From Lachnospiraceae bacterium (lineage in GTDB: Bacteria > Bacillota_A > Clostridia > Lachnospirales > Lachnospiraceae), in NCBI GenBank assembly GCA_900764695.1, contig CAAFOY010000079.1:11396-75395 (forward strand): a stretch of DNA of 64,000 nucleotides, in the 5' to 3' direction. Below the pieces are notes generated by a model, which was not told the origin of the DNA, ran no database searches, and worked only from the letters and a program-made list of their open reading frames with translations. Both the position numbers and the translations under genes were made by a program. Shown here piece after piece: positions 1 to 64,000 of this stretch (the stretch's first letter is position 1; each line of letters begins with the position of its first letter).

Positions 1-1360
1 TTAAAGGAAAGTTTATAGTTTCAATAGCGTTATCAGCAAATACATAGTCACCCCATGTAAGAACAGTTTCAGGAAGTGTTATGCTTTTAAAATTACATAA
101 TCTAAAAGCACGATTTCCTATATAATATAATTTGTCAGGAAAATTAATTTCCGAAAGATATATGCAACCATTAAAGGCATCATCTCCAATTTTTAAAAGA
201 GTAGATGGAAGTATAACTTTTTTAAAAGAGTATATTGAGTCTGTTACATATGAGTTAAATGCGTTAGGAGCAATTTCTGTTACTCCCTCGGGAATTTCAA
301 CAGTCGAAAGTCTGCCGTTATAACCGATAACAACATTGTCGTTTGTAATAAACATACCATTTTCAAATCTCAGTTTATTGCCAAGAGCCAGTGAAAGATG
401 ATAAATATCTATGCGGGCTAATGAACTGTAAAGAGTAGAAATGCTTAAGGAATCAAGTGTGTCTGATCCAATTGCAATGTCAGTTACAGAGGTCTGAGAA
501 ACAGAGGCCTTAGCAAAATATTTATCTTTTTCTATGGTTGTAACGCTTCCGGGAATCACTAGTTTTGTAAGATTAGTACAGCATGCGTAAGCATCGGAAG
601 ACGAATCTGTCTGGGCATAAAGAATAGACTGAAGGTTAAATTCCTGACAACCATCTTCAATAATTAGTTCAGTTCTTTCAGAAGGAACACGAACTATGTT
701 CAAACCATTTTTAGAATAAATTATACCATTTATAGATTTATATGCAGGGTCTTTTTTGTAAACTACAAGATTGTTTGTTTTTACTGTTGAAACTACATCT
801 AACTTAAGAGACGATGAAAACTTAACTGTTTCAATTATAGTATCTCCGCTTATGGAATCGTATGCATCATCCCCCGGGAGTGTCTTAACATTATAATTTC
901 CGGGAACTGATAATTTAGACAATGAATCACAAGAAGAAAATGCACATTGTCCAATAGTGCTAACAGTGTTTGGTACTATAATTTTTTTTATTTTTGTTCC
1001 GTAAAAAGCGTAACAATTTATGACTTTCAAAGTGTTTGGAAGCTTAACTTTTTGCAGATTTTTACAATTATAAAATGCGTATTTAGAAACAGATGTAACG
1101 CCATTTCTTATAATAACGGTATGTATTTGTCTGTTCTTTTTAAATGTCATTGAGTTAGGCATTTTACCTTTTCCATAAATGGTAATAGTTCCATCCTTTA
1201 TTTTATATTTGACGGAAGCTATCTGAGTGGAAGAGCTACTTTGATTGATTTTTGCTGCCGCATTTACATTTTTTAAAATTGCACTATTTCCAAAAATAAA
1301 TATAGAACAAAAAAATGTAAGGATTAATAAAGTTACACCAGATTTAAAAGTTTTTGCCAT
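1..1360 (-). CDS. BspA-like leucine-rich repeat surface protein (partial, C-terminus off window)
   Basis: The minus strand is open from an ATG at 1360-1358 to the window edge, so about 453 N-terminal residues are present and the stop codon lies outside. The start follows a strong AGGAGGG site (1369-1375 region). Residues 1-35 form a signal peptide (MAKTFKSGVTLLILTFFCS, ending near NAAAK). The rest is made of about 22-residue repeats of the LRR_5/BspA type, with recurring patterns such as TFKKNRQIHTVIIRNGVTSV, YAFYNCKNL and LPSTLLKIGDDAFNGC. Such proteins are usually exported adhesins or surface proteins. The specific ligand cannot be read from the sequence. It is divergent from the GH18 lipoprotein gene at 1671. 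Confidence 0.85.
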   Translation of the reverse strand, partial: MAKTFKSGVTLLILTFFCSIFIFGNSAILKNVNAAAKINQSSSSTQIASVKYKIKDGTITIYGKGKMPNSMTFKKNRQIHTVIIRNGVTSVSKYAFYNCKNLQKVKLPNTLKVINCYAFYGTKIKKIIVPNTVSTIGQCAFSSCDSLSKLSVPGNYNVKTLPGDDAYDSISGDTIIETVKFSSSLKLDVVSTVKTNNLVVYKKDPAYKSINGIIYSKNGLNIVRVPSERTELIIEDGCQEFNLQSILYAQTDSSSDAYACCTNLTKLVIPGSVTTIEKDKYFAKASVSQTSVTDIAIGSDTLDSLSISTLYSSLARIDIYHLSLALGNKLRFENGMFITNDNVVIGYNGRLSTVEIPEGVTEIAPNAFNSYVTDSIYSFKKVILPSTLLKIGDDAFNGCIYLSEINFPDKLYYIGNRAFRLCNFKSITLPETVLTWGDYVFADNAIETINFPL

Positions 1361-1670
1361 ATAAATCCCTCCTCTCACAGCTTTGAACAGCTGGATAAAT
1401 TTGAAATTTTTCATACAAATAAATATGTATTTTCCGCTCATACTAATTGATTTAATTATACCAAAATATAGTCTGAAATTAAACAAAAGTTATTAAATCT
1501 TAAGATATATAAAGATGAAATTATGTTATATATATGTTATGATGTAGTAGTTAAATATTTGCAAAAAATATGCTAATAAAATGATGTGAATATCAAAAAT
1601 ATGCATAATAAATTGGTAAGCCTATAGTAGTGTTCAATTTAGGAAGATATTCACAGAGGAGGAAGAACAA
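1361..1670. other. Divergent intergenic region, no clear gene
   Basis: This AT-rich spacer separates the minus-strand LRR gene from the plus-strand GH18 gene. It holds both ribosome sites and a short hairpin (CAGCT/AGCTG arms) beside the LRR ribosome site. TATGAT-like hexamers occur near 1535-1545, but no convincing paired -35/-10 promoter was found on either strand. Confidence 0.4.
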
Positions 1671-3464
1671 GTGAGAAAGAGCATAAAGTATATAATGACA
1701 ATGGCTACAATTTCAGCCATGGCAATGACAATGACAGGATGTTTTGGACCGGAAACAAGTAAAGAATATGTTACTTTGAATGATTATATGATGCTTCATT
1801 ATACAGATGATGATGGAAATGAGGTTACAGCGACATCTGCAGATGGAAATGAAATGGCAGCAGTTGCCTGTGATAATGAATATGTAAATAAATATGCATT
1901 TGAAAAAGATGGCGATACTTATATGGATATAAGTGGCGTGAAAAAATATATTGATGACAGATTTTACTATGACAGTACGGAAAATACAGTTATGTATACT
2001 AATGCAACTACAATATATACAAGCCCTGTAGGCAGCAATGAAGTTACAGGCAATACAAAAGAAAATCTTGATTTTACATCATCAGTTATGGATGGTGAGA
2101 TATGTTATGTAAATTTAAAATATATAAGCAAATACATTGATTTTGATTATAAATATGCAAAAGCAAATGGGGATAAGCCTGCAGTTGTTGTAGTTAATAC
2201 AAAAAGCCGTGAAGATAAAAATGGCACTGTAAAGAAAAATACTCAGATTAGAACAGATGCAGATTATATGGCTGATATTGTTAGTGACGTAAAGGCTGAT
2301 ACAAAACTCACAATTTTAGATAAAGGTGATGAATGGGATAAAGTTGCTACAGACGATGGAGTTATAGGTTATATTTTAAATAAGAGAGTTAAAGTAGGAA
2401 AAACAACAAAAGTTTCATATAAAAATGATTATGATACATATACGCATAATGTTTTAGATAAAAAGATAAGCCTTGCATGGCATCAGGTTATGTATTCATC
2501 AAGTAATTCAGGGTTAAGTGACATGATAAAAAACGCTAAAGGTCTTAATGTTATTTCACCAACATGGTTTAGCGTAAGTGATTCAAAGGGAGAAGTGTCA
2601 TCAATAGGCTCAGCGGATTATGTAAAGAAGGCACATAGTGCTGGACTTGATGTATGGGGACTTGTAAGTGATTTTGAAACAGATGGCAATGGAGATTATT
2701 ATATAAAAACAGTTGTAAATAATACAAAAGCAAGACAAAAGATGGTTTCTAATATAATGAAATATGCATCATTATATGATTTAGATGGAATTAATGTAGA
2801 TTTTGAATATATAAATGTTTCTGAGGGAGCCGGATATTTACAGTTCTTGAGAGAATTGTCAATTGAATGCAGAAAGAAAGGTATAGTTTTATCAATAGAC
2901 AATTATCAGCCGTCTGCATGGACAGAATTTTATGACAGAAATCAGCAGGGAAGATTAGCAGATTATGTTGTTGTAATGAATTATGACGAACATACAACTT
3001 CAAGTAATGAGGCAGGATCAGTATCATCATTGACATTTACGGAAGAAGGTTTAAAAAATACAATTGATGAAGTGGGAGATGCTTCAAGAGTAATTAATGG
3101 AATGCCATTTTATACAAGAATATGGACGGAAACTCCTGAGGACGAATCAGATGGAAATGGAAAATTAATCGAAGATGCTGCAAATGGTAATTATGTTTTG
3201 TCAACAAAGGCTGTTTCAATGGATGCGGCAAAAGAAGCGTATACAGAAGCAGGGGCTACACCTAGTTATAATGAAGAAACAGGACAAAATTATGTTGTTT
3301 ATGAAAAAGGAAACAGTACATACATGATTTGGCTCGAAGATGAGACTTCAGTAAAGGCAAGACTTGAGTTAATGAACAAGTACGAAATTGCCGGGGCAGG
3401 ATATTGGAAATTAGGATTAGAGTCAGACGATATATGGAATACGATTTCACAATATTTTAAATAA
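1671..3464 (+). CDS. Lipoprotein with SH3-like domain and GH18 glycosidase domain
   Basis: The 597-residue protein starts at GTG 1671, about 7 nt after GAGGAGG. Residues 1-24 form a lipoprotein signal with lipobox MTGC (Cys24), so it is probably anchored on the outer face of the membrane. Residues ~190-243 look like a bacterial SH3 domain (N-T-Q-I-R-T-D start, GYI-x-N-K-R-V end). Residues ~265-597 form a GH18 barrel with the catalytic motif D372-G-I-N-V-D377-F-E379, the expected D-x-D-x-E arrangement with Glu379 as acid. This resembles the SleL/YdhD/CcfE group that acts on peptidoglycan N-acetylglucosamine. A role in cell-wall turnover or germination is inferred; chitin is a less likely substrate given the SH3 domain. 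Confidence 0.85.
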   Translation: MRKSIKYIMTMATISAMAMTMTGCFGPETSKEYVTLNDYMMLHYTDDDGNEVTATSADGNEMAAVACDNEYVNKYAFEKDGDTYMDISGVKKYIDDRFYYDSTENTVMYTNATTIYTSPVGSNEVTGNTKENLDFTSSVMDGEICYVNLKYISKYIDFDYKYAKANGDKPAVVVVNTKSREDKNGTVKKNTQIRTDADYMADIVSDVKADTKLTILDKGDEWDKVATDDGVIGYILNKRVKVGKTTKVSYKNDYDTYTHNVLDKKISLAWHQVMYSSSNSGLSDMIKNAKGLNVISPTWFSVSDSKGEVSSIGSADYVKKAHSAGLDVWGLVSDFETDGNGDYYIKTVVNNTKARQKMVSNIMKYASLYDLDGINVDFEYINVSEGAGYLQFLRELSIECRKKGIVLSIDNYQPSAWTEFYDRNQQGRLADYVVVMNYDEHTTSSNEAGSVSSLTFTEEGLKNTIDEVGDASRVINGMPFYTRIWTETPEDESDGNGKLIEDAANGNYVLSTKAVSMDAAKEAYTEAGATPSYNEETGQNYVVYEKGNSTYMIWLEDETSVKARLELMNKYEIAGAGYWKLGLESDDIWNTISQYFK

Positions 3465-3517
3465 TTACTCATAAAAATTGTTTTGGCTTCATATAATTTT
3501 AAAGAAGGAGTGAGGCC

Positions 3518-3961
3518 ATGATTAATACAAAACGAGTTTTTTACATTTATTCTTACAAAAGAGGAGTAAAGGGCAGAAATGTAGGATTTGCCAGAATCAG
3601 GGGAAGAGATGATAATTATAAGTTGAATGTATCCATTAAAGTTCCGGTAGAATATGGTGCTGAGAATATGGAAATATGCCTGCTTAAAAGAAATCAGGGA
3701 TTTGTATCCGGATATAAGGTTGGCACAATGACACCATTTAATGAAATATGTAAATTCAATACCGTGATTAGTTCGAAAAAATTGCGGGAAGCTGAATTTG
3801 ATATAAATGATATTGATGGAATTTATATATTTGGAACAGAGCAGGATGGATATGCTTTTTTTGCAAAAATGGAGGATGAATTGAATGATCATCCAAAAGA
3901 ATTATTTGATTATCAGATGGACAAATTTAATAGGAATTCACAACTTGTATATGTAAATTAG
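3518..3961 (+). CDS. Conserved hypothetical protein, DUF6128-like N-terminus
   Basis: The 147-residue protein starts at ATG 3518 after an AAGGAG site. It is soluble, with no signal peptide or membrane segment. The N-terminus (FYIYSYKRGVKGRNVGFARI) resembles a short beta-rich domain I associate with Lachnospiraceae proteins of unknown function, recalled as DUF6128; I am unsure of the family number. The middle keeps alternating beta-like segments (MEICLLKRNQGFVSGYKVG; GIYIFGTEQDGYAFFAKME). It ends 11 nt before the likely tadA start and is probably co-transcribed with it. No function can be assigned. Confidence 0.7.
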   Translation: MINTKRVFYIYSYKRGVKGRNVGFARIRGRDDNYKLNVSIKVPVEYGAENMEICLLKRNQGFVSGYKVGTMTPFNEICKFNTVISSKKLREAEFDINDIDGIYIFGTEQDGYAFFAKMEDELNDHPKELFDYQMDKFNRNSQLVYVN

Positions 3962-3972
3962 GAGCATTGCCA

Positions 3973-4425
3973 ATGAATGAAAAATACATGAAAGAGGCAA
4001 TTAAGCAGGCAAAAAAAGCTGCTTCAATAGGTGAGGTACCGATAGGTTGCGTAATTGTTTATAAAGATAAAATTATAGGTAGAGGCTATAATAGAAGAAT
4101 GACAGATAAAAATGCTTTGAGTCATGCAGAATTGAATGCAATAAAAAAAGCAAATAAGGTGTTAGACGACTGGAGACTTGATGACTGTGAAATGTATGTA
4201 ACAACAGAACCGTGTCAAATGTGTGCCGGTGCAATTGTACAGGCAAGGGTAAAAAAAGTTTACATAGGTTGTATGAATCCCAAGGCAGGTTGTGCCGGTT
4301 CTATTATGAATTTGTTTAATGTAGATGCTTTCAATCATCAGGTAGAAAGTGAAAATGGAATTCTTGAAGAAGAGTGCAGCATGTTACTTAAGGAGTTTTT
4401 TAGAAATCTTAGAAATAAAAAGTAG
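3973..4425 (+). CDS. tadA: tRNA-specific adenosine-34 deaminase
   Basis: This enzyme converts A34 to inosine in the tRNA-Arg(ACG) wobble position. The 150-residue length is normal for TadA. The zinc site is intact: H51-A-E53 (E53 is the proton shuttle) and P80-C81-Q-M-C84 in TTEPCQMCAGA. I chose ATG 3973 because GGAG (3961-3964) lies 8 nt upstream; an in-frame TTG at 3967 would be only 2 nt from that site. It follows the hypothetical gene at 3518 directly and precedes the SRP RNA, a common arrangement in Firmicutes (tadA-ffs-dnaX). Confidence 0.95.
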   Translation: MNEKYMKEAIKQAKKAASIGEVPIGCVIVYKDKIIGRGYNRRMTDKNALSHAELNAIKKANKVLDDWRLDDCEMYVTTEPCQMCAGAIVQARVKKVYIGCMNPKAGCAGSIMNLFNVDAFNHQVESENGILEEECSMLLKEFFRNLRNKK

Positions 4426-4447
4426 TTTCATTTAGTATTATTTTACG

Positions 4448-4477
4448 TTGACAAAGTAAAATAAAATAATGTATACT
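4448..4477 (+). promoter_or_regulatory. Promoter of the SRP RNA
   Basis: TTGACA at 4448-4453 and TATACT at 4472-4477 are separated by 18 bp, close to the sigma-A consensus. Transcription is predicted to start near 4484, about 24 nt before the first conserved stem of the SRP RNA. Confidence 0.8.
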
Positions 4478-4507
4478 AAATGTCTGTAATTGAATAAGTT
4501 TAAAACT

Positions 4508-4770
4508 TCCGCGCAGCCGGGGAGATAGCGGTGCCCTGTACCTGCAATCCGCTACAGCAGGGGTGATGCTTTGCGTCGGGTCTATTTTGTAGAGCTGCCC
4601 TTTATAAGTGATGTTGACGCTTGGGTCTTGTGCAACGGAAATTTGTGAATCGTGTCAGGTCAGGAATGGAGCAGCACTAAGCAAAACCTTTCGTGTGACG
4701 CGAGGGTGCCTGAGCTGAGTTAACTGTAGAGGTAACGTCTATGAGATTTTCACAAAACAAAGCGCGCGGA
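4508..4770 (+). ncRNA. ffs: Signal recognition particle RNA, large bacterial type
   Basis: The conserved Ffh-binding helix 8 region reads GTGTCAGGTCAGGAATGGAG followed by CAGCAC (about 4653-4677), with the expected GGAA-type tetraloop and asymmetric loops. The 5' domain (CCGGGGAGATAGCGGTGCCC, then ...CAATCCGCTACAGCAGGGG) is the Alu-type fold of long Gram-positive SRP RNAs. The outer strands CCGCGC (4509-4514) and GCGCGCGG (4762-4769) pair to close the molecule, giving about 263 nt. It forms the RNA core of the signal recognition particle with Ffh. Confidence 0.93.
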
Positions 4771-4780
4771 TTAAAATAAA

Positions 4781-4816
4781 AAGAACTATGACTTTATAAG
4801 TTATAGTTCTTTTTTT
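4781..4816 (+). terminator. Intrinsic terminator of the SRP RNA
   Basis: A 12-bp stem (4781-4792 with 4800-4811, one G-U pair) closes a 7-nt loop and is followed by a T tract. Confidence 0.9.
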
Positions 4817-4968
4817 GCCGAAAAAAAGATTCACATATATAAGGTGGTTTGCTATAATGAAGCAATGTATTTAATATGACGATTAGGTATAAATGCATAA
4901 TATAAAAGATACTAAAATAGAAATGCAAATGAGTAAAAGTATAATTAAAAAATAAAGCGTGGTAAAAA

Positions 4969-6969
4969 ATGAAAGATATGGTTGGTAATAAATTTATGAA
5001 ACTAAAAAATGAACTTCATATTGGGAAGAATGACATAATAGCTATGGGGTTAATGCTATTGGCATTATTAATACTTATGCAGTATAGAACATATAGACCG
5101 TTTTTAGATGAATCAGACAATTTTTTAGGAGGAAAAATATTAAGCCGTGGCGGGGTTATATATAAAGATTATATATCCCAACATATGCCGGGGATGTATT
5201 ACATTGTTGGAATTATTGTAAAGTTAGGCTTTACGGAAATTCAGGAAATACGTACATGCTTTTATTTATTAATATTTTTGTCGTGGATAGTTATGTATTT
5301 TAGATACAAAAATATATTTTCATTGTGGATAATTCCAACTTTTGTATTTATGTATTTGTCTATGTTTAGTATTTCTAAAGGACATACATTGTTGGCTGAG
5401 CAGATAGAAATTATCGCGTTTATGGTGATTATGTGTGAATTGTTCTTATTTTTTAAAACAAAAAAATTAAAACTAAGTTCAACAATTTTTATTTCAATTA
5501 GCACATGGTTAGCAATTGTCTGTGCTATGACTGCGGTATGGACAATATTTTTTATGGCACTTATATTTATCATAATTTATATTGAACAATTAAAAAGTAG
5601 TGAAAATAAAAAAAATATAATGAATGAGATTATAAGAACCAGTGTGATAATAGCAATTCCTTTTATAATATGGATGGTTTATTTATTAAAAACTAATTCA
5701 GTAGAAGAATGGTTTTACCAGGCATATAAATTTAATCAGGAAGTGTACGGAAAATATGTTAATTTCTCAGGAATATTTAAAACTGTTATTGCTCCGTTTT
5801 TTGGATATGGAAGTATGATTTGGAAGGCAATACAACAATTAACAGTATCGCTTTATTCAAGTGTAATAATTTTGGTGTATGTAGTAGTTAATATTCTTTT
5901 TTGCATAGAAATGAGTCGAAAAGGGAAAATATATGGAATACTTATGTTTGTTACCATTATAGCAATGGGAAATAGAAGTTTTGGTATATGGTCATCAGAT
6001 GAAAATATGCATGCAACACCGTATTTGGCAATGACGGGATTTATGTTAGCGTATTTATTATTTGAAGTTTGGAATGTTCGAAAAGTGACAATAATAATGC
6101 TAACATTTCTTATGGTTGTACCGATTACATCAGCTCTTAATGAAGTGAGCGAATATAATAACAATATTAAATATGTAGAAACTTCTGATACGGCAAAATA
6201 TATAAATGCATTAACTAAAAAGAATGAAAAGATATTTTTGGTCGGTTTTAATGAATATAATGATTACAATGCATATAATAGAATGCCGGCAACAAGGTTA
6301 GTACATATTCATCCGTGGTTTATGGAAGAGTTCCAACAGGATGTAATTAATGATTTGGAAAAAAATAAAACAAGAGTAATTGTTAACGCTGAGGATATGG
6401 ATATATGGGGATATAAATATGTAGATTATGCCGCATCTTTGAGAAATTACATATTACAGAATTATACTCAGATTGGAAAAAGTGAAGCAAATGTATGGGT
6501 GCGAAATGATTATTACGAAAAGGCTCTTGAAAAACTGAATTATGACAATAATATGATAGTGCCAAATAATGAAGAATTAAAAGGTATTACATCAATAAAT
6601 GGAAAGAGTGTGTCGGAATGTTTTGTACCTAAGATGAAAAAATTGGTTAAAATTTCAACATATATAACAATAAACGGGGATATAAGAGATGGATATTATA
6701 TGGTGGATTTATATTCTCAAAAGGATAAAAAATGTATTTATAGTAGTGTAGTTCCGATTAGCGGAATAGTTGATGGATGGCAAATGTTTGACTTAGATGA
6801 TGTTAAAGTGACTCCGGGGAATAAATATGAAGTAAGAATTTCAGTAGCAGGCGTGTCTGAAACATGTAATGTTAATATAGGAGTTATAAAAAATAATGTA
6901 TCATTAAAAACAAAAATTAACAACAAATTGATTAATCAGGATTTAGCCTTAAGAGTTTATGGAAAATAG
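4969..6969 (+). CDS. Multi-pass membrane protein, GT-C glycosyltransferase-like
   Basis: The 666-residue protein has about ten hydrophobic segments between residues ~20 and ~400 and a soluble, beta-rich C-terminal domain (~520-666). The first extracytoplasmic loop carries acidic residues after helix 1 (RPFLDESDNFLGGKIL, then GGVIYKDYISQHMPG), typical of GT-C transferases of the PMT/ArnT type that use polyprenyl-phosphate sugars. This suggests transfer of a sugar to a wall polymer or protein outside the membrane. The acceptor is unknown. The start site is weak (GTGG about 7 nt upstream); ATG 4978 is an alternative. It stands alone between the ffs terminator and a terminator at 6983. Confidence 0.65.
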   Translation: MKDMVGNKFMKLKNELHIGKNDIIAMGLMLLALLILMQYRTYRPFLDESDNFLGGKILSRGGVIYKDYISQHMPGMYYIVGIIVKLGFTEIQEIRTCFYLLIFLSWIVMYFRYKNIFSLWIIPTFVFMYLSMFSISKGHTLLAEQIEIIAFMVIMCELFLFFKTKKLKLSSTIFISISTWLAIVCAMTAVWTIFFMALIFIIIYIEQLKSSENKKNIMNEIIRTSVIIAIPFIIWMVYLLKTNSVEEWFYQAYKFNQEVYGKYVNFSGIFKTVIAPFFGYGSMIWKAIQQLTVSLYSSVIILVYVVVNILFCIEMSRKGKIYGILMFVTIIAMGNRSFGIWSSDENMHATPYLAMTGFMLAYLLFEVWNVRKVTIIMLTFLMVVPITSALNEVSEYNNNIKYVETSDTAKYINALTKKNEKIFLVGFNEYNDYNAYNRMPATRLVHIHPWFMEEFQQDVINDLEKNKTRVIVNAEDMDIWGYKYVDYAASLRNYILQNYTQIGKSEANVWVRNDYYEKALEKLNYDNNMIVPNNEELKGITSINGKSVSECFVPKMKKLVKISTYITINGDIRDGYYMVDLYSQKDKKCIYSSVVPISGIVDGWQMFDLDDVKVTPGNKYEVRISVAGVSETCNVNIGVIKNNVSLKTKINNKLINQDLALRVYGK

Positions 6970-6982
6970 AATGAAAAATAGT

Positions 6983-7022
6983 CCCAAATATTGGATATAT
7001 TCTAATATTTGGGATTTATTTT
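6983..7022 (+). terminator. Intrinsic terminator after the membrane glycosyltransferase
   Basis: CCCAAATATT (6983-6992) pairs perfectly with AATATTTGGG (7004-7013), followed by ATTTATTTTTG. It separates the membrane protein gene from dnaX. Confidence 0.85.
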
Positions 7023-7140
7023 TGTTCCAAAATATTATATAATGAATCCAAAGGTATGCCCATTTATAGGAATGAAAACATTTTTATAAATACTAAGCAT
7101 ATTTTTTAGATTTAAAATAGACACAGGAAGGAGCGGGCTA

Positions 7141-8703
7141 ATGTCATATACAGCTTTATATAGAAAGTTTAGACCGGCAACGTTTGACGAAGTAAAGGGA
7201 CAAGATCATATTGTTAAAACTTTACAGAACCAGATTGAAGCTAATAGAATAGGCCATGCATATCTTTTTTGTGGAACACGAGGAACAGGTAAGACAAGTA
7301 TTGCAAAGATATTTGCGAAAGCAGTTAATTGTGAACATCCGGTAAATGGAAGCCCATGTAATGAATGTGCATCATGCAAAGCTATTGCAGCAGGAAGTTC
7401 AATGAATGTAGTTGAAATCGATGCGGCTTCTAATAATGGTGTTGATAATATCAGACAAATTAGAGAAGAAATTCAGTACTCACCAGCGGATGGAAAATAT
7501 AAGGTTTATATTATTGATGAAGTACATATGCTGTCTATAGGAGCGTTTAATGCGTTATTAAAGACATTAGAAGAACCACCGGCATATGTTATTTTTGTGC
7601 TTGCAACTACCGAACCACATAAGATTCCTATAACAATTCTTTCAAGATGTCAGCGATATGATTTTAAGAGAATCACTATAGATACGATAGCAGACAGACT
7701 TTCAGAATTGATGGAGAAGGAACAGGTTACAGTTGAAGATAAGGCAATCAGATATGTTGCAAAGGCAGCAGATGGTTCTATGAGAGATGCGTTAAGTCTT
7801 TTGGATCAGTGTATTGCTTTTTATTTAGGACAAACACTTACCTATGATAATGTACTTGAAGTGTTAGGTGCTGTAGACACAGAAGTGTTCAGCAAACTTA
7901 TTAGAGGCATTATAAATGGAGATGTTGTTGGTAGTCTGCATATATTGGATGATATGATAATGCAGGGAAGAGAACTTGGACAGTTTGTAAATGATTTTAT
8001 CTGGTATATGAGAAATTTATTATTAGTTCAGACATCAGATAATGTTGAGGATGTAATTGACGCATCCGCAGACAGAATCCAGGCATTAAAAGAAGAAGCA
8101 CAGATGGTTGAGACCGAAGTTCTTATGAGATACATAAGAGTTTTTTCGGATTTGTCAAATCAGATAAAATATTCTTCACAGAAAAGAGTTTTAATAGAAA
8201 TAGCTCTTATAAAGCTTAATAAACCGGCAATGGATACGGATGTAAGTTCCTTATTAAACAGAATGGCTTTAATTGAAAATAAATTAGAAAATGGTGTTGT
8301 TGCAGTAAGCCCTACAACAACGCAAAGTGCCACACCGGAGAGGCAGTCACAACCTAAAAAGAAATTTGATAAGGCGATACCAAAGGATGTGCAGGAAGTT
8401 GCTGATAATTGGGGAATGGTACAAAAACATTTGCCAACACACTTTAGAGCATATTTTAAAGACGCAAGATTTAGTGTGAAAGGTGACAACATATTACTTG
8501 TTGTATTTAAACATGGTGCAGTAGGTTATAATCAGTGTAATAAGCCGGAAGTCATAGAAATGCTAAATACAATTATTAGCGAACAGATAAAGAAAGAAGT
8601 TACAGTTGAAGTACAAATGCTTGAAGATAATCAGAATTTTGCAGATGTATATCAGGAAGTAATCTCAAGAATAAACATGGATATTGAAGAGGAGGATTTT
8701 TAA
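7141..8703 (+). CDS. dnaX: DNA polymerase III subunits gamma and tau
   Basis: This is the clamp-loader ATPase of the replisome. The first ~220 residues hold the AAA+ core: Walker A G45-TRGTGKTS, zinc cysteines C64/C73/C76/C79 (SPCNECASC), Walker B IIDEVHM and sensor 1 ATTEPHK. The lid and collar domain follow to ~365, then a Thr/Ser/Gln linker (~385-405) and a tau-like C-terminal domain. At 520 residues it is typical for clostridial DnaX. ATG 7141 follows AGGAGCG. It begins the classical dnaX-ybaB-recR operon. Confidence 0.96.
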
Positions 8704-8704
8704 C

Positions 8705-9046
8705 ATGGCAAGACGTGGAGGATTTCCAGGTGGCGGAATGCCACAGAATATGAACAATTTAATGAAGCAGGCTCAGAAGATGCAGAAGCAGATGGAAGAA
8801 GCTCAGGCAAATCTTGAAAGCCAGGAATTTACAACTACAGCCGGAGGCGGTGCAGTTGAAGTGACAATTACAGGTAAGAAAGAAATTACAAAAGTAAAAA
8901 TTGATGAAGAAGTTGTAGACCCTGATGACATTGAAATGTTAGAAGATTTAATTATGGCTGCAGTAAATGAGGCAATCAGAACTGTAGAAGAAAATACAAC
9001 ACAGCAGATGTCTAAAATAACAGGCGGTCTTGGCGGATTATTTTAA
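8705..9046 (+). CDS. YbaB/EbfC family nucleoid-associated protein
   Basis: This 113-residue protein has the Gly-rich N-terminus ([20 protein letters not shown]), a long Gln/Met-rich helix ([14 protein letters not shown]) and the beta-sheet core with [13 protein letters not shown], all typical of YbaB. These dimers bind DNA and coat the nucleoid. I chose ATG 8705, 1 nt after the dnaX stop and 8 nt after GAGGAGG; an upstream in-frame start inside dnaX is unlikely. The placement between dnaX and recR is the conserved order. Confidence 0.95.
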
Positions 9047-9056
9047 GGAGTAGACA

Positions 9057-9653
9057 TTGGATTATTACAGTGGATATATATCAAAGTTGATTGAGGAACT
9101 TTCCATACTTCCGGGAATTGGCGCTAAGACAGCGTCAAGACTTGCATTTTATATATTAGATATGCCACAGGAACAGGTGGAAGAGTTATCCCAATCAATT
9201 ATTGATGCTAAGAAAAATGTAAAATATTGTAAAAAGTGTTTTACTTTGACAGATCAGGACATTTGTCCTATTTGCGCAAGTAAAGACAGAGACCATAAAA
9301 CAATTATGGTTGTAGAAAACACAAAAGATATGGCAGCCTATGAAAAAGTAGGAGAATATAAAGGGGTATACCATGTATTACATGGTGCCATAAATCCTTT
9401 AATGGGAATTGGACAGAATGATATAAAACTTAAAGAATTATTTGAAAGATTAAAAGATGATGTAGATGAAGTTATAATTGCTACAAATTCCAGCGTTGAA
9501 GGTGAAGCAACGGCGATGTACATAAGCAAAGTCGTTAAACCTTTAGGGATAAAGATAAGTCGAATTGCCAGTGGAGTACCGGTAGGTGGAGATTTAGAAT
9601 GTATTGATAACGTTACGTTACTGAGAGCGTTACAGGGAAGAGTGCAGATTTAG
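9057..9653 (+). CDS. recR: Recombination mediator protein RecR
   Basis: RecR works with RecO (and RecF) to load RecA on gapped DNA. The 198 residues include the N-terminal helix-hairpin-helix ([14 protein letters not shown]), the zinc finger C58-KKC61...C70-PIC73, and a TOPRIM domain ([14 protein letters not shown], then [11 protein letters not shown] and [15 protein letters not shown]). The start is TTG 9057, 6 nt after AAGGAG, which also overlaps the ybaB stop. Translation is therefore coupled to ybaB. Confidence 0.96.
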
Positions 9654-9701
9654 ATTAAGTCATAATTCGCAACGGCGGATGAATGAAAGGTGTTTATCAA
9701 A

Positions 9702-12700
9702 ATGGATAGAAATGAGTATAACTTTAAAATAGAAGAAATGAGAGTCGCTGTTCGTAATAAAGATTACGAAAGAGCAGTGCAAATCGCAGACTCTCTTGAT
9801 TATAGAAGAGAAAAAGCAAATGACATTTTATCCCTAATAGCAGATGCATACGAAATGGCAAAGCAGTATGATAAGGCAAAGCAGGCTTTGATTATTGCTT
9901 ATGAAAATACAAATACAGGAAGACATTTGGCTTATAGGTTGTGTTTGTTGTCAGCAAAATTACAGCAGTTTGATGAAGCAGAAGAGTTTTATCAGGACTT
10001 TGTTGAACTTGCACCTAGGGACAATGATAAATATATATTGCAGTATGAAATGCAGAAAGCAAAGAAGGCTCCAATTGGAAAACTAATAGAAATCCTTGAA
10101 AAGTATATTCAGGAAGACATGGAGGAAAAATGGGCTTATGAATTAGCTAAGTTATATCATGAAGCAGGAGATGAAGAAAACTGCGTTGATATGTGCGATG
10201 AAATAAGCTTATGGTTTGCTGAAGGAAAATATGTAAATAAGGCTATGGAGTTAAAAAAACTTTACAGACCACTTACAAAGCTTCAGCAGGAGAGATATGA
10301 CAATTATAGATTAGGCAGAAAGCCTTTACAAAAGATAGAAAAAGATGAGAGAAAAGAAAACAAACAGGCAGGAGACATAGAAGATAACTTATCAATAGAT
10401 AATGCCATCTCTGAAGATAAAGAAAAAGAATCAGTGTCGGTAAAGATAGCTGATGAGGTTATTGACGAGAGACCAAGTATTCCATTTATGATAAGAAAGG
10501 ATAATTTTAAAGAAAGTATCAGAAAGCTTAAACATCCTGTTATAGAAAGTATTCACAAGTCAAATGACGAAAAGAAAGCCGAAGGTGAATCGGAACAAAA
10601 AGAACTGTTTGCACAGCAGAACAATCCTGATGTACAGGAGATATTTGTAGAGCAAAATGATCCTGAAATGCATGAGATTACTTTTGAAGATGAATTTGAA
10701 AAAGACGAATTGGAGTTAGAATCAGAAGAAAATTCAGAATCAGAAGAGAATCCAGAAGTGAACAAAAATTTGGAATCAGAAGAAAACTTGGAATCAAAAG
10801 AAAATGAGTTTATAGTCGATGAAGCTAATATTGAAGAAAGTTCTAAAGAAAAGTCAGATTATTCAGCTAAAGAAGCGACAGATGAAAGCGATGGCAAGTT
10901 GGATGTTGAAAAAATAGCTGTTGAAAGCGATTCTACAGAAAACAATGTCGATAAAGAAGCGGAAACTATTTTGGATGGTAAAGAGAATGTTGATGCTATA
11001 CAAGAAAATGATTCTGATGAAAAAAGTCTTAGCGAAGAAGATAATGCTTCAAATAACGAAAGCATAACTGATGATGAAGAAGATCAGATAGTTAAAAAGC
11101 AGAATACAGGACAATTATCAATAGAAGAAGTTTTACATAAACTTCAGGATAGGGGAATTCTTAAGGCGGACACAGTTGAAAAGGCAGTTAAGGCCTTAGA
11201 TGAGGCAGAAAATATTGTCGAAAAAACAGAAGAAGATTTTGAAAAAATAAATCCTGACTATAAGAGAATTCAGTCGATACATGAAGGTCTTGGTATAGAT
11301 GAAGAAGGAAATGAACAGGAAATCGAAGATACTGAGACATATAACTATGATAATGAGCAGTATTTTGATGAAATTGAGATAAGTAATCAGGGAAAAGAGA
11401 TACAGCATGCCGGTGTATCAGAATTTGAAAATCCTACTCATGATAAGGAACTTGGTGCAGACCACGAAAAAGAATTAGATATGGTTCAACGTGGACTTGA
11501 ATCATTTGCAGCAGAAGCGGCAGCAGATGTATTTGTTCCTGATGTTGATACCGATGTTATAGAAGAGGAAATTAAATTCCAGACAGGTGAAATTTCATTT
11601 GGAACAATGGATTTAAATGAAATAGTAAACCAGTCTGCTGCTTCTGAAAGACATAATGAAAAAAGAATTAATGTAAGTTCAAATGATATTTCAGATACGG
11701 TTCAATTAGAAAAGCATACATCTTCAATTCCAAATATGGATAATGAGATGACAGAAATAACATTGGATCCGATTGATTTTGAAAAAACAGATAATATTGA
11801 AAAATCACCTGAAACAAATGAAATCCCAAATTTTGATATTGAAGCTTTGGAAGATACAGAAACTGAAGGTGAAACAAAAGCAACACCGAATACCGATATG
11901 GATACTTTAGGTAATGAAGAAGCCGTAGGTGAAACAAAAGTAATACCAAACATCGACATTGAAGCTTTGGAAGATGAAGAAGTCGCAGGTGAAACAAAAG
12001 CAATACCAAATATCGAAGAGGAATTGGAAAAGGCAGCTGAGTCAGAACAGACAAATGTACCAACATTGGATTTGGAATTCGATATGCCTGAGATAATTAG
12101 TGGTACAGATGATTCAGTATTAGGGAATCAGTTGCCGGAAGAAGATTTGGTAAATTACGACATAGAGGAAACTATTCAATATGAAAAGGAAGAACTTGAA
12201 GAATTAAATAATATTATAGATTCCGAAAGAATGATGAATATTGAAGGTGAGCCTGAGGAGTTGCCAGAATATGAAGAGCCTGAGGTTGTTACAGAAAAAT
12301 TACCTAAAAAGCGTTTAAGTGAATTATCAGCAGATTTAGAGGAAATATTTAACAATGATATTATTGATTTCAGAGATATGCCTGCTGAAGAACTTGAAAG
12401 AGAACGAAGAGAGTCAATTTTAATTTCAGACATTGATAAAACAATGGAATTAGAAAGACCTAAGAGTATCAGTGATTTGGTAAAAGAGGCGGAGGAAAAT
12501 ATAATTTCTGAAGAGCCTGAATTGCTGGATGAACCTTTAGAAGAAACAGTTGGTGAGTCGGAAAGTGATACAATTGATGAAGACGCAGTTGAATCAACAG
12601 AGCCGGAAATGGAATCGCTAGGAAAAACGGAAAACAAACCTGTTGATGAATTAGAAAACGAATCAACAGAGGAGTTTGAAATAAATAGTACTGATGAATC

Positions 12701-14168
12701 AGAAAACGAATATGCGGAAACAATAGAAGATTATGAAACAATTGATGACGTGGAAGAAGTTGAAGATTCAGAAGATGAACCTATAGAAGATATAGAGGAG
12801 TCGGAAGATGAATCGGCAGAGGATTTTGAAGAGCCAAAAGAAGATTTAGTTGAGGAAGAATTACAAGAAGATTCATCAGAAAATTTAACTAAAGACGAGC
12901 CGGAAGAAACAATAAAATCAGATATGGAAAATGTTGAAATGCCTGAAGTATCAGCTAAAATGGATAAGATTGCGCAGGAAATTGAAAGCATGCCGGAGAT
13001 AAGCATACCGGAACTTGATATACCTAAGATAGAAATTCCAAATCTCGATTTACCTGATTTGAGCGATGAGGATGCATTAGAGTTAAGCGATTTGACGGAT
13101 GTTGCGGATTCTAAAGAAGATTCAGAAGCAAAAGAAGATTCAGAATCAGTTGATGGGCTGGATGATAATGATGAAGTAGAAGATAGTAAATTAAAAGGAT
13201 CATTAGATAAATCAGAAGATTATGTTGAATCAGAGCCAGAAGAAGTTGAACATGCAGAGCAGGAATCAGAGTCAACAGAAGAGGTTGAACCTGCAGAGCA
13301 GGAATCAGATGCAGTAGAAGAAGGTAAAGATTCAGAACAGGAAACAGAACAGAAATCAGCAGAGAAAGAATCTGAAACAAAAGAAGAAAAAGATAATTCA
13401 GGAACAAAAATTGTAACAGATGAAGATATGAAGGTGTTTGCAAATTATACAAACATTGAAGGATTGGACGATACAATAAAATACACAATTGAAAAATTAG
13501 TCAAAGAATTTGTGCCTGATGGAAATTCTTCAAATGGAAACATAGCAATCAGTGGTGATGAAAAAAGTGGAAAAACTACATTGGCTATTGATATAATCAA
13601 GATGGTTAATGCAAAGAGAGGCAGAGCCGGAAGAAGAATTGCTAAAGTAAATGCGGAGGTATTAAACCGAAGAGGATTTACAGCTGCATTAAACAAACTT
13701 ATGGGAAGCGATTTAATTGTAGAAAAAGCTACAGATTTGAATAGTGAGCAAATAGATGAGATAATTAAGTCTGCTAAACTTTATACAAATGACATGTTGA
13801 TAGTTCTTGAAGGAGGAACTGATGCAATGGCAGATATGTTTGATGAGAATGAAGAGTTAAAACAGATTTTTGATTATCCTATTCTTATTAAGACTTATAA
13901 TGTAAAAGAATGGGTAGCTTATGGTGTTCAATATGCCAAAGATAACGGCTTTAATATCAACGAGATGGGAATGCTTGCATTATTTAAAGCTATAGATGAC
14001 TGGTATGGAACAAAGAAAGAAATCAGTCAGAAGGATGTTGAACAAATATTAGATGCGGCCATAAAAAGGGCAAAACATAAATTAGGCAGAAAAATCGTTG
14101 GTATTTTTAAAGCAAAAGATAAAGACGATTTGCAGATATTAAAAGAAGCAGATTTTAATATTAAATAA
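9702..14168 (+). CDS. Giant acidic protein: TPR-like N-terminus, Glu/Asp-rich middle, AAA+-like C-terminus
   Basis: The protein has about 1488 residues. ATG 9702 is preferred because GAAAGG lies 11 nt upstream; an in-frame GTG at 9690 overlaps that site. Residues ~1-205 are helical TPR-like repeats (KDYERAVQIADSLDYRREKA; YDKAKQALIIAYENTNTG). Residues ~210-1240 are highly acidic and low in complexity, rich in E, D, S and N, with a 60-bp tandem repeat. Residues ~1255-1488 form a P-loop domain with Walker A G1285-DEKSGKT, a Walker-B-like strand (DMLIVLEGG) and a lid region resembling CbxX/CfxQ/SpoVK AAA+ proteins (TDAMADMFDENEELKQIF; FNINEMGMLALFKAI). No Walker B DE pair is seen, so ATP hydrolysis is uncertain. 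The gene sits between recR and transketolase. Function is unknown. Confidence 0.75.
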   Translation: MDRNEYNFKIEEMRVAVRNKDYERAVQIADSLDYRREKANDILSLIADAYEMAKQYDKAKQALIIAYENTNTGRHLAYRLCLLSAKLQQFDEAEEFYQDFVELAPRDNDKYILQYEMQKAKKAPIGKLIEILEKYIQEDMEEKWAYELAKLYHEAGDEENCVDMCDEISLWFAEGKYVNKAMELKKLYRPLTKLQQERYDNYRLGRKPLQKIEKDERKENKQAGDIEDNLSIDNAISEDKEKESVSVKIADEVIDERPSIPFMIRKDNFKESIRKLKHPVIESIHKSNDEKKAEGESEQKELFAQQNNPDVQEIFVEQNDPEMHEITFEDEFEKDELELESEENSESEENPEVNKNLESEENLESKENEFIVDEANIEESSKEKSDYSAKEATDESDGKLDVEKIAVESDSTENNVDKEAETILDGKENVDAIQENDSDEKSLSEEDNASNNESITDDEEDQIVKKQNTGQLSIEEVLHKLQDRGILKADTVEKAVKALDEAENIVEKTEEDFEKINPDYKRIQSIHEGLGIDEEGNEQEIEDTETYNYDNEQYFDEIEISNQGKEIQHAGVSEFENPTHDKELGADHEKELDMVQRGLESFAAEAAADVFVPDVDTDVIEEEIKFQTGEISFGTMDLNEIVNQSAASERHNEKRINVSSNDISDTVQLEKHTSSIPNMDNEMTEITLDPIDFEKTDNIEKSPETNEIPNFDIEALEDTETEGETKATPNTDMDTLGNEEAVGETKVIPNIDIEALEDEEVAGETKAIPNIEEELEKAAESEQTNVPTLDLEFDMPEIISGTDDSVLGNQLPEEDLVNYDIEETIQYEKEELEELNNIIDSERMMNIEGEPEELPEYEEPEVVTEKLPKKRLSELSADLEEIFNNDIIDFRDMPAEELERERRESILISDIDKTMELERPKSISDLVKEAEENIISEEPELLDEPLEETVGESESDTIDEDAVESTEPEMESLGKTENKPVDELENESTEEFEINSTDESENEYAETIEDYETIDDVEEVEDSEDEPIEDIEESEDESAEDFEEPKEDLVEEELQEDSSENLTKDEPEETIKSDMENVEMPEVSAKMDKIAQEIESMPEISIPELDIPKIEIPNLDLPDLSDEDALELSDLTDVADSKEDSEAKEDSESVDGLDDNDEVEDSKLKGSLDKSEDYVESEPEEVEHAEQESESTEEVEPAEQESDAVEEGKDSEQETEQKSAEKESETKEEKDNSGTKIVTDEDMKVFANYTNIEGLDDTIKYTIEKLVKEFVPDGNSSNGNIAISGDEKSGKTTLAIDIIKMVNAKRGRAGRRIAKVNAEVLNRRGFTAALNKLMGSDLIVEKATDLNSEQIDEIIKSAKLYTNDMLIVLEGGTDAMADMFDENEELKQIFDYPILIKTYNVKEWVAYGVQYAKDNGFNINEMGMLALFKAIDDWYGTKKEISQKDVEQILDAAIKRAKHKLGRKIVGIFKAKDKDDLQILKEADFNIK
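11821..12015 (+). repeat. 60-bp in-frame tandem repeat, three and a partial copies
   Basis: Units beginning at 11821, 11881 and 11941 are each 60 bp and end in GGTGAAACAAAAG; a truncated fourth begins at 12001. They encode 20-residue units of the form IPNxDIEALEDxExxGETKA inside the acidic protein. The in-frame length suggests expansion by slippage or recombination. Confidence 0.85.
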
Positions 14169-14183
14169 AAGAAAGGAATTAAA

Positions 14184-15020
14184 ATGGAAAATTTACAGCT
14201 TGAAAAAATAGCAAATGAAGTGCGTAAAGGTGTTATTAAAGGCGTACACAGCGCAAAATCAGGACATCCGGGTGGATCATTATCAGTAGCCGACATGTTA
14301 ACATTTTTGTATTTTGAAGAAATGAATGTTGACCCTAAGAATCCTAAGATGGAAGACAGAGACAGATTAGTTTTATCAAAAGGTCACGTTGCACCTGCTT
14401 TATATGCAGTGTTAGCAGAAAAAGGATTCTTCCCTAAGGAAGATTTAACAACTTTAAGACATATCGGTTCTTATTTACAGGGACATCCCGATATGAAGCA
14501 TACACCGGGTGTTGATATGTCAGCAGGTTCATTAGGACAGGGTGTTTCTGCAGCAGTAGGAATGGCTTTAGGCGCAAAGATTGATAACAAAGATTACAGA
14601 GTATTTGCAGTTACAGGTGATGGCGAAATTCAGGAAGGACAGATTTGGGAAGCAGCTATGTTTGCAGGAGCAAAGAAGTTAGATAACCTTACTGTTATTG
14701 TCGATAATAATAACCTTCAGATTGATGGAACAATTGAAGATGTATGTTCACCATACCCAATTGATAAGAAATTTGAAGCATTTAATTTCCATGTAATTAA
14801 TATAGATGCTCATAATTTTGATGAAATTAGAGCAGCTTTAAAGGAAGCAAGAGAAACAAAAGGAATGCCTACAGCAATTATTATGAAGAGTATTAAAGGA
14901 AAAGGCGTTTCGTTTATGGAAAACCAGGCTTCATGGCATGGTGCAGCTCCAAATGATGAGCAGTTTGAACAGGCAATGGAAGAATTAGAGAAAGCAGGTG
15001 AAGCATTATGTCAGAAGTAA
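14184..15020 (+). CDS. Transketolase, N-terminal (ThDP-binding) subunit
   Basis: This is the N-terminal half of a split transketolase, which moves two-carbon units between sugar phosphates in the non-oxidative pentose phosphate pathway. The 278 residues contain the substrate and ThDP motifs SAKSGHPGGSLS, LSKGHVAPALYA and GDGEIQEGQIWEAAMFA followed by DNNNLQIDG (the GDG...N thiamine-diphosphate fold). It overlaps the C-terminal subunit gene by 13 nt, so both halves are made in equal amounts. ATG 14184 follows GAAAGGAAT. It lies 15 nt after the acidic protein gene and may share its transcript. Confidence 0.95.
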   Translation: MENLQLEKIANEVRKGVIKGVHSAKSGHPGGSLSVADMLTFLYFEEMNVDPKNPKMEDRDRLVLSKGHVAPALYAVLAEKGFFPKEDLTTLRHIGSYLQGHPDMKHTPGVDMSAGSLGQGVSAAVGMALGAKIDNKDYRVFAVTGDGEIQEGQIWEAAMFAGAKKLDNLTVIVDNNNLQIDGTIEDVCSPYPIDKKFEAFNFHVINIDAHNFDEIRAALKEARETKGMPTAIIMKSIKGKGVSFMENQASWHGAAPNDEQFEQAMEELEKAGEALCQK

Positions 15021-15943
15021 AGAAGATAGCAACAAGAGAAAGCTATGGTAATGCACTTGTAGAATTAGCTAAAGAGCATGATAACGTAGTAGTATTAGAC
15101 GCTGATTTAGCAGCAGCTACAAAGACAGGCATTTTCAAAAAAGCAAACCCTGACAAATTCTTTGACTGTGGTATTGCAGAAGCAAATATGATGGGGATTG
15201 CAGCAGGACTTTCAACAACAGGTAAAGTTCCTTTTGCAAGTACATTTGCTATGTTTGCAGCAGGAAGGGCTTACGAACAGATTAGAAATGAAATTGGATA
15301 TCCACATCTTAATGTAAAAATAGGAGCTACACATGCAGGTATTTCTGTAGGTGAAGATGGAGCTACACATCAGTGTAATGAAGATATTGCTTTAATGAGA
15401 ACAATCCCTGGAATGACAGTTATTAATCCATGTGATGATGTAGAAGCAAGAGCGGCAGTAAAGGCAGCATATGAAATTGACGGACCTGTTTATTTAAGAT
15501 TTGGACGTTTGGCTGCACCTGTATTAAATAAAGAAGATTACAAGTTTGAAGTAGGCAAGGGTGTAACAATGCGTGAAGGTAAGGACCTTACAATTGTTGC
15601 AACAGGACTTATGGTATCTTCAGCTTTGGAAGCAGCAGAAAAATTGTCACATGATGGAATTGAAGCTACAGTAATTAATATTCATACAATTAAGCCATTA
15701 GATGAAGAGTTAATTGTAGAATCAGCAAAGGCTACAGGTAAAGTAGTAACTGTTGAAGAACATTCAGTTATTGGTGGACTTGGAAGTGCAGTTTGTGACT
15801 GCTTAAGTGCAAAATGTCCTACACCTGTTACAAAAATTGGTGTTCAGGATGTTTATGGACATTCAGGACCGGCTGTTGAGTTGTTAAAAGAATTTGGTTT
15901 AGATGGCGAAGGCGTATATAAATCAATTAAAGAAATAATGTAA
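15008..15943 (+). CDS. Transketolase, C-terminal subunit
   Basis: This 311-residue protein supplies the pyrimidine-binding and C-terminal domains of the split transketolase. Visible motifs are the conserved glutamate region (FDCGIAEANMMGIAAGLS), the AGISVGEDGATHQ loop, and a transketolase C-terminal domain from ~190 (ATGLMVSSALEAAEKL; TVEEHSVIGGLGSAV). The ATG at 15008 lies inside the end of the N-terminal subunit gene. The pair resembles the split transketolases common in Clostridia; DXP synthase is excluded because that enzyme is a single long chain. Confidence 0.95.
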   Translation: MSEVKKIATRESYGNALVELAKEHDNVVVLDADLAAATKTGIFKKANPDKFFDCGIAEANMMGIAAGLSTTGKVPFASTFAMFAAGRAYEQIRNEIGYPHLNVKIGATHAGISVGEDGATHQCNEDIALMRTIPGMTVINPCDDVEARAAVKAAYEIDGPVYLRFGRLAAPVLNKEDYKFEVGKGVTMREGKDLTIVATGLMVSSALEAAEKLSHDGIEATVINIHTIKPLDEELIVESAKATGKVVTVEEHSVIGGLGSAVCDCLSAKCPTPVTKIGVQDVYGHSGPAVELLKEFGLDGEGVYKSIKEIM

Positions 15944-15952
15944 AAGATGCAA

Positions 15953-15981
15953 TTGACATTAAATTTTTTAAGGAATATATG
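15953..15981 (+). promoter_or_regulatory. Candidate distal promoter for the ammonium channel gene
   Basis: TTGACA (15953-15958) and TATATG (15976-15981) are 17 bp apart. The -35 lies in one arm of a long-range inverted repeat, AATTGACATT (15951-15960) with AATGTCAATT (about 16013-16022). A nitrogen-responsive regulator could bind there, but this is inference. Confidence 0.45.
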
Positions 15982-16070
15982 AATAAAATAAATATCAAAT
16001 TAAAATAATTAAATGTCAATTTAAAATACAAAAGGATTTGTATTATAAAATAAGCAAAATCGATTTTTAG

Positions 16071-16099
16071 TTGAAATTTAAAAAATCATTTGCTAGAAT
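16071..16099 (+). promoter_or_regulatory. Candidate proximal promoter for the ammonium channel gene
   Basis: TTGAAA (16071-16076) and TAGAAT (16094-16099) have an ideal 17-bp spacing. Transcription would start near 16106, just before a terminator-like hairpin. Confidence 0.6.
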
Positions 16100-16102
16100 A
16101 CA

Positions 16103-16162
16103 TTGCATGATAAGAAATGCAAGGGCGCAGACGAAAGAAGTCAGTGCCCTTGTATTTTTTTT
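16103..16162 (+). promoter_or_regulatory. Leader hairpins with intrinsic terminator upstream of the ammonium channel
   Basis: TTGCAT (16103-16108) can pair with ATGCAA (16117-16122). The last CAA of that arm is also the start of a second, stronger hairpin (CAAGGGC at 16120 with GCCCTTG ending at 16152), which is followed by eight T residues. The two structures are therefore mutually exclusive, as in an attenuator. ANTAR-type antitermination controls some nitrogen genes in this group, but the loops do not clearly match the ANTAR hexaloop motif. Confidence 0.55.
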
Positions 16163-16310
16163 GTATTAGTAATTATACAGTAATTAATATTTACCGGATG
16201 ATTACAAATGAGAAGAAAAAATTCTCAAAACTTGGAAAGTGTTTCCCCTTTAAAAATGCTTTCTTAAGTAAAATCTTTAGGACAATGAAAAAAGAATGGA
16301 GGAATTAGTT

Positions 16311-18047
16311 ATGGACGCAAATGAAATTTTGGAGGCAGCTACAAGTAGTAGTTTTGCAATTTGGTTCTTAATTGGTGCAAGTTTAGTATTCTTTATGCAG
16401 GCCGGTTTCGCAATGGTTGAAACAGGATTTACCAGAGCAAAGAATGCAGGTAACATTATCATGAAGAACCTGATGGATTTTTGTATCGGTACTATAATGT
16501 ACATTGTTTTAGGTTTTGGACTTATGATGTCAGAAGATTATGTAATGGGAATCATTGGTATTCCAAATCTTGACATCTTCACAAATTACAGCAACTTCAA
16601 TTGGTCACAGTTCGTATTCCAGTTAGTATTCTGTGCAACAGCAGCAACAATTGTTTCAGGAGCTATGGCTGAAAGAACAAAATTCAGTGCTTATTGTGTT
16701 TACTCAGCAGCAATCAGTTTGATTGTATATCCTATTGAAGCAGGTTGGGTTTGGAACTACGGCGGAAACGGATGGTTACAGAAATTACATTTCGTAGATT
16801 TCGCAGGTTCAGCAGTAATCCACTCAGTAGGTGGTATGGCAGCTTTAGTCGGAGCAATTATTCTTGGAGCCAGAATTGGTAAATACACAAAGAAAGCAGA
16901 TGGAACAATTATTTCAAATGCTATCGGTGGACATTCAATAACACTTGGAGCTCTTGGATGTTTCATCCTTTGGTTTGGATGGTATGGATTTAACGGTGCA
17001 GCTGCAACAAACACAGACAGTCTTGCATCAATCTTTATGAATACAACAATCGCTCCTGCAACAGCAACAGTTGTATGTATGATATTTACTTGGATTAAAG
17101 ATGGAAAACCTGATGTAGGTATGTGCTTAAATGCATCACTTGCAGGTTTGGTAGCAATTACAGCAGGTTGTGCTTCAGTTGATACAATTGGTGCTTTAGT
17201 AATTGGTGCAGTTGCAGGTATTTTAGTAGATGTAGTAGTAGAAGTACTTGATAAGAAGTTACACATTGATGACCCTGTTGGGGCAGTTGGTGTTCACTGG
17301 GCAAACGGTGTTTGGGGAACAATTGCAGTAGGCTTATTTGCAACAGGTAAAGGCGACACAGTTCAGGCATTTGCAGATGGTTCTTATTACGCAGGTTTAT
17401 TCTACGGTGGTGGAGCAAAATTATTAGGAATTCAGATTTTAGGTATTGTTGCTATTGATGTATACGCAGCAATCATGATGACAATTGTATTCCAGCTTAT
17501 TAAACATACAATTGGAATTAGAACAACAGCAGAAGAAGAAATTATTGGTATGGATATATCAGAACATGGTCTTGCATCAGCATATGCAGACTTCCTTCCT
17601 ACAACACCTTCATACATGGGTGAAAGCGTAGGAGCAGTAGATGTAGCAAATCTTGAACCTGCTACATTATCAATTGGTGAAGCAAAACCAACTGGAAAAT
17701 ATACAAAGATTACAGTTATTTGTAATGAAGATAAATTTGGAACCCTTAAAGACACAATGGCAGCTATCGGTGTAACAGGTATGACAGTTATCCAGGCAAT
17801 GGGCTGTGGTGTTGAACAGGGAAAGAGTGGTGTTTACAGAGGTGTTAAGATGAGCATGAACCTTCTTCCAAAGGTTAAAGTTGAAATCGTTGTATCAACA
17901 GTTGATCCTAACCTTGTAGTAGCAGCAGCTAGAAAAGCTCTTTATACAGGCGGTGTTGGCGATGGTAAGATTTTCGTAACAGATGTAGAAGATGTAATGA
18001 GAGTCAGAACAGGTGACACAGGTATTGCAGCACTTTCAAATGAGTAA
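16311..18047 (+). CDS. amt: Ammonium channel fused to a C-terminal PII signalling domain
   Basis: The 578-residue protein has an Amt channel of about eleven membrane helices (residues ~10-415). It keeps both pore histidines (SAVIHSVGGMAALVG and GVHWANGVWGTIAV) and the AmtB signature region. Residues ~460-578 are a GlnB/GlnK-like PII domain (YTKITVICNEDKFGTLKD; GVYRGVKMSM; NLLPKVKVEIVV; GDGKIFVTDVEDV). The residue matching the uridylylated Tyr51 of enteric PII is Met. PII normally plugs the channel when nitrogen is plentiful, so here the gate is tethered. I chose ATG 16311, 8 nt after GGAGG; an ATG at 16296 overlaps that site. Confidence 0.93.
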   Translation: MDANEILEAATSSSFAIWFLIGASLVFFMQAGFAMVETGFTRAKNAGNIIMKNLMDFCIGTIMYIVLGFGLMMSEDYVMGIIGIPNLDIFTNYSNFNWSQFVFQLVFCATAATIVSGAMAERTKFSAYCVYSAAISLIVYPIEAGWVWNYGGNGWLQKLHFVDFAGSAVIHSVGGMAALVGAIILGARIGKYTKKADGTIISNAIGGHSITLGALGCFILWFGWYGFNGAAATNTDSLASIFMNTTIAPATATVVCMIFTWIKDGKPDVGMCLNASLAGLVAITAGCASVDTIGALVIGAVAGILVDVVVEVLDKKLHIDDPVGAVGVHWANGVWGTIAVGLFATGKGDTVQAFADGSYYAGLFYGGGAKLLGIQILGIVAIDVYAAIMMTIVFQLIKHTIGIRTTAEEEIIGMDISEHGLASAYADFLPTTPSYMGESVGAVDVANLEPATLSIGEAKPTGKYTKITVICNEDKFGTLKDTMAAIGVTGMTVIQAMGCGVEQGKSGVYRGVKMSMNLLPKVKVEIVVSTVDPNLVVAAARKALYTGGVGDGKIFVTDVEDVMRVRTGDTGIAALSNE

Positions 18048-18115
18048 ATACTCAACAATATAATGGATATTTAGGAACTCTGTTCTTAAAATATATTTTA
18101 CTTAATCTCATTAAA

Positions 18116-18148
18116 GGGGCCGGTGGTTATCCATCGGCTCCTAAATTT
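18116..18148 (+). terminator. Probable terminator after the ammonium channel gene
   Basis: GGGGCCGGTGG (18116-18126) pairs with CCATCGGCTCC (18131-18141), allowing G-U pairs, with a four-base loop. The following T tract is short. Confidence 0.65.
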
Positions 18149-18178
18149 GTTTGCAAATAACGTTCACAGACTGGTATT

Positions 18179-18209
18179 TACCACTTACTGCTAATAAAAT
18201 ACCACTTAC
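18179..18209 (+). promoter_or_regulatory. Direct repeat TACCACTTAC x2 with 21-bp period, putative LytTR operator
   Basis: TACCACTTAC occurs at 18179-18188 and again at 18200-18209. The 21-bp period equals two helical turns and fits the spacing of LytTR-family operators (two ~9-bp repeats with 12-13 bp between). The site ends 10 bp before the -35 of the promoter for the LytTR gene. Confidence 0.6.
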
Positions 18210-18219
18210 ATAAAATCTA

Positions 18220-18248
18220 TTTACATCCACATAATTTGCAAATATAAT
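18220..18248 (+). promoter_or_regulatory. Promoter of the LytTR/LiaF-like operon
   Basis: TTTACA (18220-18225) and TATAAT (18243-18248) are 17 bp apart. The predicted start near 18255 leaves a very short leader before AAGGAG (18257-18262) and ATG 18269. Confidence 0.75.
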
Positions 18249-18268
18249 CATCACATAAGGAGTCAGAT

Positions 18269-18727
18269 ATGAAAGTAATCGTAAATGTGGATGAAAACTG
18301 CATAGAGGAACAGGTAATAATAAATTGCCACGAACTGAATGAGAATATAATTAATATTCAGAAAACTATCTCAGCGATGGAAAACCAGAGTCTTAAAATT
18401 GAGCTTAAACAGGGTGAAAAAGAATTTTATATAGATGTTGGTGAAATTCTTTTTTTTGAAACTGATAACAATCAGGTTATGGCTCATACAGCAAATGAGA
18501 TATTTTTAACAGGCAGTAAATTATACGAATTGGAGAAAATATTACCATGGTACTTTAGCAGAATATCAAAGTCAGCAATTTTAAATGTAAAGAAAGTGTA
18601 TGCGATTACAAGAAATCTGACAGCGTCAAGTTTAATTGAATTTGAAGGAACGCCTAAACATGTATATGTTTCAAGGGCATATTACAAGCCGTTAAAAGAA
18701 AAATTAGAAGAAATGAGGAATATGTGA
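18269..18727 (+). CDS. LytTR-domain DNA-binding regulator
   Basis: The 152-residue protein has no receiver domain. Residues ~1-45 are a short helical region, and residues ~48-150 are a LytTR DNA-binding domain (EKEFYIDVGEILFFETDNNQ; PWYFSRISKSAILNVKKV; the typical ISKS...N pattern). Stand-alone LytTR proteins of this kind often sit beside a small membrane protein that controls them. The next gene overlaps its stop by one base (TGATG), so the two form a unit. Autoregulation is inferred from the repeat upstream of the promoter. Confidence 0.88.
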   Translation: MKVIVNVDENCIEEQVIINCHELNENIINIQKTISAMENQSLKIELKQGEKEFYIDVGEILFFETDNNQVMAHTANEIFLTGSKLYELEKILPWYFSRISKSAILNVKKVYAITRNLTASSLIEFEGTPKHVYVSRAYYKPLKEKLEEMRNM

Positions 18728-19473
18728 TGAAAAAAAACAATATTTACTGGGGAATGATATTTATAATAATGGCTGCATTAATTGTAGTTAATGGTCTGGG
18801 TCTGATTGAAGGCGTGGGTGTCTGGAGTATAATTTTTACAGTACTTTTTGGTGCTGCATTATTAGATGGAATTGTAAGATTACAGGCAACAACAATATTA
18901 TTCTCGCTTGCTTTTTTAGCAATTGTCTGGTCAGAGCAACTTCACATTGAAAGTATAACTCCATGGCCGATTCTGTTTGCAGCATTGTTAGGAAGTATTG
19001 GAATAAGCATGATATTTGGAAAGAAAAATAAAAAATGGAAAAAAGATTACTCAGGTGGAAATCATTATTACAGCAATAATAGTAGTAATGAAGGAAAATA
19101 TTTTGATGAAAATGTTAATGTAGAGCAGGATAGCGGAGAAGTAGTAATATGCGAATCAAAATTTGCAGGAACAGTTAAATACATTACTTCAGATAATTTG
19201 AGAAAAGTATATGTAAAAAATGAATTCTCAGGTATGTCAATTTATTTAGATAAGGCAAAAGTGCCAAGTAAGAGACTTGAAATAGAAATAAAGAATTCAT
19301 TTGGAGGAGTGGAAATTTATATTCCGGCTAACTGGATTGTAGAAAATGAGTTAAATTGTTCATTTGGCGGCTACGACGAAGAAGGTACAAAAGCACCAAC
19401 AGATGCTGAAAGCGTGACAGTTGTTATTAAGGGATCAGCAAATTTGTCTGGCGTTACAATAAAATACATTTAA
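18727..19473 (+). CDS. LiaF-like membrane protein
   Basis: The 248-residue protein has about four hydrophobic helices within residues 5-95 (LiaI/LiaF-like DUF5668 region). A polar linker rich in N, S and Y follows (YSGGNHYYSNNSSNEGKYFD), then a beta-rich C-terminal domain like LiaF/YvqF (FAGTVKYITSDNLRKVYV; FGGVEIYIP; CSFGGYDEEGT). LiaF proteins inhibit cell-envelope stress regulators in Bacilli; here the partner would be the upstream LytTR protein. ATG 18727 overlaps the preceding TGA and lies 8 nt after GAGG; the GTG 3 nt earlier is an alternative. Confidence 0.85.
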   Translation: MKKNNIYWGMIFIIMAALIVVNGLGLIEGVGVWSIIFTVLFGAALLDGIVRLQATTILFSLAFLAIVWSEQLHIESITPWPILFAALLGSIGISMIFGKKNKKWKKDYSGGNHYYSNNSSNEGKYFDENVNVEQDSGEVVICESKFAGTVKYITSDNLRKVYVKNEFSGMSIYLDKAKVPSKRLEIEIKNSFGGVEIYIPANWIVENELNCSFGGYDEEGTKAPTDAESVTVVIKGSANLSGVTIKYI

Positions 19474-19579
19474 ATATAGAAGTAGTAGCAAAAGAGGTAT
19501 GAGAAAAATAAACCTATAATAAAATTTAGTATAGAATTAAAAAGCAATCAATTACAATAAAAGAATAAGTATAAGAAAA

Positions 19580-19618
19580 AAGACTGAACAGTATGCATGC
19601 ACTGTTTGGTCTTTTTTG
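19580..19618 (+). terminator. Intrinsic terminator after the LytTR/LiaF-like operon
   Basis: AAGACTGAACAGT (19580-19592) pairs along its full length with ACTGTTTGGTCTT (19601-19613), with two G-U pairs, then a T tract. The rest of the 344-nt gap holds only the next promoter. Confidence 0.85.
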
Positions 19619-19745
19619 ATTAGAGCATATGCTACAATGCAGAAAATACTTTTGTCTTGTGAATAAATTTTGTTAAAGTTTATACACATAGACCATAGGA
19701 GGGAAAAAGTAAATTATCAGAATTTGTGTATTATAAATTTTATCA

Positions 19746-19774
19746 TTGACAAAGAAAAGAATAAGTATTAAAGT
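19746..19774 (+). promoter_or_regulatory. Probable promoter of the SPFH gene
   Basis: TTGACA (19746-19751) is followed after 17 bp by TAAAGT (19769-19774). The -10 is a weak match. Direct AATAT-type repeats follow up to the ribosome site at 19804. Confidence 0.55.
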
Positions 19775-19817
19775 AATATCAAAATAATATCATTTTAATA
19801 CTTGGGAGGATAAAGTT

Positions 19818-20855
19818 ATGGATGAAAATGTAAAGTTAAGTAATGTAAAGGAAAGGGAAATTACTAAGAAAAATGGATTCGCAATGTTATTTGTTGATAT
19901 ACTTGGATATGTAGCAACAGTTGTGACGTTTGTACTAGGATTAGTTTTTGCAATAAACTATGAAGATGTTAATGACGTGATATTTGGATTAGGAATCGGT
20001 TTATTTGTTGTTAGTTTAGCGTTATTAATTGTATCTATTGTTCTGTCATGCGGACTAAAATCAGTTAATCCTAATGAAGCAATGGTATTTACTCTTTTTG
20101 GTGAATATTATGGCACAATTAAAAGTGCAGGATTTTATTTTATAAATCCATTTTGTAGTGCAGTAGTTCCTAACGAAGAAACAACAGGAAATATCTTTGA
20201 AATTTCTTCTGATGCTAATGGTAACAGCTCAGCAAAAGTTGCCGGAGTTACAAAAAAGAAAATATCAACTAAGGTTATAACATTAAATAATGAGAAACAG
20301 AAAGTGAATGATGCTTTAGGAAATCCGATAATTATCGGAGCGGTGGTTATTTGCAAGATAATTGACCCTACAAAAGCAGTTTTAAATGTTGATAATTATA
20401 TGAAATTTTTATCAACTCAGTGTGATTCTGTAATAAGAAATATTTCAAGATTGTATCCTTATGATATAATATCAGATGAAAATGAGGATGATAACGAAAA
20501 GACTCTACGTGGAAGCAGCCAGGAAATTGCAGATAGTATGGAAGTAGAGTTACAGAAAAAGGTTGAAGATGCCGGAATAGAAATTATGGAAGTTAGAATA
20601 ACTCATTTGTCATATGCAGAAGAAATAGCTGCAGCAATGCTTCAGAGACAACAGGCAACGGCAATTATTGCAGCAAGACAGAAAATTGTTGAAGGCGCAG
20701 TAAGTATGGTTAAAATGGCAATTGACCAACTTGGAGAAGAAGAAATTGTGGTGCTTGATGAAGAAAGAAAAGCTGCTATGGTAAGCAATCTTTTAGTTGT
20801 GTTATGTGGAAATAAAGAAGCACAACCAATTGTGAACAGCGGAAGTATTTATTAA
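19818..20855 (+). CDS. SPFH/Band 7 (prohibitin-like) membrane protein
   Basis: The 345-residue protein has two N-terminal membrane helices (residues ~22-48 and ~53-78). A SPFH domain follows (LKSVNPNEAMVFTLFGEYYG; KSAGFYFINPF; IIGAVVICKIIDPTKAVLNV), then an Ala/Glu-rich helical stretch (SYAEEIAAAMLQRQQATAII). This is the layout of flotillin/prohibitin relatives that form membrane microdomain scaffolds. The substrate or client is not indicated. It is followed after 140 nt by a small coiled-coil protein gene that may be its partner. Confidence 0.9.
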   Translation: MDENVKLSNVKEREITKKNGFAMLFVDILGYVATVVTFVLGLVFAINYEDVNDVIFGLGIGLFVVSLALLIVSIVLSCGLKSVNPNEAMVFTLFGEYYGTIKSAGFYFINPFCSAVVPNEETTGNIFEISSDANGNSSAKVAGVTKKKISTKVITLNNEKQKVNDALGNPIIIGAVVICKIIDPTKAVLNVDNYMKFLSTQCDSVIRNISRLYPYDIISDENEDDNEKTLRGSSQEIADSMEVELQKKVEDAGIEIMEVRITHLSYAEEIAAAMLQRQQATAIIAARQKIVEGAVSMVKMAIDQLGEEEIVVLDEERKAAMVSNLLVVLCGNKEAQPIVNSGSIY

Positions 20856-20995
20856 TAAAAATAGAAAATAATAAATTAAAAATTAATTCAACAGATAATA
20901 ATGTTAAAATAAGTCAAACAATTGAGCTAAAATAAATTAAAAAAGTTATGACTATTTGAAACTATATATATTGAAAAACAGTGAAAGGAGCCGGT

Positions 20996-21256
20996 ATGGA
21001 TAAGGAAGAACAACTTAATAAAAAAGAACTTGAGCTCCAAAAACGTTTAGAAAATATTTCTAATATGGAAAAAGAAATATTAACAAAAGAAAAAAAACTA
21101 AAAGAAAAAGAAAAGGCAAAGAAACAGGTGTTGTTAAGACTGTCCCCTTCATTATGGGAAGAGATTGCAGCATGGGCAGAAGATGATTTCCGCTCAATAA
21201 ATGGCCAGATTGAATATCTTTTAGCGGAGTGCGTAAAAAAGAGAAAAGGAAAATAG
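20996..21256 (+). CDS. Small coiled-coil protein with Arc/ribbon-helix-helix-like C-terminus
   Basis: The 86-residue protein starts at ATG 20996, 5 nt after AAAGGAG; a GTG at 20981 overlaps the ribosome site and is rejected. Residues ~1-45 are a highly charged heptad-like coiled coil (Lys/Glu repeats). The C-terminal ~40 residues (VLLRLSPSLWEEIAAWAEDD then FRSINGQIEYLLAECVKK) look like a MetJ/Arc ribbon-helix-helix fold. DNA binding is possible but unproven. It lies behind the SPFH gene and ends at a strong bidirectional terminator, so a two-gene unit is likely. Confidence 0.7.
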   Translation: MDKEEQLNKKELELQKRLENISNMEKEILTKEKKLKEKEKAKKQVLLRLSPSLWEEIAAWAEDDFRSINGQIEYLLAECVKKRKGK

Positions 21257-21260
21257 TGTG

Positions 21261-21312
21261 AAAAACAACGGATGATTTTAATATTTCTTAAAATCATCCG
21301 TTGTTTTTTTCT
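21261..21312. terminator. Strong bidirectional terminator
   Basis: A perfect 21-bp stem (21261-21281 with 21288-21308) with a 6-nt loop has an A tract on the left and a T tract on the right. It serves the plus-strand small protein gene and possibly the minus-strand sigma-like gene ending at 21346. Confidence 0.95.
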
Positions 21313-21345
21313 ATTTTAAAATCATATTTTTTGCATTCTAAAATA

Positions 21346-22377
21346 CTATTTTTTATTTATCTTCCATTCTAATGGGTCACCTAAATCTGTTTCAGAAGAT
21401 TCAAATTCTTCGTCAGTATTATTAATTAATGGAGAAGATGTTCCAAAGTCATTTGATACAGAGTTATTTAATATAGAAGATTCAAAATCATTTAAGCCCA
21501 ATTCATTTAAATCAGAATTATTAGCTTCTGTAGCGTTTAATTCAGAAGACGCTTTATTGATAGCTTCTGCATCCTGGGAATCACCGGCATTTAAAACATT
21601 AAGAGAAGTTTTTACAATTGTTTCAACTTCATCTTCAGTTATACCCATTTTCTTAGCCAACTCTTCAAAAGTTGGAGCACGACCAAGTAATTCAGTAAGG
21701 TCTCTGGAAATTTCATCTAATTCATTCATACGGTTAGCCAGATGTTCGCCAACACGGTCTTCGTTAATTTGGTCATTGATGACAAGATTTAATGTATTTC
21801 TGATGGCATCATCAACATAAGCTGCAAATTCGTCAGAAGAACCATTAAATTCAGAAAGAGCTATCATTAATCCAATATTTGCTTCCTGAATTAAATCACC
21901 ATAAGTTACACCCTGTCCACGAAATTCATTTGCAATGCCAGCTACTTTTGAAAGTTGAGATTCAACAATTTTATTAGTAACAGAAAGGTCTCCGTTTGCA
22001 AGCAAATCAAGTAAGTTAGCAAGCTCGGCTTCTGATATTTCATCAATAGCTTCTAAATCCTTTTTATACATTTCAATAAAAGCAAGTTCAGCTTCAGTTT
22101 CTACAACTTTACTTTCAGCTGCTTTTACAGCCTCTAATTCCTTAGTCTCTTCTTCCTTAGGATCAATAGTCACTTCTTCAGAAACAATATAATCCATTCC
22201 ATCAATTTTTATTTTACTTTCCTGTAAGTACTTATATATAAATTCGTATTGCTTTTCATCTTCTATTATGTCATTGAAAAAAGTATGAATGTCTTCAGTA
22301 GACACATGGTTTGCATTAGCTGCCGCAAATTCTATTAAAGAAGACAAAGCATCATTAAAAAGTAATTTTTTGTCCAT
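21346..22377 (-). CDS. Sigma-70-like protein lacking region 4
   Basis: The 343-residue protein is read from ATG 22377 after GGAG; an in-frame extension upstream adds a hydrophobic leader with no ribosome site and is rejected. Residues ~1-75 resemble sigma region 1.1. Region 2 is recognisable at ~150-210 (YGDLIQEANIGLMIALSEFN, then DAIRNTLNLVIND) and region 3 at ~215-265 (RMNELDEISRDLTELLGRAP, then EELAKKMGITEDEVETI). There is no region 4, and the C-terminus is an Asn/Ser/Glu-rich tail. The aromatic residues of region 2.3 used for promoter melting (YATWWIRQ in RpoD) are replaced by YVDDAIRN. It may be a degenerate sigma or an RNA polymerase-binding regulator. Confidence 0.8.
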   Translation of the reverse strand: MDKKLLFNDALSSLIEFAAANANHVSTEDIHTFFNDIIEDEKQYEFIYKYLQESKIKIDGMDYIVSEEVTIDPKEEETKELEAVKAAESKVVETEAELAFIEMYKKDLEAIDEISEAELANLLDLLANGDLSVTNKIVESQLSKVAGIANEFRGQGVTYGDLIQEANIGLMIALSEFNGSSDEFAAYVDDAIRNTLNLVINDQINEDRVGEHLANRMNELDEISRDLTELLGRAPTFEELAKKMGITEDEVETIVKTSLNVLNAGDSQDAEAINKASSELNATEANNSDLNELGLNDFESSILNNSVSNDFGTSSPLINNTDEEFESSETDLGDPLEWKINKK

Positions 22378-22498
22378 GAATTCTCCAATCCGCTTTTTGT
22401 AAAGTAAAAGCAATTTTGATACATAAATGATACATAAAAGCCTTGCAAAAATCAAGGATAATAGGTAACATTATTTTGAAACGGGAAGGTGGATTGAA

Positions 22499-23647
22499 AT
22501 GATTAAAAAAATAATAAATTCCAATATAGTAAGACTGATAGGAGCACTTTTATTTTTGACAGTATGTGCAGTAATAGGCGCAGGATTGTCATATGTAAAT
22601 TATGAATCTAATCCTACTGATGAGGCAGTTGTATATTTCAAAGCATTTTTAGCGCAGGATTATGATACAATATATGGTCTTGTAAATCAGCCAAAGAATA
22701 CATATATAAACAAAACTGCATACACAGACAGAGTGAAAAAGATAAGAGAATCTATTGTAATTGATTCATATGAAATTTCTGAGCCATATAAAGAAAATGG
22801 CAAAAAGACAGTAGATATTATATGTAATAATGAAACAACAGAAACTAACCAGACAATAAAATTGGTATTTGATGAAGTAAAACATGGAATGCAGATTATT
22901 CCTGATTATAAAGTAGATATATCAAAAATGCTTGTAAAAAACGTAAATTTTGTTGTGCCGACAGGAGATGCTTTATATATAAATGGAGAAGTCGTAACAA
23001 AAGATATGGCTAAGGTCACGACAGACGCGAATACAAATACAGATACATATCATTTTGATAAAATACTTTACGGAGCATATGACGCAAATGCGATAAACAG
23101 ATATAGTCAGATAGATTTAAAACCTGAAATTCTTCAGGAAGGAACTACAATTAATTTCGACGCTACAGCATATCATGCAAATTTAGAATTTGAAGAAAAA
23201 ATAAAGGCAAATGCAGACAATATGATTACTCAGTTTTATGTTAATGCAAGGGAGAAAAAAGGCAATAATAAAGAGTTAAAAGCATATTTCGCAAATGATA
23301 AAAAACTTCAGAAAAAGGTTGATAAATATTTAAAAGAAACAGAAGAAGTATTATATTGGCCGGAAACAAAGAACATTGATAAATATTCAGTAGTTTCATT
23401 TGAACCGGGAGAAATGAAACATCAGAGTGTGTATAATAATGACAATACATTTACTGTTACATATGATTTTACTTATACATACGTGTCTTCTACAGATACT
23501 GCTATTTATACAAGTTATGTTTACAGTATAGGTGGTTCATGTAAAACAAAAATGACTTTAACCTATACATTAAATGAAGATCAAACATTAACCCTTACAG
23601 ATATAAAAGTCAAAAATAAAAACCAAAAAGAAAAGGGAGAAGATTAA
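22499..23647 (+). CDS. Exported or membrane-anchored NTF2-like domain protein
   Basis: The 382-residue protein has a single N-terminal membrane helix (NIVRLIGALLFLTVCAVIGA). Residues ~40-130 resemble the NTF2-like domain found at the start of PBP2a/MecA-type transpeptidases (DEAVVYFKAFLAQDYDTIYG). The rest is beta-rich and lacks a penicillin-binding domain. No catalytic motif is seen. ATG 22499 follows GGGAAGG. The stop overlaps the next ATG (TAATG), so the flavin-reductase-like gene is translationally coupled. A cell-envelope role is inferred. Confidence 0.7.
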   Translation: MIKKIINSNIVRLIGALLFLTVCAVIGAGLSYVNYESNPTDEAVVYFKAFLAQDYDTIYGLVNQPKNTYINKTAYTDRVKKIRESIVIDSYEISEPYKENGKKTVDIICNNETTETNQTIKLVFDEVKHGMQIIPDYKVDISKMLVKNVNFVVPTGDALYINGEVVTKDMAKVTTDANTNTDTYHFDKILYGAYDANAINRYSQIDLKPEILQEGTTINFDATAYHANLEFEEKIKANADNMITQFYVNAREKKGNNKELKAYFANDKKLQKKVDKYLKETEEVLYWPETKNIDKYSVVSFEPGEMKHQSVYNNDNTFTVTYDFTYTYVSSTDTAIYTSYVYSIGGSCKTKMTLTYTLNEDQTLTLTDIKVKNKNQKEKGED

Positions 23648-24258
23648 TGTCAAAAGAAATTTGGAAACCGGGGAATATGATATTTCCTTTGCCTGCAGTT
23701 TTGGTAACGGTAAGTGATAACGAAGGTAATGACAATGTACTGACAGTTGCATGGACAGGCACAATATGTACAAATCCGGCGATGGCTTATGTATCAATAC
23801 GACCATCGCGACATTCGTATAAGATGATAAAAGAAACAGGAGAATTTGTAATAAATCTGACTACAAAAGATTTGGCGTATGCAACAGATTATTGTGGAGT
23901 TAAATCAGGAAGAGATGTTGATAAATTTAAAGAAGCACATTTGACAAAAGAAAAGGCACAGTATGTAAAGGCTCCATTAATAAAAGAAAGTCCGGTGAAC
24001 ATTGAGTGCAAAGTTGTTGATGTAAAAGAATGTGGTTCTCATGACATGTTTATTGCAAATGTATTAGCAGTACACGCAGACAAAGAATATATGGATAAGG
24101 ATGGAAGATTCCAATTAGAAAAAGCAAATCCAATAGTATATTCTCATGGACATTATTATAGTTTAGGTCAAAATCTTGGAAGATTTGGTTATAGCGTAAT
24201 GAAGAAAAAGAGAAAAAAATCTGCAAATAAAAAGAAAAGATTAGAAAATAAGAGATAA
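23647..24258 (+). CDS. Flavin reductase-like FMN-binding protein
   Basis: The 203-residue protein matches the flavin reductase-like split-barrel family (PLPAVLVTVSDNEGNDNVLT; TICTNPAMAYVSIRPSRHS; GEFVINLTT). Members bind FMN and reduce it or act as oxidoreductases of unknown substrate. The core ends near residue 180, followed by a Lys/Arg-rich tail (KKKRKKSANKKKRLENK) that may bind nucleic acid or ribosomes; such tails vary within the family. It is coupled to the NTF2-like gene upstream. Confidence 0.88.
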   Translation: MSKEIWKPGNMIFPLPAVLVTVSDNEGNDNVLTVAWTGTICTNPAMAYVSIRPSRHSYKMIKETGEFVINLTTKDLAYATDYCGVKSGRDVDKFKEAHLTKEKAQYVKAPLIKESPVNIECKVVDVKECGSHDMFIANVLAVHADKEYMDKDGRFQLEKANPIVYSHGHYYSLGQNLGRFGYSVMKKKRKKSANKKKRLENKR

Positions 24259-24325
24259 AAAGTCGAAAAATGCAAAAGCATAGATATTTAGGAAAAGCTA
24301 CTAGGAAAAAGGCAGGTGGCAGTGT

Positions 24326-25561
24326 ATGGAACAAATTATATTTCATATTGATGTAAATTCAGCATTTTTAAGTTGGACTGCAGTAAAACTGCTAAAGGAA
24401 GGCAATGATGTAGATGTAAGAACAATTCCGGCTATCATAGGTGGTGACAGAGAAAAACGTCATGGAATAGTCCTTGCAAAATCAATATCAGCTCAGAAAT
24501 ATGGAATAAAAACAGGTGAGCCGGTGGCTGATGCATTAAAAAAATGCCCTGATATTATGATAATACCACCTGAACATGAGTATTACCGTGAGCAGAGTAG
24601 AAAATTTATTTCCATATTAAAAGAATATACTTCGGACATTGAACAGGTCAGTGTTGATGAATGTTATTTTGACTATACGGGAATTCAGAATAAGTTCAGT
24701 TCATATATGTCAGCAGCAGAGGTTATAAAAAACAGAATTCAAAATGAATTAGGATTTACAGTAAACATAGGAATTTCTTCTAAAAAAGTATTAGCAAAAA
24801 TGGCATCGGATTTTGAAAAGCCAAATAAAATACATACATTGTTTCCGGAAGAAATAAAAACAAAAATGTGGCCACTTCCGGTTGGTGAACTGTTTATGGC
24901 AGGCAAATCAAGTGTGGAAGTTTTAAATAAATTAGGAATCCATACAATAGGTCAGTTAGCAAATACACCGGTTAATATAGTGGAATCACATTTGAAAAAA
25001 CACGGGAAAATTTTGTGGGAGTATGCAAATGGAATTGATGATTCAAAAGTAAATGCTACAAAAGAAGATTTTAAAGGAATTGGAAATTCTACAACACTTC
25101 CAACAGATTTAGACAAAATAGATGATATAAATTTAGTATTATTACAGTTGGCTGTAAAGGTAAGCGGACGATTGAGAGAGTCCGGACAAAAAGCAAAAAC
25201 AATTGCCATTGAGATAAAGTATAATGATTTTTCAAAAATGTCTCATCAGACAAGTTTGTATAATGCTACAAATGTAGAAAATGAAATATACGAAAATGCA
25301 AAACAGTTATTTAAGGATATTTGGACAGGAAAGCAGGTAAGACTTTTAGGAATAAGAACAGCGAATCTTGTAGGAGAAGATGAGCCGGAGCAAATGTCAA
25401 TATTTGAGCTTATGAATGAAAAACAATCACAAAAGGTTCAACCGTCCAGAGAAAAAATGAAAAAACTTGATAAGGCATTAGATGCAATAAAAGAAAAATA
25501 TGGAGAAGATGCCGTGTCAAGGGCAAGTCTTTTGAATAAAGATAAAATAAAGAAACATTAA
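24326..25561 (+). CDS. dinB: DNA polymerase IV (Y-family)
   Basis: This translesion polymerase of 411 residues has the Y-family motifs: the N-terminal metal site IDVNSAFLSW, the second site SVDECYFDYT with catalytic Asp-Glu, the palm motif GISSKKVLAKMASDFEKPNK, a helix-hairpin-helix thumb (LNKLGIHTIGQLA) and a little-finger domain (~240-350). A QMSIFE sequence near residue 358 resembles the beta-clamp-binding peptide. Its start follows AGGTGGCAG, a modest ribosome site. It bypasses damaged bases at low fidelity. Confidence 0.93.
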   Translation: MEQIIFHIDVNSAFLSWTAVKLLKEGNDVDVRTIPAIIGGDREKRHGIVLAKSISAQKYGIKTGEPVADALKKCPDIMIIPPEHEYYREQSRKFISILKEYTSDIEQVSVDECYFDYTGIQNKFSSYMSAAEVIKNRIQNELGFTVNIGISSKKVLAKMASDFEKPNKIHTLFPEEIKTKMWPLPVGELFMAGKSSVEVLNKLGIHTIGQLANTPVNIVESHLKKHGKILWEYANGIDDSKVNATKEDFKGIGNSTTLPTDLDKIDDINLVLLQLAVKVSGRLRESGQKAKTIAIEIKYNDFSKMSHQTSLYNATNVENEIYENAKQLFKDIWTGKQVRLLGIRTANLVGEDEPEQMSIFELMNEKQSQKVQPSREKMKKLDKALDAIKEKYGEDAVSRASLLNKDKIKKH

Positions 25562-25655
25562 ATACTAATAGCTAATTTTACAAAGTGTAAGCAGTAGCAA
25601 AAAATTATAAAATTGATAAAGTATTAAATAGCAACAAATATAGAAAGGACTGAAA

Positions 25656-26171
25656 ATGAAGGAAAATATTGTTTTAATAGGAATGCCGGGAGTAGGAAAA
25701 AGTACAGTAGGAGTAATACTTGCAAAGTTGATGGGATACCAGTTTATAGATGCTGATTTGGTAATTCAGGATAGAGAAAATAAATTGCTTAAAGAAATAA
25801 TAGCTGAAAAAGGAATAGATGGATTTATTCAGGTAGAAAATGATGTAAATAAATCATTAAATCCTAAAAAAGCCATTATTTCAACAGGCGGAAGCGTAGT
25901 GTACGGCAGGGAAGCAATGGAACATTTGTCAGAAATTGCAACTGTTGTATATTTAGAGCTTGATTTGGCAAACCTAAAAAAGAGACTTGGCAATTTGAAA
26001 AACAGAGGCGTAGTTTTGCGTGATGGACAGACGCTTGATGATTTATTTAACGAAAGAGTACCCCTTTATGAAAAATATGCAGATGTAGTGGTAAATGAAA
26101 GTAACATAAATGTAGAAGAAACTGTGCAGTTAACATTAGAAAAAATAAAAGAGTACAAAGGCGAAAAATAG
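25656..26171 (+). CDS. Shikimate-kinase-like P-loop kinase, probably not AroK
   Basis: The 171-residue protein has the shikimate kinase fold: Walker A G9-MPGVGKST, D32-A-D34, and the lid/C-terminal region NERVPLYEKYADVVVNE. Two substrate-site features differ from true shikimate kinase. The FRxxE motif reads F57-I-Q-V-E61, so the shikimate-binding Arg is Ile58. The GGG motif reads G78-G79-S80. The chain is otherwise full length. It is therefore likely to phosphorylate another small molecule. It stands alone with an AAAGGA ribosome site, with no aromatic biosynthesis genes nearby. Confidence 0.75.
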   Translation: MKENIVLIGMPGVGKSTVGVILAKLMGYQFIDADLVIQDRENKLLKEIIAEKGIDGFIQVENDVNKSLNPKKAIISTGGSVVYGREAMEHLSEIATVVYLELDLANLKKRLGNLKNRGVVLRDGQTLDDLFNERVPLYEKYADVVVNESNINVEETVQLTLEKIKEYKGEK

Positions 26172-26343
26172 GGCAGATGTAAAAATAGGAAAAAACGAAT
26201 GTGAATAAAATAATTTGTTAATACAAAGGCGAATAATAAGATAATTCACTTACTTATGAACAAACTCATGTAGGCTTAGAACTTTTGAGCCTGGTAGCAT
26301 GTGAACAAAATAACAATTTATTTGGAGGCGTTTACAATTAAAA

Positions 26344-27120
26344 ATGAATAGTAAGTATATAAACAAATGCCATGCAGTATCATATGTTGTGGCAGGAATT
26401 TTAATACTTATGATAATCCTGTTTAATTTTTCTCAAATGATAATGGAAACATGGGCATATAGTTTTATGATTTTAGAAAATGATAAAACTATAAAAGTTA
26501 TTCAGGCAAATGATACCTCAGATACACATTTAGCTAAAAATCATAAAGAAAGTGATGGCGCAGTTAAAGAAATTTGCAATACAAAAATATCTTCTATAAA
26601 AGGTGAAAAAGCTGACTATTTGGAAGATACAGCAAATAAGGAGTCTTTAAAAAATACAATAAATAAAGATTCTTTGAGAAGGACAGCAAATAATGAAATA
26701 AACCAAACTGATGATAATTCAGTACAGAATGTATCAAATACTGTGATACAACTTAGAAAACCTGTAAGTGGTGGAGTGACAACTTCAGTATTTGGAGACG
26801 TGGTTGACAGAAGAACCACACATTTGGGACACGACTGGGCAGTCGTAGTTGGAACAAGCGTATGTGCGGCAGCAGATGGTACAGTAGAAAAAGCATATTT
26901 AAGTGACAGTTATGGATATAATATACTGGTAAATCATGGAAATGGACTAAAAACCAGATACGCTCATTTAAGTAAAATCTTAATTAATTTAGGTGATACG
27001 GTTGAACAGGGAAGGATAATAGGACTTAGTGGAAATACCGGAGACAGTACAGGTCCGCATCTTCATTTTGAAGTAATACAAAATGATAAGCATGTAAATC
27101 CACTTAATTTTCTTAAATAG
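26344..27120 (+). CDS. Membrane-anchored M23 (LytM) peptidase
   Basis: The 258-residue protein has one N-terminal membrane helix (residues ~14-36) and a polar, Asn/Lys/Asp-rich linker to ~135. An M23 domain follows at ~140-258. The zinc ligands are all present: H-x-G-x-D in THLGHDWA, and H-L-H in PHLHFE, together with the YAHL histidine, so it should be an active endopeptidase. The architecture resembles SpoIIQ, but B. subtilis SpoIIQ lacks a zinc ligand. A role in peptidoglycan cleavage, perhaps in sporulation or division, is inferred. Confidence 0.88.
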   Translation: MNSKYINKCHAVSYVVAGILILMIILFNFSQMIMETWAYSFMILENDKTIKVIQANDTSDTHLAKNHKESDGAVKEICNTKISSIKGEKADYLEDTANKESLKNTINKDSLRRTANNEINQTDDNSVQNVSNTVIQLRKPVSGGVTTSVFGDVVDRRTTHLGHDWAVVVGTSVCAAADGTVEKAYLSDSYGYNILVNHGNGLKTRYAHLSKILINLGDTVEQGRIIGLSGNTGDSTGPHLHFEVIQNDKHVNPLNFLK

Positions 27121-27177
27121 GTAACATTTTCAACAAAAAAACATATAATAAATTGTGAAAATGTATGAATTAATCGG

Positions 27178-27205
27178 TTTACAAAGAGCGATAATGTGTT
27201 ATAAT
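27178..27205 (+). promoter_or_regulatory. Promoter of murA
   Basis: TTTACA (27178-27183) and TATAAT (27200-27205) are separated by 16 bp. The predicted transcript has a leader of about 185 nt before murA that contains a terminator-like hairpin. Confidence 0.7.
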
Positions 27206-27300
27206 TAGTCTATGCGTAAAGAAGCAAAGGATAATTGTATTAGAATTTAATTCTCATACAAGTGACATAATAGATAGAAATAAATAGAATTTTAAAGTTA

Positions 27301-27345
27301 GACCGAATTAGTGAATTAGATGATAAACTATTTCGGTCGGTTTTT
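27301..27345 (+). terminator. Terminator-like hairpin inside the murA leader
   Basis: GACCGAATTAGT (27301-27312) pairs with ACTATTTCGGTC (27327-27338), one mismatch, followed by GGTTTTTG. It lies between the mapped promoter and murA, so it may act as an attenuator rather than only ending the upstream transcript. Confidence 0.65.
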
Positions 27346-27395
27346 GCTTTGAGTTTTTACAACTCAATTATATACATAAATACCCGAGGTGCATA

Positions 27396-28688
27396 ATGGA
27401 ACGTTATATTATAAAAGGCGGAACACCACTCAATGGAGAAGTGGAGATAAGTGGTGCTAAGAACGCAGCTTTAGGTTTATTAGCAGCGGCTATTATGACT
27501 GATGAAGAAGTGACAATAGATAATTTACCTGACGTTAGTGATATTAATCATTTGATTGATGCAATTGCTAACATTGGTGCCACAGTCGATAGAGTAGACA
27601 GACACTGCGTTAAGATAAAAGGTGACACAATTACATCATGTGTAGTTGAATATGAACAGATGAAGAAAATAAGAGCTTCTTATTATTTAATTGGAGCGTT
27701 ACTTGGTAAATTTAATAAGGCCGAAGTAGCTCTTCCAGGTGGATGTGACATAGGAAGCAGACCAATAGATCAGCATATAAAAGGATTTAGAGCTTTAGGT
27801 GCAGAAGTTGATACAGAACATGGCATGGTAGATGCCAGAGCAGAGAAGTTATTAGGAAATCATATATTCCTTGACGTTGTATCAGTAGGAGCAACAATTA
27901 ATGTTATGCTTGCAGCTTCAATGGCTCAAGGTAAGACAATTATTGAAAATGCAGCTAAAGAGCCTCACGTTGTAGATGTAGCTAATATGCTTAACAGTAT
28001 GGGAGCTAATATCAGAGGTGCAGGAACAGATAAGATTAGAATTGAAGGTGTAGAGAAGTTACACGGAACAGTTTATTCTACAATTCCTGATCAGATTGAA
28101 GCAGGAACATTTATGTGTGCAGCAGCAGCAACAGGCGGAAGTGTTCTTGTAAAGAATGTTATTCCTAAACATTTGGAATGCATTTCAGCTAAGCTTATTG
28201 AAATGGGTTGCGTAATAACAGAATACGATGATGCGGTAAGAGTTAAAGGTGGAGAATTTATCAGAAATACTCAGATTAAGACATTACCATATCCGGGATT
28301 CCCAACAGATATGCAGCCACAGATGGCAGTTGTACTTGCAATGGCCAATGGCAGCAGCACAGTAACAGAAAGCATTTTTGAAAACAGATTTAAATATGTA
28401 GATGAACTTAACAGAATGGGTGCAAGAATTAAAGTTGAAGGCAATACAGCTTTAATAATGGGCGTAAATGGTCTTACAGGAGCACCGGTTTGTGCACCTG
28501 ACTTAAGAGCAGGAGCAGCGTTAGTAATTGCCGGACTTGCAGCAGAAGGATTTACAACTGTTGAAGATATTGTTTACATTAAGAGAGGTTATGAACACTT
28601 CTCTGACAAGTTAAGAGGACTTGGAGCAACAATTGAAAAGGTTGACAGTGAAAAAGATGTTCAGAAATTTAAATTAAAAGTAGGCTGA
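27396..28688 (+). CDS. murA: UDP-N-acetylglucosamine 1-carboxyvinyltransferase
   Basis: MurA adds enolpyruvate to UDP-GlcNAc, the first committed step of peptidoglycan synthesis. The 430 residues form two inverted EPSP-synthase-like domains. The N-terminal GGTPLNGEVEISGAKNAAL motif and the active-site cysteine C117 in LPGGCDIGSRP are present, so the enzyme should be fosfomycin-sensitive. Further signatures are PHVVDVANMLNSMGANI and PYPGFPTDMQPQM. ATG 27396 follows CGAGGTG. It is followed by a terminator at 28731. Confidence 0.96.
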   Translation: MERYIIKGGTPLNGEVEISGAKNAALGLLAAAIMTDEEVTIDNLPDVSDINHLIDAIANIGATVDRVDRHCVKIKGDTITSCVVEYEQMKKIRASYYLIGALLGKFNKAEVALPGGCDIGSRPIDQHIKGFRALGAEVDTEHGMVDARAEKLLGNHIFLDVVSVGATINVMLAASMAQGKTIIENAAKEPHVVDVANMLNSMGANIRGAGTDKIRIEGVEKLHGTVYSTIPDQIEAGTFMCAAAATGGSVLVKNVIPKHLECISAKLIEMGCVITEYDDAVRVKGGEFIRNTQIKTLPYPGFPTDMQPQMAVVLAMANGSSTVTESIFENRFKYVDELNRMGARIKVEGNTALIMGVNGLTGAPVCAPDLRAGAALVIAGLAAEGFTTVEDIVYIKRGYEHFSDKLRGLGATIEKVDSEKDVQKFKLKVG

Positions 28689-28730
28689 ATATCATAATTG
28701 TATTAGGTTAAAAAATATATTTATATAATA

Positions 28731-28768
28731 AAGAAAGCTATCAATTTAAAGTTGGTAGCTTTCTTTAT
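28731..28768 (+). terminator. Intrinsic terminator of murA
   Basis: AAGAAAGCTATCAA (28731-28744) pairs with TTGGTAGCTTTCTT (28752-28765), with one G-U pair, a 7-nt loop and trailing T residues. Confidence 0.9.
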
Positions 28769-28964
28769 TGTTAGCGTACTTGAAGGCACGCGTTTTTTAT
28801 TGTTATAAAAAAGAAAAATCAACTAAATTGATAAATAAAATACAAAATATTAAAAAATATCAATAAAAATGATTAAAAATGTCACTTTAATTCTAGATTT
28901 GCATATGTTATTATTATCACAGTTAAAACATAAACAAATGCATAGAAGAGGAACAGTAATTATT

Positions 28965-29186
28965 GAGCGACTTTCAGAAAGCTGTCGGTTGATGCGAGAC
29001 AGTAGGAGTGATATAATGAACTCGCCTTAGAGCAGCCGGCTGAACATATTAGTAGGTCAGGACGGATTCCACCGTTAAAGGGAGCGGATGTCATGAGCAT
29101 CCAGTAAGGGCATGTCTATACATGAAGTAGAGTGGTACCGCGATGATTCGTCTCTATAATATCTTTTGATATTATAGAGCTTTTTT
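28965..29186 (+). promoter_or_regulatory. T-box leader, leucine-type
   Basis: The leader contains the universal T-box sequence GTGGTACCGCG (near 29132-29142) and a stem I region with GCGAGACAGTAGGAGTGATA. It ends in a terminator (29152-29163 with 29168-29179, then six T residues). The specifier loop reads GAACTCGCC, giving CUC (29021-29023), a leucine codon. This agrees with the downstream leuA. Uncharged tRNA-Leu would stabilise the antiterminator and allow leuA transcription. Confidence 0.92.
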
Positions 29187-29308
29187 ACGTTATAGGACAA
29201 TTTGCTACATTAATGTAATAAAGTAAAATAAATCAATTAAAAAACATCAAGGTACAGATTTAGATGCAAGTTACATATATTTATTAAAGGTTAGAAGGAG
29301 TAAGAACT

Positions 29309-31297
29309 ATGATGGATTGTACAAAATATGAGAAACAGTATTTTATGCCACCTACACCAACATTTGATTGGGTTAAGAAAGAAAAGATTGAAAAAGCACC
29401 AATTTGGTGTAGTGTTGATTTAAGAGATGGAAATCAGGCTTTAATTGAACCAATGAGCTTGGAAGAAAAATTAGAATTCTTTCAGATGTTAGTTAAAGTG
29501 GGCTTTAAAGAAATCGAAGTTGGATTCCCGGCTGCATCAGAAACAGAATACAATTTTATGAGAGCCTTAATAGAAAGAAACATGATTCCTGATGATGTTA
29601 CAGTTCAGGTATTAACACAGGCAAGAGAGCATATTATTAAGAAAACTTTTGAAGCTGTAAAAGGATGTAAGCATGCAGTAATTCATTTGTATAACTCTAC
29701 ATCAGTTGCACAGCGTGAGCAGGTATTTAAGAAGTCAAAAGAACAGATTAAAAAGATTGCCGTAGATGGAGCAAAATTATTAAAAGAATTAGCTGATGAA
29801 GTAGATGGAAACTTCTCATTTGAATATAGTCCTGAAAGTTTTACAGGAACAGAAGTAGATTATGCATTGGAAGTATGTAATGCTGTATTAGATGTATGGC
29901 AGCCAAAGCCTGACAATAAAGTTATAATCAACCTTCCTGCAACAGTTGAAAATTCTTTACCACATGTATTTGCAACTCAGATTGAATATATGCACAAGAA
30001 TTTGAAATATCGTGATGCAGTTACGATTTCATTACATCCACATAATGACAGAGGATGTGGTGTTTCAGATGCCGAATTAGGATTATTGGCAGGTGCTGAC
30101 AGAATTGAAGGAACTTTATTTGGAAATGGTGAAAGAACAGGTAATGTTGATATTATTACATTAGCAATGAATATGTTCTCACATGGAGTTGATCCAAAAC
30201 TTGATTTCAGTGATATGCCACATATTTGCGAAACATACGAAAAATTAACAAGAATGAAAGTTTCTCCACGTCAGCCATATGCAGGTGATTTGGTATTTAC
30301 TGCATTTTCAGGTTCGCATCAGGATGCTATTTCAAAAGGAATGGCATACAGAGAAGCAGGTCATACAGAAAAATGGAATGTTCCATATTTACCAATTGAT
30401 CCTAAGGATGTTGGAAGAGCATACGATTCAGATGTAATCAGAATTAACAGCCAGTCAGGAAAGGGTGGCGTAAGCTACATCTTAAAACAGAATTTTGGTA
30501 TGGATTTACCGGATGGAATGAAGGAAGAAGTCGGATACACAGTTAAGGATGTTTCAGATAAAGAGCATAAAGAATTATCACCAAATTGGGTATACCAGAT
30601 ATTTGAAGATAAATACATTACAAATAATACAGTATTCAGCGTACCTGAATGTCATTTCCAACAGAAAGACGGAATTATAGCTGAGGTTACAATTGCATAT
30701 GATGACAAAGTCAGAGTTATCAAGAGCACAGGAAACGGAAGACTTGATGCCGTAAGTAATGCATTTAAGCAGTACTTTAACATAAGTTATGAATTGTCAG
30801 TATATGAAGAACATTCATTATCAAGAGGTTCATCATCAAAGGCTGTATCATATGTAGGAATCAGTCATAATGGTAAGATGTTCTGGGGTGTTGGAATTGA
30901 TGCTGATATTATTAAGTCATCAATTCAGGCTTTGACAGTTGCAGTGAATCAGTTAGAAAGTGAAGTAGGAGTAAATGCCTGTAAGGATGACAGATTAAAT
31001 GAAATAATGAATTATATTCATACAAATTATTTGACAGTAACTTTAGATGAATTGGCTGATGAATTCCATTTGTCAAAACCATATTTATCAAAGTACATTA
31101 AAGAAAAATCAGGAAATACATTTGGTGATATTGTTAAAAATGTAAGAATGAAAAAGGCAAGAGCTTTACTTAAGAGTGGAAGCATGACTGTTGAAGCAAT
31201 TGCAGAAAATGTTGGTTATCAGAATGTTGAACATTTTAACAGATTGTTTAAGAAAAAATATGGAATGACTCCTGTTCAGTTCAGAAACAGCAAATAA
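29309..31297 (+). CDS. leuA: 2-isopropylmalate synthase fused to an AraC-type HTH domain
   Basis: Residues ~1-430 are the TIM-barrel synthase that condenses 2-oxoisovalerate with acetyl-CoA (metal/substrate motifs [27 protein letters not shown] and [14 protein letters not shown]). This is the LeuA type-2 (fungal-like) family. Residues ~440-555 are the LeuA allosteric domain. Residues ~564-662 are an AraC/XylS double helix-turn-helix ([51 protein letters not shown]). The reading frame is continuous, with no stop or frameshift between the parts. AAGGAG precedes ATG 29309; ATG 29312 is equally possible. The T-box upstream controls it by leucine. Confidence 0.93.
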
Positions 31298-31369
31298 TTG
31301 GGAAAAATAAGAGATTCTTAAGTTGTAATCATTATATAATATGATACAATAATAAGTAACAAATAAAGA

Positions 31370-31450
31370 GGCGAAAATAAAATGAACGAAGTTCGTTTCT
31401 TAAAATATTTTCGCCGACCAGCCGCTGACCGAAGGGAGGGGGCATTACAG
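31370..31450 (+). repeat. Structured intergenic element, copy A
   Basis: GGCGAAAATA (31370-31379) pairs perfectly with TATTTTCGCC (31406-31415), enclosing a hairpin AAATGAAC-GAA-GTTCGTTT. A second hairpin, GCCGCTGACC-GAA-GGGAGG with GGGC, ends at about 31444, then ATTACA. The lipoprotein ribosome site follows at once. The same layout occurs at 51557 and 59625. Confidence 0.8.
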
Positions 31451-31472
31451 TATTATAGGAGGAGAGAAATAT

Positions 31473-32366
31473 ATGAGATCAACAAAGGTAAAAGTTTTAG
31501 CGGTAACAGCAGCAGTAACAGTTATGTTTACAGGGTGTATGACAGAAAATGCTAATGTAAAGATTAATTCAGATGGAACAGCATCTGCAGTAGCTACAGT
31601 AGATATTGATAAAGCAAGCATGGATACATGGTTAACTTCATCAGGACTGACAACTTCAGATATTTCTGATGGAAAAGAAATGAAAGTTGTAACAAAAGAT
31701 GGCAAGGAATTTTACGAAGCAACAGAAACTTACTCATCAACAGTTGATAAGATTGGTGAAGTAGTAAAAGAAGCATTATCAAGTGATGCTTATGTAACAA
31801 GCACTACATTATACAGTGAAGTAAGTTTGGCACAGAGTGAGTCAGTTGCTATGTACTCAGCTATGGGAATCGACACATCAGCTATTACACTTAACTTTAG
31901 CATTGAGTTTCCTGCAGCAATTACATCAACAACAGGAACAATTGATCCTGCTAACCCAAACAAAGCTAATTTTGTTATTAACTTAGCAACAACAAATATG
32001 ATAGTATTTGCAACAACAGATTCTACAGTAACATCTGATGCAGTTAAAGCAACAGTACAGAAACTTAATCAGGTAGGAAAAGTTAAAGTTAAGAGTCTTA
32101 AGGCAAATAAAGTAAAAGGTAAAAAGGCAACAGCTACTTTAAAATTTAAAAAGGCAGCTCAGGCTAAGAATTACCAGATTCAGTGGTCTACAAATAAGAA
32201 CTTCAAGAAGAAAACAAGTGCTACAGCTAAGAAAGTGAGATACACTATTAAGAACTTAAAGAAGGGCACAAAGTACTTCGTAAGGGTAAGAGCCGCAAAG
32301 ACAAATTACTGCGGAACAGAAGTTTATGGCGATTGGTCAGTTAAGACAGTTAAAACAAAAAAATAA
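31473..32366 (+). CDS. Lipoprotein with C-terminal fibronectin type III-like domain
   Basis: The 297-residue protein has a lipoprotein signal with lipobox FTGC (Cys near residue 22). The middle is rich in Thr, Ser, Ala and Asp (residues ~23-205) and includes NVKINSDGTASAVATVDIDK, a beta-strand start common in lipoproteins of this group. The C-terminal ~90 residues look like an FN3 domain (KNYQIQWSTNKNFKKK; RYTIKNLKKGTKYFVRVRA). AGGAGGAG precedes ATG 31473. It has its own element (copy A) upstream and a terminator downstream. A surface or polysaccharide-binding role is inferred. Confidence 0.8.
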   Translation: MRSTKVKVLAVTAAVTVMFTGCMTENANVKINSDGTASAVATVDIDKASMDTWLTSSGLTTSDISDGKEMKVVTKDGKEFYEATETYSSTVDKIGEVVKEALSSDAYVTSTTLYSEVSLAQSESVAMYSAMGIDTSAITLNFSIEFPAAITSTTGTIDPANPNKANFVINLATTNMIVFATTDSTVTSDAVKATVQKLNQVGKVKVKSLKANKVKGKKATATLKFKKAAQAKNYQIQWSTNKNFKKKTSATAKKVRYTIKNLKKGTKYFVRVRAAKTNYCGTEVYGDWSVKTVKTKK

Positions 32367-32418
32367 AACAGATTTTATAATAAAAGCAAATTTATGATAG
32401 AATTTGAAAATTAATAAG

Positions 32419-32480
32419 AACACCGATATGTTAATAAGATTAGGAATTTAATCTTTAGATGTTAATATATCGGTGTTTTT
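32419..32480 (+). terminator. Intrinsic terminator after the lipoprotein gene
   Basis: AACACCGATAT (32419-32429) pairs with ATATCGGTGTT (32467-32477), enclosing a second small stem, then a T tract. Confidence 0.85.
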
Positions 32481-32948
32481 AATTGTTAAAAAAAGAAAAG
32501 TAACTACTGACAATTTAATATATTAGGAATTTATGGAAAGAAAATAGATAATAAAATTAATGATGTTAGTATAAGGAAAATTAATTAAATTTATATAATG
32601 AAAAAATATGACTGTTAACTATTAATAAAATAAAAAATAATAAAAACGTTTCTAAAATAATAATACTTTCATAAAAATGCGTATTGTAATGTTTTTATTT
32701 AAGTGGTAAGATTAATGAAAATAGCTTTAAATAAGCTTACATAATACACTACTATCATATATAACAAAATGTTTTGGGGAAGACATTATTACTGAACACA
32801 ATTTTTATATGTAGTTAGAAGATAAAACTATTTATGAGAGAGAAACCGGCACTTTGTAGGGAAGAGTGTCGGATTTTTTATTTCATTTGGGAAAAACCAA
32901 ATATAGGAGAAGAGATAAGTTCGATAAATAGGGGAGGTAAATTAAATA
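32481..32948 (+). promoter_or_regulatory. Long AT-rich leader of the GGDEF gene with hairpins and a terminator
   Basis: No ORF is supported here. AATAAAAACGTT (32639-32650) pairs with AATGTTTTTATT (32688-32699) around an inner AATAC/GTATT and CAT/ATG stem. Further on, CCGGCACT (32846-32853) pairs with AGTGTCGG (32865-32872) and is followed by ATTTTTT, a terminator just 70 nt before the gene. The second structure looks like a leader attenuator. No match to a known c-di-GMP riboswitch was recognised. Confidence 0.5.
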
Positions 32949-34250
32949 ATGGATACAATGCTTATTGTAGATGACAATGAGATTGATAGAAATATCATTG
33001 CTAATTATTTTGCAGAAGATTTTATGATTCTGGAGGCGCAAAGTGGAGAAGAGTGCTTTAGAATTTTAAAAGAGTACAAATATAATATTGATATTGTATT
33101 ATTGGATAACTGGTTACCTGATATGACAGGTGTGGATATTCTTAAGGAAAGAAAGTTAGATCAAAGATTTGCAGATATTCCTGTTATTATTGTTACAGTT
33201 AACAATGATTCAGCAAATTTAATCGAAGCTTTTAAAAATGGAGCAGATGATTACATAACAAAGCCGCTTGTAAGGGAAGTAATTAAGGCACGTGTAAGCA
33301 ATGTTTTGATTGCTACAAGAAAATACGCAGAAATACAAAAGAAAAACAGAGAATTGTCAGAACTTTCCGAACTTGATCAGATGACAGGGTTATATAATAA
33401 GATGACAACTGTTAATAAAATTAATAACCGGCTTTATGAACATAAGAATCATATAGGTGCAATTATTGTTGTTGATATGGATGATTTTAAATATATAAAT
33501 GATAGTGAAGGACATTTGATTGGTGACCATGCAATAAAACGTGTATCTAGAATATTGAAGGATAACTTTAGAAAAGAAGACATAATAGGTCGAATTGGCG
33601 GAGATGAATTTGTTGTATTTTTAAATGATATTCCGGATAAAGAGATTGCCAGAAGAAAGGCAAGAGATATAATTAGAATATTTAAAGTAAAGAAAAGTAC
33701 AGTGATTAAAGGAAGAACTACTGTAAGTGTCGGATTAGCATTTGCTGATAATGGAACAAATGATTATAAAGAATTATTTGACAGAGCTGATAAAGCTTTA
33801 GCAGAAGCAAAGAAATATGGTAAAGCATGTTACCATGAATATGGCGTGGATGATTATGGTACTTATGAAGAAAAAAGAGAAAGCGTTATTGTATATAGTA
33901 AAAGCCGAACCATATGTCATGCGATAGATAAGGCAATCAGTAGCAAATATAACGTGATTGAAGTTATTTCATCAGACGAAATAGATAAAGTTATAAAGCA
34001 ACAGCGCGAAATTAGGATTATAATTGCGGATTTATCAAATGATGAAGATGATGGAAAATTAATTATGGATTATTTAGATAATAATAAGGATATAGCAGGT
34101 ATTCCTAAGATTGCAGTTTGCAAGGAAAGCAATATCGAGCAGTGTAAGATAGCAATTCAGGGAGGCGTTGTTGATTTGATGATGGAACCTATTGAAAAAG
34201 ATATTGTGAGAAGAAGAGTATCAAGAATAATTAAAGATGAGGAAAAGTAA
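32949..34250 (+). CDS. Response regulator with GGDEF (diguanylate cyclase) and second REC-like domain
   Basis: Residues ~1-120 are a receiver domain with acidic pocket DD8-9 and phosphoacceptor D53 (LLDNWLPDMTG). Residues ~150-300 are a GGDEF domain with an intact R215-IGGDEF motif and an allosteric RxxD site (R208-KED) five residues before it, so it should make cyclic di-GMP and be product-inhibited. Residues ~315-430 resemble a second, degenerate receiver (IIIADLSNDEDDGKL). No kinase is encoded nearby. AGGGGAGG precedes ATG 32949. The protein likely acts in the cytoplasm. Confidence 0.9.
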   Translation: MDTMLIVDDNEIDRNIIANYFAEDFMILEAQSGEECFRILKEYKYNIDIVLLDNWLPDMTGVDILKERKLDQRFADIPVIIVTVNNDSANLIEAFKNGADDYITKPLVREVIKARVSNVLIATRKYAEIQKKNRELSELSELDQMTGLYNKMTTVNKINNRLYEHKNHIGAIIVVDMDDFKYINDSEGHLIGDHAIKRVSRILKDNFRKEDIIGRIGGDEFVVFLNDIPDKEIARRKARDIIRIFKVKKSTVIKGRTTVSVGLAFADNGTNDYKELFDRADKALAEAKKYGKACYHEYGVDDYGTYEEKRESVIVYSKSRTICHAIDKAISSKYNVIEVISSDEIDKVIKQQREIRIIIADLSNDEDDGKLIMDYLDNNKDIAGIPKIAVCKESNIEQCKIAIQGGVVDLMMEPIEKDIVRRRVSRIIKDEEK

Positions 34251-34340
34251 ATACTAACCATAATATAGTTAGTAATATTTATTTTTAATTTTAATCCAAG
34301 CTTTAATAATTAGTTGAATAAATCCTGAAAATAAATATGA

Positions 34341-34390
34341 AATCTTCGAAAAAGAGGAGGCAATAACCAAATCTTTTTCGGGGATTTTTT
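34341..34390 (+). terminator. Intrinsic terminator after the GGDEF gene
   Basis: AATCTTCGAAAAAGA (34341-34355) pairs with TCTTTTTCGGGGATT (34372-34386), allowing G-U pairs, followed by TTTT. Confidence 0.85.
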
Positions 34391-34391
34391 A

Positions 34392-34462
34392 TTGACAAAA
34401 AGAGGATGTTATGTGATAATAACTTTAATGCTTTAAAGCGTAACGGTTTAAAGCGACGATAA
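34392..34462 (+). promoter_or_regulatory. Promoter and operator-like repeats of the symporter gene
   Basis: TTGACA (34392-34397) and GATAAT (34415-34420) are 17 bp apart. Just downstream, TTTAAAGCG occurs twice (about 34433-34441 and 34448-34456), once within a CTTTAAAG palindrome. This may be a repressor site overlapping the transcription start. Confidence 0.65.
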
Positions 34463-34491
34463 AGGTATGTAACTAAAAGTGGAGGAACAAA

Positions 34492-36018
34492 ATGTTAGTT
34501 AAAGTTTTATTATTGATTGTATTTTTTGCAGTCATGATTGGAATTGGTGTGTATACAAGAAAGCATGCCACAGATGTTAACGGGTTTGTATTGGGTTCAA
34601 GATCTGCAGGACCATGGATTACAGCATTTGCATATGGAACATCGTATTTTTCAGCAGTTGTTTTTGTAGGATATGCAGGACAGTTTGGTTGGAAATATGG
34701 TATTGCTTCTACATGGATTGGACTTGGTAATGCCATACTTGGTAGTTTGTTAGCATGGTTTGTATTAGGTAGAAGAACAAGAGTTATGACTCAGCATATA
34801 GATGCTAAGACAATGCCTGATTATTTTGGAAAAAGATATAACAGTGATGCACTTAAAATAGCAGCCAGTGTTATCACATTTGTATTCTTAATTCCATATA
34901 CAGCATCTGTATATAATGGTCTTTCAAGATTATTTGGAATGGCATTTGACATACCATATAGCACAGTTGTTATTATTATGGCAGTGCTTACAGGACTTTA
35001 TGTTATTCTTGGTGGATATATGGCAACAGCAATTAATGACTTTATTCAGGGGATTGTAATGTTGTTTGGTATTTGTGCAGTTATTTATTCAGTATTAAAC
35101 GGACAGGGTGGATTTTACAGCTCATTGTCAAAACTTGCAGCGCAGGTGCCTGTAGAGGGAGATGTAATTAAGGTAGCAGGTGACGGAATATTTGCATCAT
35201 TTTTTGGACCTGATCCATTAAATCTTTTAGGAGTGATTATATTAACTTCATTAGGAACATGGGGACTTCCTCAGATGGTTGGTAAATTTTACGCAATTAA
35301 AAGTGAAAAATCAATCAAGACAGGTATGATAGTTTCAACTGCATTTGCAGTAGTTGTTTCAGGTGGATGTTATTTCTTAGGAGGATTTGGAAGATTATTC
35401 TCTGATAAAATTGATATTGCAACCGGTGGATATGATTCAATTATCCCTACAATGCTTTCAACACTTCCTGATATATTAATAGGTATTGTAATTGTATTAG
35501 TATTATCAGCTTCAATGTCAACACTTTCATCATTAGTACTTACATCAAGTTCTACAATTACAATTGACTTTTTGGGAACAACGGTATTGAAGAAAACAGC
35601 AGAAAAGAAACAAGTATTACTTATGAGAATTTTCGTAGTAGTATTTGTAGCAATTTCTGTAATTATCGCATTAAATAAAGACAGCATTCCAAATATTGCT
35701 CAGCTTATGGGTTACTCATGGGGAGCTTTGGCAGGAGCATTCCTTGCGCCATTTATGTATGGATTATATTGGAAGAAAGTTACAAAGGCTTCTGTATGGG
35801 CAAGTTTTATTTTCAGCATCATAGTTACTGTGACAAATATGATTTGGGGTTACATACAGTCACCAATTAATGCAGGTGCATTTACAATGCTTGTAAGTTT
35901 AATTCTTGTACCTATTATAAGTTTATTAACACCTAAGATGAAAAAAGAAGAAACAGATAAATTATTTGAATGCTTTGAAGAAAAGGTAGAAGTTCCGGTA
36001 AAGGATGCTTTGGATTAG
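34492..36018 (+). CDS. Sodium:solute symporter family transporter
   Basis: The 508-residue protein has about 13 hydrophobic segments and the SSS family signatures (FVLGSRSAGPWITAFAYGTS; GYAGQFGWKYGIASTWIGLGN; LPDILIGIVIVLVLSASMST, which carries the sodium-site serines). The closest family types are PutP/PanF and related carriers. The substrate cannot be read from the sequence. GGAGG lies 6 nt before ATG 34492. It is a single-gene unit with its own promoter, and the next gene, purC, also has its own. Confidence 0.9.
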   Translation: MLVKVLLLIVFFAVMIGIGVYTRKHATDVNGFVLGSRSAGPWITAFAYGTSYFSAVVFVGYAGQFGWKYGIASTWIGLGNAILGSLLAWFVLGRRTRVMTQHIDAKTMPDYFGKRYNSDALKIAASVITFVFLIPYTASVYNGLSRLFGMAFDIPYSTVVIIMAVLTGLYVILGGYMATAINDFIQGIVMLFGICAVIYSVLNGQGGFYSSLSKLAAQVPVEGDVIKVAGDGIFASFFGPDPLNLLGVIILTSLGTWGLPQMVGKFYAIKSEKSIKTGMIVSTAFAVVVSGGCYFLGGFGRLFSDKIDIATGGYDSIIPTMLSTLPDILIGIVIVLVLSASMSTLSSLVLTSSSTITIDFLGTTVLKKTAEKKQVLLMRIFVVVFVAISVIIALNKDSIPNIAQLMGYSWGALAGAFLAPFMYGLYWKKVTKASVWASFIFSIIVTVTNMIWGYIQSPINAGAFTMLVSLILVPIISLLTPKMKKEETDKLFECFEEKVEVPVKDALD

Positions 36019-36028
36019 TAGTAAAGCA

Positions 36029-36057
36029 TTGACTTACATAAAATCTCTGTTTATAAT
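36029..36057 (+). promoter_or_regulatory. Promoter of purC
   Basis: TTGACT (36029-36034) and TATAAT (36052-36057) have 17-bp spacing. The leader of about 80 nt holds no recognisable purine riboswitch. Confidence 0.75.
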
Positions 36058-36142
36058 TTTATGGTGAGCGTAAGCTTAGATACATAAAATAGAATAAACT
36101 GTTCAACAACACAAGGGCAGAAGAAAATGGAGGAGTACAATA

Positions 36143-37015
36143 ATGCAGGAATTTAAACCGGTAAAAGAAGGAAAAGTACGTGAGATTTACGATAATGGAG
36201 ACAATATGATTATTGTTGCAACAGACAGAATCTCAGCATTTGATGACATCTTAAAGAACAAGATTACAGACAAGGGTGCGGTTTTAACACAGATGTCAAA
36301 ATTTTGGTTTGATTATACAAAGGATGTTGTTCCTAACCATATGGTATCAACAGATGTTAAAGATATGCCGGAATTTTTCCAGAATGACAAATTTGCTGGC
36401 AGAAGTATGATGTGTAAGAAGTTAGAAATGCTTCCAATCGAATGTATCGTTCGTGGATACATTACAGGAAGTGGTTGGGCAAGTTACAAGGAAAATGGAA
36501 CAGTTTGCGGAATAAAACTTCCTGAAGGTCTTGTAGAATCAGATAAGTTGCCTGAACCAATTTATACACCAAGTACAAAGGCAGAAATAGGACTCCATGA
36601 TGAAAATATTTCATTTGAACAGAGTGTAGAAGTACTAGAAAAAGCATATCCTGGAAAAGGTGCAGAATATGCAGAAAAGATTAAAGATTGCACAATTGCT
36701 TTATATAAGAAATGTGCAGAATATGCTTTAAGCAAAGGAATCATTATTGCAGATACTAAATTTGAATTTGGTTTAGATGAAAATGGAAACGTAGTAATTG
36801 GTGATGAAATGTTAACACCTGACAGCTCACGTTTCTGGCCACTCGAAGGATATAAACCGGGACAGGGACAGCCTTCATTTGATAAGCAGTACGTAAGAGA
36901 CTGGTTAAAAGCTAACCCTGACAATGATTTACTTCTTCCGGATGAAGTTGTTGAAAAGACAGTTGCTAAATATAAAGAAGCATATGAATTATTAACAGGT
37001 GAAAAATTTGCATAG
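36143..37015 (+). CDS. purC: Phosphoribosylaminoimidazole-succinocarboxamide synthase
   Basis: PurC (SAICAR synthase) joins aspartate to CAIR with ATP in purine synthesis. The 290 residues include KVREIYDNGDNMIIVATDRISAF split over the ATP-binding start, IECIVRGYITGSGWASYKENG and DEMLTPDSSRFWP, all strongly conserved. ATG 36143 follows GGAGG. Other pur genes are not adjacent, so it is a single-gene unit between its own promoter and the terminator at 37040. Confidence 0.96.
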   Translation: MQEFKPVKEGKVREIYDNGDNMIIVATDRISAFDDILKNKITDKGAVLTQMSKFWFDYTKDVVPNHMVSTDVKDMPEFFQNDKFAGRSMMCKKLEMLPIECIVRGYITGSGWASYKENGTVCGIKLPEGLVESDKLPEPIYTPSTKAEIGLHDENISFEQSVEVLEKAYPGKGAEYAEKIKDCTIALYKKCAEYALSKGIIIADTKFEFGLDENGNVVIGDEMLTPDSSRFWPLEGYKPGQGQPSFDKQYVRDWLKANPDNDLLLPDEVVEKTVAKYKEAYELLTGEKFA

Positions 37016-37039
37016 GTTGATATGCAGATAAACCTTTAA

Positions 37040-37102
37040 AATCCCCATAAAATTTGATTGTGCGCTTTAAAAGCATAATTGAATTTTATGGGGATTTTTT
37101 TG
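37040..37102 (+). terminator. Intrinsic terminator of purC
   Basis: AATCCCCATAAAATT (from 37040) pairs with AATTTTATGGGGATT (to 37095), then eight T residues. Confidence 0.9.
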
Positions 37103-37490
37103 CAAAAGTGATGAGTGATAAAAAATTATCTGGTATAGTCTTAGTAAAGAAAGCAAAAATGGGGGACTTAACGATGGTTGAGATTTAAATAAATGTAATA
37201 TATGCTACTCAGAAACAGCAATACGAAAGAGTTACACTTCCGAAATAATCTTAATGCGAGAAATTTTAGATAATAATTGTTGATGTTTTTTACGGATAAA
37301 TTTTTCTTTTTTGATTTCATCCGTAAATATAGTAAAAAATCCAAAAACAAATCCTATATACAATCTACAAGCAAACCCCAAATTATAAATCCCAACGAAA
37401 ATCCCCCAAAAACAAACCATAAACACAATCTACAAGCAAACCCTGCTTTCCCACTATATAAATATCCCTCAAAATACATCTCTACATTCA
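37103..37490. other. Gene-poor, C-rich stretch with diverged 65-bp repeat
   Basis: No convincing gene is present. A 19-nt direct repeat, ACAATCTACAAGCAAACCC, occurs at 37360-37378 and 37425-37443, 65 bp apart. Flanking bases also match loosely, so the units look like a decayed tandem duplication. An inverted pair TTTACGGAT/ATCCGTAAA (about 37297-37328) forms a hairpin. The minus strand here is unusually G/T-rich. The short ORFs that cross the region lack ribosome sites. Confidence 0.5.
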
Positions 37491-37519
37491 TTGACGAATA
37501 TATCCTAATTAGGTATAAT
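37491..37519 (+). promoter_or_regulatory. Promoter of the ior operon with a palindrome in its spacer
   Basis: TTGACG (37491-37496) and TATAAT (37514-37519) are 17 bp apart. A perfect palindrome CCTAATTAGG (37504-37513) fills the end of the spacer, where a bound repressor would block RNA polymerase. Transcription is predicted to start near 37526. Confidence 0.7.
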
Positions 37520-37637
37520 TTACTTTATGAGTTTAAAGCAAAAAAGCAGTAAATTATGCTAAATACAAAATAATATGAAGTGCATTTGTATTGCACTATC
37601 AGTTTTATACATAATGACGAAAGGCAGGTTACATATT

Positions 37638-39383
37638 TTGAGTAAAAAAATTATGTTAGGTAACGAGGCGATTGCCAGAGGAGCATATGAAGCAGGAGTT
37701 AAAGTTACTTCAGCTTATCCTGGCACACCAAGTACAGAAATTAGTGAAAATGTTGTTAAATACCCGGGGATTAAAGCTGAGTGGGCACCGAATGAAAAAG
37801 TAGCAACAGAAGTTGCAATTGGTGCATCTATGGCAGGAGTTCGTTCAATGTGTATGATGAAACACGTTGGTGTAAACGTTGCATCTGACCCATTATACAC
37901 AGTATCTTATATCGGTGTTAATGGTGGTATGGTTTTAGTTGCAGCAGATGACCCCGGAATGTACAGTTCACAGAACGAACAGGATTCGAGAATGGTTGCA
38001 AGAGCAGCAATGGTTCCTGTTGTAGAACCATCAGACAGTGAAGAAGCAAGAGTATTTACAAAGAGAGCGTATGAACTTTCAGAAAAATATGACACTCCTG
38101 TAATTCTTCGTTCAACAACAAGACTTTCACATTCACAGGGAATTGTTAATCTTGAAGAAAGACAGGAAATAGAAGATAAGCCATATGAAAGAAATGTAGC
38201 AAAAAATGTTATGATGCCGGGAAATGCAATTAAGCGTCATATTTTTGTAGAAGAACGTTTAAAGAGAATGGCAGAAGATGCATGTACATTAGACATTAAT
38301 AAAGTTGAATACAACGATACAAAGATTGGTGTTATTACAAGTGGTATCGTATATCAGTATGTAAAAGAAGTATTACCTAATGCATCAGTTCTTAAGTTAG
38401 GATTGGTAAATCCACTTCCTATGAAACTGATCGAAGAATTTGCATCAAAGGTAGACACATTATATGTTATAGAAGAATTAGAGCCTGTAATAGAAGAACA
38501 GGTTAAGGCTCATGGAATCAAATGTATTGGAAAAGAAATTTTTACAGTACAGGGTGAATACAGTGCAAATATGCTTAGAAAAGCAATCTTAAAAGAAGAT
38601 TTAGATTTAGATACACCTGCACAGGCACCGGCAAGACCACCAATTCTTTGTCCGGGATGTCCTCATAGAAGTACATTCTCAGTATTAAAGAAATTAAAAA
38701 TTCATGCAGCAGGTGATATCGGATGCTACACATTAGGAGCTGTAAATCCTTTAAATGTAGTAGATACAACAGTTTGTATGGGTGCAAGTATTTCAACACT
38801 TCACGGTATTGAAAAAGCTAAAGGAAAAGATTTCATAAAGAACTGGGTTGCAGTAATTGGTGATTCAACATTTTTACATACAGGTGTTAATTCACTTATG
38901 AACATGGTTTACAATCAGGCAACAGGAACAGTTATGATTTTAGATAACTCAACAACAGGTATGACAGGTCATCAGGATCACTCAGCAACAGGAAAAATGT
39001 TAAATGGTGAACCAACATACGCTATTGATTTAGTAGATTTGTGTCATGCAATCGGTGTAAAGCATGTAGAAGTTGTAGATGCATTTGATATTAAGAAATT
39101 GGAAGAAGTAATTAAGACAGAAGTTGCAAGAGATGAAGTTTCTGTTATTATTTCTCAGTCACCATGTGCATTACTTAAGTCATTTGTACCAAAGGGCAAA
39201 TGTTATACAATTCCTGAAAAATGTAAGAAGTGCGGAATGTGTCTCGTACCGGGATGTCCTGCAATTACAAAGAATGAAGACGGAACAGTTTCAATTGATG
39301 CAACAATGTGTAACGGTTGTGGATTATGTATGCAGAATTGTAAATTCGATGCAATTGGATTAAAAGAGAGAGGTGACAAATAA
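37638..39383 (+). CDS. iorA: Indolepyruvate ferredoxin oxidoreductase, alpha subunit
   Basis: With IorB this enzyme oxidises aryl pyruvates to aryl-acetyl-CoA, reducing ferredoxin; it is oxygen-sensitive. The start is TTG 37638, 9 nt after AAAGGCAGG, giving 581 residues; a longer version lacks a ribosome site and ATG 37653 is also possible. The N-terminal domain holds the substrate/ThDP-pyrimidine region (TSAYPGTPSTEISE). The C-terminal ThDP-PP site reads GDSTFLHTGVNSL with LDNSTTGMTGHQ. Two 4Fe-4S ferredoxin motifs follow (CKKCGMCLVPGCP, CNGCGLCMQNC). Confidence 0.95.
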   Translation: MSKKIMLGNEAIARGAYEAGVKVTSAYPGTPSTEISENVVKYPGIKAEWAPNEKVATEVAIGASMAGVRSMCMMKHVGVNVASDPLYTVSYIGVNGGMVLVAADDPGMYSSQNEQDSRMVARAAMVPVVEPSDSEEARVFTKRAYELSEKYDTPVILRSTTRLSHSQGIVNLEERQEIEDKPYERNVAKNVMMPGNAIKRHIFVEERLKRMAEDACTLDINKVEYNDTKIGVITSGIVYQYVKEVLPNASVLKLGLVNPLPMKLIEEFASKVDTLYVIEELEPVIEEQVKAHGIKCIGKEIFTVQGEYSANMLRKAILKEDLDLDTPAQAPARPPILCPGCPHRSTFSVLKKLKIHAAGDIGCYTLGAVNPLNVVDTTVCMGASISTLHGIEKAKGKDFIKNWVAVIGDSTFLHTGVNSLMNMVYNQATGTVMILDNSTTGMTGHQDHSATGKMLNGEPTYAIDLVDLCHAIGVKHVEVVDAFDIKKLEEVIKTEVARDEVSVIISQSPCALLKSFVPKGKCYTIPEKCKKCGMCLVPGCPAITKNEDGTVSIDATMCNGCGLCMQNCKFDAIGLKERGDK

Positions 39384-39958
39384 TGGCAGATACAAAGAAT
39401 ATTATGATTGTTGGTGTAGGCGGACAGGGTACACTTCTCACAAGTAGAGTTTTAGGTGGAATCACAATTGAAAGCGGATATGATGTAAAACTTTCAGAAG
39501 TTCATGGGATGGCACAGCGTGGAGGAAGCGTTGTTACATTTGTAAGATATGGAGAAAAGGTAGCTGAACCAATTGTTGAAGAAGGTCAGGCAGATGTATT
39601 AATCGCATTTGAACGTCTTGAAGCATTAAGATATGCACATTTTCTTAAAAAAGACGGTGTAATTATCGTAAATGACCAGAGAATTGACCCTATGACAGTA
39701 GTTACAGGATTAGCAGAATATCCTGAAAACATTATTGAAAATCTTAGCAAAAAACATAAAGTAATCGCAGTAAATGCAATGGATGAAGCATTAAAACTTG
39801 GAAATTCAAGAGTATTTAATGTAATTATTTTAGGCGTTGCTGCAAAACATATGGATTTTGAAAAAGATAAATGGATTGAAGTTATAAAAGCAACAGTTCC
39901 ACCAAAGACAGTAGACATTAATATTGCTGCATTTGAAAAAGGATACGAATTAGCATAA
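39383..39958 (+). CDS. iorB: Indolepyruvate ferredoxin oxidoreductase, beta subunit
   Basis: The 191-residue gamma-type domain carries the glycine-rich start IMIVGVGGQGTLLTSRVLGG and the conserved HGMAQRGGSVVTFVRYG stretch. Its ATG overlaps the iorA stop (TAATG), so the two subunits are made together. With iorA it forms the full enzyme; no separate delta ferredoxin subunit is needed because the clusters are in IorA. Confidence 0.95.
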   Translation: MADTKNIMIVGVGGQGTLLTSRVLGGITIESGYDVKLSEVHGMAQRGGSVVTFVRYGEKVAEPIVEEGQADVLIAFERLEALRYAHFLKKDGVIIVNDQRIDPMTVVTGLAEYPENIIENLSKKHKVIAVNAMDEALKLGNSRVFNVIILGVAAKHMDFEKDKWIEVIKATVPPKTVDINIAAFEKGYELA

Positions 39959-39987
39959 TAAAAATAAACAATAAAGAAGGTGCAGTT

Positions 39988-40818
39988 GTGATAATTGATA
40001 CACATACACACACTTTTCCGGATAGAATTGCCGCCAGAGCATTAGCCGGAATGGAGAAGAGTATTGTCGATAAACATGATTGGAATGTGAAGATAAAGGT
40101 GGCAGGAACAAGAGATGCACTTAGTGAATCTACAAAGAAAAACGGTGTCGATATTTCTGTGGTTGTTCCTGTGGCAACAAAACCTGAACAGTCTGCAAGT
40201 ATTAATGAATTTGCGGCACAAACTAATGAAAAAACAAAGGAAACAGGCGTATTTTCATTAGGCGCAATACATCCTGACAATGAAGATTATAAAGATATAT
40301 TAGATGACATTAAGAAAAAAGGATTAAAAGGAATTAAGGTTCATCCTGACTATCAAAAGGTTGAATTTGATGACCCAAGATATCTTAGAATTTTTAAATA
40401 TGCAGATGAACTTGGTCTTGTAATTGTAACACACGCGGGAGAAGATATAGGTCTTCCGGAAAAGATTCACTGTACACCTGATATGGTGCTTAATGTACTA
40501 AACAAAGTTAATCCTAAAAAATTAGTCCTTGCTCATATGGGTGGATGGAATTTATGGGATGAGGTAGAAGAAAAATTAGTGGGAAAAAATGTCTATTTTG
40601 ACACGGCTTTTTCTTTTGAAAAAGGTATTCCCCACTTAGAAAAAGAACAATTTTTAAGAATTGTTGAAAAACATGGTGCAGATAAAATTTTATTTGCAAC
40701 AGACAGTCCGTGGTCTGATCAGGGATATACACTTGAAAGATTAAAAGAATTTGGAATGCCTGAAAAAGCATTGAACCTTATATTAGGGGAAAATGCAAAA
40801 AAACTATTTGAATTTTAA
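39988..40818 (+). CDS. Amidohydrolase-family TIM-barrel protein
   Basis: The 276-residue protein starts at GTG 39988, 7 nt after AAGAAGG. It has the metal-binding H-x-H at the start (DTHTHTFPDRIA), a lysine/histidine strand GLKGIKVHPDYQ, VTHAGEDIGLPE and a C-terminal Asp in FATDSPWSDQG. This fits the amidohydrolase-2 (ACMSD-like) family, which includes hydrolases and decarboxylases. Its place between ior and a CoA ligase gene suggests a role in aryl-acid metabolism, but the reaction is unknown. Confidence 0.85.
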   Translation: MIIDTHTHTFPDRIAARALAGMEKSIVDKHDWNVKIKVAGTRDALSESTKKNGVDISVVVPVATKPEQSASINEFAAQTNEKTKETGVFSLGAIHPDNEDYKDILDDIKKKGLKGIKVHPDYQKVEFDDPRYLRIFKYADELGLVIVTHAGEDIGLPEKIHCTPDMVLNVLNKVNPKKLVLAHMGGWNLWDEVEEKLVGKNVYFDTAFSFEKGIPHLEKEQFLRIVEKHGADKILFATDSPWSDQGYTLERLKEFGMPEKALNLILGENAKKLFEF

Positions 40819-40830
40819 TGAGGTAGAGAA

Positions 40831-42465
40831 ATGCCAATCACAGAGATTTTAGAGAAGAACGCAAAAGAATACGGAAAAGATGTCTGCTTAGTAGAAATTA
40901 ATCCGGACTTGCAGGAAAAGAAAAGAGTAACATGGAGAGATTACGAATTAATCGAATCCAATCCAATGTGTCAGTATAGAAGAGAAATTACATGGCACGT
41001 ATTTAACGAAAAAGCAAACCGTTTTGCAAATCTGCTCATTAGCAGAGGAATTAAGAAAGGCGACAAAGTAGCAATTCTTTTAATGAACTGCTTAGAATGG
41101 CTTCCAATTTATTTTGGAATTTTAAAGGCAGGAGCTTTGGCTGTCCCATTAAATTTCAGATACGCAGCAGACGAAATAAAATACTGTGTTGAACTTGCAG
41201 AAGTAGATGTATTAGTATTTGGACCTGAATTTACAGGCCGTGTAGAAGAAATCGTTGATGAAATTGATGAAAAGAGAATTTTATTCTATGTAGGTGGTGA
41301 CTGCCCAACATTTGCTGAAGATTATGATAAGTTAGCAGCAAATTGCCCAAGCTATTCACCTGACATTAAATTAACAGATGATGATTATGCGGCAATTTAC
41401 TTTTCATCTGGAACAACAGGTTTCCCTAAAGCTATTTTACATAAACACAGAAGTTTAATGCATGCAGCAAAAGTTGAACAGAAACATCATGGACAGACTA
41501 AGGATGATGTATTTCTTTGCATTCCTCCACTTTACCATACAGGCGCAAAAATGCACTGGCTTGGAAGTTTTCTTGTGGGAGGCAAGGCAGTATTGCTTAA
41601 AGGTGTTACACCAAAGACTATTCTTGAAACAGTGTCAAATGAGCAGTGTACAATTGTATGGCTTTTGGTACCATGGGCTCAGGATATTTTGCTTGCAATA
41701 GAAAAAGGCGATGTTAAGCTTGAAGATTATAAATTAGACCAGTGGAGACTTATGCATATTGGTGCACAGCCGGTTCCACAGAGCTTAATTAAAAAATGGA
41801 AAACAATTTTCCCTCATCATCAGTATGACACTAACTACGGTCTTAGTGAATCAATTGGACCTGGTGCTGTACATTTAGGAGTCGAAAATATTGACCATGT
41901 TGGTGCAATCGGTGTTCCGGGATATGGATGGAAAGTTAAGATTGTGGATGAAAATGGTGTAGAAGTTAAGCAGGGAGATGTCGGTGAATTAATTCTTAAA
42001 GGACCCGGTGTAATGGAATGTTATTACAACGACCCTAAGGCAACAGCAGAAACACTTAAAGACGGCTGGTTATACACAGGAGATATGGCTGAGCAGGATA
42101 GTGAGGGATTTATATACCTTGTAGACAGAAAGAAAGACGTTATTATTTCCGGTGGTGAAAATATTTATCCGGTTCAGATAGAGAATTTCTTAAGCAAACA
42201 TCCTGATATAAAAGATGTAGCTGTAATAGGTATTGCTGATACAAGATTAGGTGAAATATCAGCTGCAATTATTGAATTAAAACCAGGTGTAGCAACAACA
42301 GAAGAAGATATTAATAATTTCTGTAAGGAACTTCCACGTTACAAGAGACCTAGAAAAATTATTTTTGCGGATGTACCTAGAAATCCAACAGGTAAGATTG
42401 AAAAACCTAAGTTAAGACATATGTATAACAGCGAAAACTTAGTAGATGCCCAGAACAGAGCGTAA
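40831..42465 (+). CDS. AMP-forming acyl-CoA (aryl-acid) ligase
   Basis: The 544-residue ANL-family enzyme has the phosphate-binding loop FSSGTTGFPKAIL, the acyl/AMP region TNYGLSESIGPGAV, YTGDMAEQDSEGF and DRKKDVIISGGENIYPVQIE, and the catalytic lysine in NPTGKIEKPKL. It activates a carboxylic acid to its CoA ester. The substrate is not certain: the family name nearest by motif is long-chain or medium-chain CoA ligase, but the ior neighbours favour an aryl acid. It begins 12 nt after the amidohydrolase gene and ends the operon. Confidence 0.9.
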   Translation: MPITEILEKNAKEYGKDVCLVEINPDLQEKKRVTWRDYELIESNPMCQYRREITWHVFNEKANRFANLLISRGIKKGDKVAILLMNCLEWLPIYFGILKAGALAVPLNFRYAADEIKYCVELAEVDVLVFGPEFTGRVEEIVDEIDEKRILFYVGGDCPTFAEDYDKLAANCPSYSPDIKLTDDDYAAIYFSSGTTGFPKAILHKHRSLMHAAKVEQKHHGQTKDDVFLCIPPLYHTGAKMHWLGSFLVGGKAVLLKGVTPKTILETVSNEQCTIVWLLVPWAQDILLAIEKGDVKLEDYKLDQWRLMHIGAQPVPQSLIKKWKTIFPHHQYDTNYGLSESIGPGAVHLGVENIDHVGAIGVPGYGWKVKIVDENGVEVKQGDVGELILKGPGVMECYYNDPKATAETLKDGWLYTGDMAEQDSEGFIYLVDRKKDVIISGGENIYPVQIENFLSKHPDIKDVAVIGIADTRLGEISAAIIELKPGVATTEEDINNFCKELPRYKRPRKIIFADVPRNPTGKIEKPKLRHMYNSENLVDAQNRA

Positions 42466-42499
42466 AAGGGTAAATAATTAAATAAATTAAGATAATGCG

Positions 42500-42549
42500 A
42501 AAAGGCATAGCCCATAGAATTAAATTCATGAGTTGTGCCTTTTTTTGGC
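42500..42549 (+). terminator. Intrinsic terminator of the ior operon
   Basis: AAAAGGCATAGCCCAT (from 42500) pairs with ATGAGTTGTGCCTTTT (to about 42543), allowing G-U pairs, then a T tract. Confidence 0.85.
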
Positions 42550-42684
42550 TCTTAAAATTTATGAATAAACAGAACATATTATATTAAATTAAATATAACG
42601 GTAAACAATATATTGACACACAAAGTATTAGAGAATAATATATGTATATATCAAAGGGACAATACAATTTATAGGAGGAGCGAT

Positions 42685-43038
42685 ATGAAAAAGTATTTGG
42701 CGGGAATTACAAGTGCAATTGCAACACTAGCATGTATCTTGGCAAACTATCTGGTGAGACTTGTTAATAAGGAAGTTTCAATGTCTTATAAGGCATGGGA
42801 AGGAATAGGAAAAGAGATTATTATTTACATAGTCTTAGGATTGATTATTGGATATAATATTTATGTATTAAGCAAAAATATTAAGAATAATACAATCACA
42901 ATAATAGTTGCCGTAATTGTTAACATAGTAATTGCAGCTATTATGTTTTATTGGTGGGATCAGGTATGGACAATAGTTTTATTAGCGGGAAGTTATTTAA
43001 CACTATTATTAACAAAGATAATTGAAAAAGAAGCATAA
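42685..43038 (+). CDS. Small multi-pass membrane protein of unknown function
   Basis: The 117-residue protein starts at ATG 42685, 6 nt after AGGAGGAG; a longer upstream reading is rejected. It is very hydrophobic, with three to four predicted helices (YLAGITSAIATLACILANYL; IIIYIVLGLIIGYNIYVLS; ITIIVAVIVNIVIAAIMFYW; TIVLLAGSYLTLLLTKI). It has an acidic loop after helix 1 and a charged C-terminus (KIIEKEA). No family is recognised. It lies between two terminators and is probably a monocistronic unit. Confidence 0.7.
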   Translation: MKKYLAGITSAIATLACILANYLVRLVNKEVSMSYKAWEGIGKEIIIYIVLGLIIGYNIYVLSKNIKNNTITIIVAVIVNIVIAAIMFYWWDQVWTIVLLAGSYLTLLLTKIIEKEA

Positions 43039-43044
43039 ATAATA

Positions 43045-43113
43045 AAAGCGATAGAGTTCTGATATGAATCCACAACACAAGTTGAGATAATATCATTAAT
43101 TCTATCGCTTTTA
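43045..43113 (+). terminator. Intrinsic terminator after the small membrane protein gene
   Basis: AAAAGCGATAGA (about 43046-43057) pairs with TCTATCGCTTTT (about 43100-43111), with further pairing of GATAT and ATATC inside. Confidence 0.8.
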
Positions 43114-43141
43114 TATTTAAAGGAAAGAGGAGGACACAGAG

Positions 43142-43327
43142 ATGAGAAAAAGAAGATGCAAATGGGGAATTTGTTTCACTGCTTTATTAGTATGTGTAAT
43201 GAGTGCAAGTGTTTTTGCGGCAACAGCTAGTAGAACAACTGTATATGCAGATTCAGAAGATAAATCGATTCAACTGGAGTACAGATGCTATGATACAGAA
43301 AAAGATAGAGGAATAATTATAGATTAA
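43142..43327 (+). CDS. Small exported peptide of unknown function
   Basis: The 61-residue protein starts at ATG 43142 after AGAGGAGG. Residues 1-27 are a signal peptide (basic MRKRRCKWG, hydrophobic core, VFA-A cleavage site). The mature part is only about 34 residues, acidic (TVYADSEDKSIQLEYRCYDT). A strong terminator follows directly, so it is expressed as its own unit or as the end of a short transcript. No family is recognised. Confidence 0.6.
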   Translation: MRKRRCKWGICFTALLVCVMSASVFAATASRTTVYADSEDKSIQLEYRCYDTEKDRGIIID

Positions 43328-43330
43328 ATA

Positions 43331-43385
43331 TAGAAGAGGCAGTTGCGTCTGTGATTAAATCACTAAAGCAACTGCCTCTTCTTAG
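43331..43385. terminator. Strong hairpin terminator between the exported peptide and hydrolase genes
   Basis: AGAAGAGGCAGTTGC (43333-43347 region) pairs perfectly with GCAACTGCCTCTTCT (ending near 43383). It lies between convergent genes and may work in both directions. Confidence 0.85.
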
Positions 43386-43429
43386 ATAAGTATATTACTG
43401 CCGGATTATTCCGGTAATATTATTCAATT

Positions 43430-44143
43430 TTATTTAAACTGGTGATTCTGTATCTGTAATCTGCATCCTGGTACATAACCACTGAAATATAAGTAACTGC
43501 TCATGTCGATGTTTTTATTATTATAAGAAACTGTATTGTCTCCATTTAAAACATCTTTAGCAGCTTTAATACAGTCAGAATTTAAACTTCCACTGTCGTA
43601 TAATGATAATGATCTGCTAAGAGAACCATTTCTTGCAGGAGTAAATTGACCACTCTGATAAACAACTCCACTAACTGTGTTAGGGAAGAGAGTAGATCTT
43701 ACTCTGTTCATAACTACAATTCCTACAGCTTTCTTACCGGCATAAACCTGATTGCCTGATTCACTGTAAATAATTGAAGAAAGCATTCTTAAATCACTGT
43801 TATTATAACGATTCTTAACTATTATATTAACTGTTCCGTAAGTTGAACCATTAACTTTACTTGTTATTGTAATTGTTGCCTTGCCGGCCTTTAAACCGGT
43901 AACAGTACCTTTCTTTGAAACCTTGGCAACTTTCTTGTTGCTTGATTTAAAAGAATAGTAATCAACATTATTACCATTGCTTTTTAAAAGTTTCTTTATC
44001 TTGTATGTCTTATTTACCTTAACTGTCTTCGTAATACTTATCTGTGATTTGTTTGTTGAATTAATATCTGCGTTTACCATTGTAATGCTTGATGCAATAA
44101 GCATAAATGCTATCATTAGTAAACTATAAATCTTTAATTTCAC
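43430..44143 (-). CDS. SleB-like cell wall hydrolase with bacterial Ig-like (BIG2) domain, paralog 1
   Basis: The 237-residue protein is read from GTG 44143, 5 nt after GGAGG. Residues 1-25 are a signal peptide. Residues ~35-110 form a BIG2 Ig-like domain (KKVAKVSKKGTVTGLKAGKATITITS). The C-terminus is a hydrolase_2/SleB-like lytic domain (LSSIIYSESGNQVYAGKKAVGIVVMNRV, split here for length; FPNTVSGVVYQSGQFTP), with the Glu of YSES as likely catalytic acid. It would cut peptidoglycan outside the cell. A close paralog lies at 46029, and the two share promoter architecture. Confidence 0.88.
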   Translation of the reverse strand: MKLKIYSLLMIAFMLIASSITMVNADINSTNKSQISITKTVKVNKTYKIKKLLKSNGNNVDYYSFKSSNKKVAKVSKKGTVTGLKAGKATITITSKVNGSTYGTVNIIVKNRYNNSDLRMLSSIIYSESGNQVYAGKKAVGIVVMNRVRSTLFPNTVSGVVYQSGQFTPARNGSLSRSLSLYDSGSLNSDCIKAAKDVLNGDNTVSYNNKNIDMSSYLYFSGYVPGCRLQIQNHQFK

Positions 44144-44179
44144 AACTACCTCCAAATGTTACGCTTATATTTTACAAAT

Positions 44180-44232
44180 GTTACAAATTTGTTACGTTTA
44201 TTAATAATGCCTTAAAAAACAGTTTTTGTCAA
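44180..44232 (-). promoter_or_regulatory. Promoter and WalR-like repeat of cell wall hydrolase paralog 1
   Basis: On the minus strand TTGACA (44232-44227) and CATTAT (44209-44204) are 17 bp apart. Immediately downstream is CGTAAC-N5-TGTAAC (44196-44180), an 11-bp-period direct repeat resembling the WalR box TGTWAH-N5-TGTWAH. Further GTAACATTTG copies follow in the leader. Confidence 0.65.
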
Positions 44233-44477
44233 GGGTTTTCTTAAAGGAATAATATGACAAACCGTAATAAATAATAAAAAATGAGAACAAAAACGAAAAA
44301 AATCGAATTAATTTGTTACGGTTTGTAACATTTGAAAATGGAATATATAGTGAATGAAAAGAGTGGTTCATACAAGTACTTGATGAAAATGCAATATATC
44401 ATATTTTAAGTTGCAATGACTCATAAAATTTATTTATAATAAGAAAAATTTTTTGGATATTGTAACATTTATGCTAA

Positions 44478-44506
44478 TTGACAAATATAAAATTATATGT
44501 TACTTT
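44478..44506 (+). promoter_or_regulatory. Promoter of the MATE gene
   Basis: TTGACA (44478-44483) and TACTTT (44501-44506) are 17 bp apart; the -10 is weak. The remainder of the gap (44233-44477) is AT-rich with scattered GTAACA motifs and no gene. Confidence 0.55.
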
Positions 44507-44531
44507 TTTCAGAAGAAAAGTATATAAATTA

Positions 44532-44611
44532 ACTGCCACCGGGTAGTAGCGTATAACGCTGGAGTTCATATCGTTAGGTCTTTGAAGATATGAAGTTCCG
44601 GCGATTTTTTT
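44532..44611 (+). promoter_or_regulatory. Leader attenuator upstream of the MATE exporter
   Basis: Hairpin 1 is ACTGCC-ACCG-GGTAGT (44532-44547). Hairpin 2, AGCG-TATAA-CGCT (44548-44560), abuts it. The CGCT arm of hairpin 2 is also the 5' end of a terminator, CGCTGGAGTTCATATC (44557-44572) with GATATGAAGTTCCGGCG (44587-44603), followed by seven T residues. The two folds exclude each other. No known riboswitch family was recognised. Confidence 0.65.
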
Positions 44612-44708
44612 GTAATAAATAACAGAAGAAAATAGTGGACGGCAGAATTTGTGTAATAAAAGAATAATGAAATGCTAAACAATATTTTTAAAATAGAAAG
44701 AGGGAATA

Positions 44709-45998
44709 ATGAACAGAAACTTAAAAGAATTTATTAAATATACAGTTTTTAATGTTTTAGGAATGATAGGGTTGTCATGCTATATATTAGCAGATACTTT
44801 CTTTATATCATTTGGACTAGGTGCAAATGGACTTGCGGCTCTAAATTTGGCACTGCCGGTTTACAGCGTTATTAACGGAAGTGGGTTAATGCTTGGAATA
44901 GGTGGAGCTACTAAATATGCAATAATGAAAAATCAGGGAAATAAGAAGTATAATGAAAGTTTTATGAATACAGTGTTTATGGCAATCGTTATTGGAATAA
45001 TATTTTTCTTAACAGGGATTATTTTTTCGGGAAATATAGCAACGCTGTTGGGGGCAAATAAACAGGTTTACCATATGACATCTATTTATTTAAAAGTTCT
45101 TCTCATGTTTGGTCCGGCATTTGTATTAAATAATGTAATGAATGCATTTGTTAGAAATGATGGAAATCCCAAACTTTCTATGATAGCAATGTTAGTAGGT
45201 AGTTTTGGCAATATTATTTTAGATTATTTATTGGTAATTAAATTTAGCATGGGAATGTTTGGAGCTGTCCTTGCAACCGGATTTTCGCCGATTATGGGAC
45301 TTATGGTGTTATCGGGACATATTGTTTCAGAGAATAGCAACATTAAATTTAAAGTAGCAAAAATAAGAGCGTCATTTATTAAATCAATCATAATGCTTGG
45401 AATTCCTTCGTTTGTTGCAGAAATGTCATCAGGCATAGTGATTTTTGTGTTTAATATAATTATATTAGGCTTACAGGGAAATGTAGGGGTGGCAGCATAT
45501 GGTGTTATTGCAAATTTAGCCCTTGTAGTGATTTCAATTTACACAGGTGTAGCACAGGGAAGCCAACCTTTGTTTAGTGCGGCATATGGGAAAAATGACA
45601 AGAAGATGCAGAAACAGTTATTTAAATATGCAATTACTGCTGTAACTTTGATTTCTATAGTAATATATGCAGTTATTTTGTTATTTGCAAATCCAATTAC
45701 TTCTATATTTAATGGCGAAGGAAATATGCAGCTTCAGGCTATAGCAGTTAAAGGAATGTATTTATACTTTACTTCAATTTTATTTATTGGAATGAATATT
45801 GTGATGGCTACTTATTTTGCTGCAAGAGAAAAAGTAATTCCTTCATATATAATATCTTTTGGCAGAGGGTTTGTGGTTATAATTCCAATGGCGTTTATAA
45901 TGAGTTTTCTATGGAAAATGACAGGTGTATGGCTGGCAATGACTGTAACTGAGGGAATAATTGCTGCTGTCGGAGTGGCACTAATAAAAAAAGCTTAG
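44709..45998 (+). CDS. MATE-family multidrug/cation efflux transporter
   Basis: The 429-residue protein has about 12 membrane helices in two similar halves. MATE hallmarks include FNVLGMIGLSCYILADTFFI, GANGLAALNLALPVYSVING and, in the second half, NVGVAAYGVIANLALVVISI with GVAQGSQPLFSAAYG. MATE carriers export drugs or metabolites with sodium or protons. AGAGGG precedes ATG 44709. The attenuator before it suggests ligand-controlled expression. Confidence 0.92.
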   Translation: MNRNLKEFIKYTVFNVLGMIGLSCYILADTFFISFGLGANGLAALNLALPVYSVINGSGLMLGIGGATKYAIMKNQGNKKYNESFMNTVFMAIVIGIIFFLTGIIFSGNIATLLGANKQVYHMTSIYLKVLLMFGPAFVLNNVMNAFVRNDGNPKLSMIAMLVGSFGNIILDYLLVIKFSMGMFGAVLATGFSPIMGLMVLSGHIVSENSNIKFKVAKIRASFIKSIIMLGIPSFVAEMSSGIVIFVFNIIILGLQGNVGVAAYGVIANLALVVISIYTGVAQGSQPLFSAAYGKNDKKMQKQLFKYAITAVTLISIVIYAVILLFANPITSIFNGEGNMQLQAIAVKGMYLYFTSILFIGMNIVMATYFAAREKVIPSYIISFGRGFVVIIPMAFIMSFLWKMTGVWLAMTVTEGIIAAVGVALIKKA

Positions 45999-46021
45999 AC
46001 CTTAAAGGCCTAAGCTTTTTT
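45984..46021. terminator. Bidirectional terminator between MATE and hydrolase 2
   Basis: AAAAAAGCTTAGACC (from about 45987) pairs with GGCCTAAGCTTTTTT around a short loop. It overlaps the last codons of the MATE gene and has A and T tracts on both sides. Confidence 0.9.
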
Positions 46022-46028
46022 ATATAAA

Positions 46029-46841
46029 TTATTTAAACATATGATGTGCAATTCTAAATTTACTTCTGTAAATATATCTGCTAAAGAATAATGTCTTTGT
46101 CATGTTGATAGTTGAGTTCTTGTAAACAACTGTCTTATTACCATTTAATGCTTCCTTAGCTGCTGCAATACAGTCAGGATCCATTCTTCCGCTATCATAT
46201 AATGCTAAAGATCTGTTAAGTGAACCGTTTCTTGCAGGAGTGAACTGTCGTCTCTGATAAAGAACACCTTTAATTGTGTTAGGGAAGAGACTTGATTTCA
46301 TTCTGTTAGCAACTACAATACCAACAGCTTTCTTTCCGGCATATGGTTCTCCACATGCTTCACTGTAAATGATAGATGACATATATCTTAACTGACTTGC
46401 TGTGTAACTGCTCTTAACATCAAGATTAACAGTGGCATATACTGAATCATCTGTGTCAGAAGTAACAGTAACAGTTGTTGAACCTGTCTTAAGACCGGTA
46501 ACAGTACCTGCCTTTGAAACCTTAACTACAGTTGAGTCATCAGCTGTAAAAGTCATATCTTTTACTGATTCAGAATCAAGATTTAATGATTTCTGTAATT
46601 TGATTTTCTTGTTAACTTTAACTGATTTATTAATATCTAATGTATTGTCTGTGTTATCTGTACTAGTTATATTGTTGTATGAATTTTCTGTTGATGTTTC
46701 TACTTCTGAAGCTGTTGATGTTTCAGTTGCTACTGTATTAGTATCAGGTATTGAAACTGAATCATCAGCGTGTACTGTTACAAGTCCTACTGCTGCAAAC
46801 ATAAAAGTAAAAACTAAAGAACTGTAAATTTTACGTTTCAA
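46029..46841 (-). CDS. SleB-like cell wall hydrolase with BIG2 domain, paralog 2
   Basis: The 270-residue protein starts at TTG 46841, 6 nt after GGAGG. It has a signal peptide (to ~25), a Thr/Ser/Asp-rich linker, and a BIG2 domain at ~85-150 (KVSKAGTVTGLKTGSTTVTV). The catalytic domain is of the SleB/hydrolase_2 type (MSSIIYSEACGEPYAGKKAV; SSLFPNTIKGVLYQRRQFTP). It differs from paralog 1 mainly in the longer linker. Its C-terminus is more basic (YIYRSKFRIAHHMFK). A peptidoglycan-degrading role is inferred. Confidence 0.88.
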   Translation of the reverse strand: MKRKIYSSLVFTFMFAAVGLVTVHADDSVSIPDTNTVATETSTASEVETSTENSYNNITSTDNTDNTLDINKSVKVNKKIKLQKSLNLDSESVKDMTFTADDSTVVKVSKAGTVTGLKTGSTTVTVTSDTDDSVYATVNLDVKSSYTASQLRYMSSIIYSEACGEPYAGKKAVGIVVANRMKSSLFPNTIKGVLYQRRQFTPARNGSLNRSLALYDSGRMDPDCIAAAKEALNGNKTVVYKNSTINMTKTLFFSRYIYRSKFRIAHHMFK

Positions 46842-47229
46842 AACTAACCTCCAATTATTATATAATTAATTACGAATAATTATTACGAAAAGTCGTAAAT
46901 TTATTACAAAAATATTACGCCTATTAATAATGCCTTAAAATTCAAAAAATGTCAAGAGTAGGACACAGTCTTTTAACATATTTAAGAATAGGATAAAGAA
47001 AGATAAATAAGTTGCAATGAATAGTTTGTTTTGTTAAAATTTAAAAAGGTTTTGCCGTATAAATGGGCATTCTGAGCAAAAATGGTTAAAAATTTTTTTT
47101 AACAAATATATAGAATAAATAAAAAGAAAGTAAAAAATAAAAAAATTTACTAAAATATATAAAAATTTCGTTTTTTTGTGAAAATTATTGAAATTTGAAA
47201 TAATTAGAATAATGAAAAGAGGCATTAAT
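46842..47229. promoter_or_regulatory. Upstream region of cell wall hydrolase 2 with promoter and WalR-like repeat
   Basis: On the minus strand TTGACA (46955-46950) and CATTAT (46932-46927) are 17 bp apart. CGTAAT-N5-TGTAAT (46919-46903) lies at the same distance as in paralog 1. More CGTAAT/TTACGA copies follow down to 46860. From 46956 to 47229 the DNA is AT-rich leader sequence for the ABC-F gene with no clear promoter. Confidence 0.6.
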
Positions 47230-49071
47230 TTGAATATATTATCAGTTGAAAATATAACACATTCATTTACGGAAAGAAAATTATTTGACAAAGCAAGCTT
47301 TTATCTTCATGAAGGAGACAAAGTAGGTGTTATTGGCATAAATGGGACAGGAAAATCTACATTATTAAAAATAATGGCAGGAATAGAAGAGCCGGATGAA
47401 GGAAAAGTAATTAAGGCATCGAATTTAATGATTCACTATTTGCCACAGAATCCTAAGTTTAATGATGAGGATACGGTCATAGAAAGTGTACAGAATATGG
47501 TACATCATCATGCAAATGAAAATGAACTTATAGAAGCTAAAAGTATGATGACACGTTTAGGAATAACGGATTTTGAACAGAAAACAGGAGAATTGTCAGG
47601 AGGACAGAGAAAAAGACTGGCTTTGGTTTCGGTGTTGCTTACACCATGTGATATTTTAATTTTAGATGAACCTACAAACCATTTAGATAGCACAATGGCT
47701 GAGTGGCTTGAAAATCAGCTTAAGGTATTTAAAGGCGCTCTTGTAATGGTAACTCATGACAGATATTTTTTAGATAGTGTAACAAATAGAATAATCGAAC
47801 TTGATAAAGGAAAGATTTACAGTTATCAGGAGAAATATTCAGGATATTTGCAACGTAAGGCAGAAAGAGAAGCGAGTGACAAAGCCAGCGAACGTAAACG
47901 CCAGAGTATTTTAAGAAAAGAAATTGAGTGGATGCAAAGAGGTGCAAGAGCAAGGTCTACGAAGCAGAAAGCTCATATTCAAAGATATGAAAATTTGAAA
48001 AATCAGCAGGGAATAGTAGAGGATGAAAAAATTGAACTTAGCAGTATAAAGTCCAGAATGGGAAGAACAACCATCGAAATTGAAAATATTTCTAAGGCTT
48101 ACGGAGACAATGTGTTAATCAAAGATTTTACATACAATTTCCTGAAAGGTGACAGAGTCGGATTTGTAGGAAAGAATGGATGCGGAAAAACAACTTTGAT
48201 GAAGATTATTGATGGCCGAATTAAGCCTGACAGTGGAAATATTAATATTGGACAGACAATTAAGATGGGTTATTATACTCAGGAAATTGAAAATGACAAA
48301 GATGCGGGAATTGCTTATATGGATTCTGAAGACAGAGTTATTGATTACATTAAAAATACTGCTGAATTTGTCAGAACTGAAGAAGGGCTTGTTTCGGCAT
48401 CAGTTATGCTTGAAAGATTCTTGTTCCCATCATCACAACAGTACAGTAAGATTGGCAAATTATCGGGTGGTGAGAGAAGACGATTGAATCTTCTAAGGGT
48501 TCTAATGGAAGCACCAAATGTTCTTATTTTAGATGAACCTACAAATGATTTAGATATAGAGACGATGACAATATTGGAAGACTATTTAGATAGTTTTGAT
48601 GGAATTGTAATTACTGTTTCTCATGACAGATATTTCCTCGACAGAGTTGTAAGAAGAATATTTTCTTTTGAAGGAAATGGTGTGATTCGTCAGTATGAAG
48701 GTGGTTACACAGATTACATTAATAAAAAGAAGGAAAATGAAACACCGGAAGAAAATATTTTTTCAAATTCAAAGTCAAAAAATTCTTCAGAAGATAAAAA
48801 TGGTAAGTCAGACTATAAAAATAGAAATAAAAAATTGAAATTCTCTTACAATGAGCAGAGAGAATATGAAACCATAGAAGATGACATATCTAAATTAGAA
48901 GAAAAACTTGAAAAATTAGATGATGAAATGAACAAAAATGCAACTAATTCTGTAAAACTAAAAGAATTGATAGATTCTAAAGAAGAAACAGAAACTCTTT
49001 TAATGGAAAAGATGAACAGATGGGAATATTTAGAAGATTTGGCTAAAAAAATAGAAGAGCAGGGAAGGTAA
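47230..49071 (+). CDS. ABC-F family ATPase (Uup/YdiF-like ribosome-associated)
   Basis: The 613-residue protein starts at TTG 47230, 7 nt after AAAAGAGG; the start MNILSVENITHSF fits the family better than a longer reading. It has two ABC domains with no membrane part: Walker A GINGTGKST and GKNGCGKTT, signatures LSGGQRKRL and LSGGERRRL, and Walker B ILDEPTNHLD and ILDEPTNDLD. An interdomain linker (EWMQRGARARSTKQKAH) and a C-terminal coiled coil (~535-613) are typical of Uup. ABC-F proteins act on ribosomes. Drug protection is possible, but the class cannot be fixed here. Confidence 0.92.
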   Translation: MNILSVENITHSFTERKLFDKASFYLHEGDKVGVIGINGTGKSTLLKIMAGIEEPDEGKVIKASNLMIHYLPQNPKFNDEDTVIESVQNMVHHHANENELIEAKSMMTRLGITDFEQKTGELSGGQRKRLALVSVLLTPCDILILDEPTNHLDSTMAEWLENQLKVFKGALVMVTHDRYFLDSVTNRIIELDKGKIYSYQEKYSGYLQRKAEREASDKASERKRQSILRKEIEWMQRGARARSTKQKAHIQRYENLKNQQGIVEDEKIELSSIKSRMGRTTIEIENISKAYGDNVLIKDFTYNFLKGDRVGFVGKNGCGKTTLMKIIDGRIKPDSGNINIGQTIKMGYYTQEIENDKDAGIAYMDSEDRVIDYIKNTAEFVRTEEGLVSASVMLERFLFPSSQQYSKIGKLSGGERRRLNLLRVLMEAPNVLILDEPTNDLDIETMTILEDYLDSFDGIVITVSHDRYFLDRVVRRIFSFEGNGVIRQYEGGYTDYINKKKENETPEENIFSNSKSKNSSEDKNGKSDYKNRNKKLKFSYNEQREYETIEDDISKLEEKLEKLDDEMNKNATNSVKLKELIDSKEETETLLMEKMNRWEYLEDLAKKIEEQGR

Positions 49072-49101
49072 ATATTTTTATAGAAATGATAACCATAAAA
49101 T

Positions 49102-49137
49102 AAAGGCAAGGGAAAATTTTTCCATTTGCCTTTTTTC
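49102..49137 (+). terminator. Intrinsic terminator of the ABC-F gene
   Basis: AAAGGCAAGGGAAAA pairs with TTTTCCATTTGCCTTT, one mismatch, then a T tract. Confidence 0.85.
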
Positions 49138-49217
49138 TAATATAATAAAGTCTGTTAATGAACAGATTGTTCAGTTATTAAAAATGTCTGATAGAATATT
49201 TTCATAATATTCCTTGT

Positions 49218-49649
49218 TTACTGATTATCAGATACTTTATCTAAACACTCTAAGAATTTCTCATGGTATTCAGTCATGTTGTTTTTTAATGAAACAGGTC
49301 TTCCGTTTTTACTTAAAAAGCAATGGCTTGTAATGCCTCGAGTTGTTACTTTGCCGGATTTTTTATCAACTATTTCATAATTTAATTTCATACGAATGCC
49401 ATTGTATTCGATAAGGCTAACCTTAATAAGCATTGTTTCGCCAAACTGAACCATACGCTTGTATTCACATTGAACACTAAGAACAGGTGACATAATACCA
49501 TTCTCTTCTAATTCTTTATAAGGTATACCTAAGGAATCCATAAAAGCAATTCGGGCTTCTTCAAAATATCTTAAGTAATTTGAATGATGAACAACTCCCA
49601 TCATATCAGTTTCATAATAATTTGCTTTTCGCTCATATGTAAATGTCAT
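49218..49649 (-). CDS. YbgC/4HBT-family acyl-CoA thioesterase
   Basis: The 143-residue hot-dog-fold protein has the 4-hydroxybenzoyl-CoA thioesterase signature YYETDMMGVVHHSNYLRYFE, with Asp15 as the likely catalytic residue, and FLSKNGRPVSLKN near the end. Members hydrolyse short or aryl acyl-CoAs. The partner pathway is not clear; the aryl-acid operon at 37-42 kb is a possible but distant link. It is the only minus-strand gene here and has a modest AAGGGA ribosome site. Confidence 0.9.
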   Translation of the reverse strand: MTFTYERKANYYETDMMGVVHHSNYLRYFEEARIAFMDSLGIPYKELEENGIMSPVLSVQCEYKRMVQFGETMLIKVSLIEYNGIRMKLNYEIVDKKSGKVTTRGITSHCFLSKNGRPVSLKNNMTEYHEKFLECLDKVSDNQ

Positions 49650-49747
49650 ATTAAAAATCCCTTCTATCTTATTTAAATCATTGTATCTTTAATTTTTATC
49701 AACATTACTAGTATACATCATTTTACAAAAATGTGTTATCAAAAATA

Positions 49748-49776
49748 TTGACAATAAAAATGCGATTTTGTATAGT
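49748..49776 (+). promoter_or_regulatory. Promoter of the XRE-cupin regulator
   Basis: TTGACA (49748-49753) and TATAGT (49771-49776) are 17 bp apart, a near-consensus promoter. Confidence 0.85.
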
Positions 49777-49784
49777 GTATCTGG

Positions 49785-49801
49785 GTTTAGTTTTACTAAA
49801 C
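49785..49801 (+). promoter_or_regulatory. Palindromic operator GTTTAGT-TTT-ACTAAAC
   Basis: This perfect 7-bp inverted repeat with a 3-bp spacer sits at about +2 to +18 of the promoter. That is where a repressor dimer would block transcription; autoregulation by the encoded XRE protein is inferred. Confidence 0.7.
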
Positions 49802-49836
49802 ATTAAGGTTAGTATTTGAAAATAAAGGAAAAAATA

Positions 49837-50370
49837 ATGGATATAGGATTTAAGATAAAAGAATTGAGAATGGAGAGGGGATTAACGCAGGAAGAACTGG
49901 CTGACAGGGCAGAACTTTCTAAGGGGTTTATTTCTCAGGTTGAAAACAATCTTACATCTCCATCAATTGCAACATTGACAGATATTTTGCAGTGTCTGGG
50001 AACGGATTTAAAAGATTTTTTTAATGATACGAAGGATGAGCAGATAGTCTTTTCGAAAGAGGATTATTTTGAAAAAAATGATAGTGAATTAAAGAATTAC
50101 TTACAGTGGATAATCCCTAACGCCCAAAAGAATACGATGGAACCGATTCTTCTTACATTAGAACAGGGAGGTTCGACGTATCCGGACAATCCTCATGAGG
50201 GAGAAGAATTTGGATACGTATTAAAGGGAAGCGTGGAAATCCATATAGGTGGAAAGATTTATAAGGCAAAAAAAGGCGAGTCATTTTATTATGAAGCAAA
50301 ATACAACCATCATATAGAATCAAAAAAAGGTGCAACAATAATATGGGTAAGTTCACCACCGAGTTTCTAA
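49837..50370 (+). CDS. XRE-family regulator with cupin sensor domain
   Basis: The 177-residue protein has an N-terminal helix-turn-helix (FKIKELRMERGLTQEELADR; LSKGFISQVENNLTSPSIAT) and a C-terminal cupin (~105-175: PHEGEEFGYVLKGSVEIHIG; GESFYYEAKYNHHIESKKGA). This is the PuuR/MppR type often controlling polyamine or amino acid genes. ATG 49837 lies 7 nt after AAAGGA; an upstream TTG-frame start is rejected. It is followed after 137 nt by potA, so polyamine sensing is a reasonable inference. Confidence 0.9.
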   Translation: MDIGFKIKELRMERGLTQEELADRAELSKGFISQVENNLTSPSIATLTDILQCLGTDLKDFFNDTKDEQIVFSKEDYFEKNDSELKNYLQWIIPNAQKNTMEPILLTLEQGGSTYPDNPHEGEEFGYVLKGSVEIHIGGKIYKAKKGESFYYEAKYNHHIESKKGATIIWVSSPPSF

Positions 50371-50507
50371 AAATATCGAAACAATAATGGTAAGTTTATC
50401 ACTTGATTTATAACGACGACTAAGAACTACCATAAATTTATAGGTGTGTTGATTAACGTATATAATTGTAAAAAATTGGAACTATTAAAAAGATTGGAGG
50501 ATGTACA

Positions 50508-51551
50508 GTGAGTAATAAGATTATTGAATTAAAAGGAATAACAAAGACATTCGATGACCAGCAGGTTTTAAAAGGAATAGATTTAAATATATATGAAAAT
50601 GAATTTTTGACATTGCTTGGACCTAGTGGATGCGGAAAGACAACACTTCTTAGAATTTTAGGCGGATTTGAATCTGCAGACAATGGAGAGGTATTGTTTA
50701 ATGGCAAAGATATTGCAAAGGTTCCGCCATATAAAAGAGAAATAAATACGGTATTTCAGAAATATGCTCTTTTTCCATTTTTAAATGTATATGATAATGT
50801 GGCTTTTGGTCTTAATTTGAAAAAAATGGATAAGGACGTAATAGATAAAAAAGTTAAAAATATTTTAGCTTTAGTTGGACTTGAAGGATTTGAAAAGAGA
50901 GATGTTACAAGACTTTCAGGTGGACAGCAGCAAAGAGTTGCCATAGCAAGAGCTCTTGTAAATGAACCTAAAGTTTTGCTTCTTGATGAACCACTTGGAG
51001 CGCTTGATGCAAAATTAAGAAAGGACATGCAGATTGAACTAAAAAAGATTCAGAAAGAAGTAGGAATTACTTTCGTATTTGTAACTCATGACCAGGAAGA
51101 AGCGTTGTCAATGTCCGACACGATTGTTGTTTTAAATGATGGTGTTATCCAGCAGATTGGTACGCCTATGGACATTTACAACGAACCTGAAAACAGATTT
51201 GTTGCAAATTTTATTGGCGAGTCAAATATTATAGAAGGAAATATGCTTAAGGATTGTCTGGTAAAATTTGATGATATTGAATGGGAGTGCGTTGATAAAG
51301 GGTTTAAAGATAATGAAGAAATTGAAGTAGTTCTTCGTCCTGAAGATATGGATATTGTAAAACCCGAAGAGGCACAGCTTGTAGGCACAATTATTTCAAA
51401 GGTATTTATGGGAGTTCACTATGAGTATCTTGTTGAAACAAAATATAGAAATTATAAAGTTCATACAACAGATGATTATGAAGTGGGGCTTAGGGTTGGA
51501 ATGACAATTGACCCATTTGACATTCAGGTTATGTATAAGATGGATTATTAA
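50508..51551 (+). CDS. potA: Spermidine/putrescine ABC transporter ATPase
   Basis: The 347-residue protein has Walker [11 protein letters not shown]-loop [20 protein letters not shown], signature [15 protein letters not shown], Walker [12 protein letters not shown] and the switch His in [11 protein letters not shown]. The C-terminal TOBE domain starts near 240 ([22 protein letters not shown]). It powers uptake of polyamines through PotB and PotC. The start GTG 50508 follows TTGGAGGA. It is followed by the intergenic element copy B and then potB. Confidence 0.95.
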
Positions 51552-51556
51552 TAGGA

Positions 51557-51633
51557 GGAAACAAAATGAACGAAGTTCATTTTCTATAAATGTTTCCGAC
51601 GAATAGCCGCCGACCGAAGGGCGGGGGCATTAC
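51557..51633 (+). repeat. Structured intergenic element, copy B
   Basis: GGAAACA (51557-51563) pairs with TGTTTCC (51591-51597), enclosing AAATGAAC-GAA-GTTCATTT. The second hairpin GCCGCCGACC-GAA-GGGCGG with GGGC follows, then ATTACA and the potB ribosome site AGGAGGAA. It lies between potA and potB, inside an operon. Confidence 0.8.
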
Positions 51634-51653
51634 ATGTTTTACAGGAGGAAGAA

Positions 51654-52481
51654 ATGGGACATTATAAAAATTTAATAAAACCGTATGTGTTCTGGTCATT
51701 TTTGCTTATTGTTGTGCCGCTGTTATTGATTGTGTTGTATTCAGTTACGGCAGGCGACAATTCCGTGTTGACCATACATTTTACATTAGACAATTTTAAG
51801 AAAATATCAGATCCTGTATATTTAAATGTATTTATAAAATCTCTTAAGATGGGATTGATTACTACAGGAATTTGTGTGGTGTTTGCATATCCGATGGCAT
51901 ATATTATTGCAAAATTTGACGAGAGTGTTCAGGATATTTTAATTTTGCTGGTTACAATTCCTATGTGGATTAATACTTTGCTTAGAACTTATGCATGGAT
52001 TAGTTTGCTATCAGACAATGGAATTGTAAATTCGTTATTAAAGGTTTTAGGAATAAATCCTGTAACAATGATGTATACAGATTTTTCAGTTGTAATGGGA
52101 TTAGTATGTGACTTGCTTCCGTTTATGGTAATTCCAATCCATACATCTCTTGCCAAAATGGATTATTCCTTAGTAGAGGCAGCAAATGATTTAGGAGCAA
52201 ATAGATTTCAAACTTTTACAAAAGTTATTTTTAAACTTTCGATTCCGGGTGTTATAAGTGGTGTAACGATGGTGTTTTTACTTTCAATATCAAGTTTCGT
52301 AATTCCATCTTTACTAGGTGGACGTCAGTATGTACTTATTGGAAATTTAATTGAAAATCAGTTTATATCAGTTGGAGACTGGAATTTCGGAAGTGCGATT
52401 TCTATTATCCTTGCAATTATTATATTAGGATTAATCAGATTAATGAAAAAGATTGACTCTGAGGAAGCAGGAGGTGAATAG
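51654..52481 (+). CDS. potB: Spermidine/putrescine ABC transporter permease PotB
   Basis: The 275-residue permease has six membrane helices and the cytoplasmic EAA loop (VEAANDLGANRFQTFTKVIF) that contacts PotA. Typical Pot features include YPMAYIIAKFDE and the PMWINTLLRTYAWI stretch. ATG 51654 follows AGGAGGAAG. It overlaps the next gene by zero bases (stop TAG at 52481, then ATG at 52482), so potB and potCD are coupled. Confidence 0.95.
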   Translation: MGHYKNLIKPYVFWSFLLIVVPLLLIVLYSVTAGDNSVLTIHFTLDNFKKISDPVYLNVFIKSLKMGLITTGICVVFAYPMAYIIAKFDESVQDILILLVTIPMWINTLLRTYAWISLLSDNGIVNSLLKVLGINPVTMMYTDFSVVMGLVCDLLPFMVIPIHTSLAKMDYSLVEAANDLGANRFQTFTKVIFKLSIPGVISGVTMVFLLSISSFVIPSLLGGRQYVLIGNLIENQFISVGDWNFGSAISIILAIIILGLIRLMKKIDSEEAGGE

Positions 52482-54359
52482 ATGAATAAGAAAGTTTCAA
52501 TAGGACCAAAGTTATATATTGCATTGTGTTTTATATTTTTCTATTTGCCAATTGCAATTACAATGTTATTTTCATTTAACTCATCGAAGTCACTTACTCA
52601 TTTTACAGGATTTTCATTTAGATGGTATGAAAAATTAATTACGGACAGAGATATTATTTCGGCTGTTTATGTTTCAATCAGTATTGCCATAATTTCAACA
52701 TTGGTATCAACTGTTCTTGGGACAATTACTTCAATCGGACTTTCAAGAAGTAGAAAGGTTCTTAAAGAATGGGTTCTTAGCGTAAATGACCTTCCTATTA
52801 TGAATCCTGATATTGTTACGGCTATAGGTCTGATGATTTTATTTTCTTCTATTAAATTAGGTAGAGGATATTTGACAATGTTGCTTGCACATATCGCATT
52901 TTGTACGCCATATGTAATAACAAGTGTTTATCCTAAGGTAAGACGAATGGATCACAACCTTGCAAATGCTGCAATGGATTTAGGAGCAACACCTTTTCAA
53001 GCACTTACAAAGGTTATAATTCCAATGTTAAAGCCTGGAATTTATGCTGGAATGCTACTTGCATTTACAATGTCACTTGATGACTTTGTAGTTTCATATT
53101 TTGTAACTGGAAATGGTGTCCAAAACATTTCAATAGTAGTTTATAACATGACAAAAAGAACAAATCCGACAATTAATGCACTGTCAACTCTTCTTATTTT
53201 AGCAGTTGTAATTATTTTGATTGTTGTAAACGTAATTCCTGCCATTGCAAAAAGACAGCACAGAGAGGCAAATGAAATTGCATCAAAGGGACATGGAGTG
53301 TGGAAGAAATTTGCTCCGGTGCTTTCAGTTATATTGGCAATTGCAATTGCGGGCGGATGTGTTTATGGATTTGTTAAAGAACAAAACCGTCAGGTACTTA
53401 GAGTGTTTAATTCAGGAGAATATATGGATACAAATCTTCTGACTAAATTTGAAAAAGAATATGACTGTGAAGTTGTTTACGAAACATATGATTCAAATGA
53501 GTCAATGTATACAAAACTGTTAAGTGGAGCTGAGTATGACATTTTAGTACCGTCTGACTATATGGTTGAAAGACTTATAAAAGAAGAAAGAATTCAGCCG
53601 GTTAACTGGGATTTAATAACAAATAAGGATAATGTAATCAGTAATCTGTTTGAGAATGAATATGATCCTGAAAACAAATATACAGTGCCTTACTATTGGG
53701 GAACTGTAGGAATTTTATATAACAAAAATATTGTAGATAAGGCAGATTTGGCACAAGGTTGGGAAATCTTAAAAAATAAAAAATATACAGGCAATATTTA
53801 TATGTATGATTCAGAAAGAGATTCATTCATGGTTGCATTGAAAGCGTTAGGTTATTCAATGAATACTTCAAATCATGATGAACTAAAGAAGGCATATGAC
53901 TGGCTTGTTGACCAGCGTGAAATTATGCATCCTGTTTATGCCGGAGATGATGTTATTGACAATATGATTTCAGGCAATAAAGCAATGGCAGTTGTATACT
54001 CAGGAGATGGAGCGTATATTATGTCAGAAAATGAAGATATGGATTTCTTTGTCCCTGAGCAAGGCTCAAATGTGTGGTATGACAGTATGGTTATTACTAA
54101 GCAGTGTAAAGATACAAAACTTGCTAATGAATTCATTAATTTTATGCTAAGGGAGGACGTGGCAAAGCAGAATACGGAATATGTAGGATATGATAGTGCA
54201 GTAAAATCGGTTTATGAATATTTTAGAGATGATGAATATGAAGGGATTTCAGCATGTGCGCCTGATATTTCAAATCCGTTAAATGAAACATTTAAATATC
54301 AGGATACTGAATTAAAAGAATTCTGTGCCGGTTTATGGACAAAGGTTAAGTCTTATTAG
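52482..54359 (+). CDS. potCD: Fused permease PotC and substrate-binding protein PotD
   Basis: The 625-residue protein joins two parts normally encoded apart. Residues ~1-265 are the PotC permease with its own EAA loop (NAAMDLGATPFQALTKVIIP). A membrane helix near ~280-300 (LSVILAIAIAGGCVYGFV) anchors the rest. Residues ~305-625 are a PotD-like periplasmic-type binding protein (VLRVFNSGEYMDTNLLTKFE; YDILVPSDYMVERL; VPYYWGTVGILYNK). There is no separate signal peptide for PotD. A fused anchor keeps the binding protein at the translocator. Such PotCD fusions are known in Firmicutes. Confidence 0.93.
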   Translation: MNKKVSIGPKLYIALCFIFFYLPIAITMLFSFNSSKSLTHFTGFSFRWYEKLITDRDIISAVYVSISIAIISTLVSTVLGTITSIGLSRSRKVLKEWVLSVNDLPIMNPDIVTAIGLMILFSSIKLGRGYLTMLLAHIAFCTPYVITSVYPKVRRMDHNLANAAMDLGATPFQALTKVIIPMLKPGIYAGMLLAFTMSLDDFVVSYFVTGNGVQNISIVVYNMTKRTNPTINALSTLLILAVVIILIVVNVIPAIAKRQHREANEIASKGHGVWKKFAPVLSVILAIAIAGGCVYGFVKEQNRQVLRVFNSGEYMDTNLLTKFEKEYDCEVVYETYDSNESMYTKLLSGAEYDILVPSDYMVERLIKEERIQPVNWDLITNKDNVISNLFENEYDPENKYTVPYYWGTVGILYNKNIVDKADLAQGWEILKNKKYTGNIYMYDSERDSFMVALKALGYSMNTSNHDELKKAYDWLVDQREIMHPVYAGDDVIDNMISGNKAMAVVYSGDGAYIMSENEDMDFFVPEQGSNVWYDSMVITKQCKDTKLANEFINFMLREDVAKQNTEYVGYDSAVKSVYEYFRDDEYEGISACAPDISNPLNETFKYQDTELKEFCAGLWTKVKSY

Positions 54360-54465
54360 AAGTGACTATTGCTATTATGACTTATAAAAATAAGTATGAG
54401 TTGAAATTTATAGAATTGTAACCGATTACAAATGAAGAAAAAGTATTATTAGAAAAAGGAGCATT

Positions 54466-55272
54466 ATGGCAAATATTATAGAGATAACTGATTTTAATTC
54501 TCCACAGTTAGATATTTATGCAAGAATGTCGGAAGGGCATCTTCTTAACAGACATGAACCTGAAAAAGGGATATTCATAGCAGAAAGTCCAAAGGTAGTT
54601 GAAAGAGCGTTAGATGCGGGATGTGAGCCGATATCAATGCTTGTTGAACATAAGCATATTGATGGAGAAGCAAAACCTATTATAGACAGATGTGGAGAAG
54701 TTCCTGTGTATACAGCGCCATTTGAAGTGCTTACACGGTTGACGGGATTTAAATTGACAAGAGGAATGTTGTGTGCAATGCATCGCCCACAACTTCCTAA
54801 TGTTTCAGAAGTTTGTAGCAAAGCAAGGCGTATAGCAGTTCTTGAAAATGTAATGAATCCTACAAATGTGGGAGCGATTTTCCGTTCGGCAGCAGCTTTA
54901 AACATGGATGCGGTTTTGCTCACTAATGGATGTAGTAATCCGTTGTATAGAAGAGCGATAAGAGTAAGTATGGGAACGGTATTTCAGATTCCTTGGACTT
55001 TTTTGGACAAAGAAAAAGGAGTAAGTGAACTTAAAGAATTAGGATTTAAGACAGCCGCTATGGCATTAACTGATGATTCGGTATCAATTGATAATGAGGA
55101 ACTTTTGGCAGAAGAAAAACTTGCAATAGTTCTTGGAACAGAAGGGGACGGACTTGCTAAAGAAACAATTGCAGACTGTGATTATACTGTAAAAATTCCG
55201 ATGTCTCATGGGGTAGATTCATTAAATGTAGCAGCAGCCAGTGCAGTTGCATTCTGGCAAATGGGAAAATAA
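54466..55272 (+). CDS. SpoU/TrmH-family RNA 2'-O-methyltransferase
   Basis: The 268-residue protein has an N-terminal substrate-binding domain (FIAESPKVVERALDAGCEPI) and a SPOUT knot domain with the three motifs: N-P-T-N-V-G-A-I-F-R, LGTEGDGL, and IPMSHGVDSLNVAAASAVA. It transfers methyl groups from S-adenosylmethionine to ribose in rRNA or tRNA. The RNA target cannot be told. ATG 54466 follows AAAAGGAGC. Confidence 0.92.
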   Translation: MANIIEITDFNSPQLDIYARMSEGHLLNRHEPEKGIFIAESPKVVERALDAGCEPISMLVEHKHIDGEAKPIIDRCGEVPVYTAPFEVLTRLTGFKLTRGMLCAMHRPQLPNVSEVCSKARRIAVLENVMNPTNVGAIFRSAAALNMDAVLLTNGCSNPLYRRAIRVSMGTVFQIPWTFLDKEKGVSELKELGFKTAAMALTDDSVSIDNEELLAEEKLAIVLGTEGDGLAKETIADCDYTVKIPMSHGVDSLNVAAASAVAFWQMGK

Positions 55273-55397
55273 TGTGGGCTTAGACCTTTTACTTCAGGCA
55301 TTTTAAAATTAAAAGTGTAAGACTAAAATCGACTTTGTCCACTTCAAAGTGGAAATAAACTTTTCGCTTCACGTTAAAATTAAATAAAAAAAATCGC

Positions 55398-55426
55398 TTG
55401 ACAAAAGAGTGTGGTTATTGTACTAT
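55398..55426 (+). promoter_or_regulatory. Promoter of the tRNA pair
   Basis: TTGACA (55398-55403) and TACTAT (55421-55426) are 17 bp apart. Confidence 0.8.
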
Positions 55427-55475
55427 AAAACACGCGAGTGCGACTCAAAGCAAGTGCATCATGAATAAGTGATGT

Positions 55476-55548
<73 letters not shown>

Positions 55549-55552
55549 CTCC

Positions 55553-55623
55553 GCGGGTGTAGTTCAATGGTAGAACACTAGCCTTCCAAGCTAGATACGT
55601 GGGTTCGATTCCCATCACCCGCT
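55553..55623 (+). tRNA. tRNA-Gly (TCC)
   Basis: The 71-nt cloverleaf has acceptor stem GCGGGTG/CACCCGC, a short D loop AGTTCAATGGTAGAACA, anticodon loop CTTCCAA (anticodon TCC) and T loop GGTTCGATTCCC. It follows tRNA-Phe after 4 nt. CCA is not encoded. Confidence 0.97.
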
Positions 55624-55685
55624 TTTGTTATGCCTAAAAATGCGTGTAGAATTTCTTAAAAGAAATATATTAAATATACTTAATC

Positions 55686-55722
55686 AAAAGAACCCACATC
55701 ATCGCTGATGTGGGCTCTTTTG
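55686..55722. terminator. Terminator between the tRNAs and the GH16 gene
   Basis: AAAAGAACCCACATCA pairs with TGATGTGGGCTCTTTT around TCGC, one mismatch. A/T tracts on both sides suit convergent transcription. Confidence 0.9.
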
Positions 55723-55733
55723 ATGTTACTATA

Positions 55734-56576
55734 TTATTTTTTCTGATAAACTCTTACATAATCAATAATAAATTCAAAAGGAATATTAGAATCATCTACA
55801 GGTCCGCCAAGCCCACCGCCGACAGCAGTATTTAATATGAGATAAAAAGGCTTGTCAAACGGCCATGAATCATGGCTTTGGTCTGTGTCATCAGCTTTGT
55901 TGTAACGACAGTAGCTTTTGCCATCAACGAAATATTCGATATAATCTTTAGTCCATTCCATTGCATAGACATGAAAATCATCTGAAAAATCAACGTCAAA
56001 AGTTACATTTGTTGTGTACTGAATGCCATCCTTACGTGTATGATTGTGATTTTTAGAATGAAGGCTGAACAATAAATGCTTTTTTAACCTTCCAATATGT
56101 TCTAAAATATCAATTTCACCACAGTTTGGCCAATGATCATTTTCAGGAATAGGAGGCAAAATAGCTCGTTGTTCCTTGCTCATGTTAAAGAAATCTGGGC
56201 GGCCATCAGGTCTTGTAGGAATTCCGTCAGGTAATTTATGAGGCTTAATATATGGCATCATCCATATTGCGGGCCATGAGCCGACACCTCTTGGCACTTT
56301 GGCACGAAATTCAAAATAACCATATGTCCACATTCCTTTATTTAAGGTGTTGACTTTTCCTGATGTGTATTCTCGGTCGCCATCCTTTTGCTTTAAAGAA
56401 CGTATTGTTAAATGACCATCTTTCACAAAAACATTATCAAGTCTGTCAGTATAGGCCTGAAGCTCGCGATTTGGCCACTGAAAGTTTCCGGTTTCATAAT
56501 TCCATTTTTTAGAATCTAATTTTCCTTCGTAATCAAATTCATCATTCCAAACTAAATTGTATTCATTAATATTCAT
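55734..56576 (-). CDS. Glycoside hydrolase family 16 beta-glucanase
   Basis: The 280-residue protein is a single GH16 domain without a signal peptide, so it is predicted to be cytoplasmic. The catalytic motif is G-E154-I-D156-I-L-E159, the beta-bulge E-x-D-x-x-E of laminarinases, with E154 as nucleophile and E159 as acid/base. WNDEFDYEG, YFEFRAKVPRGVGSWPAIWM and AMEWTKDYIEYFVDG are typical of beta-1,3- or beta-1,3-1,4-glucanases. A cytoplasmic glucanase would act on imported oligosaccharides, unusual for the family. The upstream site is weak (GGAGATAG before ATG 56576). Confidence 0.9.
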   Translation of the reverse strand: MNINEYNLVWNDEFDYEGKLDSKKWNYETGNFQWPNRELQAYTDRLDNVFVKDGHLTIRSLKQKDGDREYTSGKVNTLNKGMWTYGYFEFRAKVPRGVGSWPAIWMMPYIKPHKLPDGIPTRPDGRPDFFNMSKEQRAILPPIPENDHWPNCGEIDILEHIGRLKKHLLFSLHSKNHNHTRKDGIQYTTNVTFDVDFSDDFHVYAMEWTKDYIEYFVDGKSYCRYNKADDTDQSHDSWPFDKPFYLILNTAVGGGLGGPVDDSNIPFEFIIDYVRVYQKK

Positions 56577-56831
56577 AACTATCTCCGATAAAATTTAAAA
56601 TTCTTTTTGAATTTAACAATGAAAATATTTTTATGCAACACCTTTTTAAAATAATTTATACATAATAAATTGTTTTGGTGTACAATCACTATTGAGAATA
56701 AAATAAAAATATGTAAATATTGGGAATGATTGTGAATACATAACGTATAATATTAAATTTTACACAGTCAGAATAATGAGATTAAAAATTCTACAGTATT
56801 AAAAAAATAATAATCTAAAAGAGGAAATAAA

Positions 56832-58613
56832 ATGAATATAGTTTTAGTAGCAATAAATGCAAAATATATACATTCAAATTTAGCAGTTTACAGCCTGAAA
56901 GCTTATGCAGAAAAATATGCAAAAAATGAAAATATAGAAATAGAAATTGCAGAATATACAATAAATCAGACAGAGGACGAAGTACTTAGAAATTTATATG
57001 AAAGAAAGGCTGATATTTTAGCATTTTCATGTTATATATGGAATTTGCAAATGACAAAGCATGTAATTGAAAATATGAAAAAGGTTGCGCCTAATGTATC
57101 GATTTATATGGGAGGTCCTGAGGTCTCGTATAATGCTAAAGAATTTCTTTTACAAAATAATGAAGTAGAAGGAATTATGCGCGGAGAGGGAGAAAAAATA
57201 TTTGCAAATTTTGTTACGGCTGTGTCAGAGGAGAATAGACCGATACCAAATCTTTCCAATATAAAGGGAATGGTTTATAGAAGTGCGAGCGGTGAAATTA
57301 TTGAAAATGAATTGGAAAGCCCGCTCGATATGTCGGATATTCCATTTGTGTACAAAGATTTAAAACGGTTTGAAAATAAAATAATGTATTATGAGACGAG
57401 CCGTGGATGCCCATTTTCCTGTAGTTATTGCCTCTCATCGATAGATAAAAAATTAAGATTTAGAAATTTATCTTTAGTAAAAGAAGAATTGAAGTTCTTT
57501 ATAGATAATAAAGTCGCACAGGTAAAATTCGTAGACAGAACATTTAACTGCAAGAAAGACCATGCAATAGAGATATGGAAGTTTATAAAAGAACATGACA
57601 ATGGAATAACGAATTTTCATTTCGAAGTTGCAGCAGATTTGATGACAGATGAGGAAATAGAAATTATTAAAGATATGCGTCCAGGACTAATCCAGTTAGA
57701 AATTGGAGTGCAGTCTGTAAATGAGATGACTATTTCAGCAATAAACAGAAAGACAAATTTAGACAAAATAAGAGAAAAAGTTGCTAAGATTAAATCATTT
57801 GGAAATGTACATCAACATCTTGATTTGATTGCGGGATTGCCTTATGAAGATTATGATTCATTTGCAAATTCCTTTAATCAGGTTTATGCGATGAAACCTG
57901 ACCAATTGCAGTTAGGATTTCTTAAAGTACTTTATGGTTCAAATATGAAACTTATGAGCGGGGAATATGGAATAAAGTACTTGTCATATCCACCGTATGA
58001 GGTTTTAGAGACAAAATGGATTTCATATGAGGATGTGCTTAAATTAAAGGAAGTGGAAGAAGTAGTTGAAATATACTATAATAGTTTTCAATTTTCTAAT
58101 TCAGTTATGTATTTAGAAAAAATGTTTGAAACTCCATTTGAATTTTATGAAGAGCTAGGCACGTTTTATAAAGCAAACAGCATGAATGGTGAAAAACATT
58201 CGCGAATTGCAAGATATATATTGTTAAGAAAATTTGCAGAATTATTAATAAAAGAAGAAAATAGACCGATAGATATTAATAAGTTTGACGAATTATTAAC
58301 ATTAGATGTATATTTGCGTGAGAATATAAAAACAAGACCGTTATTTGCAAAAGATATTAATAACTTTAAGAAGGAAAAGCAAAGTATTTACAGAAATGAG
58401 AAAATATATGAAGTAATTCCTGCGTACAGGGATTATGATAGCAAGCAGATTGCAAAAATGACTCATATAGAAGTGTTTGAAAGAATTTATGAAGCACAGT
58501 CAAATCCGAAATATATTTTATTTGACTATAAAGACAGAAACGCGTTAAACAGCGAAGCAAACACAATTGATGTTACAAATTTAGTTGAAAGGTTTGGAGA
58601 GAATAATGACTAA
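56832..58613 (+). CDS. B12-binding radical SAM protein, DUF4080-type
   Basis: The 593-residue protein has an N-terminal cobalamin-binding domain (~1-135: VAINAKYIHSNLAVYSLKAY; ISIYMGGPEVSYN-like stretch) but lacks a clear DxHxxG cobalamin motif. The radical SAM core carries C193-x3-C197-x2-C200 (RGCPFSCSYCLSS). The C-terminal ~200 residues are helical (DUF4080-like). Such enzymes are mostly uncharacterised; methyltransferase or tRNA modification roles are possible. The exonuclease gene starts inside its last codons. Confidence 0.85.
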   Translation: MNIVLVAINAKYIHSNLAVYSLKAYAEKYAKNENIEIEIAEYTINQTEDEVLRNLYERKADILAFSCYIWNLQMTKHVIENMKKVAPNVSIYMGGPEVSYNAKEFLLQNNEVEGIMRGEGEKIFANFVTAVSEENRPIPNLSNIKGMVYRSASGEIIENELESPLDMSDIPFVYKDLKRFENKIMYYETSRGCPFSCSYCLSSIDKKLRFRNLSLVKEELKFFIDNKVAQVKFVDRTFNCKKDHAIEIWKFIKEHDNGITNFHFEVAADLMTDEEIEIIKDMRPGLIQLEIGVQSVNEMTISAINRKTNLDKIREKVAKIKSFGNVHQHLDLIAGLPYEDYDSFANSFNQVYAMKPDQLQLGFLKVLYGSNMKLMSGEYGIKYLSYPPYEVLETKWISYEDVLKLKEVEEVVEIYYNSFQFSNSVMYLEKMFETPFEFYEELGTFYKANSMNGEKHSRIARYILLRKFAELLIKEENRPIDINKFDELLTLDVYLRENIKTRPLFAKDINNFKKEKQSIYRNEKIYEVIPAYRDYDSKQIAKMTHIEVFERIYEAQSNPKYILFDYKDRNALNSEANTIDVTNLVERFGENND

Positions 58614-59331
58614 TGAATATGTCTGTGTGGATATTGAAACCACGGGATGTAAACCAATGGAAAATAAAATAATCGAAATAGGTGCTGTAAAGGTTAAAGA
58701 TGGAAAGATAGTTGACACATTCTCACGTCTTATAGACCCTGAATGTAATATCCCTTATTACATAACTAATCTTACAGGAATAACAAATGATATGGTAAAG
58801 GGGCAGGATACGATAGCTATTGTGCTTAAGGACTTTATTGACTTTGCAGAGGGTGATGTGATAATGGGGCATAATATAATGTTTGATTATAGTTTCCTAA
58901 AATGCAATGCCATGGCGTACAATTATAAATTGGAAAAAAGGGGAATTGATACGTTAAAGATTGCAAGAAAAACTATGCCTGAATTAGAAAGTAAGGCGCT
59001 GGATTATTTGTGCAGATATTTTGGAATTCTTGACGAAAATCATCATCGTGCATTTAATGATGCTGCAGTTACGGTTGAATTATATAATATTTTGTGTGGC
59101 AAATTTGGTGCAGAGTACAAGGAAGTATTTGAACCACAGCCGCTTGTGTGTAAAATAAAAAAAATACAGCCTGCCACGGCAAAACAAATAAAATATTTAA
59201 AAGATTTAATGGCATATCATGGTATAGAAGAGCAAATTGAATACGACAAACTGAGCAAAAATGAAGCATCTAAAAAAATAGACAAAATTATAAGCAAAAA
59301 GGGAAGAATTTTTGGCTTTGAGAACAAATAG
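58606..59331 (+). CDS. DnaQ/PolC-like 3'-5' exonuclease
   Basis: The 241-residue protein has the DEDDh exonuclease motifs: DIETTG, HNIMFDYSFL and HHRAFNDAAVT (Exo III with His and Asp). The C-terminal ~60 residues (TAKQIKYLKDLMAYHGIEEQ) form an added helical domain seen in some Firmicute exonucleases. ATG 58606 lies 6 nt after GGAG and overlaps the end of the radical SAM gene; a start 21 nt earlier is rejected. It may proofread or process nucleic acids. Confidence 0.9.
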   Translation: MTNEYVCVDIETTGCKPMENKIIEIGAVKVKDGKIVDTFSRLIDPECNIPYYITNLTGITNDMVKGQDTIAIVLKDFIDFAEGDVIMGHNIMFDYSFLKCNAMAYNYKLEKRGIDTLKIARKTMPELESKALDYLCRYFGILDENHHRAFNDAAVTVELYNILCGKFGAEYKEVFEPQPLVCKIKKIQPATAKQIKYLKDLMAYHGIEEQIEYDKLSKNEASKKIDKIISKKGRIFGFENK

Positions 59332-59497
59332 TGTTGTGTTATACTGTGATAATATAGGTTTATAAGCAAAACTATTATGGAATTTATAAGAATTTGCATT
59401 GCTAAAGTTAAGAAAATAGTGATAACATATGCAACCTGAGCAAATATGCAAATTAAAAATTTCTACAAATTATAAAAGTATATAAAGGAGAATTGAC

Positions 59498-59614
59498 ATG
59501 AATTTTTTTGATATGTTCAATAAGAAGAAAAACCAGAGAATCATTTCAGGTGTAATAATTGCAGTAGTTGTACTTGCAATGGTAGTGACAACAGTATTTT
59601 CTGTTATGCCGTAA
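59498..59614 (+). CDS. Small membrane protein of 38 residues
   Basis: This short ORF starts at ATG 59498, 7 nt after AAAGGAG, a clear ribosome site. It encodes a basic N-terminus (MNFFDMFNKKKNQRI) and one hydrophobic helix (VIIAVVVLAMVVTTVFSVM). It may belong to the small DUF4044-type membrane proteins. It is located just before element copy C and the VanW gene. Confidence 0.65.
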   Translation: MNFFDMFNKKKNQRIISGVIIAVVVLAMVVTTVFSVMP

Positions 59615-59624
59615 ATATAGAAGA

Positions 59625-59703
59625 GAAAACAAAATGAATGAATTTCATTTTTCTATAAATGTTTTCGACGAGTAGCCGCCGACCAAAGGGAGGGGCAATA
59701 CAG
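59625..59703 (+). repeat. Structured intergenic element, copy C
   Basis: GAAAACA (59625-59631) pairs with TGTTTTC (59660-59666) around AAATGAA-TGAAT-TTCATTT. The second hairpin GCCGCCGACC-AAA-GGGAGG with GGC follows, then AATACA and the vanW ribosome site GAGGAGG. Confidence 0.8.
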
Positions 59704-59722
59704 ATTAAGAGGAGGAAAACAA

Positions 59723-61243
59723 GTGAAAAGTATAAAGAAGAGCGTTGCTGTTATAACAGTAGTTGCAGCTGTACTTGGAATGTCAGTATTTGCATTTGGA
59801 GCTGCATCTTCTAAAAATTCAAAAGATAAAGATGTAATCAAAAGTGGAGTAAGAATTGAAAGTATAGACGTAAGCGATTTGACAGAAGAAGAAGCAAATA
59901 CTAAGGTAAAAGCTTATGTAAAAGAAAAAACAAATGTGCCGGTTAAGATTGATGTAAATGGTACAGAGGTAAAAACTAATTTAAGTGACTTAGGATATAA
60001 ATGGACAAACAAGTCAGTAATTGAAGAAGCAGTCGGAGTTGGAAAATCAGGAAATGTTATAAAGAGATATAAAGACGGACTTGATTTGAAAAATAAAGGA
60101 ATTGAGCTCAAACTTGAATTTGGAATTGAAGAAAAAAATATGAAAGACAATTTAAAGAAAATTTGCGACAGCTATAATGTTGAAGCAAAGAATGCGTCTT
60201 TAAAACTTACTTCTTCAGGGTTTGAAGTTATACCTGAGCAGGATGGTGTCGTTATTGATTATGATGTAACAGTATCAGGTTTATATGATTACATAACAAA
60301 GGAATGGGATAACAAATCAGATATTTTATATACAGCAGAAACAAAGGTGTCTAAACCTAAATATACATCAGAAGATTTAAAGAAAGTTTCTTCTACACCT
60401 ATGGGAAGTTACTATACTTCATTTTCTGTAGGAACTTCATATGATAATAGAAATAACAATATTAAACATGGAGCTGAAGTATTAGACGGAATTCTTTTAT
60501 ATCCGGGAGAGCAGTATTCATTAAATGAACATTTGGCACCATGGACAGCTGAAAATGGATGGTATCCTGCAGGAACATATGTTGATGGTGGTGTAGCAGA
60601 CAGTTATGGCGGTGGTATTTGTCAGGTATCAAGTACACTATACAATGCATTGCTTGAAGCAGAAATTAAAGTTGTAGAAAGATATTCTCATTCAATGTCA
60701 GTAGCTTATGTGCCATTGGCAGCGGATGCAGCTTTAGCAGGAGATTATAAAGACTTAGTATTTGAAAATAATACGGATGCACCTATTTACATTCAGTCTG
60801 TATATAATGCAGGTGGAACATTGACATTTAAAGTTTATGGCCATGATACAAGAGACAGTAGTCGCTCAGTAAAATATGTAAGTGAGACAGTTAAGGAAAT
60901 ACCAATCGGAACAAAGGTTACAAAGGATTCTTCAAAACCTACAAGTTATGAATCAGTAACTGAAAATGGTCATGTGGGATATGTTGCTAAGCTTTGGAAA
61001 GTTACATATGAGAATGGAGAAGAAGTTGATAAGGAATTGTTACACACAAGCACTTATGCAATGACTCCAAGAAAAGTTGTAAAAGGAACGAAGAAAGAAG
61101 ACAAAAAGGGAGAAGAAACGACAGATAAAAAAGATGATTCTGACTCAGATTCAGATAATAAAGAAGAAACAACAAAGAAAAATGAAAAGGCTGAAAAGAC
61201 AACGTCAGCTAAGGCTAAAGAAACAAAGAAGTCAGAAGAATAA
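59723..61243 (+). CDS. VanW-family protein with peptidoglycan-binding domain
   Basis: The 506-residue protein starts at GTG 59723 after GAGGAGG. Residues 1-27 are a signal peptide. Residues ~50-225 include repeated PG_binding_4-like modules (VRIESIDVSDLTEEEANTKV), and residues ~230-380 a VanW domain (PGEQYSLNEHLAPWT; YVDGGVADSYGGGICQVSST; VVERYSHSMSVAYVPLAAD). A charged Lys/Glu/Asp-rich tail ends the chain. VanW proteins sit at the cell surface and are linked to glycopeptide response, but their enzymatic role is not fixed. Expected location is outside the membrane. Confidence 0.85.
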   Translation: MKSIKKSVAVITVVAAVLGMSVFAFGAASSKNSKDKDVIKSGVRIESIDVSDLTEEEANTKVKAYVKEKTNVPVKIDVNGTEVKTNLSDLGYKWTNKSVIEEAVGVGKSGNVIKRYKDGLDLKNKGIELKLEFGIEEKNMKDNLKKICDSYNVEAKNASLKLTSSGFEVIPEQDGVVIDYDVTVSGLYDYITKEWDNKSDILYTAETKVSKPKYTSEDLKKVSSTPMGSYYTSFSVGTSYDNRNNNIKHGAEVLDGILLYPGEQYSLNEHLAPWTAENGWYPAGTYVDGGVADSYGGGICQVSSTLYNALLEAEIKVVERYSHSMSVAYVPLAADAALAGDYKDLVFENNTDAPIYIQSVYNAGGTLTFKVYGHDTRDSSRSVKYVSETVKEIPIGTKVTKDSSKPTSYESVTENGHVGYVAKLWKVTYENGEEVDKELLHTSTYAMTPRKVVKGTKKEDKKGEETTDKKDDSDSDSDNKEETTKKNEKAEKTTSAKAKETKKSEE

Positions 61244-61270
61244 AATAATATATATGATAGGCGGTGGCTT

Positions 61271-62248
61271 ATGCGCAGAGGAAAGATTTCTGAAATCGCT
61301 TTAAAACGTTCTGTTTTAAAAAATATAAAAAACAGAAATACTAAAGTGGTTAGAGGAGCAGATTTAAGTAATGACGCCTGTGAAATACAATTAGAAGACG
61401 TTACGGTTGTAATGTCTTCTAATTGTATAGAAACATGGTTTGACGGATGCATAGAGTTTAATGTAGCAAAGGGAATGAATAATATATATGTGCAGGGTGG
61501 AATTCCACTTGCGGCAGAAGTTTCAATTGCATTACCATTAGAATATGAAGAAAAGCAGCTTGGCAAATTAATGAGAAAGCTTGATGAAGTATTTGGCAAA
61601 TACAATGTGCAGATTTCAGGAGGTCATACTACTGTTTCTGCTAATGTAAATCAACCTATAATTATGTTTACTATAATGGGTAGTAAGTGCTACAATGTAA
61701 ATTGTTTGAAGGATGTTAAGCCCGGACAACAGATTGTTATGACAAAATCCATAGCAGTTGGTGGAACGGGACTTATATCTAATGCTAAGACGGATATTTT
61801 AAAAGAAAAATTCATAAATACATATGTTGATAAATGTAAAGATATTATAAATTATATTTCAATTGAAGACGAATCACGTATAGCCTTGGAATGCGGAGAG
61901 GTTGCTTTACATGACATTTCTACAGGAGGAGTTTTTGCAGGAGTATGGGAACTTACATCTGCAAGTGGTCTTGGAGTGAAAATTGAATTACAAAAGATTC
62001 CGGTATGGCAGGAAACAATTGAAGTATCAGAAGTATTTGATATTAATCCTTATATGCTTGATGGTACAGGTTCTTTATTGATAGTAACAAATAATGGGGA
62101 AAGGCTTGTAGATGTTTTAGAAGAAAAAGGAATTAACGCAAGCGTTATAGGAATAATAACATCCGATAAAAACAGAGTATTGATAAATGGAGATGAAACA
62201 AGATTTCTGGAACCTCAAAGAGGCGATGAAATATATAAGTTATTCTAA
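61271..62248 (+). CDS. PurM/AIR synthase-related protein
   Basis: The 325-residue protein has the PurM-like nucleotide-binding fold shared by AIR synthase, HypE, ThiL and SelD. Visible motifs are IYVQGGIPLAAEVSIALP, VQISGGHTTVSANVNQPI, and a C-terminal domain with ISTGGVFAGVWELTSASGLG. It lacks other hydrogenase-maturation genes nearby, so HypE is not supported. The catalysed reaction is unknown. GTGGCTT precedes ATG 61271, a weak site. It heads a three-gene operon with a regulator and an aminotransferase. Confidence 0.75.
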   Translation: MRRGKISEIALKRSVLKNIKNRNTKVVRGADLSNDACEIQLEDVTVVMSSNCIETWFDGCIEFNVAKGMNNIYVQGGIPLAAEVSIALPLEYEEKQLGKLMRKLDEVFGKYNVQISGGHTTVSANVNQPIIMFTIMGSKCYNVNCLKDVKPGQQIVMTKSIAVGGTGLISNAKTDILKEKFINTYVDKCKDIINYISIEDESRIALECGEVALHDISTGGVFAGVWELTSASGLGVKIELQKIPVWQETIEVSEVFDINPYMLDGTGSLLIVTNNGERLVDVLEEKGINASVIGIITSDKNRVLINGDETRFLEPQRGDEIYKLF

Positions 62249-62263
62249 AAGGAGAGGTAGAAT

Positions 62264-62746
62264 ATGAGAGAAGAAATTCTTCGGTTATTAGAAAAAAATA
62301 GCAGAATAGATATTAAAGAGATTGCTATTTTAGTTGGAAAGACAGAAACTGAAGTGGCAAATGAAATAGCACAGATGGAAAAAGAGGGGATTATAAGAGG
62401 TTACTATACTTTGATAAACTGGGATAATACAAATGATGAAAGAGTATCAGCGCTTATAGAAGTTAAGGTAACACCGCAAAGAGGAATTGGGTTTGATAAA
62501 ATTGCTGAGAGAATCAGTAAATTTGATGAAGTAAAATCAGTATATCTTATGTCAGGTGGATTTGATTTTACAGTAATATTAGAAGAAAAGACAATGAAAG
62601 AAATTGCTCAGTTTGTTACAAGTAAATTATCTACTTTAGATGAAGTGTTAAATACAGCAACACATTTTGTATTGAAAAAATACAAAGATTACGGTGTGAC
62701 AATGATGGAAGAACATAAAGATGAAAGGATGTTAGTGACGCCATAA
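62264..62746 (+). CDS. Lrp/AsnC-family transcriptional regulator
   Basis: The 160-residue protein has an N-terminal winged helix (LLEKNSRIDIKEIAILVGKT; EVANEIAQMEKEGIIRGYYT) and a RAM ligand-binding domain (~75-145: VSALIEVKVTPQRGIGFDKI; SGGFDFTVILEEK). Lrp/AsnC proteins sense amino acids. Its stop overlaps the aminotransferase ATG (TAATG), so it likely controls that gene or its pathway. ATG 62264 follows AAAAGGAGAGG. Confidence 0.92.
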   Translation: MREEILRLLEKNSRIDIKEIAILVGKTETEVANEIAQMEKEGIIRGYYTLINWDNTNDERVSALIEVKVTPQRGIGFDKIAERISKFDEVKSVYLMSGGFDFTVILEEKTMKEIAQFVTSKLSTLDEVLNTATHFVLKKYKDYGVTMMEEHKDERMLVTP

Positions 62747-63912
62747 TGAAGAATCCAATATCAAATGTAGCAATGAATATGCAACCATCAGGAATAAGAA
62801 AGTTTTTTGATATCGTTAGTGAAATGAAGGATGCTATTTCACTTGGCGTTGGAGAACCGGATTTTGACACTCCATGGCATATTCGTGAAGAAGGAATTTA
62901 TAGCTTAGAAAAAGGAAGAACATTTTACACATCTAATGCGGGACTCATGGATTTGAGGAATGAAATTTGCAATTATCTTGATAGAAAATTAGGATTACAA
63001 TATGATCCTGCTAAAGAAGTGGTAGTTACAGTAGGTGGAAGTGAGGCTATAGACATAGCGATAAGAGCTATGATTAATCCGGGAGATGAGGTGTTAGTTC
63101 CACAACCGTGCTTTGTATCATATGTCCCTTGCGTTCAGTTAGCGTATGGCGTGCCTGTAACAATTGATTTAAAAGAAGAGGACGAATTTAAATTAACAAA
63201 AAAATTGTTGCTAGAACATATAACAGACAAAACAAAATTACTTGTATTACCATTTCCAAATAATCCAACAGGAGCAACTCTTGATAAGCATGAATTAGAA
63301 GAGATTGCTCAGGTTTGCATTGAAAAAGATATATATGTATTATCAGATGAAATTTATTCAGAACTTTCATATAAAGAAAAGCATATTTCAATCGCATGTA
63401 TACCAGGGATGAAAGAAAGAACAGTTCTCATAAACGGATTTTCAAAGGCTTATGCTATGACAGGATGGAGATTAGGCTATGCATGTGCACCGCACGTTAT
63501 TATGGAGCAGATGATTAAATTACATCAATTTGCAATCATGTGTGCACCGACAGTAAGTCAGTATGCAGCAGTTGAAGCTTTGAAAAATGGTGACAGAGAT
63601 GTCGAAAGAATGTGTGAGTCATATAATGAAAGAAGAAGATTTGTTGTTTACAGACTTAGAGAAATGGGCCTTGAATGTTTTGAACCTTATGGAGCATTTT
63701 ATGTATTCCCGAGCATTAAGAAATTTGGAATGACATCAGAAGAATTCGCAACCAGATTATTACAGGAAGAAAAGGTTGCTGTAGTTCCAGGCGATGCATT
63801 TGGAAAATGCGGGGAAGGATATTTAAGAATATCTTATGCATATTCTATTGATAGCCTAAAAACTGCATTAGACAGAGTTGAAAAATTTGTCAAAAAACTG
63901 GAACAAAAATAA
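62746..63912 (+). CDS. Class I/II pyridoxal-phosphate aminotransferase
   Basis: The 388-residue fold-type I aminotransferase has the PLP lysine K234 in GFSKAYAMTGWRLGYA, and typical motifs GVGEPDFDTPWHIREEG, FPNNPTGATLDKHELEEIA and YVLSDEIYSEL. The type matches PatA/aromatic- or aspartate-like enzymes. The amino donor cannot be assigned. It is translationally coupled to the Lrp-like regulator upstream, consistent with amino acid control. Confidence 0.93.
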   Translation: MKNPISNVAMNMQPSGIRKFFDIVSEMKDAISLGVGEPDFDTPWHIREEGIYSLEKGRTFYTSNAGLMDLRNEICNYLDRKLGLQYDPAKEVVVTVGGSEAIDIAIRAMINPGDEVLVPQPCFVSYVPCVQLAYGVPVTIDLKEEDEFKLTKKLLLEHITDKTKLLVLPFPNNPTGATLDKHELEEIAQVCIEKDIYVLSDEIYSELSYKEKHISIACIPGMKERTVLINGFSKAYAMTGWRLGYACAPHVIMEQMIKLHQFAIMCAPTVSQYAAVEALKNGDRDVERMCESYNERRRFVVYRLREMGLECFEPYGAFYVFPSIKKFGMTSEEFATRLLQEEKVAVVPGDAFGKCGEGYLRISYAYSIDSLKTALDRVEKFVKKLEQK

Positions 63913-64000
63913 GTGATAATTATTTAGAAAAAGTTGTGATATAAGTAATTGTTGAAAAACTCCAATATAAAAAATTAAAATTATAATATGAGTAATTATA

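Follow-up and report, generated by a model that had tools for sequence, protein, structure and literature searches.

The window, a stretch of 64,000 nucleotides of Lachnospiraceae DNA, carries three near-identical folded elements on its forward strand, each just ahead of the SD of a gene, and the question raised by the locus is what such a repeated structured RNA is and why it is there. Covariance model scanning showed that all three copies belong to Rfam family RF02987 ("GA-cis") and match the full model (positions 1-88) well above the gathering cut-off of 34.7 bits. The statement of the first-pass annotation that no known family was recognisable was therefore wrong, an Rfam match being what that annotation had named as refuting it. 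The literature searched, which left out subscription papers, gave no function for GA-cis, the source of which is reportedly a 2017 paper. The Rfam entry has the type 'Gene; sRNA', and the family is named in the structure-updates table of the Rfam 15 paper. GA-cis is a catalogued yet unexplained RNA family, and its behaviour as a mobile repeat is what is new here. With a probability of roughly 0.7, GA-cis represents a mobile repeat of REP/MITE type: short, palindromic and non-coding, consisting of two hairpins and placed between a stop codon and the next SD. The best reading is that of a transcribed and tolerated REP-like mobile repeat rather than a dedicated switch, and the three window copies are proposed to be insertions of it.

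All features of the three copies lie on the forward strand. Copy 1 (31366..31453; 78.9 bits, E 2.4e-15) formed in the MFE fold a hairpin A with basal and inner stem (31370..31415) and a hairpin B (31421..31443; GCCGCYGA..GAGGGGGC, with GA mismatches), followed by the SD (31457..31462) of a gene at 31473..32366 (ATG at 31473), which has an fn3 domain by Pfam and a lipoprotein-like signal by eye. A 662-aa ORF at 29309-31297 (+), preceded by a T-box leader (28934-29158), encodes an unusual enzyme-regulator fusion of a LeuA-type isopropylmalate synthase (HMGL-like, LeuA_dimer) with an AraC-type DNA-binding domain. Copy 2 (51550..51638; 85.0 bits, E 5.8e-17) occupies the junction between a potA-like gene (ABC_tran/TOBE_2) and a potB-like gene; its 5' edge carries AGGAGG (51553..51558) directly 3' of the potA stop codon (51549-51551), and hairpin A (51557..51597) and hairpin B (51606..51628), both from the MFE fold, are followed by the SD (51643..51648) of the potB-like permease gene (51654..52481, ATG at 51654; BPD_transp_1, 48.9 bits). 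The gene after potB (52482-54359, +) combines permease and solute-binding domains in a single protein. Copy 3 (59618..59706; 66.9 bits, E 4e-12) contains hairpin A at 59625..59666 (MFE fold) and hairpin B at 59675..59696, the latter placed by comparison with the first two copies and with a slightly different MFE register, and precedes the SD (59710..59715) of a VanW-like gene (GTG at 59723) encoding a protein with VanW, G5 and peptidoglycan-binding domains. Just 5' of copy 3, a 38-codon ORF (59498-59614, +) encodes a small protein that probably crosses the membrane once. A permissive scan of the 64-kb window found no fourth copy. The first-pass annotation had placed the three elements within a few bases of these coordinates, with a pairing basal stem, an inner hairpin with a GAA loop and a GC-rich second hairpin with GA mismatches, one copy inside potA-potB and genes for a lipoprotein, a permease and a surface protein downstream, all of which held.

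The three copies folded more stably than shuffled sequence, with z-scores of -3.76, -4.48 and -2.95 for copies 1, 2 and 3, and only 0, 0 and 1 of 200 shuffles, respectively, folded equally well. Hairpin A averaged -15.4 kcal/mol with its own arms and -9.1 once arms were exchanged between window copies (about 6 lost), so its changes between copies are compensatory, as had been claimed; the claim did not extend to hairpin B, which is nearly the same in all three (-14.3 with own arms vs -14.2 with exchanged arms). Further copies with covarying stems were present in related genomes, as the earlier annotation had anticipated. Among 86 diverse copies, hairpin A reached -19.1 kcal/mol with its own arms vs -10.2 with swapped arms, own arms beat the row mean in 84/86 and the best of 2000 permutation means was -11.3, while hairpin B gave -13.3 vs -8.4, with own arms better in 76/86. 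Both stems of GA-cis thus covary. Weak matches (L085, L086, L096, L098, L100) and genome G163 were excluded from the fold, REP-motif and identity sets and included in the position sets. The arm-swap test replaced an alignment and model of 53 copies in which the stems were lost, and a test of G-U vs A-C mismatches for selection on RNA or DNA was dropped because its stem finder scored shuffled sequence highly too. The sense strand folded better than the antisense strand (hairpin A -17.1 vs -15.0; hairpin B -13.0 vs -9.1), which is expected of a working transcript and was counted against the mobile-repeat reading. The strong covariation favours the leading alternative, a true cis-regulatory RNA spread by duplication, which would couple genes across operon junctions or control translation through a general factor such as a ribosomal protein or another protein that binds RNA; on all the evidence given below, this is possible but rather unlikely.

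GA-cis was patchily distributed. Carriers (E <= 0.001) made up 3/20, 9/144, 7/145, 11/392, 21/299, 5/391 and 3/398 genomes in seven sets that overlap, of which the larger were searched under stricter filters and which include a few matches below the family cut-off, and 0/14 control genomes had a match. Carrier frequency dropped with distance, from 21/299 in the family of G182 through 11/392 in the order and 5/391 in the class to 3/398 in the phylum of G025; the genomes searched had been reached via loci mostly titled Lachnospiraceae, Eubacterium or Blautia. Each carrier held 1 to 44 copies, and three close genomes held 44, 42 and 40, against 0-2 in the remaining 18 relatives covered by the same search. 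Every high-copy genome had its own version of GA-cis, with an identity among fetched copies of 0.62-0.82 in the same genome and 0.54 across genomes, and G526 carried four near-identical 102-nt copies, each before a different gene. Tandem copies were spaced 81-93 nt apart; hairpins A and B also occurred alternating in rows, and B alone formed rows as well. At three loci of G163 (L108, L112, L115), the A and B hairpins alternate in a row in a BIME-like manner. The suggestion of a mobile REP-like repeat, which the first-pass annotation had listed among several, is well supported by this patchy, high-copy and tandem occurrence and by the sites absent in close relatives described next. Carriage by phages or plasmids was rejected: among 2.9 million viral contigs the exact hairpin-B pattern matched once, in GC-rich DNA with the rest of the element missing, plasmids gave no match, and a phage search returned four records with a 30-nt match.

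At the potA-potB junction, the gap is 102 nt in the window and has a median of 9 in 80 relatives. The GA-cis motif was found in this gap in 0/80 relatives by a pattern test and in 0/16 of these by an Rfam scan; gaps of at least 80 nt without GA-cis occurred in 5/80, so gap length alone proves little. Other small hairpins, unlike in sequence by eye, lie in the potA-potB gaps of some relatives (L019, L028, L063, L066), as if this junction took up various repeats. G599 was compared more widely with its close relative G664. A joint match in the examined part of G664 was lacking for 8 of 30 G599 copies, and 4 with short or paralogous matches were set aside; among the 18 reliably placed, 5 were absent (one of them, C17:15337, with a possible short remnant), 3 were decayed, 1 lay elsewhere in the same gap, 3 differed in copy number and 6 agreed. 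Such variation in copy number among close relatives speaks against the cis-regulatory alternative. The reverse comparison mapped 17/32 G664 loci in G599 and added 2 absent sites and 2 with remnants. Presence and absence alone could reflect loss; we infer that gain contributed to the differences between relatives. The SD sequence AGGAGGAA flanks the element on both sides at G599:C15:8366 and at the G664 copy opposite G599:C9:10176. Other sites break this pattern, as G599:C99 lacks a downstream SD and G664:C28:10525 has lost about 14 nt. With respect to the usual marks of a MITE, no clean target-site duplication was found at the compared G599/G664 sites, the SD standing on both sides at two only, and terminal inverted repeats were seen only by eye, within the larger G176 and G537 repeats.

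The rpoA-rplQ junction gave a different picture. An Rfam-recognised copy lies there in G001, G005 and G008 (folding z -2.0 to -2.5), and in G003, G006, G025, G032 and G035 the sequence has diverged with the two-hairpin fold kept (z -3.0 to -4.8). Persistence of the fold in 8 genomes despite heavy change looks like selection on the RNA and is a point for the cis-regulatory alternative; the fold can be kept for long, through selection or repeated insertion. A close relative (G009) has no copy at rpoA-rplQ and G027 has a remnant, and this gap in the clade, like the junctions empty in relatives, counts against a regulatory role.

The position of GA-cis relative to genes was strongly biased. A same-strand start preceded by an SD lay within 45 nt of the element's 3' end in 88/127 records, vs 5/127 on the other side and 407/6040 random flank positions, the 127 being those of 156 records that could be used after considering flank, length and the last copy of an array. 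The 156-record set holds 30/44 copies of G599, 18/19 of G587, 13/17 of G526, 11/13 of G537, 10/12 of G636 and 6/10 of G559. Where an SD-preceded start occurred within 90 nt (111 of the 156), it lay 8-21 nt past the model end in 85. Where an upstream frame was present (124 records), its stop codon fell at element position +2 to +5 in 31 and at +20/21 in 13. The exceptions to this placement are grouped: the copies of G176 and G163, and part of those of G537, mostly do not stand before genes. At L250-L254 (G537) and at L107, L109, L113, L116, L118 and L120 (G176), GA-cis sits inside larger repeats whose flanks resemble long inverted repeats.

The fixed distance to the start and the same-strand bias would both suit a cis-regulatory RNA, but the genes downstream are unrelated. 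The 90 distinct genes represented 115 Pfam families, the commonest occurring in 3, with no theme and no common gene set of the kind that marks a metabolite riboswitch or pathway leader. The expectation that copies stand upstream of envelope genes did not generalise either, as others precede genes for ribosomal protein L2, ribosome recycling factor, serine hydroxymethyltransferase and phosphofructokinase (Pfam) and, named by eye, rplQ, efp, groEL, infA, ftsY and dnaX. At 86 loci, the downstream SD and start were predicted to be as open with the element (0.495) as with a shuffled one (0.503, p 0.48), and slightly more open when the element was left out (0.529, p 0.003). The slight loss of openness against the bare junction speaks for regulation; its equality with the shuffled element speaks against it, and SD sequestration by GA-cis found no support in this comparison. 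This predicted result fits tolerance better than a switch, though such folding predictions are compatible with regulation as well. Of the translation control suggested in the first-pass annotation, position and structure agree, whereas the predicted accessibility does not. Mimicry of the RBS by the 5' arm was also considered as a switch. The arm resembled its own downstream RBS more than permuted ones (mean 8.55 vs 6.51 +- 0.14, 132 loci), also within genomes (8.67 vs 7.54 +- 0.15, 116 loci); the similarity was carried by 25/132 loci scoring at least 12, in most of which the RBS comes from a partial copy that follows. The window copies scored 9, 9 and 10, and copy 2 was no closer to its own RBS than to others. 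The similarity is real, yet tandem remnants are its simplest explanation.

An element of mRNA processing or stability, with hairpins that set RNase cleavage or shield segments of operons and with copies kept where helpful, is improbable. Both neighbouring ORFs lie on the element's strand in 106/156 records and the hairpins are stable, as this would have it, but a needed function is hard to reconcile with the tandem and decayed copies and with the sites that are empty in close relatives. A leader-peptide or relay ORF, in which ribosomes would reinitiate at an SD and ATG in hairpin A and be handed to the next gene, is very improbable indeed: the 5' arm does contain SD+ATG in 56/87 diverse copies (which would suit a cis-regulatory RNA too) and some G599 copies contain a 23-codon ORF, but ORF lengths are scattered (commonest 4, 5, 23 and 16 codons), no peptide is conserved, element lengths shift the frame, and a short peptide or uORF was rejected with neither frame nor length kept.

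For GA-cis as a mobile repeat, the following course may be envisaged. The element would settle between the stop codon of a gene and the next SD, in the gene's orientation, moving by single-strand hairpins or by recombination between its SD-like ends. A version of the genome's own would then spread within that genome and build tandem arrays, which may expand and contract, deletion removing copies; insertions would persist at places that retain both an SD and a stop codon. The element would often supply the stop codon of the gene upstream, and the gene downstream would keep or inherit an SD. Because the 5' edge is SD-like and the element ends just before an SD, both neighbouring genes would keep working ends, and because the mRNA carries two self-contained hairpins, the element would be tolerated even before housekeeping genes. 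The SD is probably the insertion target and the element probably neutral for expression. That the 3' strand of the basal stem (UUCCUCC or GCCUUCC, two versions), which is complementary to SD-like sequence, guides insertion at SDs, leaving an SD on both sides and harming neither gene, is a doubtful refinement. Some enzyme presumably moves GA-cis; no candidate for it was found, and no transposase could be linked to the element. The IS200/Y1 transposase was rejected as the mover, showing no link to carriers or copy number: in these draft genomes a Y1_Tnp match was found in 9/19 carriers vs 8/11 non-carriers (absent in 10/19 vs 3/11), and it was missing in 5/11 genomes, all 5 with at least 10 copies and including G599 (44 copies), although the gene may be missed in drafts.

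GA-cis is like the REPs of the GTAG and CGTC super-families (Di Nocera 2013, PMC3733652) in its size and copy number, in having species-specific versions, in lying close to the end of the upstream gene and in supplying stop codons. Unlike the REPs described there, GA-cis consists of two unlike hairpins in one fixed unit and lies tight to the SD, whereas REPs vary in their distance to ORFs; the link of REPs to RAYT was not found for GA-cis. The terms 'Firmicutes' and 'Clostridi' are absent from the main text of PMC3733652. Of the REP motifs, GTAN stood before hairpin B on the minus strand in 64/87 copies, with GTAG in 8/87, and minus-strand CGTC was present in the stretch before hairpin A in 51/87 (8% in shuffles), directly adjacent to the hairpin by MFE in 5/87. 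The CGTC REP has a stem of 8-9 bp and a loop of 4-5 nt; the stem of hairpin A is longer and two-part. No earlier description of a small SD-tied or Lachnospiraceae repeat like GA-cis was found in the excerpts of the literature searched, subscription papers aside. Like many other structured RNAs detected through covariation, GA-cis has had no function assigned to it. If it is a mobile repeat, covariation and a place before genes are insufficient for calling an RNA cis-regulatory, such orphan RNAs need an absent-site test, and gut Firmicutes have a REP-like system of their own that prefers gene starts, a preference not reported for the known REPs in PMC3733652. The BOX elements of Streptococcus pneumoniae (Croucher 2011, PMC3049150) resemble GA-cis in being modular and hairpin-forming with a variable number of modules, in being judged parasitic and in lacking a dedicated gene class; they are overrepresented between convergent genes, whereas GA-cis stands before the SD in the orientation of the gene.
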